From NCBI RefSeq assembly GCF_000003815.2, contig NC_049981.1:27439757-27503756 (forward strand): a stretch of 64,000 nt of DNA, given 5' to 3'. The position numbers and the translations under genes were made by a program. This stretch comes from Branchiostoma floridae. Lineage: Eukaryota; Chordata; Leptocardii; Amphioxiformes; Branchiostomatidae. The notes beneath the pieces were generated by a model. The model searched no databases, was not told the DNA's origin, and saw nothing but the letters and a program-made list of their open reading frames with translations. Below are positions 1 to 64,000 of this stretch, piece by piece (within the stretch, counting starts at the first letter, position 1; each line of letters starts with the position of its first letter).

Positions 1-902
1 TTTTTACTCTTAAAACGTTTCCTCGTTGCGGAATAATTAGCAGAACACAATGGACGTAAGGTTATATAAGTCATATCCAACAATAGGAGACTGCACTGGT
101 AGACACCGTAACCGCAGGGGGATGACTCAAACCGCAATCAATCGGTTATTCAACTCTGACACTACCAATTAGCCGCTTTTGACGTTCTAGACGATTCGAT
201 GTAACAGAAAACGGATCGTTTTTTCCATGCATGGAATTCTAGTAGACAGTTAAACGCTCAGCGTAATGCTTTAGTAGTAAAGGCCGCAAATATGACCAGT
301 GGTCGAGTGGTACGGCTGTCATAGCTCCCAGACGACCTTGGAGCTTAGCAAGGGTAAGGGTCATTGTACTTGAGTGACCGTGTGGGCGTACACATCGCCT
401 GTTTCTTTTTAATCTGTAGATAGGCACGTTTAGAATGTGAGCCAAATTTTCATCCGAGTAATGGTCTTAAGGGGAAGTGTGAAGTTGCTTGTTCTGTAAT
501 GCATGTAGTATTAGTGAACGAGTTACTTTTCTCCGCAGAACACACAACAAGCGAAAGGGGGGAGGGTAAAAACAACCAGAACTCATTATCTCTATGAAAA
601 ATGGAGATCTAAATTTAGTTTTGAGTGTGTCTGTCTGTTAGTCTGTCCGCCAGCCTGTTTATGTTTCCGGATTATTGTAGTCAGCACAACTCAAGATGGA
701 TCAAGTCTGGATGGATCACGATGAGATTTGGTATGTGGGTAGGTGTTGGGAAGACGAAGCTCAAGTTTGCCCCCAGGTTTTCCTGGAGATTCTTTAAAAG
801 TACATCATATCAGCCAATTGTATGATATCGTCAGTTCCTTGATTAAGTAAGAGGGGATCAATATACAGATTTCTGTGTTGTTTTCTGACCCTGCAGACTT
901 AC

Positions 903-3765
903 TGTAAGGTACGTATGATGTCGTTCTTCTCCTGTAGTCCGTCTGCAAGTTTCTTCTTCAGATCTTCGTTTTCTGTCGTCAGATCTCTAACCAGAACCTG
1001 TGGTAGTGATAAAAACCGATTAGCTAGCAACTCATCATACCATGCCTGCCCTGTGTGTTGTGTCTTTGTTGTATTGCATTGTATGGCCCAAGAGACGTCC
1101 CTGAACTTAGTGTGTCATCATTACCTTTAAATAAGAAGGTTATGTTTTCGTATCTTTTTGAACAGCATAACTCGAGAAATCATGGATGGATCTTTATGTT
1201 ATTTTGTCCAAATTCTTTTAGCGTTTTCAAGTGGAAACTTACGTGAAAATATAAGATAGAGTTTATTCTTCATAAAAAAGGGCGTTTTATGCACAAACAC
1301 TCTCCTGTCGTGTTTTAGAGTTTTCGTTTACTTGATTTAAATAGGGACAGACCATAAAGGCAATGTGGCACTGCACTAAAATAACAGTGCCACATACAAA
1401 GTACAGACAGAAGTTAAAGTAGTATTTTAGCCAGGTACTCATTTTAACACCTGGATGAAATGAGGAAGGTCGTGCCTTTCCCAAAATGCAAGGGAACAAC
1501 GTCGGGGACAGGGCGAGTATCGAACCCGGGACCTCTAGGTTCCGCACCCACCACTGTGACAGCAGGGTGTTTGTACACCGATAATGAATGTGACATACAG
1601 TTTCAATGTAACGTGTGATTTCCACAATACATGTACATACCGATTGAATGTTGTACTTTTTCTCCATTTGCAGAACCCTGGAGCCGAAGCGTGCCATTTC
1701 GGCGGCCATCTCAGTGGACTTCCTCGGGCCGCCATCATCGTGCAGTGCGGCCTCCAGTCGCTGGGCGTGATCGGACAGGGGCTCGCCTGACACCGGCATA
1801 TCGCTCCACTCTGTCAGCAAGGGCTAGGGGAACGAGAAATACGCGTAATTATAAGGCCATCTTAATTTCATTACATGGATGACATCCGTGCGAACATCAA
1901 TTCTTTGCCGTTTCCAAAAAAAGTTCGACCATACTCTAAATCGTGCAAAGCAGCTGTAAAATATGAGAAAACATGTCATAGATTGTTGCAAATATATCGT
2001 AAAATGGATACTTGTGTCATAGAATTCCAAAGTTATTTTCAATCTTGAAGAAGATATGTTGTTATGTTATTTAGTGTCCGTTATTTTGTATATGTATCCT
2101 TATTTTTGTCATGTGTATGAGGAGAAGACCGAGATAAGCAACTTTGCTTTTTGTCAAATCCTCGTTAAATAAATGTGAATAAAAAAAAGAAGATATGAAA
2201 GAAAAGAATGAAGATTCTATTACTTAGTATATCATTCTCTTTGTATTAGGGCTTTTGTTCAACCTTCCTGACTACTTGATTTTATAATAAAGGCAACGTT
2301 TTTTTTGCCAATTTCTTTGGCTCGCATCAGTTTGGTGGTTACAAGAGGGTGTCATCAATAGAATCAAATCAACATGGCCTAAGATATTTGCAATATCTCC
2401 ATGGTTACTATGTAGGGAAAGTCCATTAATAGTTGTTCATTTGTACAGAAACGCTAGCACAGGCACTAGGTGTTAACCCTGAGGAAATAGTAATATTGTT
2501 GAGCTGATTACTGAGCATAGTTTTTACGCCGTTGCAACGCAAACAAAGTCTAATAAACACGTCTATTTAAAGACCTACTGGATAAATATCATATTACATT
2601 TTGGTGGGCTACAAGAGCTGGAAAAACAGGGTTATATTTTTACTTCCTCTTCCTTCTTCCTTGATTAGAACAAAGTCTAAAGATAGGCGTTCAGCAAACA
2701 GACTTTCTTAGAATGGCAACGTTACGGTTTGTTTATACTCCCTTTCCACTGGGACGACGCACTCTCTCTGAGACCTAGAATTTGAAAAATCGCTCAGATT
2801 GTATGCAGAAAAAAAATCTTTTTACGTCCTTTCAGTCCTTTCAGTCACACTTTTTTAACTTAAGATATACAAATGATGAAATCACAGGTTACACTTATCC
2901 GTTTTAGGTCGCAGTGAGAGCGAAGCGCCATCGCCATCTAGTGGAAAGGGGACCTTGTAAGTACTGGCAAATCTGTGAAACAGACCTGTTCTTCCTCCGA
3001 ACTCCTTAGGGACTGTTCAAGGGACATCATTCCGCTCATGGATAGGTCATTTTCGCCATTCCCTTCGGTTTGATTGATACCCTCGTCGAGCGAGACGAGA
3101 ACGTTTTCGTTCTGGACAGACTCCGTCTTTTCCTGAGGCGGGCTGCCTGATGGAGCGGTTGTCGTCTCTTCGCTAGGGTCGGATGACTCTGTTGTTTGGA
3201 GGGAAAGTTTGGTCGATAACTCGGTCACCTGGTCGCGGAGGTTTTCTTTCTCGTGACGTGATTCGTCCAGAAGAACCCCTTTGACAACACGGAACGGTTC
3301 GATTGTTTTAGATTTTATTTGCTTTTACCACCAAGGGGCCATAGCAACACACATAAACATACATATAGACATAATGAATGCATGCATCTATACTGGTGAA
3401 ATTAGGTATAAAAGTACTGAAAAATATATCACAAATTAATCAATCAACTAAATCAACAGATTCAACATAGTTAAAACACCATCAATACAAGGGCAGATCA
3501 TAAAACGTTGCATATGAATTGATACCAAAACCATAAACCAAATCACCGAAATTGATGAATTTCTGTAAATATTCTTATATAAACCATGACGTCACAGATC
3601 TTTTCCCTTACCTAGAGTCTGCAGTCCTTGCAATCTTGATTTGCAGTCTTCGTTTTCCTGCCGAAGTTTTTCGTTTTCTTGACGGAGTTTCTCGACTTCC
3701 TGAGCGATGTTGACGCTCTCGCCTTGGACTGTGTCATCAGCAGTCTCTTCTTCGTCGTTGTCCAT
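903..3765 (-). CDS. TNIP/ABIN-like coiled-coil protein (TNIP-A), N-terminal exons, 3' truncated by window edge
   Basis: Four coding exons read on the minus strand: 3765-3612 (start ATG, 154 nt), 3278-2965, 1823-1641 and 997-903 (95 nt, phase 2). The gene then continues left of the window. Exon 1 encodes an acidic start (MDNDEEETADD) followed by a coiled coil with repeated LRQENE. Exon 2 is a Ser/Glu-rich linker, and exons 3 and 4 carry coiled-coil segments ending in KYNIQS and TENEDLKKKL. Each exon aligns in order with the complete TNIP/ABIN gene at 25.9-36.1 kb. Exons 1 and 4 have identical lengths and phases in both copies (154 and 95 nt), so this is a tandem paralogue. The AHD1 and UBAN regions that would define function lie outside the window. 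The weak point is the exon 2 donor (CCA|GTACTT), chosen because it keeps phase 0. An acceptor at about 3825 suggests an upstream 5' UTR exon. Expected role by family: ubiquitin-binding adaptor that dampens NF-kB signalling. Confidence 0.8.
1395..1562 (-). repeat. tRNA-derived SINE in TNIP-A intron 3
   Basis: On the minus strand the segment starts with a tRNA-like head whose B box reads GGTTCGATACTC. It is followed by a body with the short words tgtccccgacgttg, gggaaaggcacgac and aatgagtacctggct. This head-plus-body organisation is typical of tRNA-derived SINEs that are common in lancelet genomes. The 3' end is not sharply defined. Confidence 0.55.
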
Positions 3766-3825
3766 TTTCGCTACCCCACTTTCGGCACTTAGAGACCGGC
3801 GGTCTCACGGCACATAAAGACTGGT

Positions 3826-6208
3826 CTGTATTAGAAACATACACATATAACCTTAAGTATAACATGAAGGATGTAGGTTGGTTGCATCCACAGAATTGAC
3901 GTCTGATGAACATTTGAAAGTGCTGTCATCTGGAAGATTTTGGAAAAATGTTATGTTCCACATAAACTTTTAAAGTAGCTATTCAGTGAAAGATCGTAAT
4001 GTTTTCTGGTGACATTCGCTCCAGTGACACTCCATTTCTTAAGAAAGGTAGCCCCCTGTGCCAGCTGATGTTGGTTAAGTGTCAGTCAGAAAAGCCCGAG
4101 CAGTCTTTTCTACTGTAACATCTGCTTGGAGATGAGTCCAGAGATCGTTTTAGCAAGCCTGGCTGGGGTTAGCATTCAATATTCATACTATCTTCTTTAA
4201 GTTTTTTACGTCAGCATTCGCGGACAGAAACTTTCCATTGTTTTATACACATGTTATATGCAGCGTCCTAAAGTAAGAAACTACCCAACCGTACCAATGA
4301 GTGACACAAACATATAAAATGTATGCCTTCTATAATTGAACCTACTTACTTTCAAGGTCATGTTTATTACGTACACGTACTGTGCATGTAGTAGAATGTA
4401 TGAAAGCCAAACTTACCATTACTTGCCCCTATACGACAAAAATTACTTAGATTCCAACCTTATCAAAAATTGTCACAAATACACAAATAGGAATGTGTAC
4501 ACACGTTCCAGTTTTCCCACACATGGTCACACAATGCACACGGAAACTTCCTGGTAGTGCTGTTCTTGTGCCCGGTGTATTTCTGTTCTATGAAAATGCT
4601 TCAAGAAATGTTATCATCGGTGACTTTGGAACACAACACGACGGGTAGCCAGTACCATTTTATGAATATGTTGCCCCCTGGGCCGATGAAACTTTTGCGC
4701 AGTAGAAGTAGAGCAAATATTATTAAAGCATGTTCGGTGGTCCCTTGCTTTCAGTCTACCCACCGTTTTTGAAAGAGGACGCAGAAAAAATAAAACTTAG
4801 ACATTTTCTAATATGCTAACATGTTTTCCCGAGCCGAAAAGAATATGGTTTCTTTAAGTCTATCTAAAAAGAACAACAAAACAAGAGAGATCACTTACGG
4901 TGAAAACTTGAAAACTGAACCCCGTGAGTAGATTTGAAAACTAAAGTTAATCTGAGCGAGAAAATTTCCACAATCGAGCTGTAACAGCGATCCATATGTA
5001 CACTGAACCACTCTATAGCAGCTTATAAACTAGCTGTATTAGCAATAAAACGGGGTTCCAGGCGACTGACGAGCACAGAAAATGAAGGGGAAATCACATC
5101 GTGGACACTTACGCAGAAAACACCACGGATTAAAGTTCCGACATTGTTCGGGTTGAGTGACCAGAAGCTATGAGGAAATGCCCTTGAGTCAACCCGGAAG
5201 TGTGTGTTCGCAAATCTCAGGAGTAAAACGAGCTTGCTTGCACGTAGACATTTATTGTAAACAGAAATACATTTCAAAAAACTGAATTCTAAAATTAACT
5301 TTATAAGATATCAATGTTTATAATGTTGACAGGGTCTTGATATACAGCAATACTTGTACTTTAACTTTAAATATTTTAAATGGAATTTGGAACACGCGTC
5401 TTGATATGGGAGGGGTGACGGGTGGCAGTTACAAATAAACGTAGTGTAAGCTTGTTGACCTAATTCGGGGATTTCCGAGAAAGATACACTAGAGAGAATT
5501 TCGCATGAAATGTTGGGGATATGCAAAATAGCTCTGACACAAATTGCCGATCGCGACCTTCTGTCCCGACGATTCCCGATGGGAAACGAAGGCACCCGAA
5601 GAGCCGAACTCTGTCCGGATTATCTCTGTTGATCAATACAGATGTATAATACAGCCTGTACTGAAATTTTCACAGTGGATTCTTTTGTTCTCACGGTTTT
5701 CGCGGTGAATCACATGGCACAGTATTTTCCATGTATTACTACTGTGATCCAGACTTGTTTCAATCACGAACTTATCGCGAAAACATTTTTGACATTTCGA
5801 CTGCGAAATGAAGTCAATAATTCTACCTATCGTCATATCGATATCGTTGTTGGGAATATTCGTCGCCCAATTCCTACTGACCAGATCATGTTCAAGGCAA
5901 ATGAAGTTCCAGTGGGTTCGCGCACATGAATGGCGAGTTATGAAGTTTAACAGTATTTATATATCTAAGAACTCCAGAGGCGCACAGATAGTCTGCAGAG
6001 ATTGGACTGCTAAAGATGAGAAGAGGATGAGAAGAAAGATAAGATGTCTATCAACCTCAAATAACTCAACCTAAGCTAATGACAAACCAGAACCTAAGCT
6101 TTATTTTACATCGACGATAAAGCAAAAACATAAGACTATCTTTCAGCACCATGTCTTGTTTCGAGTCCCACAATACATTGTTATCCCAAAACAATAATTA
6201 TTCACTAC
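3826..6208. other. Spacer upstream of TNIP-A, no gene recognised
   Basis: No open frame here has flanking splice sites or a recognisable protein family. Around 5650-5810 there are degenerate words (ttttcgcggtga, cttatcgcgaaaac) resembling the GTTCGCGG foldback element found intact at 57.87-58.09 kb, so part of this spacer is probably old transposon debris. Confidence 0.5.
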
Positions 6209-6212
6209 TTAA

Positions 6213-6737
6213 AGGGGCATTCCACTCCAGAAGGGAGTCTTGTTTTCCAATAAATAATGTGTCAATGAATACATAATCAGCCGAAATTTGTGGAAGTCAC
6301 CTTGGGATGAATTACGTGATGTGTGTTTTATAAAACAGTAATGACACTCACTAAACCCATGCAGACCCTACCCATGCATTCCCTATACGCATAGACACTT
6401 TGTTTATCGTACATATTTTCGGAATAAATGAGGTACGCTGAGCACACCGAGAAGGCAACTTGCTCTTAAGATAGCAAAGAATACAAGAACAAGACGAAAT
6501 TTCTTAGCGAACCTGAAATTAGTTTGGTAACCTTACCTAAAAGTTCTGCATTGTATTCAGCCATAGTATTAATTCAATTAGAGGGTACTTGGGGAGTTTA
6601 GTAGAAGACTGAATGCTTTTGAGCCATGCGGAGCAACTGGGTACTTTATCGTATAATGTAAAGTCGTATGCTGTTATCACTTCCTAAAATGAATATCTAT
6701 CGAAAAATAACACTCTCGTGTGGAGTGGAATGCCCCT
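6213..6737. mobile_element. piggyBac-like MITE flanked by TTAA
   Basis: A 525-bp element starts AGGGGCATTCCACTCCA and ends with its exact inverse TGGAGTGGAATGCCCCT. TTAA lies immediately outside both ends (6209-6212 and 6738-6741). TTAA target duplication is the hallmark of piggyBac-type transposition. No transposase frame is present, so this is a non-autonomous copy. Confidence 0.75.
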
Positions 6738-6741
6738 TTAA

Positions 6742-9700
6742 AACCAATACATATCAATACTCACACCAGCAAGCAGGATGAATTACGAGTGATGATATCT
6801 AAGACGTTATTTCACAGTAAAGAAAAAAAGCAAGAGGCTAAATGTTTTGATATGATAGGACAGGACAGGAAATTTGAGTTGACGTAAGTCAGGCAAGGTA
6901 GTACGTGGACAAAAGAGCAAACACATCGACAGCGTCAACACCGGGAGAACACAGGAAAAACATCACATGACGTCATGCGCAGGTGATATTGTATGTTTGT
7001 TTACAGCACATTACCGGTAAACCGCCACCAACTGGTAAACCAAAACACCGGTTTTCTGCTGACAAGCTTGATCGGCTCACACCGTGATGCACCCCTACTC
7101 TCAGCGATACCTACAGTGGGTTTGATGACGTGCTTGAGGTGTGGCTCGCATTAAAAGAATTACCAATCTACGCAATGGTATAGAGCTAAGCATGGTACAA
7201 GTGGCACTTGGTAACAAAGGGGTGAACGGGACGAACTGAGCGAAGAAAACAAGTGACGTGAGACGATGACGTCAAACGAAGGTCCTTCTGGGTACTGATG
7301 ATATCAAAATAACCCATGGCGATGCTGCATCTTGAATAGGAGAGTTTCGGTATGGGCTTCTGCATTCAAGTCTGCGTGTTCTATTGTCTGCCATTGATTC
7401 TTAATCTCCAGGACAGTATCAAAAGCTCCAAAGCAGCCAGTATTAAGCTGGCCACCGGTAGTAAGTTTAATACTGGCTGCTTTGAGGAAGAAATGCGGTA
7501 ACCTTTATGTTCATGGCGCAGCCGCGGTTTTATAAAAAACATCCACACCCATATGAATACATGTACGGAGATCTATTGAATGAATTGCTAACATGATTTT
7601 AATTTGAGATATGATGCCAGACCATATAGTTGCCTGATGTCAAAAATCGTACATTTATAGTTCGGAGGTGAAACCATTTAATATCGGCATGCTCCTCCTG
7701 TTCAACTACATACGCCGACATCTAACCAGTATATCAAATTTGCTGAAACCCGATTGCGGTATGAGTAGCGACACAGTGCACAGCGAGAGCTTCCATATGT
7801 CGGTACCCAGCTCTGTTGAGTTTATTTGGGTTTAAAGTTCAGCACTGACTTGCCTTCAAGTGACAGATCGTTCGTGACTCGAGCTCGAGGCTAAGCTGAC
7901 TGATTATTTTCTTAAGAAGACAGGCATTCGTACCCCATAAGACTGCCTCCGTGTTCGGACTGAATTTAAAAAGTGTTGGGACCTACAGTTTTAATTGTAT
8001 ATCATAGCAAACAACATCGATATATTGATAGGAAAGCATTACTTGAATCTCAAGGTGTGAATAAAGGCAGAAGCAAGGGCTTTAACCGAAACATTGAATT
8101 CACGGTCCCTATGCCACCTACCATGACAGGGGGCGTGAAGACCGGAAACGGAAATGCTAGAGTACAAGGAGGCAATTGTGACCCATGGCATTTCAAATAA
8201 ACAAACAATTCATAGCTAAAACACATTAAATCCTTTCTTGCACTACAATACTTACCGATTTGGAAGCAGCTACAGGGTTGCATGTGGTACGTTCGGCGCG
8301 AGACAGACTGTGAATTGTGGATTGAGCGTACCCTCACCGAAACCAACCTGGTTTCACTTTCAAAAACACCAGTGAGTCTGCGCATACATTTCATATTACC
8401 ACGTTACTAAGTAACATGAAACACGGAGGGCTTTCATAATTGTAACAGAGTTAAACAAGAAAATGAAAGAAGTTGTGTCATCTTACTATTATGTACATTA
8501 TATAAGAGGTGACCAAAAATCGAAATTTCGCTGTAGGCTTCTGAAGACACCTGAGTGGCTCCATTGACAACCATCTTTCCAGTAGGTAGGTGTCGCTGTT
8601 GGATTAAAGTTCATGTTCAACACATTGTATTTGAGTCTAATACATCATTTGTCAAAATGCTTTAGTACATAAGCTCTAAAACAATGACACTTACAAAATG
8701 TTTGTAGCTTGACGTTTCTTTACATGAAGTGCTGTTACGCTGTATTGACAAAATGTCGATACAAGGTACAAAGATGAAACTTATCCCGGCAACATTGTAA
8801 TCGTTTTTGACGTTTATCTGATATCATGAAATGATTTAAGCACGCATTAAAACCGAACCAAGTAGTCTACTAGTTGTACTCAACACATGTTGTGTAACTA
8901 GTAAGGGGCGGTTCGCATACCAAGTCCATTCATGTTTCACAATACTTAGCCTGCGGTGGTTTAGGTCTTGTTCGTCCCCTCCCCCTTTCACTTTCTTTGG
9001 CCAAAAGGTGTATGAGACTTCGTACTTATTGCCTTATCTTTGCGTTGCCCCCTTGCTTTCCTGTGGCAAACCTATTGTCGGCATTTGTCGCCTTCGCCGG
9101 GTTGTAAACCGGCTGAAGTCCGTATGTATGCGAACTCAGGACTTGAGTTACAGAAAAGATTCAGAAGATTTCAAGTTGGCATGCCCTTCGTGGGAGTTAG
9201 GCACAGATAGATATATAAATGAAGTTTTACTGGATCACCGGCATCACGTGTTGCTAGGCACAACAAAAACCCATACAATGTCAGGATCCGTAGCCAACGT
9301 ATACATACGTAATGGTGCTAACGACGTTTTCTTTGATTGCGCCTGTCTAAATTTTAGCAATTAATTTGCAGCAATGGACCATGTTTCTCGTTCATGGTAA
9401 ACACAACTATTGTAACCAAAACGAAGTCCAATCATCCGTAGCTAACAACGAAACGTAATGGACCATCCAAGGCCGCGTCCAATATTGCGTTCTTCCAAAT
9501 GTTTATAGAAAAGAATACACCTTAAAACCTTTTCATTTTTACGTTACACAACATCTTATGCTTACTATAAATCAGACATAAAACACTTAGTTTAAACTTA
9601 ATTGGGTTGCGCCAACCTCTCTGAAGCTCACTGATATATGACGCCACTCGGTATGATCAATAGATCAATCTTTACAGGCCTAGACATGCTTCTCTATAAA

Positions 9701-9880
9701 ACGTTGTTAATAAACAAAAAGTGATAACGTTATATTCGGTTCATTGTGAAATAAACTCTGAGTACACATTTTCATGTTGGTTTGAAGAGGAGTAAACAAA
9801 ACAGGTGGTTTGCCAAGCTAGTAGTTAAAACTGCAAATAAAACATGAAAAAACATTGAGAAACGACATTGCAAAAGATGA
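6742..9880. other. Spacer between TNIP-A and IL-17 gene, no gene recognised
   Basis: Scattered short open frames occur but none has family similarity, a codon signature or splice context. The only structured item noted is the hairpin at 7426-7486, listed separately. Confidence 0.45.
7426..7486. repeat. Short near-perfect hairpin
   Basis: An 18-bp stem (CAAAGCAGCCAGTATTAA pairing with TTAATACTGGCTGCTTTG) encloses a loop of about 20 bases. The outer word CTCCAAAGCAG resembles the CTCCAAGCAG terminal repeat of the hAT-like element at 18.75 kb, so it is most likely a tiny foldback transposon rather than an RNA gene. Confidence 0.5.
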
Positions 9881-9885
9881 CTTCA

Positions 9886-9895
9886 GGGGAATCCC
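9886..9895 (+). promoter_or_regulatory. kB-type motif GGGGAATCCC
   Basis: The ten bases fit the Rel/NF-kB consensus GGGRNNYYCC. The site lies about 300 bp from the longer GGGGAATCCCC at 10180. Function is inferred from sequence only. Confidence 0.35.
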
Positions 9896-10128
9896 ACTAC
9901 TCATTAACTACACACAACCTTTGTATGGTGAGGAACATACTTTAGTATTTCTGCTGCGTCATGAAAGCGACACGGGACCAACCAAGTCAAGGGGCCAATA
10001 AAAAGAGCACATCTTAAACACATAGCTTCCTGGATTCACAGAGACATACGTGTACGTTCCTGTTTAAGTGGATGTGGTGGTTGTGTGTCGTTTGAAACCA
10101 ACAGGAAGTCCTGACACGAAAGACTCAC

Positions 10129-10190
10129 CTTATATGAACGCCATCTTGGTGGACTGGTGCATAGTGCAAGGGGCGGGAAGGGGAATCCCC
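10129..10190 (-). promoter_or_regulatory. Perfect kB site followed by candidate 5' exon of TNIP-A
   Basis: GGGGAATCCCC occupies 10180-10190, one of three exact copies in the window. Reading away from it on the minus strand come a CCAAGATGGCG word (YY1-like) and a strong splice donor AAG|GTGAGT whose last exon base would be 10129. The layout (kB motif, short stretch, donor) resembles that seen upstream of TNIP-B, and TNIP-A exon 1 has an acceptor at about 3825. It is therefore a candidate TNIP-A promoter and noncoding first exon, 6.4 kb upstream. This assignment is speculative. Confidence 0.25.
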
Positions 10191-12922
10191 TGACGCACTG
10201 GTTTTCCCAAAGGACAAAGGACAATAAGCACTGAGCCCGCCAAAGGCGCTGATTGGACAACGTTGTCAATGCGAACATTGTAAACAGATTTGTATAGCCC
10301 TTGTTTGCTTCATTAGTATCACTTCTTTGTTTTCAATGGAGAGATCGGCGGTGCAGTATATGTTTCGCCATGCCTGGATGCCTTCTAAATATGCAACGAC
10401 TTATGAACTATCAGAAAGGTACTACCGCTATGTCATGGTTTTTGAACCTGTAAAGTTGTTTTAAATTTGTTTCACACGGTAAAGAACCGTCATACAATTA
10501 ATTTTTTAACTTCAAAATATATAACGTAATACTATGTGATTAAGGGCATTAGCCGATATCTATTATGGAAATAAGGTTCTCGTTTGCATAACTAAGACAA
10601 AATGCCCAATCCTTAAGAGTTAAATGACATGCAAATTAGAATTACATGTGTAAGTTAGTTAATCGTGAATTTCAGCATACGTGATTATCCAAATGTGGAG
10701 GACTTTTGCATAAGATTAAAAAATCTCCAAATATTTCAAGGAGGTATGAGGTATCCGAACTCAGGTTTTGAAACGGTACTGTCCAAAAATACACCTATAG
10801 TAGTTCCCGTTTTTGACAAAGATCTAATTTCATATATATGCATAAGAGTGAGCAAAAATGAATATTGCGGAATTATCATAACACAAGATATTTTGTTCCT
10901 TTCTATAGCTATTTGGTAAGACCGTAGTTTCACCGTAGGAGTGCGCGGTATGACTCTTTCGTTATGTATTTCTAAAGAAGGGATGAAAGTTAAAGGAAAG
11001 AAATAAATTCGATTATATTCCATAATTGATTCCAATACTAGAAACAGGGACAAGTTCTGTATACTATCATGTACTTACCAATTGAATCATGTCTCAAATT
11101 CCCGTCCTGACGCTGTGTTCGAAACTACGTCTAGTAGTAAAGGTTTAGATCGTGATAGAATTTTATAACGCGGTCTTGCTGGCTTCTGCGAATTGAGGAT
11201 GTCATCAAAAAGGGTGTGTCCAAATAGAATTTCTGGCAACACTCTTCAATCATGTACATGTACGTACCAACATTAAGTTGACACCCACCCCTTTAATAGT
11301 ATCAGCTTAGTGTACGAGTTCGCTTTTCGTCACATAGCAAAAGGTAAAGCGGGTGACCTCAGACTGAGGACGAAGGATGGAATTTTTTCGTTTCTAGTGC
11401 AATTGCAATGCGGCTTCGCTGCGCCTCACGTATTTTAGCCAAGCACGTCGGGTCCCTAATGCACTTCTCGATAAGTGTTGGGTCCTATTACATACAGAGG
11501 TTTGAAGCCCTGTATGTCTTCTACAAGAACATTACAGAAGGACAACTAGTTGAAAGAAAGCGAGAGCTTTTTATAACGAAGCTGTTTTGGGTGGGAAATA
11601 TCGTTATCCGATACATAGGAAAAAAGAACCTACCGATGGGAACCGATCGTTCGACAGAAAGGAGGATATAGTGTTGCGCAACTCCCTATAATGAGTTTCA
11701 CCAACGTTTGGAATTCCCAATAGTCATTCGGGTTTAAAGTGACTCATCATTGATGGTATTTAAAAAGGTACCGGTTACAGTAACACCCAACCTTACGGTA
11801 GAAGGGGGGGGGGGGTTATTTCAATGCCAGGACAAATCTCCTGATTTTGTGGCAAGAATACCTTCCGATCCGACTACCAGACTACGTGCAGGTTCAAGTT
11901 TCGTTCATAAAGCAGTGTTCGTGTCACACATGAGAAAAGTATACATTAAACGACCACGTTAAATCTAGTGCCCCCCATAAATGGACTGGCCCAAGTCGAT
12001 GGTCTCACATATTGCTCATCTACATTTTCATACGGTGATGAAATCATCTGCAAAACACTACCATGGAGTTGAATATTCATTCCGTATTCACCTATTGTTT
12101 TCGTCTTTACAGATTACTGGGTGCTGAATCATTAAAAACAAATAGGTGCGACTCCGTGACCTTTGTCCCGGACTTTGGACACTTCCCGCCATTTACTATA
12201 CTACGTCGCTGACCCGTCAACAAGATAATAACAAACAACGTAGAAAGAGAGGTAACAAATGATGACGAAATTCATACATTTTAGGGCTTCACATAATAAA
12301 CTTTCACAAAGTCAAGCAGTGAAGCGTTATGTAACATCGACGTTTGACGTTTGCCAAGCAGTGGGCCCAATCCTCTGTAAAGACCATTTTTTTTAACCTC
12401 CTTGGTAAAGACCTATCTCCTTCTTTATATCAGCTGTAGTCAGGGGATTTTTCTTTTTCACATTACGTTAGCTTCGTTTTCATTGACACTCGTGTATTCT
12501 AGAAATCCACTTCTACATTTTTCCTCAAAGTTGTCATGGTGCACTCTTTCAGTTGACATGCGAACCGCAGTGCATGAGCATGCAGGCAACTTTATTCCGA
12601 GTAAGGCAAGAAATTCATTGGGTTCACAATTCCAATGTGACACCACGTGATGGCCACCTTGTTTCCAACATTGGAGCAGAAAAAGGCATTTCATAATGCT
12701 CTTATACTCGAAACTAGCTACTTGTGATGACGGTATCAAACCTTAAAGAAGACATGAAAGCTGTACCTTGTTTATAGATTAAAAGAATATCCATGCCGGC
12801 TCTTTGTGACATTTTCCCCACTACCAACACCTACTAAAGCTACATGGGGATATCTTGTTTCTAGCTTCTTACATAACAACGTCAGTAATGCCCTTATAAC
12901 GTACTGACAATCAAACCTGGTC

Positions 12923-12932
12923 GGGACTTTCC
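12923..12932 (+). promoter_or_regulatory. kB-type motif GGGACTTTCC upstream of IL-17 gene
   Basis: This is the classical kB decamer, 1.55 kb upstream of the IL-17-like start codon. The same decamer recurs on the opposite strand beside the TATA box at 14.25 kb. Confidence 0.35.
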
Positions 12933-13612
12933 CCACGAAACACCTTGGCATTGACTGTCCCCTCTAAGATTTCACTTTTTCTCTAAGTTTATTCGCTCAC
13001 AATACAGTGTGTTTCATCTTCCTTGATACAGAAACCTCGGAAATCAAAGGGAATATTTCCTTCGCGTGATTTTAGTAACGTTGGAACGGAAACCTGATGG
13101 AGACCCCCTCAACACCCCCACCCTAGGTTGAACTTGAAATCTACTAAAACATACCTTTGATGCAATCTTGCTGTAAGGACCAAAACTACGTACAGACACG
13201 AATAAGTAGCTACATTCATAAAGATGTCGTGTTTCGTTGTGCTTCGTTTCTTTCTTTCTATTATGCTATTACATTGCGTTCTACAAATTTCCTGAGTAAT
13301 AACAGTTTCTTTTCAACGTCGATGATTAACAATACATGGAATGACCACTACAGCCTTGCGCTTCCGGTTTTGGGCATGGATTTCCAAATAAAGTTATTAG
13401 ATTGTACATATGTGTTTTGTGAGGAAACTAGTAGGAAAGCCTATTATAGTTTTGACTTGACACAACAAGTTCAAATACAAACCACGTCACTTTCTCTTGC
13501 GTGGGAAAAGGTAAATTGTTGAAGTGAAATTGAGACTCTCCTAAGGAACGTGTTTACATTTCATAAAAAGACAAAAGAAGAAGAATAAGTTGAAGCCGTA
13601 AGTAACAAACCA

Positions 13613-13622
13613 GGGAATTTCC
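13613..13622 (+). promoter_or_regulatory. kB-type motif GGGAATTTCC upstream of IL-17 gene
   Basis: The bases match GGGRNNYYCC and lie 0.87 kb upstream of the IL-17-like ATG. A single match of this consensus is expected by chance every few kilobases; it gains weight only from its neighbours. Confidence 0.3.
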
Positions 13623-14248
13623 AAAATACCTAAGTCATGATGCTTGAATCACATCTATGAGAAGGGATATCATAAGGGGAATTCTTGAGGATATGCTTTT
13701 ATATACCACTGCCCATTGACTCAAAAACATTTAACATTGGTGTGGATCCGTAGCTATGGCCAAGGTAAGAAAACATATCTCCTTTATCTGTTTTTGAATC
13801 ACATTTGCTTGAAATTTCACCCTGTCAGACGGAAAGAACTTGTGAAATGTCATGCCAGTGTACCTCCTGAAATACTTGTTAAATCATTTGAAAAAATCTC
13901 GTGTGTATTCTTTGGCTTTTTATACCTTTGCCAAGACGTTAGCGTCTGTATATATGACATATTGTGCTATGTGGATGAACAGCATAAGTCAAGAAACTAT
14001 AGATGGATTGACATACAATTTGGCATGTGTTTATGCCTTGTCCTATTGAAAAACGTGATTAGATTTTGGGACCCCTAGTGGCCTATATAGTTGCTGCAGC
14101 AATACTTTCGTTTTTTATGTCTCATTCAACCGTAACGAACACCAAGTAAGATCATGTACCTGTTGCACGACTTTGGATTGTATGACCACAGGTCAAAGAG
14201 TGGCTCTTAAACTAGTTAAAGCCTGCGAAAGTCCCATCCTCATCTGTC

Positions 14249-14267
14249 GGAAAGTCCCAAGTATAAA
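14249..14267 (+). promoter_or_regulatory. kB motif plus TATA box: IL-17 core promoter
   Basis: GGAAAGTCCC (inverse of GGGACTTTCC) at 14249-14258 is followed four bases later by TATAAA at 14262-14267. The IL-17-like start codon is 217 bp downstream, which leaves room for a 5' UTR of about 190 nt. The arrangement suggests a Rel-inducible core promoter. Confidence 0.5.
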
Positions 14268-14483
14268 GTAGTACATCTTAGACTCCTGTTCAGACGTGCC
14301 AGAGGTGGCCTTTCCCCCTTACCCTTAGAAGTGCACAGAGACAGACTAGCTGACGTACTCCTGGAGTTCAGACGTGCTTCTTGAAGCTGTCTGTAATGAT
14401 CGGCTATCGATAGTGTGCACCAAGACAACGATCTGCTGTCAATATTTTCCAGCTGTATTTTCTATAATCGATCGACTACAACT

Positions 14484-15592
14484 ATGGACCTCATGCAGGT
14501 AATACCTTTTTGTTTGACGAGTTAGAAATAAGGAGGAGGCTCTTTTCAACTGTTTCAAAATGGCCAAAATCGGACCAGTACACGATCGAATCTGACACTA
14601 CCACCCCTTCCTCCCATGGACTGCTACCAGCTGGCTTTAACTGCCGTTTACTGACAAGGGCAGGCAAACGGCCGTCAGTGGTCTTTTCCTGGTTTCAATT
14701 CTGCAGACACTGGATGATTTGTAATGATCAGTGGAAAATCTAATAGATATTTGGGCGACTTACATTGCGGAACTTGCAGAACGCCGCACCATGACCGGTG
14801 CATGGTGGGGCTTTCCATGATGACCAGTGGGAACCCCCGGCTATTCCATATTCCAGTTAGGGGGGCCAGCATTTCAATATTCAAATATAAGTCACGGCTG
14901 TGCGAAACTTCTTTTAAAGACCATTTTTTGTCCACAGGTTATATTGCTGCTAGTTGCATCTGTGACTGTGTTGTCTGGTATCATCGAAGGTAAGACAAGG
15001 TGCAGATCCACAATGAAGAGAAGTGACCCGGGTCCGGGCGGCTATAGAGTCTTCAACCGGAAACAGCTGGCTATCATCACACCCCTGCTCAACCTACGAG
15101 AGCCGAAGCGAAACCTTAACAAGAGTCTGAACAAAAGGTGATCTTTTTATGTAGTCCATCCTTTCATCCAGCCGCCCATCCATCATCCCATCTATCTATC
15201 TATCTATCTGCGCACGGTGTACATTCTCAAAAACATTTCACCAGCATTTATACTTCCTTGTCTACTATCGTTACTAAAACAACTTTATTGTATGATCTTG
15301 TATCATGGATGATACGTAACTATCATACTTTTGTTTTGGGATCAGGACTGACGCCCCCTTCCGGATGGTCACTGACTGCAACCGTGACAGGATCCCAAGA
15401 GACATCCTCGTCGCTCGTTGTCGAGAAGAAGCGTGTGACGATGATGCCAGCTGGGTAAAGGGCAACACTTACGCATCAAAGCTGGTGGTTTGGAAAGTTC
15501 GGGTCAACGGCAAGCTGCAGTACCACGCCCAGCGGGAGAAGGTCCCAGTAGCGTGCACGTGCATGAGACCACTCGTCGCGGGTCCGGGGTAA
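14484..15592 (+). CDS. Interleukin-17 family secreted cytokine
   Basis: Three exons: 14484-14498 (phase 0), 14938-15137 (phase 2) and 15346-15592, giving 153 residues. All junctions are GT-AG. Residues 1-22 form a hydrophobic signal peptide (MDLMQVILLLVASVTVLSG), so the product is secreted. A basic linker follows, with an N-K-S sequon at 66-68 and a KR pair at 71-72. The C-terminal half carries the IL-17 signature: RIPRDILVARC (87-97), a second cysteine at 102, the NTYASKLVVWKVRV strand (112-125) and the terminal VACTCMRPL (140-148). C97, C102, C142 and C144 fit the cystine-knot pairs of IL-17 proteins. Length and the CxC-M-R-P ending match the family; the subfamily (B/D-like or lineage-specific) cannot be set by eye. 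IL-17 proteins act through IL-17 receptors and Act1/TRAF6 to NF-kB. The gene sits between two TNIP paralogues. A polyadenylation signal AATAAA follows at 15672. Confidence 0.88.
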
Positions 15593-15671
15593 ACTGATAT
15601 TGATAATCTCCCCTTTTTATTCTCCAAGCAAAGGTTTCGGTGTAGCAGTGGCCGGGAAGGGGAGGCAGCCG

Positions 15672-15677
15672 AATAAA
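15672..15677 (+). terminator. AATAAA polyadenylation signal of IL-17 gene
   Basis: AATAAA lies 80 nt after the IL-17-like stop codon, which would give a very short 3' UTR. Confidence 0.5.
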
Positions 15678-15718
15678 GTCACGACCACTACTATCCCCCT
15701 CGACCATAACCTCTGCTC

Positions 15719-15729
15719 GGGGAATCCCC
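15719..15729 (+). promoter_or_regulatory. Perfect kB site GGGGAATCCCC 3' of IL-17
   Basis: This is a second exact copy of the 11-mer also present at 10180 and (inverse) at 37634. It lies 127 nt after the IL-17-like stop codon and could serve as a 3' enhancer or 3' UTR element. Function is inferred. Confidence 0.4.
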
Positions 15730-17669
15730 ACCCCTTTGTTTTGTTTTGTGGGATTTATGTGACCCTTGGTCTTATCATTGGAATATGTTGCACGATGCAC
15801 GATGGAAAAGTATGATTTAATCGACAACAGAACAAACAAAATTTTCTACATCCCTTATAAATTTTATTAACACATCTGTCAAATCTTTGCTCGTTCAGCA
15901 GTCACAGCGCCAAGTGAAAAGGAATTACAAGTTTGTTTGTTTTTGATTTTGCAGAGATCGTAACTACGATATTTTATATATATATATTGCATTTGGTCTT
16001 ACATTTTTATTCGGTATTATATTTGTGATTTGTGCATTTCAAGATCATCCACACAGAGAACTAAAGTTGTCTACTTCTCGCGAAAATATTTATCCATGAA
16101 TCTCAATAAATATAGAAAAAAGGAATGTGAATGGAGCCAACAAAAGATTCAAGATATCTAAGTAACAATATCCGAAAAATATAGTTATGACCGAAGATAA
16201 CTCGTATGTATACTAAATACATTTGCAGCGTTACCTTTGTTGTGATCAGATTTAATAATGTTGATAGCGCTTGGTCATTTGTGCATTTTTTTAAAGAAAG
16301 CATTTGGTTCTTTGAACATTGTATTTGCTATTTATACCTTGCCGTACTCTTCCAATCCAAACCAATCAAACTCATCGTACCAACTTGACCTCTGATAGTT
16401 ATCATCCTGTAATTGCGGATCAAATGAGTGACTTTATTGATAAACTGAATTGACAACACTAGTAACTTGAACTACATTTCTTGTTGCACTCAGTACACTC
16501 GTGCTGCTGTTTGATACAAAGGAAGACTTTCTTTGTTCTCTTTTCAATAAATAAAACTCAAGATAGAGGACTATAGGCATTACAGATACATAATGGTACA
16601 TTTGGCCAAACATAACATTTCGGTGCTCATTCATTCTGTGGCGCAGGTTTCTGTGTGCATCCGTCGACGATAATAACTCCCTATAGCCTGTTCATTTGCT
16701 CATTCTATCTGTATGTATACCCACCCCTGGTAGGGAGATTCTGCCCACCTGGCTTCACACCTCCACGACTAACCCCTGGGTGGGTGTTAAAACTATATAG
16801 GGGAGCTCAGGTGGGCCCGTAAAAAGACTAAAGACCGGTGTAACGGTATCCAAAACATAGTTATCAGAGATCACTAGCACTCCATGGAACTATACCCTTT
16901 GCTGTGTAACTAACGTTTGAGGTGAACTGATGTTAACATTACAATAGCTTCAATATGTATTTCTTTAAAGACAGTGTTTTGGTATGTTCTACGAACATTG
17001 TATTAAGTTATTTGTAAATTCTCGTCTTCTTTCAATCCAGACTGATCATACTAGCCGTACCAACCGGCAGTAGTTATAGTAATAATACAACACAGTTAAT
17101 GTTTTAGATTAAACCGGCTCACTTAAGGCCTTCCTCCGAAATCGTGAAAGAAACTCCGGTGCGATACCTTTTGTGTGATCACCTGAGGAAACCGGTGTGA
17201 CCACTTCTTCGGTGTTTTACATTTGAGACAATGTTTCAGAACACTCATTAACTTGTATTTGAGTGTCGATAGATATTAAGGGATGATTGATGGACACAGT
17301 AAGGCGGATCTATGTTGAATAGAACGCATTTTAATAAACGTTACTAATATAAAGCATGGGGGCATTACTGGGATAAATCTTACTATATCTGTTGTATACG
17401 GCTAGGTAGTATGATAAAGTATGATTGGTTAGTGTGATGGGGTACTAGTACTTCGCTTCAAGTAAGCAAAACAAAAGCACCGCCGATTCTGAGGTTAACA
17501 AATTGAACGTATTTAAATATTCGAAGATGCATGTAGTGCATATATTCACGTACGGTACAGGTCGGCAATCAAGCAATCAATTCTGACGTCTAATACAATA
17601 CGTAAGAATATGAAATCATCAGGAGAAACATTTCGTACGATTGTAAATAAACGGAAGAAAAAAAAAGCT
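15730..17669. other. Spacer between IL-17 and tRNA-Gly, no gene recognised
   Basis: AT-rich spacer. Short inverted words near 16745-16816 (cccacctgg and caggtggg) hint at another small foldback element. An 89-bp repeat at 17122 is listed separately. Confidence 0.45.
17122..17210. repeat. 89-bp interspersed repeat, copy 1
   Basis: CTTAAGGCCTTCCTCC through the final ACCACTTCTTC is identical to 18856-18944. This copy lacks the small insertion that abuts the second copy. A related, diverged copy is at about 22950-23055. Confidence 0.8.
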
Positions 17670-17740
17670 TGCATCGGCCGGGAATCGAACCCGGGCCTCC
17701 CGCGTGGCAGGCGAGAATTCTACCACTGAACCACCGATGC
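17670..17740 (-). tRNA. tRNA-Gly (anticodon GCC)
   Basis: The minus strand reads GCATCGGTGGTTCAGTGG in the 5' half and ends GATTCCCGGCCGATGC plus discriminator A. The acceptor stem GCATCGG pairs with CCGATGC. The A box (TGGTTCAGTGG) and B box (GGTTCGATTCC) are intact, and the anticodon loop reads CTGCCAC with GCC at the anticodon. It is 71 nt long and intronless. A T-run immediately downstream (minus strand, about 17650-17665) is a Pol III terminator. It differs from the vertebrate gene I remember mainly by a compensated pair in the acceptor stem. Confidence 0.95.
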
Positions 17741-18738
17741 GACTTCCACGTGTTAGTACATAAAACTTCGATGCCCCATGAGTTGTATTCTATAATGATT
17801 ATTCACAGTTGATTTCTTCTGACAACGTTTACAATCTCTAATCTCATTTGAATAAAAAAAAGACGAATATGCACTATTTTTTTCTTCAGTTTAATCAATA
17901 GAAGCCACCAAATCGCGCGCGATAATAACAAATAAGGAAGTCAACTCAAGTCATGAACCGGGACGAGGCGGATACAAAAGCGTTGTGTTTTAGGCTTAAA
18001 AGCGCCGCTTACATCGGCTACATATGGCGGCGAGAAGATGATCTCCAGTTAGAAGCTCATCAGGCTTAGATTCGTCAGCAGGTCGTGTAAAAGAGCACTT
18101 TAGTTTAATGTCCTATATGATCTACCAACCTGATGAAATCCTTTTCGGAACAAAACGGTCTGTTAAGGTTACGGGTCGCAGTTCAATTTAGAGCACAGTA
18201 AAACGCCGCAAGTGCGGTTTGTCTCCCTAACTTTTGCTCTCTATTGCTTGGTGATCGTTATAGCTGAGCATAGAATTTTCGAATTTTCTGAAAAGCTAGA
18301 GGTTTTATTATTTTTATGCGCGGAGCAGTTGGTCAGCAAGTGTCGCCTTCTTTGTATTAGCCTTTTTGTATCAATAGTGATGCGTTTTTTTCGCCTGATG
18401 GCTCAAATAATATCGATTTTTTTGCATTTTCAATGAATTTGCGTCATCGGATATTGTCAAATTATTATTATTTTTTTTTTAATTTACGTTTTTCACAAAT
18501 AGGAAGTACTTACTTTCTTTAGCTACCATCCTGGGAAAATCCGTTTTTTTTCATAAGCAGCTTCGATCAAGAAAGCGTAAAAAACTTTCGGGTTCAAAAT
18601 CAACACTTTAATGCATATTGTACCCCAAATCAAAAGACATCAGCCGATACCCACAAGTACATCGAAAGAAGTAAGGATCACCTTTGCACCGTGATGACAA
18701 GGTTTTGTGTACGTACGTTTCTTGGCGGAATTATAGTA
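17741..18738. other. Spacer after tRNA-Gly, no gene recognised
   Basis: A T-rich tract covers roughly 18300-18560. No supported gene was found. Confidence 0.4.
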
Positions 18739-18746
18739 ACCTTAAG

Positions 18747-18853
18747 TAATCTCCAAGCAGATTCCTCCGGTGGCATAAAACAGTAGCATAAGCTGGGGAA
18801 GGAGTTTAGCCGGCAGAGGAGTAAAATTGGCCACCGCGGCTGCTTGGAGATTA
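18747..18853. mobile_element. 107-bp hAT-like MITE with 8-bp target duplication
   Basis: 14-bp perfect terminal inverted repeats (TAATCTCCAAGCAG ... CTGCTTGGAGATTA) are flanked by the direct repeat ACCTTAAG on both sides (18739-18746 and 18854-18861). An 8-bp duplication is characteristic of hAT elements. It abuts the 89-bp repeat copy at 18856, and the other copy at 17122 lacks it. Confidence 0.75.
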
Positions 18854-18855
18854 AC

Positions 18856-18944
18856 CTTAAGGCCTTCCTCCGAAATCGTGAAAGAAACTCCGGTGCGATA
18901 CCTTTTGTGTGATCACCTGAGGAAACCGGTGTGACCACTTCTTC
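18856..18944. repeat. 89-bp interspersed repeat, copy 2
   Basis: Identical to 17122-17210. Similarity in the following sequence (gcagaaaaggttggtctcag against gtggaaaaggtttgcgtcaa) extends the family to the copy at about 22950-23055. Confidence 0.8.
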
Positions 18945-19690
18945 TTTGTTTCTGCCCTTCCCAGCAGAAAAGGTTGGTCTCAGTTAGCGTTACTATGCTT
19001 AAAATGGTGGGAGAAACTTTGCTGCACATTTTCGACCAAGTATTATCCCTACCAATAATGCTGAACTCATTTTGTACATGTACGACAAAAAACGACAAAA
19101 CGTGGCAGCAATGACCAGGTGGCCGCTGTGCAAAGGCCGCTGATACAGTGTACATAACAACATACAGTATACCTTGCACTGACCATGGCTGTACAGTACT
19201 GTACTCCAATCCGTTGCAAAAAGTGATGGATTTCATCTTACTTTTTCTAGTCGAAAACAAAATTAAAAACCACTCGGCCATTTTGCTTGTGAATTCTTCC
19301 AGGAGGAGAAAATTTGTAACAATTAGAAATGGATATTTGCATCGGCTTTTCAGTGTAATTTATGTCTGGGACATGAGAGCAACATTGGCATTGGACTCTC
19401 TTCTTTGTAAACATGTCATGAAGTCAGCAGGATTATATCTAATACAGGTAGCCACAATTTGTCAGGAAAAATCTGATCAACCCACAGTTACCTGCCTTTC
19501 GTGATCATTGGAGTATAGTAACAAACAATTAATAAAACCTTATCTACACTTGCTTTGTTGCAAAAGACAATTGTTGAACCTTTCCTGATGACGGCATTAC
19601 CCATTTTCTTTCAATCCACAGGAACAAATTTATCCTCATAACCGATTTCGAATCTATAAATTTACCGGATCGCCCCAACCTATAATAAGT

Positions 19691-19964
19691 ATGGCGATGA
19701 CAGCCGTTGAGAGCCCTGAAGTCTCTGTGAGTGGCAGGAAGTGTCCAGAAGCGCGGAAGATTCCCAGGGTGTCGTCACTGGTGCAGAAAGTAAAGAAGCT
19801 TTCCAGACAGGCGAGAGACTACCGGGTCATCCGCACCGCCTCATTGATTCTGGCATGGTTTTGTATGGTGAGCTGTTACTCGAGCAGTATTTGCAATTCC
19901 AGTTTTTTTTATAACTAAAGGTGCCACCAACACGCGCATATGCATATTTATTTGGAGACGCCGC

Positions 19965-20030
<66 letters not shown>

Positions 20031-22012
20031 ACACCATGTACACACCATGTACACACCATGTACACCATATTAACGTTACATTTTCTGTTTGTTTCATTGA
20101 TCTTTTTAGTGTTTTTTTTTTCAACAATTTTACAGGGTCTGTACGTTACTATCGTGGGACCTACTATGATCGACCTGAAAGACAGGATCGGTGTCGACTA
20201 CGAGGAAATCTCGCGAGTTCTCGTGTCCCACACCGTGGGGTACTTCCTGGCCACCGTGACTTGCGGCATCTTCCTGGACTTCCAGCCCAAGTTCGCCTAC
20301 GGGGTGCTGGGATCTGCCTTCTTTCTCGCGGGGGTGGGGACGGCGGGGACACCCTTCACCACCTCCCTCGGGGGACTGGGCTTCCTTCAGCACCTGGCGG
20401 GATGGGGACACGGATTCACAGACGCCGGTACACACCATGACTACTTGCAGTCACATGGCTATTAGTCCGCCATGCTAGTGGCTTTATACACGTACAGACG
20501 CGTGCATTAGATTAGCTCTACGCCCATTTCATTAACGAAATCCCATACAGTTCAACTTTGGTTTCGATATTCCATATGGTCCAGTGGTTAGGATTCGGCA
20601 CTCGCACCCCCAAGTCCAGGGTTCGACCTTTATTCCCGATGTGGGGAAGTTTTGGACATAGAGGCATATGTTCTGCTTCCATTACCATGCCCAGAACACC
20701 TACGTGCCTAACTTAATTGTTTGCTTCAACATTGATCATTTCACCCTTAATATCTAAAAGCAGAATATGATCTTTTAGTATCATTTTGTAAACTGTGACA
20801 AGATTCAATCGCATTTTTTTGCTATCCAAAAACTGTTTAGACAGTTGGAAAAAAATCTTCATTTAAAAAGTTCTTTACAATAATAATATCAGAATTTCTT
20901 GCATTTATGAATTCATTTATCCATCTATCTATCTATCTGTTTATGTATTGGATTTATTGGTAAAATGTATTTTTTTCTTTCCCAGCCGGCACGGTGGTTT
21001 GTGCGCGATTGTGGGGAGACAAGGCATCTGCACCTATACACGCAATGCACGCTGGGTATCCAATCGCTGCCTTCATCGTCCCGCTGATCGTCATCCCCTT
21101 CCGTCTCCGGACCGCCCAGCGGCAGTCAACGGTACTACAGCCCCTCCTCTCACCGTGGAAGAGGCTTGGAGACTGTCTAAGATACAGTGGCCGTACGTCG
21201 GCGTGTCCGTAGCTCAGTTCACCATATGTATCTTATTCGTCTTTTACCAGTACAAGGAGTTAGTCAGTGATTACAAAAGTAAGACGAACACGGCCCCAAA
21301 ATCGTTCTCTGCCTTTCTCTCTCCTGGTCGCTTCCTGAAAGGAAAAAGCAAGAAAGCACTTTTCCTACTGTTCTTGCTTTTTCTGTACTATGTTGTTCTT
21401 AAGTTGGGTCAGAATGCCTTTATTCAGTACATGGTGTCCTACATGGTGGAGACCAACATGTTCAGCAAGCCGGGCGCCAGTGTAGTCTACTCCGGCTATT
21501 GGATCAGTTACGCCTCCATGCGGTGCGTGTCTATTGCTGCAGCAGCCTTCGTGCCCATCCGCATCATGTTGCTCTCAGAAATCATCGTTCTTTTCATTTC
21601 CGGCATTATGGTTGCCGTCTGGGGTGCGACCGATAAGACCGTATTCTGGGTTTTTACTTGTATCCTGGGTCTTTGTACGTCCCCTATTTTTCCTGGAGGC
21701 ACTGCTTGGGCCAACAGGTATCTGGACGCCTCCTCTATTGTGTTTGCTATCTGTATTGTTGGGGCATCGGTAGGAGGCACGGCTTCCAGCTACATTACTG
21801 GTTACCTGTTTGAGTACGTGGGTCCTCGGTCAATGCTGTATTTCTTCATGGGTTGCGGCTGCGCTCTCTTGCCCACGTTTGTTGTTATGCAGATCACAGT
21901 ATCTTCGCTTACCGCAAAACGGTCTGACATGGAATTGGAAACTCGACAAAGCAAGGGTTTAGAGATCATAGATGATCATGAGGAATGTAAAACGATACTT
22001 ATCCGGGAATGA
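19691..22012 (+). CDS. MFS transporter, MFSD4/NaGLT1-like, with an apparent frameshift
   Basis: Exons 19691-19867, 20136-20427 and 20986-22012 are joined by GT-AG introns. Exon 1 gives a basic cytoplasmic N-terminus leading into the first membrane helix. Exon 2 encodes GLYVTIVGPTMIDLKDRIGV and GYFLATVTCGIFLDF, resembling the first helices and loop of the MFSD4B sodium-dependent glucose transporter as I remember it. Exon 3 starts with TVVCARLWGDKASAPIHAMH, matching the family's WGDK...HALHF element, followed by the helix PIAAFIVPLIVIPFRLR. The frame then breaks between about 21100 and 21150: the upstream frame hits a stop at 21210, while the frame two bases on runs open from VNGTTAPPLTVEEAWRLS through the remaining helices to GCALLPTFVVMQITV and a C-terminus ILIRE. 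One missing base explains it. It may be an assembly error, a null allele or a young pseudogene. Expected role: plasma-membrane solute (sugar) transport. Confidence 0.78.
19967..20033. repeat. (CA)n microsatellite in MFS intron 1
   Basis: About 33 CA units with one interruption, followed by short tandem copies of acaccatgt up to about 20068. Confidence 0.95.
20571..20647 (+). pseudogene. tRNA-Glu-like pseudogene or SINE head in MFS intron 2
   Basis: GGTCCAGTGGTTAGGATTCG is nearly the A-box half of tRNA-Glu, and GGTTCGACC is a B-box-like word. The ends TCCATAT and ATGTGGG can still pair. The anticodon stem is broken, the anticodon position reads CGC rather than CTC/TTC, and the T arm has extra bases, so it is not expected to be a working tRNA. 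Confidence 0.5.
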
Positions 22013-22244
22013 GACGAACTGAAAAGTATCAACAAACCAACCAAGCAAGTAATCAATCAACCAAGTACTAGTAACCTACCAACAAGGCGCTGTATACAGA
22101 CTACCACTCCAGGCCCTTGCGATTTAGCCCAGCCTATATATTGTAAGCTCATCGCTATTCAGCCCCTGGCTGCGAAGAGAGACTAGTCGGCCCAACCAAC
22201 CACCAGCTTGGGTTGGAACCTACCCTCAGTATAATCAAATCTAA

Positions 22245-22730
22245 GGCCACAGCAAGTAAATTTTATGGATGCCATCCTCTGTAGACTGCAAAAATTATAA
22301 GATAGGGCGAAAAAAACGCCAGATGGACTGAAATTTTCAAAACAGATACCATAAACATTATAACAAGACAAAACATGACAGCACAGACAACAAATAATTC
22401 ACTCCTTCATTCAAGAAGTGAACTATAGTGTAGTAAGAGTGACGCTGGTCTGTTAGACTGATATCACTTACCAATTTGGCAACTACACTCATGGCTTTCA
22501 TAGTACTGCACAGTGGTAGTGTCACTTTTTAACTGCATTCTCGTTTCACCTGTGTTACCTCTACAAGTACTATCATTAGGCTACAACACAACATATTTCC
22601 ATTTAAGTAATTTCTCGTCATGTTGTCTCGTTACGTTCATCGTCGTCTCAGCAGAAGAAAAATATCTTTTTAATCAGGCGAATATTAATGAGCGCGTGGA
22701 TGTCATCCATAAAATTTACTTGCTGTGGCC
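22245..22730. mobile_element. 486-bp terminal-inverted-repeat element (MITE)
   Basis: The 33-bp ends, starting GGCCACAGCAAGTAAATTTT, are inverse complements with one mismatch (GGATGCC against GGATGAC). The interior has no transposase frame. It lies between the MFS and JmjC genes. Confidence 0.7.
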
Positions 22731-22949
22731 CAGTTACAAAGTGCATAGTCTGTTATAGATACAACGCACTTGAAAAGATTTGTAAATTTGTTCACACTTG
22801 TTTCAAAAAGAGAGAAGGGACTATGTAGATTTTAGATGATATAAGATGTAACCTGTTTCACGTATACTTAAGTTATCCAACCCAATGCATTTAGCCCATG
22901 TTGGGCAGGAATATGCAATGAAGATCATTGTCATTGTCATTGTTATGTA

Positions 22950-23055
22950 TTGTCACCTTGGGAAACCGGTATTACCGCTTCTTCAAATCTTAGTAGTCTG
23001 TCCTTTTCAGTGGAAAAGGTTTGCGTCAACCAGCGTCACTATCCAATAATGCTAA
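22950..23055. repeat. Diverged copy of the 18.86-kb interspersed repeat
   Basis: ACCTTGGGAAACCGGTATTA then CCGCTTCTTC, and later aaaaggtttgcgtcaaccag, parallel the order of words at 18910-19000. Confidence 0.5.
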
Positions 23056-23362
23056 TCTCTTTAGTACTATGATCTCCATCTCGTCCTCAGACATAGTCAT
23101 AGATTAAACAGCGAACGAGAGAACTGGCGTTCTGCTTCTTCCGGTCGTGAAGTAGGGTGCTTCCGGTCTTTAAATCGTTCCCACTGTTAATGCGAGACTA
23201 CTACAAGAGAGGATCGGAGTGGGAATTTGACCCCCTACGTCGTTTTCAACCTATAGGGCAGTATACGTAAGTAACGTTATAGTTGCGCTGACCTCGACTC
23301 TACTGTAACTCTACTCCAAGCTGCCCCTGACGATATAACTTCAGACTGGAACTTTTATTGCC

Positions 23363-24670
23363 ATGTTGCTCTCAACCATTCTGCTGGCCCACACCTTTAT
23401 TTCTGTGTGTTTCTTGGGCACCACTACTTCAAAAGACATGCGGATGGACGTCGTGTTTCCACCAGTCGTCGAACCGAGCGACTCCACCCTACCAGACGGT
23501 CACCTGTTACCACTGGGCTGCCAGAGAGAGCCGGACGGGCCCGTCAAAGAGTACGCGGAGCCCTTGACTCCGATAGAGTTCTGGAATCTTCACGCAAAAT
23601 ATTACGTGCCCCTTGTTTACAGGCAAGCCATAACCAAGGCCCCCGCTGTCACCAACTGGCAGAATGATGAGTACATCCGTGAGAAATACGGGGACTTAGA
23701 CGTCTTGGTGGAGAAGAAAAACGAAGATCGTGGCGCTCGTCCGACGAGGATGACCCTGAGCAACTTTCTAGACAACTACCAACTCGAAGACTGGTACGTG
23801 GTGTCCTTGCTACCCGACCCCATGAGAGCAGAGATGCAGGTCCCTCGTTCGCTCCTCTGTGGGACGTTCAAGAAGAGCATCCTGGAGTCCAATCTGTGGC
23901 TGTCCGCCGGTGGAACGACGTCCCTGCTCCACTACGACGCCGACCACAACCTACACTGTCTGATATCCGGGCGGAAGGATTTCATCATGATCGATTCAAA
24001 GTACGATGACCAATTGGTCATGGCTGATAAGAGGCAGTACTCCGGATCTAGTTTCTCTCACCTGGACATGGACAGGATCGACCTCCTCGCTTACCCACAG
24101 GTGTCTGACGTCCCGTGGACCTGGGCAACTCTTCTCCCCGGGGATTGCATTTTCATCCCCTCCGGCTACTTCCACCAGGTCAGGTCCTACGGGCGCAGCG
24201 TTGCCGCGACCATCATGTGGGATCCTGTGAAAAAGTTCAACGACTCAGACTGTGCGACAGCAGACATCGACACGTACACGGCACTGAGTGACGTCCAGCT
24301 CCAGTGGACGTACAAGAAGGGGGACAAGTCCATCGACATGGGCTTCTTCAACGTGGAGATCGAGCTGAGAGAAGCCCTTCTGAACCTGATGGCACAACGG
24401 AACAGCACGAAGCTGACAAAGGAACTGTTTACTATCTTCTACGAACAAGTCGTGGTCGATGAAGACGAAGATGGTGACATAACAGAGGGGCACATGAAAG
24501 TTATCAATAAGATGTTTGGAATTCTGGACAAAAATAAGACTGGGTACCTGATGCGCCAAGAGCTGGAGAGTCTGGACATTGAGGTTCTCAAAGATGTGGC
24601 CCGTATCATAGACGAGCCGCACGGGCCTGTCAGAGAGAATGATGACGTCAACAAACGTGACGAACTTTGA
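23363..24670 (+). CDS. ER-lumenal JmjC-domain protein with EF-hands and C-terminal RDEL
   Basis: A single intronless frame of 435 residues. Residues 1-20 form a signal peptide (MLLSTILLAHTFISVCFLGT), and the last four residues RDEL form an ER-retrieval signal, so the protein should reside in the ER lumen. The middle is a JmjC/cupin-8 domain. Its HxD iron ligands are H190 and D192 in TTSLLHYDADHNLHCL, with K205 as a plausible 2-oxoglutarate contact and the distal ligand H271 in CIFIPSGYFHQVRSYG, so the Fe(II)/2OG site looks intact. The C-terminal part has a Ca-binding-like loop DEDEDGDITEGH (366-377; its last position is H, not E) and a good EF-hand loop DKNKTGYLMRQE (389-400). The likely activity is protein hydroxylation of an unknown ER client. 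It resembles invertebrate JmjC proteins often labelled by similarity to tRNA wybutosine-synthesising or HSPBAP1-like proteins, but the ER signals argue against those roles. The absence of introns among multi-exon neighbours suggests a retroposed origin. Confidence 0.85.
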   Translation: MLLSTILLAHTFISVCFLGTTTSKDMRMDVVFPPVVEPSDSTLPDGHLLPLGCQREPDGPVKEYAEPLTPIEFWNLHAKYYVPLVYRQAITKAPAVTNWQNDEYIREKYGDLDVLVEKKNEDRGARPTRMTLSNFLDNYQLEDWYVVSLLPDPMRAEMQVPRSLLCGTFKKSILESNLWLSAGGTTSLLHYDADHNLHCLISGRKDFIMIDSKYDDQLVMADKRQYSGSSFSHLDMDRIDLLAYPQVSDVPWTWATLLPGDCIFIPSGYFHQVRSYGRSVAATIMWDPVKKFNDSDCATADIDTYTALSDVQLQWTYKKGDKSIDMGFFNVEIELREALLNLMAQRNSTKLTKELFTIFYEQVVVDEDEDGDITEGHMKVINKMFGILDKNKTGYLMRQELESLDIEVLKDVARIIDEPHGPVRENDDVNKRDEL

Positions 24671-25066
24671 AAATTTGGAGGGTTTTGGGGTTTATAGTTT
24701 GCAAATATTATGTTCATACTAGAGAGAGGAAACTTAGGTGTCTAATAACTTCGTTTTTATAGTTCGTTTTTAAATTTTTGTCCAACATCACTCTCCTCTC
24801 CTGTACTTAAGATAATAATTGTTCTTTGATCAGGTTTATGCACGATGGTGGGCGGCTACTGAATGGCAAGGAACTCCGTTTTTAAACGGGCACCTAAAAT
24901 CGGCTGCTAAACTGGTTACCAGCTTCTGTTTTACTTGAAATTTCAATTATGATATCTTATGACTTTGATTTAAACAGCTTCTGTAGAATAACATGGATAT
25001 CTGATGGTGATGGGATAGTGCTCAGATATAAGAAGGGACATCAGGAACTATTGTTGAAGGAACGGG

Positions 25067-25072
25067 AATAAA
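25067..25072 (+). terminator. Candidate polyadenylation signal of the JmjC gene
   Basis: AATAAA about 400 nt after the stop. A minus-strand AATAAA (25206-25201) for TNIP-B lies 130 bp further on, so the two convergent genes would end close together. Confidence 0.35.
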
Positions 25073-25911
25073 AAAGAATACAACAAGTCACTCTTCTTGT
25101 ATGATATGGTCAATTTAATATGATTCCATAGATGGTATCTACTAGAGATCTCAAATGTTATGCGACGAAAGTGTGGAAAACGAACTCGAAATGAAACAAT
25201 TTTATTGTGCTGGGTGCACGGTCTGAGCAAAAGCTATATACAAGTTTATGAGCTTCATACATGTATTGTGATCTAACCCATGCCTCTATGTGCACCCCTA
25301 CCCACTTTCGATGTAAGATACTAAAGCACATTATCGGCTAAAAGTATGAGAACTCGAACATTTACATCAGAGTATATAGAAGTTCACTTGATTATTGTTA
25401 AACTAAATACCAACCATGAGTAGACGAAATGCCATTCAGACATCGAATATTGAAATTATAACGTAACAGTAGTCGGCTACATTAAACATCCAACTACATG
25501 ATTCTGTAAGATCATAAATCAAACTGCAGAACCGGAAATGCACCGATGTATTTGTTAAACAAACGATCGAGCAATAGTCAAAATGTCTAAATCTAAGGCT
25601 AAGAACAGATTTTGATAGGCAGCTGTACAAAAGTAATGTAATGTACTCCCAAGATAGTTGAATAGATTGCTAGACAAAAAAGTTGGTAACTATTTGAAAC
25701 ACAACGCATTGTTTCATTTCATCTTTGGTGACTTCAAATAGGTAGACTCGGGCATATATTAAAAATACACACGCGCTCTAAGCAGCCCTGTACCAAAAGC
25801 AATGTAGCAAATTCCTTCCCGAAATCTTTCTTCAGGTTTGTAAAGAGACTTATCGCACGGCTCCACGTGATACAACAGGATTGCTTAAAGTAACATATTT
25901 TTGGTACATTT

Positions 25912-28900
25912 CTACTGGTGACCCCAAGGAAAGTATGTTTTCCCATGATCCTCGACGGCCTCATCTCTTGGTGGGGCGTCATCGACAACATCCTGGCCGA
26001 GTGTTCGGGCATATTGTCGAGGGATAAGTCTGCCGTGCTGAATAAAAGAGAACATGACATTTTATTTATAGAAAACTAACTAAAAAGTTAAAGAAGCTAT
26101 TATGCTATGGTTACATTTGCACCGGTGCTCACAGGGGATGTGGCCCCGGTTGGGCTCTGAAGCCACAAATTTGTCCTCTCGGCGTTTTCACGATTGTGGT
26201 ACGGCATCTGTTTGTCGCGTCTGTTTTGTTAATTTCAACTCCAAGTTTTAAAAGAATTCCGGGGACGAACAGTTTCCCAAGATAGTCAGGTAGCCAAAGG
26301 GTGTCCCACGGGGCCACGAAGGGGTCACGCTCGAATGTGAAAAAAAAAAAAACAAACTACCCGTTGGGGCTCCTTTTTCCAATTGTGACCGTAGCATTAG
26401 ATTTTTAATCATGGTTAAAAAGATTAAAATCACTTCCACACAAAACGTTAAAAAATTGTTCTTTCAATTGAAATTCATTGAGCGGTCTTCTCTCAGCGGT
26501 CTCACCCTCTACCCCAAAGGGGGATGTTGTTGACGAAGCAGACATTTTTTGACAGCCAGGATCGACCTATTCACAAAGAAACCCATTCTCACCTGGCGGT
26601 ACCTGTCAAACTCCCGCTGCTGCAGCTCGTGAGGAGTGGGCGGGTGGTGTGGCGGGGGGTACTGGTAGTTCTGGTAGGCAGGGGGGTCTTCACGATAGGG
26701 GGGTGGGGCCTGGGGCCGGTACAGTTTGGGTGGGGGAACATGGCGCTGTTGGGGAGCAATGTTGTAGTGATGGTCTTCACCAACACCCTGTAGGAACAAG
26801 AAGTATGGGCAAATCTGTTAGTTTTTGCGTATTGGAGCAGGCAGATCAGGATTTAAAGATTTCCTTTGTCTCTCTTTGAATGAAACAGACAGCATTTAAA
26901 CGTACTGCTCCCAAGCAAGAGGTGAGCAACCAAGGTCTCCAACACCAACATTTGCGATGCTGTACTTCATAAGATATGGCTTGTCGCTGGCGACGCTGCA
27001 TTGTGTCTTCGTGTGGGTATTGCTACAACGGCCAGTCAAAACGGACAGAATCTATAATACCTGTGGCATTTGTCCCAACTGACGCTGCAGTCGTTCCTTG
27101 TCCGATCTCTCTCTCCTGAAATCTTCTTCGTACACACGGGCCTGTAGACAAACATTATAGATTAAACATTTCATTTTTCATATCAGACTCTATTTCTGCC
27201 AGGAATGCAACTTATAAAAATATAGTTGCTGTATACTCCTAACAACGAGGGCAAAATATAGAATACATTAAGTGTCTGTATAAATTTGCACAAGTTCGTA
27301 ATTTAAAAACTTTATATAGCCATGTTTGGCAAAGCCCAAGTGAGACAAACCTGTTGGGTAAGAGTGTCCACGTGCATCCTGAGGGCGGCAATTTCGTCTT
27401 TCAGCGTATCCTTCTCTCCCTGCATCCTCTCCCTGTCCCGGCGTTCCATCTCAAAATCCTCGCGAAAGGTCGCCACCTGAGCCCGAAGAACTTCAACCTC
27501 CGTCCGGAGTTGTTCAGCGGATTGGGGTTGAGCCGGTTGGCTCGGTGGCTGGGCGGGACGAGCCGGGGCCTGCTGCCGCTCTGCCGCTTGGACAGCTGGA
27601 GGATTCAGGACGGCAATGCTGGAAGCCTCACCGAGAGCCTGTTTTGGAATTAACATTACACTTTTACATAATCGTTCAGGTGAGAACCACTAAAATAATC
27701 ATTGGCGGTAGCACTCATAATTCATTGTACCAAATTGCTCCCTAAAGGCAAGTCATTCCAAAGATAGAAGAATGTCGTGGCCCATTTGGACTTGCAGATA
27801 TTTTTAAAAAACTTATACCTCGGAAAAATAAGAAATGTAAAATGCCTGAAAAATGAAGACTTGTATCAATCTTTTGGCAAAACCATTTAGATGTGATCTG
27901 GCCAGTCTCTACATTGGCACACCCAAAGACAAATCAATGCAATGGAATGCTTTAAGCTTAAGTACCTCATTCAGTCTCCTGATCTCTGCCTCCAGGTTGC
28001 CCCGCTGCCGCATCATGTCTGTGATCTGGTTCTCCAGGAGAGTCACCCGGGCGGACACGGTGTCCCCGCGCTGCTTCTCCTGCTGAAGATCTAACACAGC
28101 CTTGTCTTTCGCTCTCTGTGGACGATAGTTAGTCCCGTATGAATAGTTTATTCTGGATATGGCCGTCGTCAATCTTGTCATATGTTATTAATATAGGAGA
28201 GCGAGAAGCACAAGCATGAGTGAAGACTGAAAGCCCACAGGCAGATGCCTTCATCCCGAAGATGGTATCCAGGTTATGCCATAGACGATACTACATGCCT
28301 GATGTCAATTAGATTAGTTTTACCATGACCAATATTGACCGACGGGGGCATGTATGTAGATATTTCACAGTTTTTGTCAAATAATTTAAAAATATAAATT
28401 TGTAGGATGCAAAACACAATCACCTCTTCTTCTTCAATGCGCTTCTTGGCCGACACCAGCATACTGTCGATGTCTCTCTGTCTCTTCTCCTCGGCGTTGA
28501 CGAGTTCAGCATTCTGCCGCCTCGTCTCTTCCTGCCTTGTCTCCATCTCACGAACCTTCTGCCCCATGTCTGCCTTCATGGCCTTGTATTGGACGTCCCA
28601 CTGCTTGTTCACTTCTAGAATCTGGACGGCACAACAGTGGTGCTGGTATCACAAACTTATGCAGCTAATGAGCTCGCGCTAAATGCTGATTAGCTCTCTA
28701 GATGTCGGAACGCGCACTGAAGTTGGTGGGGACCCCCGCTGACACGAATACTGCTGACTTGTCGGAGAAATTTTGCTTGCCATGGACTACTGGACTACGA
28801 CAATAAAAATTACATCTAGACACCAAAAGACTGTCAACCATCTAGGCATAGGCTCCGCAGAACTCCGGAAAAAGTCTAGATCGTTATTCAGGGTATGGTC

Positions 28901-31900
28901 ACACATGGTGGGTTCCCTGGCGACTTTTTGCCGTCGAAAACCACTTGCTCCTGGAATGTCCACATCTTGACCACATGACGACCCCCAGACATTCCATAGG
29001 TAAGGCCCCATGCTCGCCTTCCCAGATTCCCACGCTAGGAAGACTCCTATCATCTGGAATGCCGGGGCTTGTCTTAAAACCAGAGCTGGAATCTAACATC
29101 TAATCTAACTACGTCTGGAGCTGGTTACCGCCAAATGGCGTTATCTTGGCCCCATGACGACTTGGCCCCCTTTCCCACGCTAGGGAGACTCATAGGGGGC
29201 CTTTCGTCTGGATTGCCGGGGCTTATCTTATTAGAGCCAGAGCTGGAATCTAACTACATCTGGAGCTGGTTACCGCCAAATGGCGTCATAGGACTGATCT
29301 ATCTTCTTTCACAAAACTTACCTCTTTTTTCTGACCTTCTAGTTCTTCGATCCTCTTTCTCAGCTCAGCGACGAGTGGAGCCTGATCAGTCGAACCCACC
29401 GATGACTTGACGGGAACGGCGCACATTTTGGACTGCTCTGGTTCTGAACGCTACAGAGAAGAAACGTGAATGATACCATTTAGAATCACAGTTCTAATAT
29501 CTACGTCTATAAGACCTGCTCCAGCAAGCGGTCTGTAACATTCATCGTGCGGTGAATTTACAACAGAAAATTGACGGAATTCTTGGGACAGCTGTACGTG
29601 GTTATGTCGTATAAACTTCAGCTGCCCTGCGACGAAAAGGGTTGTCTTTCCCGACGGACGACGACACTCACTCCCTGAACATCTTAAAACAAAAATGTTT
29701 TCTCGTATTGGGAGCCCCTCGCACGTCATTACCAATTTGCAACCAACTTCCCCGATCGGCTATTTCCATCTTCCATTTCCTGACCAATGAGAAAACTTCC
29801 TCCAAGCCTAGTGTTGTTAGCCTCTGTCATTGGTTTTTCTTCTATTTCCTGACCAATGGGAACCTTCCTCTAATGCCAGTGTTGTCAGACTCTGTCATTG
29901 GTCTTTCTTCTGTTTCCTCACCAATGGGAGCCGTTCTTCAAATTTCTGACCGGGTTTCCGGAATCGATGGAGTGGGCTGGTGGGCTGGGCTATTGTCCCC
30001 TTTTCGGGGCCCTACTGACTTCTAGCCGGTGGGAGACCCAGTGATGAATATCTTTGTCCTCCAGCACTAATGTATGGTGGTTAATCACATGAAGACTTAA
30101 GGTTTGAAACGTTGGTAACTGAATTTTGAAGTGATAATTCTAGTAGAGAATCTACCATGTTTCGCATTGGAAAGTCAATTTGGTACCCCCCCCCCAAAAA
30201 AAAAAGGCCATTTGGGTAGGACGGAAAAGGGAAATGGGAAGCGTTAATTACCATGAGGTGTTTTACTGACGACACTTGTACTAGGTACCGCGGTAGGTAT
30301 CAGGCAAACATTGCTGGAAGCAAAGTTGCTATTTTGGTCACTGACTCATCGGGGTATTAACCAGCGTAAGCAAGCCAAAGACAAAGGAAAATATCATAAA
30401 CGTCTTACGTTCAACCAGGGCATGCAAACTCTTGAAACTAAGACCCGGATAAAATAATCTCTGTGGGTTTGAGCGCCTTTACACATGCTTAAACTTTACA
30501 TATCTGATTTTGTGCAAAAGTCAAAGACAAAAGTCAACGTCCTTTAAGTTGTTGGAGCACCATATGGGGGGTTTTAGAAAGGATACCTATTTGTGTATGA
30601 TGACTTCAGGGATTTTCCATGTTGATGGGGATTCCCGTGAAACGTCTTACAACAACTGAGACGACATTTGCGCGATCGCGACAACTGCAGCTGTAACTAA
30701 CATATCGTTTGCGTCCACAACTTGAAGCAGTGGATTTGCGTCGATTTTCCCGTGTGTTTTCTCCTGGACTGAGTCTTGTAGGCTGTACGCCTATGACATG
30801 TTTTCTTTGACTCGCGGAGTGTTCTTACTACCAGAGGCTAGGGGAAGGAGTGGTGGTGCTAACGCGCACAGGAACGACCGATACACCGGCATGTCGTTGA
30901 CTGGGGCGATCGGGCTGAAACCCGCCGCGTTGGTATGTCAGCACTTCCCGCCAAAACTCTCGAGCAGGACACGTCGCCGAGAAAGACAGCCCATATGGTG
31001 ACTAGCAGCGCGTTGTTAGCCGTACCTGCCGACGACTCGACAGAAACCCCGCACATCGTCGACTGTTCTCACTTCGAATGTTCTGCCGAGAAAACTATCT
31101 AGAGTGATTAAAGCCATGAATCACAGTGTGCTTCACCAATACTTCGTGTTGGACAAAGACGTCTACAAACAAAGACGAATGGTCTGCAGAACTGACTAAC
31201 AACTTTTCCCAGGGGAACACCCTTTGTCATGTTGGCCCACAAGAGACAGCGCCATGCCACACTTGACCATGGTTACCAAGGACATTATTCTTTAAAATAA
31301 CGTCTTCGATGTAATAACCGACAAAGGATTCGCGTTCAAAACTTGAAGCAGCTGAGTTGTCTGGATTTTTACAAGATCTACTCTGGACTGAGTCCAGACA
31401 ATGCGCCTTAGATAATTTTTTCTGGACTCAACTAAATCAAAACCCACGTGGCAGTTTTTTTTACCTTCCGGGTGCCTTTTTCAAGACTACATTTTCGTCT
31501 CAGCCTATCCTTGAGACAAGCAGGAGTTATAAGAACATGTTCAACAGCTGCTGTAGGTGGGTTCTAGGTATTCATATGTACGTGAGGTATCGATGTCTCT
31601 GGCATGTACCGAATTTTAGCTTCGTCCAAAGGAACGTTGGTAGTGATTTCTTTTGGCGCAATGCCACCTTTGTCTTCATGTAGGTACAAGTGCGCAATTT
31701 TCGAGATATACACTGTCACTGTTGCTATCGACCAACTTGCTGACAATTCGAGCTGTATATCAAACTATAGGAAGTTAATCGTTGTCATTTTTTTCTAACA
31801 GACGCAGCCTCACACATTTTCCAGCACGTCTCCAGCATTTTGCTATATGTAGTTTGGAACAAAAGAACGACATCTTGTTTTTAGGAACACCACGTTTTGC

Positions 31901-34900
31901 TTTGCGTCGTCGTCTTAAAGGTAGTTTTGCCTACTTTCCTATGGACGAAGCCTGCCATATCAGTGACATTTCACCTTACCTTCACGCGAAAATCATCAGC
32001 AAAATGCACGTTTTGACGTTCACATTTATCACAAAAAGTACGGATTATCTCATTAATATGTACACGCTCTTTGTCATGTCACTACCGCACATATGACGAT
32101 TAAGCAAATCAGTGCAAACTTACGACGTTGCCAACTTGATGTTCTCGGCAAAGAGCCTCAGTTAAAGATTCGAACTCCTCAATAGGATGACAAAGCGGCC
32201 CATGGCGACAATAAAAGCCGTCCATGTCCTGTATATCTGGAGAGCTTTCTAACCTTTTCTACCAAACAACATCGTGGCTTAAAAATAAGGCGGGGCTTCC
32301 CCGGTCTCATTAGTTTATACTTCAACGCGAACCAATGGTGTGTTCGCAAAAGGTCATACCGAAACAATATGCAAAGTAAAGGGGTCGACGTGCAATTTAT
32401 TGTGCATTTCTTCTTTTGACTTCTTCAACATAAACAAAGGTGAGATATTGTTGTTTTAAGACGTATTCGGCGAACAGGTGTCGTCAAATGCATGGTTTTG
32501 GCAAATTTACTTCTTTTCCTTTCGATATCCAGTCTACTGCGCAAAGCTATCCCGCGTAAGGCATGCGTGTAGGCCACGGGATAGGGTACAAAGACATGCA
32601 AGGAGTATCTCAGATGGCCAACCCGCTCGTAGGCAGAAAGTAACGTTCTTATACCGACAAGGCTTCCTGTGGACATGGCAGTATCGGTGTTGCGCTAAAA
32701 TCTCCCTACACGGAATTTTTGGAACTAGGTCAGAATAGTTCCCAGCTACTCAACCGTTGTTTTTATTTGATATTTCGGCATTTCTGTAGTTCAGCATGCT
32801 CGCACAACACTCTTTCTGTTCATTTTGATGAAAATATTCCAACATTCTTTTTCATAGCAAGACAGTTTTCTGCTCTACCTAGACAAATAAATGGTTCTCA
32901 TTCCATATGGTTCTCTCTCGATCATCGTCATGCCAATATGAAACCAATTTTGAAGTTAGACAAGAGGAGCCTGAAACTGCTCTGACATCGGTTTGAATCA
33001 AACTCCACATGTTTGTACTTAGATTGACCATCTAGAGTCATTTCTGAGAAATCCACACGCATGCATGGCTGACAAGTACCAAGCACGGCTGACCAATACC
33101 CCGCAGACTGCACATAAAGTTGAAAGGAAGAAATTAGTTATTTATTCACCTGGAAGAATGTAACATCATTGCTATTTCCGTGAGAGACGTGTTGTCCTCA
33201 AAAATAACACCCTAACCTATATACTAGTAAACCGGAACATAGTGTTCTAGATACAAATGTAGGAATACAGAGGAGAGGGCAAAAGGTATAACCGTCGGCC
33301 ACAACAACTCTCGGTGCCTGTCTTCACTATCCATGAAGTATCCTGCTCTCATCTATATTCTACATCATACATGTGGCTTACCCTCACCTGTGTGTCTGAT
33401 AGGTCAGCGGAAGTGACCATCTCGATGGGAGAGAAGCCCCGGCCCAGGCTGTCCTGTGTGGCCTGGAGGTGACTGATTTCCTGCTTCAACAAGTAGTTCA
33501 GCGCCTTCAGATCTTCGTTCTGTTTTCTGTGATCAAATAGGCATCTTTGAATATCATTACAACCAAACATGTTTTGATAATGTTATTTCTGTTTTATGTT
33601 GGTCACATTGACATGAAACCTAGGCTTGAACATATATCCCAGTGCATGTACTTTTAATAACTGTTCTTCTTTTTTACACAATTAGTACAAACCTGAGCTC
33701 TACAATCAAAGCATCTTTTCCCTCCTGTGTGGCGGCGAATTCAGCCTTCAGTCTTTCATTCTCCTCGGACATGCTCTGGATAAGGGCCTGAAATAATGCA
33801 ATTTCGACAATTCAACTTGATGTTAGAATGAAATCGTCTGAAGTGCAAACAACGTTCTATTTTTTGTTGTTGTTGTAAACAACAGACTTTCGGTTTCACA
33901 CCATAAAAGACCTACCTTAAGTTGAATTCTAAAATAATTTTTTTAAAGCATGTATTCAAATATTATACAATGATCTCTAAAAGTTTTAGTTATATATAGT
34001 GTTCTTTTACCAATCGCTGCTACTGGTGGGTACAACCTAATGAGAAAATTTTAATGTACGAAAGTGGGTACTCTCGTTCCCCACCTCCTGTATGTTGTAA
34101 GCGCGCTCTCTCCTCATGACGTCGACGGCGAACCGCGCCAGTGTGCCGGCCACGCCCGACCGGTCACTCCCGGCCCCCAGCGCCGCCTCCAGGTCAAGTA
34201 CCTGTCGCGACAACACCGGGCTGTCCTCCCGCAACGGGGCTGTGATGTCCTGGAGAAAGGAACAGAAAGCTTTCCATATTGATGTCGATACTAAATACTT
34301 GCAGTAAAGGGCGACGAAATACTCTTCCATATATTGCTACGGTAGCTTTACAACCGCCAATTCTATCACTGTCGGAACTTTTTCATGTGCAGTTCTAATG
34401 TTTATTGCGATAAGACGCGGATATGATTTTGTTACATTCAACAGCTGATCAACCGATAGTTCGTGGTAAAACAAACCATTTATTATGAAATGATAAAGAG
34501 TTTTCTGCATTTATGTGTTCTAATGCGCAAAGGTTGTGGTACCGAAACAAGCTGATGGATAAAACAATGCAAGTAGTAAGTCCTGTTGTTACATATCTTA
34601 ATACGTTAAAGCAGGGCACATATATAGTTTCTACTCGACGAATACAACTGTATAAATAGAACACAGTTTAACATACTGGCGACATGGCTATATAGCTATA
34701 GTTAGAACTCCACTATTACCTCAGTCCATGGATATACATCGCATATGATTTTCTTTCTATAGTACTACAAGAACCGTGCATTTTCTTAAGGCAGTCTTTT
34801 TACACAAACAATGTGTCTTTCTGTACATGAGTCTATTTATTTTTCAAGTACTACAGTGAGTTAATGATATAACAAACCGCTCTCAGCTCGGGTTCCCAGC

Positions 34901-36135
34901 TAAGCGTCCCCTTGGATGACATGGTCAGTTCACTACTCTCCTCTGAGGACACAAACACGAACTCCTGGTTTGGGTCTGTCTCTTCGGCCACCGACTCTTC
35001 CTTGGTCTCGGTCTCAGTCTCTTTAACGGATTCGGATTTCACAGCTTCTTCTGTCTGTGGTGATTTTGTGTCAGGACTCTTTCCACCTTCCTCTGAGGTT
35101 TCCGGCTTGGTGTCCTCGCGAGTTTCGGGAGTGTGTTCGCCCGACGACTCGCCGTTGGATCTCAGTGACAGTTTCGATCTGAGTTCGTCGACCTGGTTTC
35201 GTAGTCCGTTTGCCTCGCATTTTGTGTCATGTAGGATTTCACCTGTTTTAGAGTATAAAGTTTCTAATTCGTATCAATTGCCCCGAAACTATTGAGTATG
35301 CTAATGTTAAGTACCAGGCTGAAGTTACACTCCAACCGCTAGATGACGCTTTTGATGCCAAATGCATATGAGTCATTGGAAATTCCCTTGTCGCATGGGA
35401 AGCACCGAACGTTCAGAAAGAAAACAAGTATTTGGGTGTGGTTGTGCAACGCCTTGGAAGTTTGAAAACATGACCAATTTTGCTTTCCTTATTATTTTCG
35501 GAAAAAAATGAAGCATTCGGGATCAAATTTGCTTAGTTTCTGTTGAGTCCATAATTCACACAGACGACATAAGACACAAAGCATTCCTCATATCTTATCA
35601 CGATGTATACATAGTTTACGTAATTTGACTCCTATGCTATCTTCATGTATTTGTCGTTCCATTGTTTCCTTATTCTGCATTTTACATAGTGATAGTAAAC
35701 AATGGGCGCCTTGTCATTTCATCGAATCATCGAAGGCATCATATCAGGAATATATTCTAGAACTCTTCAGAACTCATCATCCTTTCTACGATCAAAAGAA
35801 GTGCTCCAGCCGTCAACTATATTGTTTTAACGTACAAAAACTAAATTGTTTGAGCATGCATGTACAATATTCCCTATAAGCTCCAAGCAGATGTTAGTAG
35901 ACAGAAAGTTCTTTGGCACACAACTTTATTAGTGCCAGTAACGTACGTACTACTACAGTGTACAGCGTCAATATTACTTACCCAACACTTGAACACCCTG
36001 TACCCGCGACAGTAACCGCTCGTTCTCTTCGCGGAGCCTCTCGTTTTCTTTCCTCAGCCGCTGGGCTTCGGGGTCGTAAGAGGGGGGTGGGGGGTCCGTC
36101 CCGGGGGGTGGGGTCGTCTTCGTCTCCGTCGCCAT
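25912..36135 (-). CDS. TNIP/ABIN-family ubiquitin-binding NF-kB regulator (TNIP-B)
   Basis: Twelve phase-consistent exons on the minus strand: 36135-35982, 35242-34878, 34249-34085, 33787-33693, 33526-33388, 29450-29322, 28621-28424, 28115-27966, 27638-27351, 27141-27061, 26787-26593, 26037-25912. They encode 694 residues. Start: MATETKTTPPP. Residues 20-50 are a coiled coil (LRKENERLREENERL) and 52-173 an acidic linker. Residues 350-465 match ABIN homology domain 1 (ILEVNKQWDVQYKAMKADM ... KRQRDIDSMLVSAKKRIEEE ... AEIRRLNE), known in human ABIN-1 for A20 binding. Residues 518-545 hold the UBAN ubiquitin-binding motif (FREDFEMERRDRERM), and a second UBAN-like motif, YEEDFRRERSDKERL, is at 565-579. 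The tail 589-653 is Pro/Tyr-rich (PPPKLYRPQAPPPYREDPP), as in ABIN-1, and the end is YFPWGHQ. Family role: cytosolic adaptor that binds linear or K63 ubiquitin and restrains NF-kB. Intron 5 (about 3.9 kb) holds a decayed exon copy and kB motifs. Confidence 0.93.
28950..29275. repeat. 157-bp imperfect tandem duplication in TNIP-B intron 6
   Basis: The words cagagctggaatctaac (29081 and 29238), tctggagctggttaccgcc and cccacgctagg(g/a)agactc recur with a period of 157 bp. It is confined to the intron between exons 6 and 7. Confidence 0.7.
29776..29935. repeat. 68-bp tandem repeat carrying CCAAT/ATTGG boxes
   Basis: Units start at 29776, 29844 and 29912 (TTTCCTGACCAATGGGA type). Each full unit holds one CCAAT and one ATTGG, giving five boxes in 140 bp inside TNIP-B intron 5. 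The spacing is exact; any role in transcription is a guess. Confidence 0.7.
30609..30636. promoter_or_regulatory. Pair of kB-type motifs in TNIP-B intron 5
   Basis: GGGATTTTCC (30609-30618) and GGGGATTCCC (30627-30636) both fit GGGRNNYYCC and are separated by eight bases. A close pair inside a gene whose family members are NF-kB targets suggests an intronic enhancer. Confidence 0.4.
30997..31078 (-). pseudogene. Decayed duplicate of TNIP-B exon 6
   Basis: The minus strand reads EQST-MCGVSVESSAGTANNALLVT, lining up without gaps with EQSK-MCAVPVKSSVGSTDQAPLVA in the real exon 6 (29450-29322). Identity at the DNA level is roughly two thirds. An in-frame TGA just before EQST, loss of the LRKRIEELEG part and the absence of a phase-0 donor argue that it is not spliced into the normal mRNA. 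A start codon with a donor-like GCAG|GTACGG would end in phase 1, which does not fit exon 7. Confidence 0.55.
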
Positions 36136-37670
36136 TTTCAAGAAGGGGCCTCACCTCAAATACACACCTGAGAGAGTGTTCTTTGTAAGTAACAACTTAT
36201 GTTTTACTGAAGGAAAAACGCGCATCCAAGCATTTTGAAACTTATGAAAGCGACAAGGACATTTGCCTGCTCCTTAAGAGACCTATATATGAAGACTTTT
36301 CCGGATAGTTATAGAATTATGACGTACGCCAAACTTACCCTCACTATTGCTCGTAAATTTTGATAACTTCCTACGTAACACTTCCAAGTGAACGTGACAA
36401 TAACAAGTAAAACACGGCCTGGGACACCAAAGAGATACGCAACAAAGATTTTGGGCTATTCCAATGATCAACACAATGGCGACTGAACACGGGACTCGAC
36501 ACGCTTCAAAATAGCATGTTCATTCTGTTGTTTCTACGTACACGTGTGCTCTGCGTTCCAATTCTGAGTACAACAGGTTTTTAAGACAGTAGACGCGTTA
36601 AAACTTCTAAGAAGCCGGAACCCGGAAGTGAGCAGGAGCGCAAATACGCAGACTTCCGACAGACGAGGGAACTGGGTGCACATAGGAAAACCCCCACAAG
36701 AATGATAAGGGCAATTTTTAGGCACAGACTGACGGCGAAATCATCGGGAAACCTTCGGCGTTTGTGTTCACTCGAAATCATAAACAGCCGTTAAAAGATA
36801 AGAGCGACTATTGGCTACTCCTAAATTCAAACTGAATATACAAACAGGTGTGTAACGCGAACGTTAGTAGCTAGATCCGGCTGGCTGAACAGTCCAATCA
36901 ATAGTTTGGACACACGAAATAAACTCCTCGGATGTGTTTGAAACACGCGTGACAATCACAGAGACATATTACTGCTTTATGATTTTGTTGCACATCGTCA
37001 TGTGATGTGCGCTCAAAAATGAGTTTCAACAGAAGTATGACTAGCACAGCACCAAATAGGTTGCACAACAGCATGACGCATTGCACCTTCATTATTTCCA
37101 ACGTAGGCTGCAAATCATTACGTATTACGTTTCTACTATTTGCAGAACAAGTATGCATTTTTTTGTTTGCTGTTAATGAAACTACAAGGAGAACACTGCA
37201 TTGTCTACTTTGATGTGCAACAGGTGACTCATTTCCTCCTAGAGGGGTGACGCCATTGGTTTTCCCCTACCGCACACAGGGCCGCTTTACTGCACTTTAC
37301 AGTGTCCTTCCGCACTATACAAACCGATCACCATTCGCTCTCACTCTTATTTGATACCAACCGTGCCATAGCGCGGATCGTCCTAGGTGTCTTCATACAG
37401 CATTTATTCCGTTATTGAATGTCTAACCTTTAAAACAGAGAACTTATACCTCCAGTACACACAAAAATGCTCTAATTTGACCGACTAGAAGCCAGATAAA
37501 CGGCAAAATACGTACCTCTCCGCTCATGTTCGAAACTGCGTACCACCTTGGACAACGCAGGGCGAGAATGGCAGACTGCGCTGGCGGAGGGATACATGCG
37601 TCGACCCAGTAACGCCCTGATGGCCCGAGTTTCGGGGATTCCCCTTGGCCGTTCCCATTCTATATAAGGG
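36136..37670 (-). promoter_or_regulatory. Probable TNIP-B promoter: TATA-like, kB site, noncoding 5' exon
   Basis: On the minus strand a TATATA (37666-37661) precedes a perfect kB site GGGGAATCCCC (37644-37634). A GC-rich stretch then ends in a strong donor GGAGAG|GTACGT (last exon base 37516). A good acceptor CTCTCTCAG at 36168 would start the ATG-bearing exon at 36167, 32 nt before the start codon. A capped noncoding exon of about 115 nt spliced to exon 1 fits all these signals. Human TNIP1 is known to be NF-kB-inducible. Start site and splicing are inferred. Confidence 0.42.
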
Positions 37671-40600
37671 ATCCTTGAATACAAAATCCTATATTTCACA
37701 TGGTAAAATAGGTCTGTTTGAATAAAAAATCCTCACATTGAATGAATAGGTATTATTTCGTAAATTCACAGTCATTTTCACAGCATAGTTCGTCTGATTT
37801 CGGTGATCAGATTGAACAAGCTAAACGTCAATTGACCCAATAAAGCATGGAGTAATCTGATCCGGACTACTTCCCGTTCCCGGTAATACCCGACGCCACG
37901 AAGGCAGTTTGGACTTTTTGTGCAGTACAACTGAACTGAGACTTGTATTGCACTCAAAACAACAGCCTCGAGGCAATGGTGATGACAGTGCTTTTGAAAC
38001 TACTCACAAAATTCCCCTCTTGTACGGTTGGCTACTTTTTTTGGATAAAAGAAGGGTTACAATCCGGCTAATGTTTTGACGTCTTTTCAGGTGCTTTAAT
38101 TGGGTATTTTGCAGGTGTCATATATATATATATGGGCCTTACAGATATCAAGCGGCAATTAAGTTCCATTCTGATGACCCATTATCAGCGAAACCAAACA
38201 AACTAGAGCAGGATTCCTCAACCAAATAATCTTTAAAATGCACTTCACTGTCTTTTTCTAGTTTCACATGCCGATGAGGTCAGTTCCGCATATATAGCTG
38301 ACCTCTCCTTTTGCTTACGGAGACAGAGGAACCGACACAGTATGGGGATATAGCCTACGTAATGTCCGTTTCTGCTTTATATCGATATCATACCTTATTC
38401 AGATAATCCACGCTGGAGATAAAGAAGTATAAAACTCTCGACGACATCATACACGCACGCGTATACGATACTTAAAAGTTCAATGCTACGCATGCTCGAC
38501 CTTGGTTGTAATACAACTGCAAAAGAAGGAGGCCTTCATACGTCATGTACTGCCCTGGATATCAGAGTACAACTTAGCCGGCTAAGGGAGTTTACGCCTT
38601 CACGCAGTCGTATCTCCCCGGGCCGGCTAAAGTCGGTTTACGGGGCTATGTTGCTAGCGGCCCGGGAAAGAACCGTAGCCGCGAGCGCTGTTCTCTGGAT
38701 ACCAGGGTAGTCATATGTACATGAAAGTACGCTGAACACTGCGAGGACCGCATTGCACTACCGTACCGTACCGCCCGGGCGGAAACGTGATTCACGCTTT
38801 TCGAGGAAGTAAATGGTGCAATAAAAGTCCCCACCAACCCCCGCAGGAAGTTTGGACCCAAAACAAACTGGCTTCATTCGCGTTGGGACAGTACAGGGTC
38901 TGATCAAAGAGGTTTAACATGACATGTATTTGGCAGACACTGTAACACTGCAAACGTACGGCCCCGGCCGCATACAACTAGCATTAACCACGCTCCCACA
39001 GGTAACAAACAAGCCAAGCAAGTGCGTCAATGTGTGGGTTGGTATGCGTTAACATAGGCATAACAGTGGATACAAGTACAGTATATAACTGCATGTAGTG
39101 TATAACTGCGTGGTTGAAACACCAACGTTTTTCCTACCCCACCCAGAAATGTGTTTTATAGCACAATTGTTATTCTTAAAGAAGACATACAACCTTAGAA
39201 GTTGGCTATTAAAAGGTTATTAGCACTACATTACAACGCTGCGCGTGAATATTGGCACAGATCCAAAATTTTGAAGGAAGTAGTCCGCGACCGCAATGCA
39301 AACTGCTAAAGTTAGTCCCGTGGGATTTAGAAAAAGACGTGATATGATGGAATCCTATTTCGAGACGTCAGAGGACAGACGCATAACAGGCAACAGTTTG
39401 ACAACAATTATTCCCATCTAGATATAATATCTGTGCGATATTATTCCCATCATTATGACGTGTTGCTGATGATTAACACTGGATTCTGTACAAAATGCGC
39501 AAATATACATGTGCCCAGTTAGAGAACTTGCCTCCATCTTTGCTCACAATTGTTACCACACCCTTTAATTGTTGACCTCACGGTCAATGTCCTACCTCAC
39601 ATGAGGTGTGACCGTGTGAGTCAGCATTCAAGTCCAGTCAAGCACGATGTGTGGACGTCACTACTACTGTGTGCATTATACACACACACCCTAGTAGGGG
39701 CGAACTACTTTTCCATTATATAATCTTTATATATGTAGTTTTTCTCCACCCTAGTTCTGAAATGTCACCCGTATGGTCATGGGGGTAGAAACAATAGAAT
39801 ATATCAAATTCTTAGTTAACCAAGACAGCATTGTGTTACGACAGAAAAAAATAATCTTAGAGAATGATTTACAGTGCTTTGGCATGTTGACACCCCTATT
39901 ACCAGTGTTCCTGTGATGCTAACAACTACAGACACCAGTTACAAATCAGAGACAATTGAATGTAACAGATGATTTTATAACCTTTGATTTGTCAATACTA
40001 GATTCATTGTATACTATTTGTTCAGTATTCTCAAAGCCAATGCAATATTTTGTATATCTAAGCACTGTGCAAAATCGGGTAAATAATGCTAATGATTCCT
40101 TCCTAACACTGCAGCAAGAGATTTCATGACAGGCATTTTGTTGTATCAAGGACCTTCAAAACATGTACACTTAGATTAGTTGGATCCAGGCAGCTAAAAT
40201 CAGGGGAAGGTAGACTGATGCGTAGTGCAGAAGAAAAGCTGATCCACATTCAAGAGCTTTGAAATAGACCTGAGTCAGCTTACAGATGTGATTTATGCAT
40301 CAGAGAGGGTCATTCTCGAATAGGACTGGCCAAAGCCCATGATGTAGGACTGATGTTAATTAGGATTTTATACCATGGTCAACGTTGACTGTCAGACTCA
40401 GAGGTCAAATATTGTTGAATACATATACACATCAACTAAAGGCCACATTTGCATTACACAGCTTATTCATACAATGTATATCACTTCTGCTTTAAATCAA
40501 TCATTAGCAGTGACTAGGGTTTGTACCACATTAGCACAGTGGGTGCTGAACTGGGGCATCCCCAGTTTTCTTCCACTATGATTCAGATAAGTAAGCACCA

Positions 40601-41019
40601 CATGTTGGTTTGGGAAGTCTGCCACAATTCATGTTCTATCCACTCATCCAAATGGTCGGCCTGGAGTAGAATCTGATAAAACCTTGTCATTATTTAAAGT
40701 CTTGTTGCAATCTTTGTGTTCCTTTGGTTTACTTACACTGCAAAATGTTCTCATTTCATCTGTTTCATTTGTAGAGACAGACATACTGTAATTTTTTTAC
40801 CTATGGATCTCTAGATTATATATAGCAAATATTCTTCTCTTAATATTTCAGTATTACAAGAGTGCCATTTCAAATTTGCCCCCTCCTCAACATTTGTTTT
40901 GCAACAAGTCCAAGCAAAAACCAATTCTTGTATCTTTTACAATGCAGTTTCACTCAATGACATGCTAGTCTACATATGGCATATGACAAATAAAGACCAA
41001 CTCCTAACATTAAGACTTC
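37671..41019. other. Spacer between TNIP-B promoter and DCTN4 3' end
   Basis: No gene recognised. It contains a (TA)n run near 38118, the inverted-repeat element at 38553-38707 and AT-rich sequence towards 41 kb that presumably includes the DCTN4 3' UTR. Confidence 0.45.
38553..38707. mobile_element. 155-bp GC-rich element with 15-bp terminal inverted repeats
   Basis: CCCTGGATATCAGAG at one end and CTCTGGATACCAGGG at the other pair at 13 of 15 positions. The interior has nested palindromes (tagccggcta, gcccgggc-like). No clear target duplication is visible. Confidence 0.5.
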
Positions 41020-44000
41020 TTAAGAAGGTATAACTTGTCCCAGGTTGACGTCTACATGATGCTCTAGCACCACCATTGGAGTTTCCTTCTCCTCCTTAGA
41101 GCCTAGAGGAGTCGTGATGTTCTTGTAGTTGTACTTCATCTTGAAGGCAATCTATTTAAAAAAAAAACACACATTTGATTATTCACAACTCATCCTTGGT
41201 TTGCTCAACATGCCAATCTCTTATTACATGGTGGACCTGTAATAACTATTGTCTTCAACACAGAAGTAAATCATTAATGAAAGAGACCTTTACCCACATT
41301 TGCCAATCTTCTATGTAAGACTTGACTTCACTTTTTGTTACAATGTTAAAGTTTTGGTAAAAAATGACTGACTCTAGCAAAAACTTGCTGACCCTATCTT
41401 TTGGGTCAGCCATTGTCAAAGAACATAATTCTTTTTGATCTGACATCTGAGTGGTGAAATTAGAAAGAGACTTCCTGTATTTTGCACACAATTTTCAGGT
41501 AAAAAGTCTACACTATTTACCTTTGAACTCAATCGCAGTGTACAGTTTCCTTGACAGTTATTAAGCGATGATAAAATCATTTGTTACTTCTATTGGATAT
41601 GAAAAACTCAAACATTTTAAACATTATCCACTGTTCTTCCCATTTCCACTGTTCTTCCCATTTATCACTGATGTGCAAATACAACTGATTTATGAATAAT
41701 CATAACAGCACCTTCACATCTCCTACAGCCTTCATCGGTGTGACCTTCACCACAAAGCTGATCTTGTTGGCCTTTCTGAAGATCACCACCCTGAAAATGG
41801 TACAGTCCAGTAAACATAGATTCCTGTGCTTTCAAAGTCCTTTTTTTATCAACCTTTAACCATAGAAAGAGTTGTCTGAAACTACTAGCCTCTACCAGGC
41901 TCCACATGTCCCTGGAAAAATAGTAGACATAGATAACAGATAACATGCCAGAGGAGCTAGCCTGCCAAATAGTACAGTTGGCAAGGACATCAGTCTCTAC
42001 TTCTTCTATTTCTACTATTTTTCCAGGGACATATGGAGCCTGGTGCATGGTAGAGGCTACCACAAAAAGTGATTAGAAATTTTCATTCATAAATTTCTGG
42101 ATACCCTCTTACATACATGTACATGCACTATTTACCATATCTACTTAATATCAGCGGATTGTAATCTGGCAGAATAAAAGATTATTCCTGTAGATATCCT
42201 GATCAGAGTCTGTCAATTCAAAGACATTCCTATAAAAGAATAATAGAACTTTTCAACTTTGAGCCATGTCACATTAGGAAATATTTGATTTCTTACTCAG
42301 GATCATCCTTGAAATCCATGACGTTGTCTCCTTCATCATACTCTGCAGCATCATCACGGGCAGACAGGATCAACTCCTGGCTGGGCAGGACGATCTGTGG
42401 AGCACCAAATATATGAACTTCCTGAGATGACACTGATGAAAATGTGTTGTTGTAAGCTTAAATTGACAGCTCTAACAATGATAATTTATACCAATGGATG
42501 ATTGTAACAGAAAAAAATCTAGAGCTTGAGAGAGCCCTTATTCATAGTAAATACTTTTGAAATAAACAATATCCATGACTGCTTAAATCAAAACACTGTT
42601 CAAGAAAGCGAGTTACTTAGTTCATTTCCTTCCTCAGTTTTTGATTGTTGAATTCAGGTATAATTCATAACAAAAATAGCTTGACACAGTTAAAGGAATT
42701 ACAAAAAGCAACTTACAGACATGTTTGAATACTGTGGTAAATAGAAATCAAATACATACGGGTGCTGAGTGCTATTTCCAAAATTCCTTCTGCTGCCCCC
42801 CACCCCCTTTCCTTGTGGCTTGCCTAAAGCCAATGCACATGTATCTTTATTTGACTCTGATGCCTCCAATCCCACAGCATGAAGGAAGAAATACATTCCA
42901 CACTCATTTATTTCTCTTAATATATCTTATGTACCTTTGCTGTACTGTCAATGTCTTCAGGGTCCCCCTCTTCACAACCCAACAGGGTGACATTGGTCAT
43001 CTCTTCAAGTGGATTGATAAGGGACAGCAGGACAACACTCTCCTGTAAAACAAACATGGTACATGTAGTCATGCAAAACTGTAATTCACTTTATCTTCAT
43101 GGTTGCAAAATTTTAAGGTGAGATAGAGAAATTGTTCACTGAACTTAATGTTCTTGGTGGCTGCAGGTTAACTATATCTATTGATTATTACGAAGCTCTT
43201 GTTTTATGTATTCCTTGAAAGAAAAACATGATGTGGCAATATAAACAAGTTGAATATTCTCACCTTTAGGTGGTATAGGTTAGGGATAGACAGGATACGG
43301 AGCTCTGGTACATAGTGCCTAAAAGAATTGGACACACACAAACAGATATATATCAACATCTTCCTACTTTCACATGAAAAAGAAGTAAGGCAATTTGTAT
43401 ATCAAACTAGTGTGATTATAGTGAATAAATTCCAAGCTTAATTCACAAGCTTGTATCTTCTGTGCAACTTAACTACAGTCAAACCTGTCTAAGAAGTCTA
43501 ACTGGTACATAGTACCTAAAAGAATTGGACACACACAAACAGATATATACAAACAGATATATATATATCAACATCTTCCTACTTTCACATGAAAAAGAAG
43601 TAAGGCAATTTGTATATCAAACTATTGTGAGCATAGTGAATAAATTCCAAGCTTAATTCACAAGCTTGTGTCTTCTGTGCAACTTAACTACAGTCAAACC
43701 TGTCTAAGAAGTCTAACTGGTACATAGTGCCTAAAAGAATTGGACACACACAAACAGATACATATCAACATCTTCCTACTTTCACATGAAAAAGAAGTAA
43801 GACAATTTGTATATCAAACTAGTGTGATTATAGTGAATAAATTCCAAGCTTAATTCACAAGCTTGTGTCTTCTGTGCAACTTAATTACAGTCAAACTTGC
43901 CCAAGAAGACCAGTCAGGGGGCCAATAAAATCTGGTCTATGTGGACAGGTCGGCACTACAGACAGGATTCTCAATTCTTGCAAAATCTCAGAAAAATTTT

Positions 44001-47000
44001 CTAATCCCCAAAAACATGGGCTAGTTGGTCTTTATGTAGAATTGGTCACTTATACAGATTGGACTGTGTTTTTGAAGTTTGGTGAAGTGGCATACATGTA
44101 CTAAGGAGGTTAACTATTAAGCTAAAACCTACTACTGTTGACTTCTGTGCCAGGTATAAGACACAACAGAATGTATATTAAAGCCCAAAAAGCAAGACAT
44201 GTCTGAGAGTTCTCTAAGGACATACTTACAGTGCAACAAGTTGGATCTTAAACTTGATGGAGGCAGGGTTGAACTCAGGTTTACTCAGGTTGTGTTCACA
44301 CTCCTGTAACACAGAAACAAAAACTGTGCTGTTATTTCAGTGCAACTTGTTATTGTAGTAGGCCCATTGAGTGTTCTATAACTCTTCAGTTTTGGCTGGT
44401 ATACAAATACAATCAGTTGTGCAACACATAACCTCTGATAGATATTTGAGCAATTGACTGACTCGAAATTTGTAATTCACAAAAGTACTTTGAAGTTTGA
44501 AGAAAAAAGCGCCACTATTTGCTTCAGCTCTACAGAGAAATATGTCCTACATACAGTAGAGCTGTGCTTCGTTAGCCTAGCATCCATCATTTGATGGAAT
44601 CTATGTTGCTAGTGACCCACAATTAATTATGGCCATTTCATGACAAGACTGGCATGTCTAATATGGAAAAGATTAAAATCAGGCCACAGACTTGCTGAAA
44701 TGACAAGAAAGGATTGTACAGTAGACCTGTGTTATGTTAGCCTAGCATTCATTACTTGTCATTGCATCCTTTGATGGAATATATGTTACTAGTGACCTAC
44801 AAAAAATACAGCCATTCCGTGACAAGACTGGCAAGTCTAATATGGAAAGGATTTAAATCAGGTCAAATTAAACCAGCTACAGACTTGCTGAAATGACAGG
44901 GAAAATATCAAAGTCTTGGTGCTGTATCATCCACAACTTACCTTGCACCTGAGTGACCTCTTGACCAGGAGGTGCTTGTGAATGGGGTAGAGCTTGTTGG
45001 TGAGGGTCGGCTGTTCATCTGGCTGGGATAGCCGCTGGGCAATGGAGGTTACTGTGGGGTGGACAGCACAGAAGAATGTTAAAAAACTTTCATATTGTAA
45101 AATACTTGATAAACATACCTCCATCTTATACATCCTGATGTTATAGATTGCTTATTGATATCGATATTTCCAATATTGTTTGCCACAATTTCGTTAAGAT
45201 TCAATTAACATTTAGTTAACATTTTTGCAGTGTAGCTTTGCGTACAGTGTAGCTTTGCATACACATTTAGAGTGTCACATTTCAATTTCAATTACATTGT
45301 AAGAAATATAATTTGCGATTCCCTGGATTCATTCTTTAGTCATGTTGATTAAAAACTCAGCAATAATGATTTCTGATTCAGAAAATAATTTCAAAATAAT
45401 CAGAATTAAAACAGGAACCACATTTCAAAGAGTTAGATGTATTTCTACATTATGACAACATTACAGATCCCACATTATCAAACAATTCATGATGCTTGAT
45501 CAAGTTCACTGTGTTCCAGGCTTTTTTGAACCTGGCATTTCCTAATCATAGAATTAGCTTTTTGTTGTGTGCAACACAGAATTCTTAAAACAAGTAAAAA
45601 AAGCAGCCAAGCCCGATCAGTGCATTGATTGGAAGTTTCATGCAAACTCTAAGTTTATCAGTGTGAAGTAAGCAGATTCTGGTGACCAGATCTAAAGAGA
45701 CAACAGTGACAGACCTGTCCCAGTGGATGCCTGGGCACTGCCTTCTACATAGGGTAATAAACAATAGTCATAACATGCAAACACAAAAACTATACTAACA
45801 GAAACTACTGAAGACAAAGGAGGCAAGAAACATAACATGGAAAACACAATTTTTTAACAGAATACTCTTTTTATACCCTAGACTCTTTTAAGTTTTATAT
45901 ATTCCTGGAGATAGATGTGCAAATGTTTGGTTTGACTGACTGTAACCTATCCAGCCACTGCTACAGACCTGCAAAGCTGACATCTTGTTGTTGACCGTAT
46001 AAAAGTCACTTTGTTAATAAAGATTTTGTACAATTACTCCCGCAATACAAAATATGGATGCACAATGCACAACTTGGTGTGGGTTTTTTTCACAACTTTG
46101 GCGACAGGTCAATACCAAAGCCATCGGTCCGGAAACTGACCAATCAGAGACAACTACATGCTGATGATGACTAAATGATAGACAGGATGAAGATGGTGAG
46201 ACTGACTGTGTGCCAGGTTGATGGGTGTGGTGTAGATGTCCTCAGGTAACCCCTCCACCTCCTCCACTGCCATATTTGGAGTGATCTTCACTAGCTTCTG
46301 CTCCTCCTCCTTCAAGCTGGTGGAGATTCAGTAATTACGGAGAGTTAATCATCTACAGTACATGGCATGTGGAACAGACTACAGAATTATGGAAGCATCT
46401 ACATTTTATGAGCACATAAAACAACCCTTCCATCTTCTATGCTTACTACATGTATGCCTACTTCTATGGTATTCATTAAAATATGATAATTTTGATGATG
46501 AAACAAAGTTATACTTTGCATATAACTTAGAATCTTCTCTCTTTTGTTATTTGTTGCATACTGGTATGCTTTAACTGCTAAATTTATGAAAGAAAACTTA
46601 CATTTATACTGATATCCAACAGATAAAAAATATAATACATGTATCAGATATTGTATTTCGGGCGTGCTTTATATTGATCGAAAAATAATGTGAGCAATCC
46701 ACACATTCAGCAGCTCCTTTTATGGCAAGCATGGAAAAAATGATCTGAAAAAAAATCTACAGCTTTTTGTAAAAAGAAGGCAATACTAGTCTTGTTACAT
46801 GTCCATAAAGGGGAAAGCATCAATTCTCTAAAAAAGAAAGTCCTTCCAATCACCGAGTTAATGATTCAATAACTAGATACAGATACCAGTAGAGGCACCC
46901 AACACCAAAAACTGTTGCCTCTCCCTCTTCTGGACATGTACAAGCTCATGTTTGCTAAGTTTCTATTTTTCTCATTCATAGAACAAAAAAAGTCCACAAC

Positions 47001-50000
47001 ATATACAAATTTGATTCTTACAGTGACATGTCAGCGTCAGGGGCGCTGATTCTGAAACAAGCAAATAAAGTTTAATGTCATGGTCAACACAGGCCATGCT
47101 TTAGATTCATCAAATCAATGAAGGTGAGATTTTTGTAGTTTTGTCATGATGCTTTGTTGATTTTGTAAGGATTGGGATCATGTGTATCTATCTATATGAT
47201 TATGATTGTTTGTTTATATTTCATATAATTAATATGGATTGACGTACTATTGAAGTTTTTGTTGATCAATCAGTACTGCATTCGGTTATCAACATTTCGT
47301 GCAAAGGTTTGAAGCAAGGCAGTTACAGTTACAAGGTTAAGACACTTTGTGATAAACTGTTGCAGCTCATTGTTTAAACAGAAATGACTTTAATCACATC
47401 GACAAAGTTATGATGATTATGAATACCAATTTCATGCATAAAAGAAAATGTAACATTCACAGCTACAGTTAACTAACAAGGTTTAAAACAGCAACAAGCA
47501 CTACTGCCACCCATAATGGGAAAATTACACTGAGTTTTTAATGCTTCCACAAAAAAACAATTCAACATATAAAATATCCATAAATGAACATGCTTGAAAA
47601 ATAGTGCTCCAAAAGCACCAAGTCAACATTTTTTAAATAAAAAAATTCCCTTAACATGTATATTGCAAGTACTTGACAATATCAATTCATTAAATAGTAC
47701 ACGTCCATTGCAGAACACTATTTTTCATCACACTGTTACATGCACATCAAACACATGATTGATCAATTTTAATGAACTAGTTTTAAGATTATTCAATGTT
47801 CTGTATCTCAAGACTAACATCTATCATACACATGTGCGTACAGCAATCTTACACATGTATATGCAAGAAGAGTTAGTTATCGTTAGGTTTGAAAATCACA
47901 CCAATGTTGTTGAGACCGTACAGTGCTGTTTTAGACATTAGAAATTAGATCTCACCACCTTCAACATGAAGAGGTTTGTGAAGCTTCAGTTTCAGCTAGC
48001 AACACCAAGTCATGCAGCATGCATGTACAGCATGCATATACATACATTTTGCATGCAACATGCAATATTGCATTTACAGATGCCTGTCCACTTACCTGAG
48101 GTTTTGCATAGAAGTGAGAGATGCATGACGACGGGCACTTTGTGAGGCATATTTACCCTACAGCGATAGTGGATACATACATGTATGGATACAACAAATC
48201 TGGTTAACTTCAGAGCAAGGGAACACATACTTTCCCAGATTACACAAAGCTTTGGAAAATATTTCATATCTGTGAATTTGTCCACACCAATGCTTTGCAT
48301 TCCTGTAATGAAACAGTTTCTCCCTCTACAACACTAGCTATAAAACTATGCACAGTATGTTACTATGAAAAATTAGTGTCAGACTAAAAACCACAACTTC
48401 TCATGATAGAGGCACTACCTGACTGCGGTTTCTATCAATTTCAGGAGAATATGTAGAAAAGGCCTTAAAAGCACAGATTTCAAGATTAACATCAATATCA
48501 TAGCAGACAAAGGCTGAATGGTACACGCCCTTATCTATCTTAAAGATGTTTGTATTAAATTTGAAGACATTTGCCTGTATTAATCTTTTATCCACGTGTG
48601 TCTCATCTGATCAGCACTTACAATATTCTCGTTACTTACGTTCGTTCGTTCGTTCTTCCCATAGCCTTTTAATCAGCCGTAGGGGCAGCAGAACATGTTA
48701 CTTACAGACTTCCGTTACTTACAGACATGCCCAGAAGACGGATCCTGCTTTTGGCATACTTCTTCCTCTCCCTGTCTGACTTCTCCTTCTGTGCCACCTG
48801 TTTGTAATACTCCACCAGCTCCGAGATCTGATCACAAATGGTAGGAGTAACAGTGAGAACAGGTAACAATCTACACATGCCTGCATTCTGAGACGGATAC
48901 AAGCATATCTTAGGAATCAACTTAACTACACATCCTAAAGTTTAAGCTTTTCACAATTGTCGGAATAAAGTTCGGAACTCTCTGATGAAACATACTATGG
49001 AGGAGCTATAGTCTATTTTTGGTAAAAGGGCCTTTTCCCAGTCCTGAGCAGGTTAGATTGAATCAATTTTAGCAGCTAAAGCAAAAGTAGTTACATGCAT
49101 CAGATTTGCAATCAATGAATTAAAATCTTACATATCAAGTTTGTTGGTACTCACCCTTTGTGCATTGGGATTTTCTTGTTCCTCCCATCCTCCACTGGCT
49201 GTGGGACAATCAGACAATTTAGTGTACTCAGCAAATACAATAATGATCATGTTACCATTTAATAAATCATAACATGAAGCTTTTTGTGTAAGATAAAATA
49301 CATGAACGCAGTCAAAACTGTGCAAGAGGACCACTCAAGGTGATGATAAAATCTGGTTTATGTGGACAGGTGGCCACAAATACAGGATTCTTAATGCCTG
49401 GGTCAATGACAATATAAGGGACCATTTAGTAAGAAGTGGTAACATTTCCCATGGCCAGGTGGTCCTTATGCAGAATTGGTCACTTGTAGTTGTACAGATT
49501 GGACCGCTTGACAAATTGTACATGTACTTCTTTCCTCTTACCAACAGACTGGTCCTTCAGACCGATATCTCGCGAGGTCCAGCGGCAGAAGGCACAGGCC
49601 AGGTAGTACGCCTTCTTCGCTACGGCCTTGTTGGGATCGTCAGCGCTGGGAACCAGCACACTGGTGGCACGTGTGGACAGGGTGTGCTTACAGGATGGGC
49701 AGTCAAAACAGTTTGCACACCTGTATAGGATATACGTTGTATGAAAGTACGTTGTATGAAAAAATAAAACTAAGTGAGATTCCTTGTACTAAATTCCATT
49801 TAAAGCAATCCATTGTAAGAATATCACAGAAGCACTGACACATGTACTAGAAATTGTGGATGTTCTGCATATTGATGATGATGATTTGTATACTCGTGCA
49901 AAAAAAAGCCGAAAAGCTATCTAGATGGGAATTAAGTGGTACAATGAGTATACCGTAAATATGTTTACTTACTAAAACGCAAAAATACGTCCATCTGATG

Positions 50001-52735
50001 TTTCAACATACAATGATTTAAGTTTAACAGTGATAAGTAAAGTTGGAATAAGAAAGAAATGGACCTGTTTTTCTTGAGTTTGGCCTCAGCTGACGGCATG
50101 TTCTCCATACAGTTGGGACAGTAGTGCGAGTCCACCTGGGGAATTACAGCATAGATGTTATCTGAGAGTATAACACTAGTACATCACTTCATAACACTAG
50201 GAGTCATAAGCAATGGTTGTGGCCCATGTCTCTACCTGACACAACTAGAGAAATATTCAACGAACTATACCAGCTTTTTATTTGACGTCTCTGCCCCAGG
50301 TGGATTACAGCATACGTCTGTATACCACACAAGGATGCTACTGCTTAATTCAATAAGCCTTCTCACATTAGTTAGGGACCGTACGGCGTTTAGTGAGGGG
50401 GGAGGGCCGGTCGCCAGAGGGTCGGGTCAAAATTTTTTTGCTAGGCCCTCCCCCTAGGTAAAAAAAAATTTGCTAGGCCCTCCCCCCAAGTCAAAATTTT
50501 TTTGCTTGGCCCTCCCCCTCCTATCAACTTTGAAAAAAATATTCAAGACGCCAATAAAACACTGCAATAAAACATTTGGAAATGTGATTTGCGTCATACT
50601 TTCGTTTTCATGATTTTCATCGAGAAGCAGATCTCTCACCCCTAGTAAAAAAAGGAAAACAGAATGGCTCAAAATATCTGCTTAATAGAGGGATAAATAT
50701 CTGCTTCATAGAGGCATAAATATTTGCTTTATAGAAGCTATTTCATTGTTTTGATATTAAAACAACACCTACAAAGCATTTGTATCTGGATTTCTAGTAG
50801 AGTTGCGCCACGAAGTGGCGCGCGCCCCGCTCCCTAAATTTACGCATAATGCAAGCTCGCGGGCCTGAGCGGCTTGACGGAAACTATTTTTAATTTACAT
50901 ATATTTTGGACCTTTTCTTGGTTCTGTGGTGGTAATAACTTACGGTAAATCGGGGGAAAAATTAAAACCAAAACGACAGCACGATTCGACTAACCAAAAC
51001 TGTAGTGGGGAGGGGGGCGCCGACGCGTGACGCTGATTTTCCCACGGCGGGGTAGACCGGTCGCCTCTCTCCAGCCGCCGGCCGGGCGTGAGAACGCAGA
51101 CTTGCAGGAGATCTTTTACTAGTTTTTTTTTAGAAATGCCACGCTTTTTTTGCCACGATTTCCTGCATTGCTTTAAGTTTTTTTATGGGAAAATTTGCTG
51201 GTTAGATGACATTTCTATGAAAAAAAAAAAATACGAGGGTTTCAAGTTTTTGAGAACGACGTTCCGAAAATCATGTCTGGCGCCAAAGGCACGAAGAATC
51301 GCAAGGTAGGTCCGGGAAAATTTTGAAATCTTGACCCTCTTAAAAGTTATTTCCTTCAGTTTGAGGGAAATATTTTGCTGACAAACAAAGCTAACTTTAA
51401 TGGCATTTCAATTCAGAAATACAAAATTAAATCCCCCAAACACATTATCACGATGTCGGTCACCAAAGGCGCGAGGCCGGTCACATCAAAAGGGATCCAG
51501 GGAAATTTGCAAATATTCACCCTCGAGCTCTGAAACGCCATTTCTTACATTTTGAGGGCAATAAGACAGGGGTAAATTTTGCTGGCAGACTAATCTAGAG
51601 TTTAATAACATTTCTGTAAGTGAAAAAGGTTTTCGAGGGCGTCATGCATAAGCCCCGCCCCCTCCCTTTCGCATTTTCACTGTGTCCCGAGCGCCAACCT
51701 TGGGCGATCCCTTGCAGAGGTCCAGAAAAAATTTTGAAATCTTGACCCTCTGAAACGCCGTTTCTTGGATTTTAAGGGGCACATTTTGCTGGCAGACCAA
51801 GCTATTTTTTTTTGCTTGGCCCTCCCCCCAAGTCAATTTTTTTTTGCTAGGCCCTCCCCCTGGCAAAATATTTTTTTGCTTGGCCCTCCCCCCCCTGGCG
51901 ACCGGCCCTCCCCCCTCGCTAAATGCCGTACGGTCCCTTAGGGCGCATGTGCGGCGACAGGAATTCTAGGTAATATGTCAAAGGGTAAGCCACCGTAAAA
52001 ATAAGCAGACCTTGTCTTGTCCTTGGGTGATTCAAGGTCCTTACAGGTTTTGTTTCCTTTCTGTGTGCCTTACCCTTTGACATATTACCTAGAATTCCTG
52101 TCGCCGCACATGCGCCCTAACTAATGTGAGAAGGCTTATTACCGCCAACATGGTCGTCAGAGGATTCACATTATAATTAGTTTGACGTCAATGACAAGAC
52201 TGTATTGTCTACATCGTCTAGATCTGTTAATGATAAAGCTAACAATATACCTTTTTTAATCGTTGTGCAATATCTGCTATACCTACTTTACTCATAAACT
52301 AATTGACTTAACTTAGCTTGACTTGACTCTAGCTTTGATTGAAGGGAAGGGGAGGGGCTAGGGGAAAGCTACTTCTGACATTATCATAAATGTCGAATAT
52401 CTACAAGTGCAACCGATAGAAATAAGCAGGTAGACATCATGTGTAGTTTTTAAGTGCCTAAAAGATATATATTGTAGATAAAGATATCAAAGACATAATG
52501 CACACTGTCTGAAAATGACGTCATCAGCCAAAGAGCCAAAAAAATTCTCCCCTCTTTGCAGTGCGGGAACCGAAGCCATGCTCACCTCGTGCGACACGCA
52601 GTCCTTAGAGCGGAGCTTGAGGCAGTGTCTGCAGAAGTACAGCTCACACAGAGGCAGTCTGTAGTCCTTACACTTGTACAAAACGCGATGGTTTTCTAAC
52701 ATCCCGGCCGCTCCCACTCTCTGGATGGACTCCAT
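41020..52735 (-). CDS. DCTN4: Dynactin subunit 4 (p62)
   Basis: Fifteen phase-consistent exons on the minus strand: 52735-52586, 50135-50065, 49720-49542, 49198-49155, 48827-48723, 48157-48096, 47051-47022, 46316-46207, 45051-44942, 44303-44230, 43318-43264, 43042-42935, 42394-42297, 41790-41712, 41151-41020. They encode 468 residues (human about 460). Exons 1-3 carry the cysteine-rich zinc-binding region: [71 protein letters not shown]. Later diagnostic blocks are [85 protein letters not shown] and [17 protein letters not shown]. The protein is part of the pointed-end complex of dynactin, which links dynein to cargo. The exon 8 donor is CACA|GTCAGT, which restores the spacing of the family. 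Introns hold several repeats. The gene is divergent from BOLA1. Confidence 0.97.
43306..43905. repeat. Tandem triplication spanning the exon 11 splice acceptor of DCTN4
   Basis: Units begin at 43306, 43503 and 43718 (spacing 197 and 215 bp) with tggtacatagt(g/a)cctaaa. Each includes the last intron bases and the first coding bases of exon 11 (minus strand TTTTAG|GCACTATGTACCA). Units are nearly identical; unit 2 has an extra TA-rich insertion of about 18 bp. Confidence 0.9.
43880..44075. repeat. Interspersed repeat, copy 1 (DCTN4 intron 10)
   Basis: Shares tctatgtggacaggt, acaggattct and agaattggtcactt in the same order with 49312-49515. Confidence 0.65.
44556..44905. repeat. Imperfect tandem duplication in DCTN4 intron 9
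   Basis: gttagcctagcatccatcat, tttgatggaat, gctagtgaccc, tgacaagactggca and acagacttgctgaaatgaca recur about 170-200 bp later, with a short extra segment in the second copy. Confidence 0.7.
49312..49515. repeat. Interspersed repeat, copy 2 (DCTN4 intron 3)
   Basis: Same word order as 43880-44075, ending gtacagattggaccgcttg. Likely a MITE family found in the introns of this gene. Confidence 0.65.
50352..52140. mobile_element. Foldback element with 72-bp arms, split by another transposon (DCTN4 intron 1)
   Basis: The right arm is 52069-52140. Its exact inverse is found in two pieces: 50352-50374 (AATAAGCCTTCTCACATTAG + TTA) and 51941-51989 (from GGGCGCATGTGCGGCGACAG). Removing 50375-51940 restores a continuous 72-bp arm and a foldback element of about 220 bp. 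Confidence 0.85.
50375..51937. mobile_element. Harbinger-like non-autonomous transposon inside the foldback element
   Basis: 1563 bp with terminal inverted repeats of at least 43 bp starting GGGACCGTACGGC (two mismatches between ends). It is flanked by TTA on both sides (50372-50374, 51938-51940); a 3-bp TWA duplication is typical of PIF/Harbinger. Repeated subterminal words (TTTTTTGCTWGGCCCTCCCC) occur near both ends. No transposase frame. Confidence 0.75.
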
Positions 52736-53100
52736 CTTGGATTCTCAACTGGGACGAGGAAGGAACCAATGACAGAGAGATATAGGGATGTTAATTATTC
52801 TATTTGGTCACTATAAAACTACCCATAGTTCGTTTTAGAATTGAAAATTAGATTTATTTAAATACATATTATTAAGCACTATATATCTATCATTTTGATC
52901 CGGAAAATGTTTGAACGACGTTTATCAGTTTAATGCTGATCACCCTGCGAGGGAGTGGCATAGCTGAAACAAGGTCAAAGGTCAAGTCAGTGAAAAGTGA
53001 AAAAAGTCGAAGGTTGTTTGCGTAATTTGTAACAATTTGTGGCGAAAAGATACTGTTTTGTGAGGCATAGGTGTACACCTTGTAAGATCGCTACTCATAA
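52736..53100. promoter_or_regulatory. Bidirectional promoter between DCTN4 and BOLA1
   Basis: The two start codons point away from each other and are separated by 365 bp, so both 5' UTRs and promoters must share this interval. No TATA box is evident at housekeeping distance on either strand. Confidence 0.55.
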
Positions 53101-56100
53101 ATGAATGTCGGTAAGTTGTCACTTCATTTTACCTGGTCGAAAAGATTAGATCTGCCGGAAAAGTGACTGTTCTCTGTTCTTGCCCTCCCCCTCCTTTGCA
53201 TAACGTAACATGTGCAAATCATCCATGATTATGATATTAAGCACCTACAGGTAAAAAGAAGAAGAAAAAAAAAAGATGTGAAATAGTTGTGAACTTTATA
53301 GAGTAATGGCAACTTGTAAAGTCTTTCTAGTGGTATACGAAGTTACATATTTCATAAACCCTCAAAGTTTTCAACCCACTGATGTGATTTCCTTAGAACT
53401 TGCAGCACTATAGTATAGTATAGTATAGTATTGATGTAACATGATACTTGGCTTTTTCCTCCCCAGGAGTGAGACAGGCTTGTAGACTAGTCACAGCTTA
53501 CAGGGGGAATCTTCTCAGTCTGACTGCCAGGTCAGCGAGAACAATGTCTACTGAGGAAAAGGTAATTCTATTAAATTTAAAGATGTGAATTGTGATAATG
53601 AATATTAAGTTATACAACATGTGTATGGTAGCTTTCACACCAAGCCATTTAGTCTCATGAGTCTTGAATTGACAATTCTCACATCAGATTACTTCAGGCG
53701 TTATTTCTTAGGTAGCACATCATACTCTATTGTAAGTTACATGGATTGGAGGCAGGAGAGGTACTATAATTATAAACTAACCTCTTGTACCACTGTACAG
53801 CAGCCAGGTCCAGTCGAGTCTACCATCAGAGAAAAATTGAGTCAGCATTTCCAGGTCAGCAAGTATTTCATTTTCATTTGTTTACCATAGTTACACCATC
53901 AGTTACACTATAATGTATGTGATATTTTGCTTATTGAAAAGCGTTAACTTAAGAATCAACAAAAATGACATTTTTTTCTGTTTGTTGACGTGACTATGCT
54001 CTTTATTTACTATTCTATATTTAGCCTGCATTGTTGTTCCTTGTGAGGTTGGATACATCTAGATGACGTACACTTTTTGTTGGTTTAGCTGATGTACATG
54101 CAGACAAGGCTGCTTAACTACTAGTAGCTGCAGTCTATTGTTAATGGCTAGAAATTGCAATTGTTCTCTTTTTGTATTGTCCTACATACAGCCTTCCCAC
54201 CTAGATGTCATCAATGAGAGCTACATGCATTGTGTGCCACCCGGTAAGTGGGGGAGAGTTGGGATGATTTTTGTTTTCATTTACTTCAGATCACCTCAAA
54301 ACAAAAACACACAGATGTTTTGGATTACACTATCTGGAATATATGGCAGATGTCTGTCCACCTTAGCCTCATTATTTAAATGGTTTGACCCACCTCTCAC
54401 TTTGATTTTATCACTATACTACTACATGTGTTATGATTCTATGTGCTATTAAGTTAGGAATTTTTATCCTTTCATTTCAAATTTGAAAGTTTGAAGGAAA
54501 ATTTGTCTTGACAGGATTTTCTTTCAAATAACCAAAGAGGTCTAAACATTATCAAGATATTTGATGTCCTGATCTTTCTTTTATCCCTCCAGGTTCAGAA
54601 ACACATTTCAAGGTGGTGGTGGTCTCAGACATGTTTGATAATGAGGCCATTATCAAGGTAAGATCTCATTGCGCAGTCAACAGACTAAAGAAGTCAATTT
54701 TGTGTACTGAGTCATGTACATTAGTACTGAGTATGCACATGTAGCTCTATCAGAAGCTGGAATAGAAATCTGTATCTGTATATAGTTGGTATACGTTATA
54801 TGTTAATTTTTTTTTAGATAGGGGGAGGGCCATGTTAATTTTTTTGAAAGAATTGTTTATACTCTTTTTGTTTTGATATCTTGACATGGCCCTAAAACTG
54901 ATAAAATAAGCCTTCTGAATAGCCTAAAATGCAAGAGCTTCCGGGGGGCTTTGCCCCCCTAGGCCCCCCAAAGTGGCGCTGCCCTGGACCAGTGTTCCCG
55001 CCAGGCATACGTCATTCCGTCTACAGACTTATTTTTTTCTGGAAAGACGCACTCGGCTCGGCTGAGTTTCCCAAAATATTTAAGTTACAAAGCGGTGCAC
55101 GGTAAATATGTGAAGAATCCAAAACTATACACTTTATTTCTTATTTGAAACATTTCTTTTGTTTCAAAAAGACAAAATTTGCGGCAGAAAAAGGGGCCGC
55201 AATATTGTTGTCAAGTGTCGATCGAGTCGGCTGTGCACTGGCATTGGCGTCCGTAGCACATGGCGCGGCACGCCCCCTCCCCAGACGGACTGTCGATCGT
55301 AGCGCCCAGCACGTCTTTTCTGGCTTTAACTCCTTCAAGACTACACCGGCACTGATCACTGCCAAAGATGCAGCAGATCGCCCTCCTTCGTATAATGTAT
55401 AACGTTCTTGGTCTACTCTACTCTATGTAAAAAGAAATCCAGCGGTGAGCCAAAGAATTCACGCCGAAAACGGGGTTACCTGAGGTCGCACAAAACAAAC
55501 GCACGCTCGTGGAAAATGACGGCGCGGCCTTGTAAAACTCGACCGATTCGATAAATGATAAATTTGAGTAAAATCATCGGGCAAAATAGAAAAAAAAACA
55601 CAAGGTGTGATGGCGCCGTTTATTCTATCCTCTGCAAAAACTACTAGCATTTGATGCGGGAGGGCGCAACATCGATCGCACGAGGTAGGCAATTCTTTTA
55701 ATATTCAATGCCGGAAAAAAAATTGGCAGGATTTTTCCATGGGCTGACGAACTCACTGGCTAGAGCCCTGTTTGGATTCGAAGCATCAAAACCCCAAAAT
55801 TTTCATATAGACATGACTGGACAAATAATACCCGGGCCAGATCACGGACTGCTGATTCCCCGAGCTTGTAGTTATAACGTATTTTTGGGGAGAGGGCGGA
55901 CGTCAATTACTGAAAAACGGGAGTAAAAAAGGCAACCGGCATCCAATCTCAAGGGCATAATTTTCCTCTCAAGTTGCAGGAAATTCCGTTTTAGAGGGTT
56001 TGAAAATCCAAATTTTCCTGGGGGAGCATACCCCCGGACCCCTGCCCCGACGCTGTGAAAAAATCCTGGCGAGAACACTGGCGCCCTTGTGCCCTGACGT

Positions 56101-57518
56101 CTATATTAAGATTATTTTATTGGTTGTTTTTCTACCTTTTTAATGATGCCTGTCAGGGGGAGGGTCATGTTGATTTTTTTTAGGTGGAGGGGGAGGGTCA
56201 CGTTAAATTTTTTTGAGATGGGGGGGAGGGCCATCAAAAAATTTTCTGATCCGACTTCCAATGCACCAGCCCTCCCCCCCGATAAATATCGTACGGTCCC
56301 TAAGTAGGTGTGTGGCGCAGCAGCAGCTGGTTATATTACACTGAACGTCCTGCCACAGAATAATTGTAGCCATTGCACATCTAGATACACGTGTTGTTTA
56401 AAGCAATCTAAGGAGGATGCCTCTTACAGTACCTGATGGAAGTTCCACACTACCATCGATCTTGGCAAATACAAATTTTTTAACACATCAATCCAAGTTG
56501 ATGACGCAAATCAAGTCTTACATAGTATACCTGAAAGTGCAGTTAAAATTTATGAAAGACCGTTGACTTGACTTATCTTCCTTTCAGCGACACAGAATGG
56601 TGAATGGAGTGTTACAGGAGGAGCTGGAGGGGCCTGTCCATGCACTCTCTATTATGGTGAGGATACCAGGCTCTGGCTTTCATCAGATCATCACACAGAA
56701 GCGCCCCCAAGTGGTTAAGATATGAAGTACAGCTTCAGATGCTACTGTGTCACCATATGACATTGGAAGTCTTTCTATCAAACCAGGCCCCGGTGGCAGC
56801 TGGGATTTTAGTTGACAGATCTTTGTCCACATAAGATTTTGCCTCATAGCACGTATACAAACATGCAAGTGTGTATGGATTTCAACAACATTGTTTCCTG
56901 TAAGATCATTGGGTAAGATTTGGCACAGAACATTATCTTCCTTACAGTAGCACTACTCAAAACAGTTGTGCATTTTGCTACAAAGGAATTGTTTGGTGGA
57001 GTATCCAGCTTTTTAATATCTAATCTTAATCTTAATCTTCATGTAAACAAGGCTACCTGCCTCTGTATGTTTGACTGTGAAACTTGGTAGAAATGACTAT
57101 AAACTCTACTATACTTGGCTCTTTATTATTTTCTTGGACCAGGAAGCCCCAAAATGTGTTGAGGCCTGGCAATATATTTTGATCATTTTCTAATCATTCC
57201 AAAATTCGGTCCACATTTTTTGTTTGCTCCATTTTTTTTACAGACCAGTCAAAGAAGAAAATCCGGTTGGTTGTACCTGTACCCACCCCTAATCACAACA
57301 GATGGCTCTCTTGTCATTCTGCCAGTATTGGTGCATGTACATAATGTTCAGCCTGAATCTAGCAGATGACATGTAGAACATTTTTACTAGCCTAGTGTAT
57401 TTGAACACTGATCAGTTGCATTGATTATCATTTCCAGGCAAAGACACCTAAACAGTGGGAAGACTCGGGAGGCAAAGTGTCCAAGTCTCCGGCCTGTAGA
57501 GGAGGGATGGGACAGTGA
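53101..57518 (+). CDS. BOLA1: BolA-family mitochondrial iron-sulfur assembly factor BOLA1
   Basis: Seven exons: 53101-53110, 53467-53561, 53801-53854, 54192-54243, 54593-54657, 56588-56656, 57438-57518, all GT-AG and phase-consistent; 141 residues. Residues 1-35 (MNVGVRQACRLVTAYRGNLL ...) are rich in R/S/A without acids until MSTEEK, a mitochondrial targeting sequence built across the first two exons. The BolA fold follows: GPVESTIREKLSQHF (38-52), [20 protein letters not shown] (60-79), RHRMVNGVLQEELEGPVHAL (93-112), TPKQW (118-122). It resembles human BOLA1 rather than BOLA2/3 in the NES..[10 protein letters not shown] and TP.QW blocks. H66 and H110 correspond to conserved histidines implicated in cluster binding with GLRX5. 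The first coding exon is only 10 nt. Intron 5 holds a nested transposon pair. A polyadenylation signal is at 57833. Confidence 0.95.
54808..56300. mobile_element. Second copy of the GGGACCGTACG family in BOLA1 intron 5, left end degraded
   Basis: The right end reads ATCGTACGGTCCC followed by TAA, the same terminal word as the element in DCTN4 intron 1. Inside each border are G-rich words (gggggagggccatgttaatt, tggggggagggccat). The expected left terminus is not visible, so this copy is probably truncated. It contains another element. Confidence 0.5.
54989..56081. mobile_element. Nested element with CCAGTGTTCYCGCCAGG terminal repeats
   Basis: CCAGTGTTCCCGCCAGG (54989-55005) and its inverse CCTGGCGAGAACACTGG (56065-56081) border 1.09 kb without a recognisable transposase. 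It lies wholly inside the degraded element above. The interior is GC-richer than the intron. Confidence 0.6.
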
Positions 57519-57832
57519 CTGGCTTCAGCAGAGTTCTAAAGGAGAGTTGTCTCCCGTGTCGAGATTTGATGGAAACATATTGCTAGATACAGACAGAAAT
57601 GGCCATTCTGTTGTTGGATAAAGTTAGCGTGTCAAATATGAAAGATACCCGGTCAAATCACACCAGATGAGCCTGGGTTTACTGAGATGATGGAATAACA
57701 TATTAGGCCATCAAAGACTGGAGAAAATTCAGCTCAGCTGAATGTACTGTATAATATATATGTCTGCATGATGCATTCATGCATGATGTCTGCTGTCACA
57801 ATTATTCACAGGATTCTGCCTTGAATTATTGG

Positions 57833-57838
57833 AATAAA
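57833..57838 (+). terminator. BOLA1 polyadenylation signal
   Basis: AATAAA 315 nt after the stop codon, the first good signal downstream. Confidence 0.5.
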
Positions 57839-57872
57839 GCACTTCTTTTACATTTAACATCAAGTGTTGACA

Positions 57873-58086
57873 ATACTGTAAATGCAGAAATGTTCGCGGT
57901 GGATTAATGTTCGCGGTTTTCGCGGTGACCACTTCACCGCGAAAGTAAATCCACCGCGAATATTTTTCTATTATGATATTAGACTGCAGTCTATGGTGTT
58001 ACCGCGAAATTAAATCCACCGCGAAAAGTCCCTTTTCCCGCTACCGCGAAATTAAATCCCCGCGAACTTAAATACATTTACAGTAT
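57873..58086. mobile_element. 214-bp foldback MITE (GTTCGCGG type)
   Basis: Ends ATACTGTAAATG and CATTTACAGTAT are exact inverses. The interior alternates gttcgcggt and accgcgaa words in both orientations, so the whole element can fold. TA at both borders suggests a mariner-like duplication. Confidence 0.75.
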
Positions 58087-61000
58087 TAGTGTCTGGCTGC
58101 AGTACCATCCATTGTCTCTAGATGGTGCTTCAATGCTGCATATGTCAATGATGCCATAGTTTGTCCCTTTTGAGTTTTGTGTATACTGTAGTAATATTTT
58201 CAGGTAGTGTTTTCTCACTTTTGTGTAGACAGTAGCCCTGAATATCACTTTCCAACAGCCTATTACAATGTTTCTTACATCAGTCTATGTAGATTTGAAA
58301 GATTTCACATAATTTGAAAAAGATAAAAAGATATCTACATGTACCATTATAAATGTTATTATATTTGTTTTATGTAGGTTAATGTGGGCAATGAACGTGT
58401 GGCGCCCTTTGCAATATTGCTTGATCAAAATGCCATGAGACAGAGAAGGGTGCAATCTTGAATGTTTCACTTTTATTGTGTTCACAGTCACTTCTCAGTT
58501 TAATACGTAGTGCATATTCACAGTCCTTTCATCTGCAACAAAACCCAATCACTGATACACGAAGGCTGGGAGTTTCCCCTTCATACACAAGGCAGTGTAA
58601 AATTTGCTGTACATTTGGACTCCTTGGCTATTGGCTACAGTGCACTTTCACTGATGAAACAGACCACTCCTTGGCTACAGTGCAATTTTACTGATGAAAC
58701 CACCTATTGACTTATTACACTGAAGTACATGTATCTGTGCCTTTGCATATGCTAGATTGGATCTGACAGTTTCTAAAAAGTGGGGTTTTGAACCTCAACT
58801 GTTGTGATCAGCAATCATAATAAAAATGGCACAGTGCGCATTTTTCAAGACCACCTTTCAGCAATTCTGCATCTGCAAGAAATAAAAATGTTGACTACTC
58901 GTAGTAGTCTATCCAAAGTAGGCATGAAAAAAGAGATGATGTTTTTACAATGAATTTCATTGCACAATGATATATCAGAGTTGCTTGAAACTACAAAAAT
59001 GCTTTGGGGAACATTCCTTATATTAAAGTCTCTAATCAAGTTCAGTCAAATACAAATGTACCAACTCCTTTCACTTTTCAGACAGTCACTAAAGATAGCA
59101 TATGCCTGTAGCTACAATTTGCTGTCACTATTGACATCCACAAAGCACAAGACTGGACGTACTTGGCACAGTACTTTGGAGTGTCAGGAAGACTTGATCT
59201 AGGCAGAGAGAATGTACGTGTACATTAAACATCCTTCTGGCAGTGGTTCTCCTAGAAGATTTACATTTGTCACATCTTAAGGCTCACCTGGTGGTGGTTA
59301 TGTTTGCTCTATGCTAGATTGGTGCACTTTGGATACCCTTGTAGTTGTGGGTCCCTCAAATGCGTAAGCTGGTATCAAGCCCAACCCAGCCAATTTTACA
59401 TTATACTGTTACAATGTTTTTAAAAACAGATCCAGTCATTTCTACCCACAAATATTAGTGTGAAAGCATATAGTGCACGTTCAATAAGGTAGAATTTTCT
59501 GAATGTATCAAAGAGTCTTTCACAATCTGCCTTTAGCACTATTCTTCCTTTAAGTATCAAGTAAGTACTTCACAGTTGTAATGTATAATACGTTATAATA
59601 AGTTGTCCTATCCAGCATCAACTACAAAATTGGATGTCTACATTGTATGTACAAACATGCATGATTCAATGTTACTGTATACATACATGTAGCTTCCCAC
59701 TGTGCACAAGTCATCATCAATCTTCAAAGGGGATGGGACACCACTTTTTCCCACATAAGGTTTGCAGTGAAAAGTGGACTTTGCATTGTTACTAAACATT
59801 ACCAAGTTGTATGTACAGAGTCTTACTATGAACACACTGGTTCTGGAATGGTTTAGCAAAAGCTTGGTCACATGTACATGCTGGTCAAAGGTGCTGACAT
59901 TGTCACTAATGAAAAGGATTTTGCACTTTGTGGATTTCATTGCACAATGGAAAAGAGTCCCATCAAATACATTTATGACTTATGACTTAAAAAGTGCTTA
60001 ATGGTTTGGGGCTGGCCATGGGCACTGACTAGTGTAACTGAAGCTATAACAGAAAATCAAGCTTCATATCCTCTAAGTTAATAATAGTCTAAAGTCTTAA
60101 TGTGTCTATGTTCACCACTTGTACTTCATTACATAATTTACATGTACTTCATTAACACAGCCAGCAGAATTATATCTGTTGCATTGCTTGAATTTTTTAC
60201 AGAAACATAACATTTCAAATTACACTGTCATGTCTGTTGTCTTGGTGCTGGAACATGTTTATGGATTATAAAACAAATGGCAGGAAGGCGGAGTTGCTAT
60301 AAAAATGTGTGAGCAGTATCTAGCGTACTGGATACATTCAGAATACAGGAGTGAGTCTGAGTGACTCAACTGCCAAATGCACACATTAGCATACATTATG
60401 TTGACTGGTCAATTGCACGGTAACAATTTACAATTTTGTAGGGTTGTATTGAGTACAAATAGGAATCAGGAATAAGTTCCACAGATTCTGAAATAATAAC
60501 ATAGATATATTGAACGGACAACAATTGGCACATTCTCTTCTTTACACAAATAGATGAAATATGTACACATCTTTCAATACAACAATTAAAATCTATCATT
60601 ATACACAATGAAATTAATGTACATCCAACTTTAAGAAGACAGAAGATTTGGTATTCACAATATTATCATAATATTTGGAATAAGTGATTTTAAGGACAGG
60701 TATGACACAGAGAAATTTACATAGTATCCTGCTAACCAATTTGACTTTAAGTTAAAAAAATTAAAAAGTCATTGACTTGAATGTGTGGTTCAAAGCAAAT
60801 TCATCCTTAGAATTATTTCTGATCATTCATTTTCAGTCTGATTTTCACTTACTAATTTTCACTTATTAATACAGGTTTTAGACTGATTTCAAACAAGAAG
60901 CACCTCCTGAAATCACAGCTATTTTCTTTTTAGTAAATGGCTGCATTTCTCACACTAAGTCATAACTAAGGAACATTACACTTTTGGAGCTTCTTTGAAT

Positions 61001-61311
61001 TTCACTGTTTTCACTATTACAAATCATTTCTGCAATTTTTCTCTTTGAAAAGATAAAGTATTCCTTTCCTTCCTCAACAAAATTAATGCAGATGATTCTT
61101 CTTTTAAAATCAATAACGATTTTCATACAAATCGTTGGGTTTGGATCACTTCACAACCACTCCAGCATGACTTCCAGCTGACCAGCAGTCTGTAGTACTT
61201 CACTGGTTCGTCTCTCCTATGTCACACGCCACGTTTTTTGTGCACCACTCACAGGACTATTTACAACTTGGTGCACCAGCAAGGACGTCGTCCCTACTTG
61301 AACTGGAAACA
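58087..61311. other. Spacer between BOLA1 and RASGEF1 3' ends
   Basis: Low-complexity AT-rich sequence between two convergent genes. A 41-bp tandem duplication (ttggctacagtgca, actgatgaaac) lies at about 58626-58702. No gene recognised; part should be RASGEF1 3' UTR. Confidence 0.5.
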
Positions 61312-64000
61312 TCACTGGTCAAGAAGCTGGCTCCTGGACATGGAGAAAGTTTTCAACATGTCAAAAGATATCGGCAACAAAGAAACGAAACAATTTACAT
61401 ATTTAAACACTCATATGCACATAACTACAAAATTCAAATTAAACAGGTAAATTGGAACTGGCATTCAGTAAACTGATCTGACAGCAATCCAAAAAGCATA
61501 GGGTTTTCCTGCTGTGCATACATACAATTAAGGTAATACTATCAAGTATCATTATGATAGTGACTTGAACAAAGAACAGATAGAGTCCTACATGTACAAA
61601 TTGAGATCCCCTTACTTCAGTGTCTTGAATCGTTCCTTCTCCAGGTGATTTTCAGGTCCTTCACAGTCAAATGACACCAGGTGCAAAGCTGTGAGGAGAA
61701 AAAAATGGACATCAGATATCTAAAAATGTGTATGATACCTGTGCTACAATGTATGAAAGTCTATTGCAAGGGGAACACAGATATGTAGTGAATACTGAGA
61801 ACTACAAAATACATTTTGCAGTACCGGTAATTAAATTGTGTTCCGTCTCTTAAAAAATATCACCTACACATACATGTAGACTTGAATGTTTAAAGACATT
61901 AATGTAAACAGAGAATTCAACATACATTGTGTACCTTACATGTTCGTTTGAGGCAGATTTGTGTTTATTTTACAGTAGATGGTACTTATTTTAGACTCAA
62001 TGTGAAATATGTGAATTAAAACCTCATACTTACAGTCTTCATAAAACACTGGAGCTGTCAGAAGGTAGTTCAGTACTTTGCGGTGTCTCTCAAATGGACA
62101 CTGGAATAGACGTTGGACAGAATGTTCACTTAACACTTCCAATAAATACAAATATAGAGACAAACTGTAGAGTTTGCAATAAAATACATATGAACAGTGA
62201 ATACATTTACAGCCAAGCATATTCATCTTTGTCTAGAAGATGCAGATCTGTAGATACAAGACAATTTTTTCCTTACCTCCACCTGCTGCCAGGTGCAAAA
62301 GGAGGTCACCTGTCTTGCCAGCTGCCAAAATTTCTGTTAACAAACAATCAAAGACACATTTAACATCAACAAACATTGTATCATAAGTTACATTACATGT
62401 ACAATTGTCAGAAATTATTATTTTATTAGAAATAAGGCAACGACCATGAAAGAAGTTTTGCACAACCATTAGATAGACTGTGAATACACCTTTTGTGCAT
62501 TGAGTGCATACTCAAGTGTTAGTGATTGTGCCTCTGGAACAAGAGGTTGGAAGTTCAAATCCCGCTGATCATGGTTCATTGTTCATTGTACTTGTTGAAA
62601 AGAGCTAGCGAAGGGGAATCTATTCATCGACAATGAACCTGTAAATACTGTACATAGATAGACAGACAGCATCTGTGTTCTCTATCACAACCAGTAGAAT
62701 ATAACTATTGAATCTTTACCTCAAAACGGACATGTCCATTTTGGAGTTTGTTACTACATGTCTCGTTTAAGAAGTAGATATCCTTCACCATCAGGCTGAA
62801 GAATGGGATGACAATCTGTGTCAGGGAGAGAGAAACAAAACATATATTACAAACACCGCCCAACCTGTCCATTGATATTGCTTAAATCAACAGTCGGTTA
62901 ACACTGCCTTAGGACATACAATGTACAACTCATATTAGACAGTCATATAGACTTGCACCTTAATCTATCTGGTTATTTATATACAAAAGGAAGAGTAATA
63001 GTCCCATGGCCAGGACAGTTCCTTGGGGGACAAATGATACTACCGGTACTTTACCAGGACTGAGGCTACATTTTGTGTACTTCAATCTAAACATTGATAT
63101 TGAGTTTAGCTCTCATACTGGTAATAACTTATCAAAGTTTTTCCCCTATTCTTGTGCTGTTTCTAATGAAAATATATTACAGCAAATTTGTTGTAACAAT
63201 ATGAAGAAATACCGTTATACTATAAATATTGACTCTACACTTGCTACAGGATGTCATAGAATGTCATGAAAGGAGTCCTTACCCGTTCTCTATTGCTGTG
63301 TGCCCCGGCAGCTCTGTGCAATGCAGCCATGAGGGAGGCTCGGTAGTTGGAGAAGTTGGATGTTGGATCCATTTGGTGCTGCAGGGCAAGTGGGTAGAGT
63401 TGTTGTCTGTGAGTTACCCAGAAGTGTTATCTCAAAATGGAGATTCCATGGGGAAATGATACATCAAAGTTGAGGACATAAGATGTTATTTTTAGGTATT
63501 AGTTGATTTCTTTGTCTTATATTTCACAGTAGTAGTTGTGGTAGTACATGTAGTGTACTTTGTAAAGTGTGCCTACCTCCAGAACATCAAACTTGCAAGT
63601 ATCCACCTTGGACCACTGTACAAAAAGAGAAGATATAAACATTTCATTGCAGGTATCTTATATTTCACTTTGATATTAAAATCATTGATTAATCATTGTT
63701 TCAAAACAAATGCACTGACGGGACAATAGGTACTGTTGATGAGCACTCACTGTTTTCTTCAGTCTGGCGACTGGACTCATGTTCAAACCAGCTGCAAGGA
63801 AAACAAAGAGTTAGTCAAAAGGCATTTTGAATGCAAAACAAACTAAAACTAATTCTAATGGACAACACAAATAATTGCCCTACAAAAACTGTGGCAATGC
63901 TCAACTTAAGTACACTCTCCAAAAACAAACTATGTTTAAACATCATAACAAAACAGACAATTGCTCATGGTGCTTTTCTAAACCCATACTTACCAATGAT
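61312..64000 (-). CDS. RASGEF1-family Ras guanine-nucleotide exchange factor, C-terminal part
   Basis: Partial gene entering from the right. Exons on the minus strand: 64000-63994 (edge), 63791-63751, 63615-63577, 63378-63283, 62815-62720, 62333-62277, 62100-62034, 61688-61616, 61333-61312 with stop. All phases join. The visible protein runs AGLNMSPVARLKKT, WSKVDTCKFDVLE, HQMDPTSNFSNYRASLMAAL, IVIPFFSLMVKDIYFLNETC, NGHVRFEKFWQLARQVTSF, TWQQVECPFERHRKVLNYLL, TAPVFYED, SFDCEGPENHLEKERFKTLK and ends SQLLDQ. These are the last helices of the RasGEF/CDC25 catalytic domain. The order LNMS..ARLKKT, KDIYFLNE, NGH..FEKFW, PFE..RK and EGPENH.EK is the RASGEF1A/B/C pattern. Family role: GDP-GTP exchange, reported mainly on Rap2. 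The very short terminal exon (22 nt) is supported by phase and by the family's short tail after TLR/TLK. Confidence 0.93.
62515..62660 (+). repeat. tRNA-derived SINE in RASGEF1 intron
   Basis: A tRNA-like head with B box AGTTCAAATCCCGCT is followed by a body (aaaagagctagcgaaggg, caatgaacctgtaaatactg). It lies between the exons at 62333 and 62720. Confidence 0.5.

Follow-up and report, generated by a model that had tools for sequence, protein, structure and literature searches.

The locus considered here raises the question of whether an IL-17 cytokine gene and two TNIP/ABIN genes form a functional inflammatory module in amphioxus, as a sequence-only reading had proposed, or whether they merely share a neighbourhood by descent. 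Within the window, by which we mean the whole 64 kb stretch of DNA analysed, the genes from left to right are TNIP-A, IL-17, an MFS-like gene, a JmjC/cupin gene, TNIP-B, DCTN4 and a BolA-like gene (Table 1), with DCTN4 directly adjoining TNIP-B on its right.

Table 1. Coordinates of genes, exons and predicted kB sites in the window
Feature	Position	Strand	Basis or remark
TNIP-A (ABIN-like), N-terminal four exons	903..3765	-	Exon model; 103-bit match to N-terminal half of TNIP-B
TNIP-A exons 1-4	3765-3612 (154 nt), 3278-2986 (293), 1823-1641 (183), 997-903 (95)	-
IL-17 gene, 3 exons, 153 aa	14484..15592	+	Pfam IL17 E=1.1e-9; IL-17F in PDB E=0.0011
IL-17 exons	14484-14498, 14938-15137, 15346-15592	+	Five-codon first exon provisional
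MFS transporter-like gene	19691..22012	+	Ends approximate; MFS_1 6.7e-6 but 25.7 bits, under Pfam cut-off 33.4
Cupin_8/JmjC gene	23363..24670	+	Cupin_8 3.1e-33
TNIP-B (ABIN-like), 12 exons, 689 aa preferred model	26100..36135	-	Pfam CC2-LZ 5.1e-12 and PDB TNIP1 5.2e-10, both from the 683-aa model
TNIP-B exons 1-4	36135-35982 (154 nt), 35242-34878 (365), 34249-34085 (165), 33787-33693 (95)	-
TNIP-B exon 9, first UBAN core DFEMERRDRER	27351..27638	-	48-aa piece alone: TNIP1 UBAN E=2.4e-7
TNIP-B exon 10, second UBAN-like core DFRRERSDKER	27061..27141	-	PDB and Pfam matches, spacing
DCTN4 (dynactin p62), incomplete model	41020..52735	-	PDB dynactin subunit 4 E=4.1e-154; Pfam 6.7e-25
kB site GGAAAGTCCC, then three bases, then TATAAA	14249..14267	+	235 bp before IL-17 ATG
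kB sites, TNIP-A/IL-17 intergenic	5467, 6214, 6727, 9886, 10180, 12923, 13099, 13613, 14249		Motif match
kB sites, IL-17 intron 1	14807, 14829		Motif match
kB site just 3' of IL-17 gene	15719		Motif match; ends 15728
kB sites, TNIP-B introns	28728, 30609, 30627, 32292, 35378		Motif match
kB sites upstream of TNIP-B	36685, 37634, 40553		Motif match; last ends 40562

Gene content and ancestry of the locus

The proposal that an IL-17-like gene lies between two TNIP genes of the same orientation is borne out, as both TNIP genes are on the minus strand and the intervening plus-strand gene matches the Pfam IL17 family. The statement that the TNIP genes flank IL-17 holds as to position, yet it overstates the closeness of TNIP-B, because the MFS-like and JmjC/cupin genes occupy the interval; of the two TNIP genes, only TNIP-A is thus a direct neighbour of IL-17, placed head to head with it at a distance of 10.7 kb. 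The two intervening genes have no evident immune role, and the JmjC/cupin gene consists of one uninterrupted open frame with a weak EF-hand and a C-terminal KRDEL.

Judged by its predicted protein, the identity of the IL-17 gene is real. The Pfam IL17 domain that it has in common with the family (IL-17F, PDB 3jvf) reaches 39 bits, the cut-off being 24, and the four cystine-knot cysteines were found in the translation as ARCxxxxC and VACTC, recognized by eye and aligned with those of IL-17F; a hydrophobic start was likewise judged by eye. The gene has two introns, as do 29 of the 34 vertebrate IL-17 genes counted in the relevant part of PMC4517768. It differs from the family in being short and, by eye, in lacking an LNSVPIY-like motif 3.

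A further TNIP or IL-17 copy in the window was rejected, as tblastn at E up to 5 gave only a weak match resembling exon 6 at 31083-31000 (E=0.028), whose DNA score of 35 exceeds the 27 reached at most by 200 mononucleotide shuffles and which is read as a decayed exon copy; outside the modelled exons, this piece and the cross-matches between TNIP-A and TNIP-B, the remaining matches had E=0.17 or worse. Other domain genes were sought in six frames, with no family in 4500-14300, 15700-19600 and 36150-40950 apart from a chance MFS18 match (0.027), and with only BolA and a chance PF05248 match (0.031) in 53000-61000 (+) and 53000-62500 (-).

The strongest alternative to a module is inherited linkage only, whereby an ancestral chordate block persists in which each gene is a separate NF-kB target and proximity is functionless. 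It would be a sufficient reason for the proximity of the genes, and we consider it a real possibility with somewhat less than an even chance. It is favoured by the position of DCTN4 beside TNIP-B, by the MFS-like and JmjC genes standing between IL-17 and TNIP-B, and by the human map, where IL17B, DCTN4 and TNIP1 are all named among the 43 rows for the 5q commonly deleted region in Table 1 of PMC4671954, and where DCTN4 and TNIP1 lie on either side of ZNF300P1 in one neighbourhood in the portion of PMC3895665 concerned. As these three human genes are listed in one 5q interval, the IL-17/DCTN4/TNIP linkage may be inherited, and it probably goes back to a chordate ancestor instead of being a new assembly. 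The human comparison, taken from papers only, is not blind, because the interval was chosen as one already expected to contain the three genes; moreover, they are spread among about 40 others, and the 43-row list contains no MFS, JmjC or BolA name. Inherited linkage by itself leaves the kB-rich TNIP-A/IL-17 intergenic region unexplained, the amphioxus gene is a candidate IL17B counterpart at most, and the comparison covers human alone.

The two TNIP genes

That TNIP-A and TNIP-B have exon order, phases and two exon lengths (154 and 95 nt) in common, as the earlier reading claimed, was confirmed by the exon models, in which exons 1-4 of both genes enter in phases 0,1,0,0 and leave in phases 1,0,0,2. 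The exon borders were placed manually on GT donors and AG acceptors, which partly accounts for the canonical splice sites. Alignment of the two proteins gave 86 identical residues in 245 columns (35%) and 103 bits, a score obtained with composition correction and the low-complexity filter off, while a coiled-coil control of TNIP-A against the C-terminal-half coiled coil of TNIP-B reached at most 20.8 bits. The identity of TNIP-A as a TNIP/ABIN gene is therefore supported via its homology to TNIP-B, which rests on this score, the phases and the two equal exon lengths; TNIP-A alone gave weak matches to 19 Pfam families, each short of the family cut-off, and matched nothing in the PDB up to E=1.

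TNIP-A runs past the left edge of the window, and the exons seen are its first four. No fifth exon was recognized in bases 1-1000 by tblastn with the rest of TNIP-B, the best match there (E=0.33) overlapping exon 4 as already modelled and the matches entirely to its left having E=2.6 or worse. Such a lack in bases 1-902 might suggest a truncated or decaying copy without AHD1 and UBAN, since exon 5 of TNIP-B begins just 166 bases after exon 4; we regard this as unlikely, as all four TNIP-A exons are open with phases equal to those of TNIP-B, and 902 bases is short relative to introns here (intron 5 of TNIP-B is 3.9 kb).

The earlier placement of TNIP-B at 33.7-36.1 kb proved correct for exons 1-4 and incomplete for the gene, which continues through 12 exons to 26100; in the preferred model exon 6 is lengthened to 29450. 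Its assignment to TNIP/ABIN is supported by a predicted UBAN ubiquitin-binding core (Pfam CC2-LZ, 46.5 bits against a cut-off of 35.3); CENP-F_leu_zip also matches (9e-7), under its own cut-off, and the N-terminal half has no PDB match at E up to 0.1. The first core is identical to the TNIP1 core at 15 of 24 residues in the PDB rows, and TNIP-B resembles TNIP1/ABIN-1 (PDB 7eal, 7eao, 6n5m) in the DFxxERxDRERM core and in an EIxRLNxALxEAxSI stretch on the AHD1 side, where by alignment alone it follows the AHD1-side part of the TNIP1 AHD1-UBAN construct. According to the PDB alignment, with residues counted by hand, TNIP-B keeps an Asp matching human D472 and has a Glu in line with E425. An upstream VNKQWD stretch is presumably ABIN-1-like. 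As stated in the pertinent part of PMC11940065, D472 of human TNIP1 binds ubiquitin and E425 belongs to AHD1.

A second UBAN-like core, 42 residues or six heptads beyond the first, appears to distinguish TNIP-B from TNIP1. The 33-aa exon 10 piece alone has TNIP1 UBAN as the best four of its 12 PDB matches (6.2e-5 to 3.2e-4), and its Pfam CC2-LZ match has a value of 6.7e-6 but, at 26.9 bits, falls under the cut-off of 35.3. We know of no such second core in full-length TNIP1. In the TNIP1 piece 6n5m, Glu-Glu stands where the second core of TNIP-B has Asp-Phe, and the aligned piece ends there.

Intron 5 of TNIP-B contains a CCAAT array (29707-29925) and the kB pair 30609/30627, and exon 6 has an in-frame Met. 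A putative internal promoter in intron 5 might give rise to a short AHD1-UBAN isoform starting from that Met.

Predicted kB sites

Predicted kB sites were defined as motif matches to the consensus GGGRNWYYCC, one of two kB patterns (strict and relaxed) among four in the first motif scan, and neighbouring register shifts were merged, reducing 25 raw matches to 21. This number compares with a mean of 3.4 and a maximum of 10 for 400 column-permuted motifs, none of which reached 21, and with a mean of 4.2 and a maximum of 13 in 200 runs of an order-2 Markov control in 2-kb pieces. Among 16 half-site spacings (0-15) the canonical spacing of 2 tops the list (21 against 5-13), and the kB order outnumbers every other of the 60 inner-column arrangements in which GGG..CC is kept. 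Matches with A/T and G/C centres number 21 and 4; this comparison is not used as evidence because all 4 G/C matches count among the A/T matches too.

Nineteen of the 21 sites fall in the gene-bounded immune parts, namely the TNIP-A/IL-17 intergenic region, IL-17, or TNIP-B with its upstream region, while the 11.7 kb DCTN4 part has none and the 10.4 kb MFS/JmjC part and the right 11.3 kb have one each. As motif matches, kB sites therefore occur at cytokine and inhibitor genes; the exons of TNIP-B and the DCTN4 gene are free of them, as is the 3.8 kb TNIP-A part, the nearest site being 1.7 kb from the TNIP-A ATG. Sites 6214 and 6727 are to be discounted because they are part of a MITE-like inverted-repeat element, of which they form the two ends, and without them 17 of 19 sites lie in the gene-bounded parts, or 18 of 19 if the immune half is bounded at 15.8 kb; the gene-bounded count is put first because that boundary was fixed after site 15719 had been seen.

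That the excess arises from repeats or local base composition rather than selection is unlikely: the MITE-like pair and the skew of the 60 GGG..CC arrangements at large (mean 5.0 in the immune half, 1.7 in the other) speak for it, yet 17 of 19 sites stay in the immune parts once the pair is removed, site flanks are alike at 14 of 30 bases or fewer outside that pair (19/30) and the sites 30609 and 30627 (16/30; 18 bases apart), and the GC content of the kB-rich TNIP-A/IL-17 intergenic region (0.401) is below that of the MFS/JmjC part (0.424). Against the module stand the GC content of TNIP-B (0.447), higher than that of any other part measured, and the half-site spacings 0 and 1, which are likewise skewed to the immune half (11:0 and 12:1); 7 of 11 and 10 of 13 of these matches overlap strict kB sites, and six of the seven independent ones are in the immune half.

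AP-1 has 12 matches in the window and no pattern like that of kB, although it is split 9 to 3, and none of ten other transcription factor consensus patterns tallied has a split comparable to kB. ISRE-like sites number 10 in the window without a comparable pattern, and three lie in the 5 kb 5' of TNIP-A against 0.40 expected, above 100 of 100 shuffles.

Discussion

The window contains the genes with their exon structures, a UBAN sequence in TNIP-B, and an enrichment of kB motifs located around the immune genes. The idea of an inflammatory module appears partly supported, gaining independent sequence support from dense kB sites around IL-17, TNIP-B and the TNIP-A/IL-17 intergenic region with neighbours near background, and it is weakened by the intervening MFS and JmjC genes. 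Further points against it are the TNIP-A part free of kB sites, the general GGG..CC skew, the AP-1 split and the two MITE matches. The IL-17 and TNIP genes may be switched on together, because kB motifs are far denser there than at the neighbours, and we lean slightly towards an immune block comprising IL-17, a divergently oriented TNIP paralogue and a second TNIP three genes on, wired by clustered NF-kB sites.

For such a block, the binding of Rel, the induction of the genes, the function of the proteins and any gain from proximity are inferred. Microbial or cytokine signalling would activate NF-kB/Rel, which would act on the predicted kB sites in the TNIP-A/IL-17 intergenic region, the TATA-like promoter of IL-17, and TNIP-B with its upstream region. 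Secreted IL-17 would act on its receptor and, by way of Act1 and TRAF6, amplify NF-kB, and the TNIP proteins would bind the resulting ubiquitin chains by UBAN and recruit A20 by AHD1, thereby closing a negative loop. Yuan et al. (PNAS, 2014) reportedly described A20/ABIN control of NF-kB in amphioxus, with two ABINs. By its title (Yuan et al. 2014), that system is alike in that ABIN restrains NF-kB in a basal chordate. In mammals, A20 and ABIN1 are named in the IL-17 receptor complex in the part of PMC7459424 concerned, and the corresponding part of a review (PMC6192141) places the TNIP1 promoter under NF-kB control and has TNIP1 degraded on an IL-17A trigger. One open-access library, searched with narrow terms for kB and UBAN, yielded no published account of the IL-17/TNIP linkage, the kB clustering or the tandem UBAN.

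A fuller account, in which IL-17 and TNIP were linked and kB-driven in the chordate ancestor, human 5q is a dispersed remnant, TNIP-B is a tandem-UBAN reader of long chains and intron 5 holds a promoter, is rather doubtful as a whole. If the kB sites of the preferred immune block are used, one visible NF-kB control layer would govern a cytokine together with both copies of its brake within about 40 kb, and the IL-17/TNIP association on human 5q would date to before the vertebrates. A tandem-UBAN ABIN, if true, would be a natural variant for how such inhibitors read chain length.

Gene order and the two TNIP paralogues

The sequence-only reading placed two tandem TNIP (ABIN-like) genes, TNIP-A and TNIP-B, on either side of an IL-17 cytokine gene. 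Protein domains were sought in 4500-14300, 15700-19600 and 36150-40950, where nothing but one chance-level match was obtained, so that IL-17 and TNIP-A appear to be direct neighbours, arranged head to head with 10.7 kb between them. TNIP-B is positioned three genes from IL-17, with the MFS-like and JmjC genes in between. The Cupin_8/JmjC protein also gave a weak EF-hand match, and from its KRDEL end we take it to be possibly ER-resident.

Features of the window and their positions
Feature	Position	Strand	Remarks
TNIP-A	903-3765	-	N-terminal four exons
Inverted-repeat element	6209-6741		TTAA at both borders
IL-17 gene	exons 14484-14498, 14938-15137, 15346-15592	+	153 aa; five-codon first exon provisional
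tRNA-Gly (GCC) gene	17670-17740	-	
MFS-like gene	~19.7-22.0 kb		between IL-17 and TNIP-B; Pfam, below cut-off
Cupin_8/JmjC gene	23363-24670		between IL-17 and TNIP-B; single frame, C-terminal KRDEL
TNIP-B	36135 to 26100	-	12 exons; 683 aa, or 689 aa in the preferred model
TNIP-B exon 10	27061-27141	-	81 nt; second UBAN-like core
CCAAT/ATTGG boxes	29707-29925		seven in ~220 bp, partly inside a 68 nt tandem repeat
Decayed copy resembling TNIP-B exon 6	31083-31000		1.6 kb upstream of exon 6
DCTN4 (dynactin p62)	~52735-41020		directly upstream of TNIP-B; PDB dynactin subunit 4, 4.1e-154
Tandem duplication	43305-43908		~200 bp, over DCTN4 exon region; 197 nt unit with 92% matches
BolA-like gene	54589-56662	+	in two or more pieces; oriented divergently to DCTN4

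The TNIP exon coordinates and lengths read earlier proved correct: the four TNIP-A exons (154, 293, 183 and 95 nt) and the first four of TNIP-B (154, 365, 165 and 95 nt), with borders set manually at GT and AG, have the 154 and 95 nt exons in common and identical entry and exit phases throughout. The two proteins align with 86 identities in 245 columns (35% identity, 103 bits), which goes beyond mere coiled-coil resemblance, since no match of TNIP-A to the C-terminal coiled coil of TNIP-B exceeded 20.8 bits; with identity at only 35%, the duplication is probably old. A20/ABIN control has been described in amphioxus (Yuan et al., 2014), reportedly with two ABINs.

The IL-17 protein, whose start was judged hydrophobic by eye, passed the Pfam cut-off for the IL-17 domain (1.1e-9), and its PDB search was headed by IL-17F (0.0011), all 24 rows up to E=1 being of the IL-17 family. 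Broad IL-17 phylogenies are described as uninformative in a sea urchin study (PMC5457136).

TNIP-B and its second UBAN-like core

Pfam CC2-LZ was matched by TNIP-B above cut-off (46.5 versus 35.3 bits), with three other families under theirs (best CENP-F_leu_zip, 9e-7), and TNIP1 supplied the best 4 of 9 PDB matches (5.2e-10 to 2.7e-6), with optineurin, TNIP2 and NEMO next in rank. Alignment with human TNIP1, numbered by manual count, shows that the UBAN-pocket Asp (D472) is retained and that a Glu is aligned with AHD1 E425, residues whose roles are described in PMC11940065. In the preferred model exon 6 starts from 29450, with a better-looking acceptor and the frame kept, yielding 689 aa. The CCAAT/ATTGG cluster, a possible internal promoter, lies a few hundred bases ahead of exon 6, and this exon contains a Met in frame.

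TNIP-B carries two copies of the pattern EDFxxERxDxER at a spacing of 42 residues, exactly six heptads, the second copy being encoded by a separate exon. A 33-residue piece holding this second core alone retrieved the TNIP1 UBAN as the best 4 of 12 PDB matches (6.2e-5 to 3.2e-4), then TNIP2 (0.044), optineurin (0.17) and chance-level NEMO and amphiphysin, and it matched CC2-LZ at 6.7e-6 but with 26.9 bits, below cut-off. The first and second cores share 15/24 and 12/24 residues with the TNIP1 core, and 10/24 with each other. The TNIP1 piece 6n5m has Glu-Glu where the second core has Asp-Phe, and ends there. Full-length TNIP1 is not known to have a second UBAN-like core. Judged from its sequence, TNIP-B is a possible tandem-UBAN ABIN.

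Candidate NF-kB sites in the window

Scanning both strands for GGGRNWYYCC, with register shifts merged, returned 21 motif matches (candidate binding sites, here called kB sites) in the window, as compared to a mean of 3.4 and a maximum of 10 for 400 column-permuted motifs (0/400 reached 21) and a mean of 4.2 and a maximum of 13 in order-2 Markov sequence of 2 kb pieces (n=200). The canonical half-site spacing ranked top among 16 compared (the rest 5 to 13), as did the kB order among 60 inner-column arrangements retaining GGG..CC (runner-up 17). Nine sites fall in the 10.7 kb TNIP-A/IL-17 intergenic region, two in the IL-17 gene (1.2 kb), five in TNIP-B (10.0 kb, none in its exons) and three in the 4.9 kb upstream of it; TNIP-A (3.8 kb) has none. 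The MFS/JmjC part (1 in 10.4 kb, at 15719, just 3' of IL-17), the DCTN4 part (0 in 11.7 kb) and the right end (1 in 11.3 kb) are near the permuted-motif expectation of 0.55 to 0.62 each and serve as an internal control. Among the sites, GGGACTTTCC is present twice (12923 and 14249), GGGAATTTCC also twice and GGGGATTCCC four times; the site at 14249 is followed three bases on by TATAAA and lies 235 bp ahead of the IL-17 ATG.

Several results weigh against an NF-kB reading. A broader GGG..CC tendency of the immune half (the parts around IL-17 and the TNIP genes, with a boundary drawn at 15.8 kb) may lie behind the excess, because the 60 arrangements are skewed as a class (mean 5.0 versus 1.7 in the other half, many hitting the same sites) and because this half holds six of the seven independent matches obtained with half-sites spaced by 0 or 1; overall these spacings gave 11:0 and 12:1, with 7/11 and 10/13 matches overlapping strict kB sites. 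The AP-1 motif is likewise distributed 9 to 3, and the kB site nearest the TNIP-A ATG is 1.7 kb away. A probable MITE carries the sites at 6214 and 6727 at its ends, where a 48 nt inverted repeat (83% complementarity) flanks 437 nt, and through these consensus-matching ends it could have spread kB sites; removal of this pair leaves 19 sites, seven of them in the TNIP-A/IL-17 intergenic region.

A proposed immune module and possible inherited linkage

The listed members of the mammalian IL-17 receptor complex include ABIN1 and A20 (PMC7459424), and NF-kB sites in the human TNIP1 promoter have been reported, as has degradation of TNIP1 triggered by IL-17A (PMC6192141). In sea urchin larvae knockdown of an IL-17 receptor lowers tnfaip3 transcripts (PMC5457136). 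Of the proposed inflammatory module, the genes and the kB motif enrichment are established in the window; that IL-17 and the TNIPs would be jointly induced and form a feedback loop is what we infer.

IL17B, DCTN4 and TNIP1 are found within 43 gene rows of the human 5q commonly deleted region in Table 1 of PMC4671954, human IL-17B is assigned to chromosome 5 (PMC4517768), and around ZNF300P1 the upstream genes are given as DCTN4, MST150 and ZNF300 and the downstream ones as GPX3 and TNIP1 (PMC3895665). DCTN4, which adjoins TNIP-B here, lies near TNIP1 on human 5q as well, and by these sources three of the six gene families identified in the window (TNIP, IL-17 and DCTN4; not MFS, JmjC or BolA) are again found together within a single human interval. 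The linkage may also be inherited, which is compatible with an immune module.
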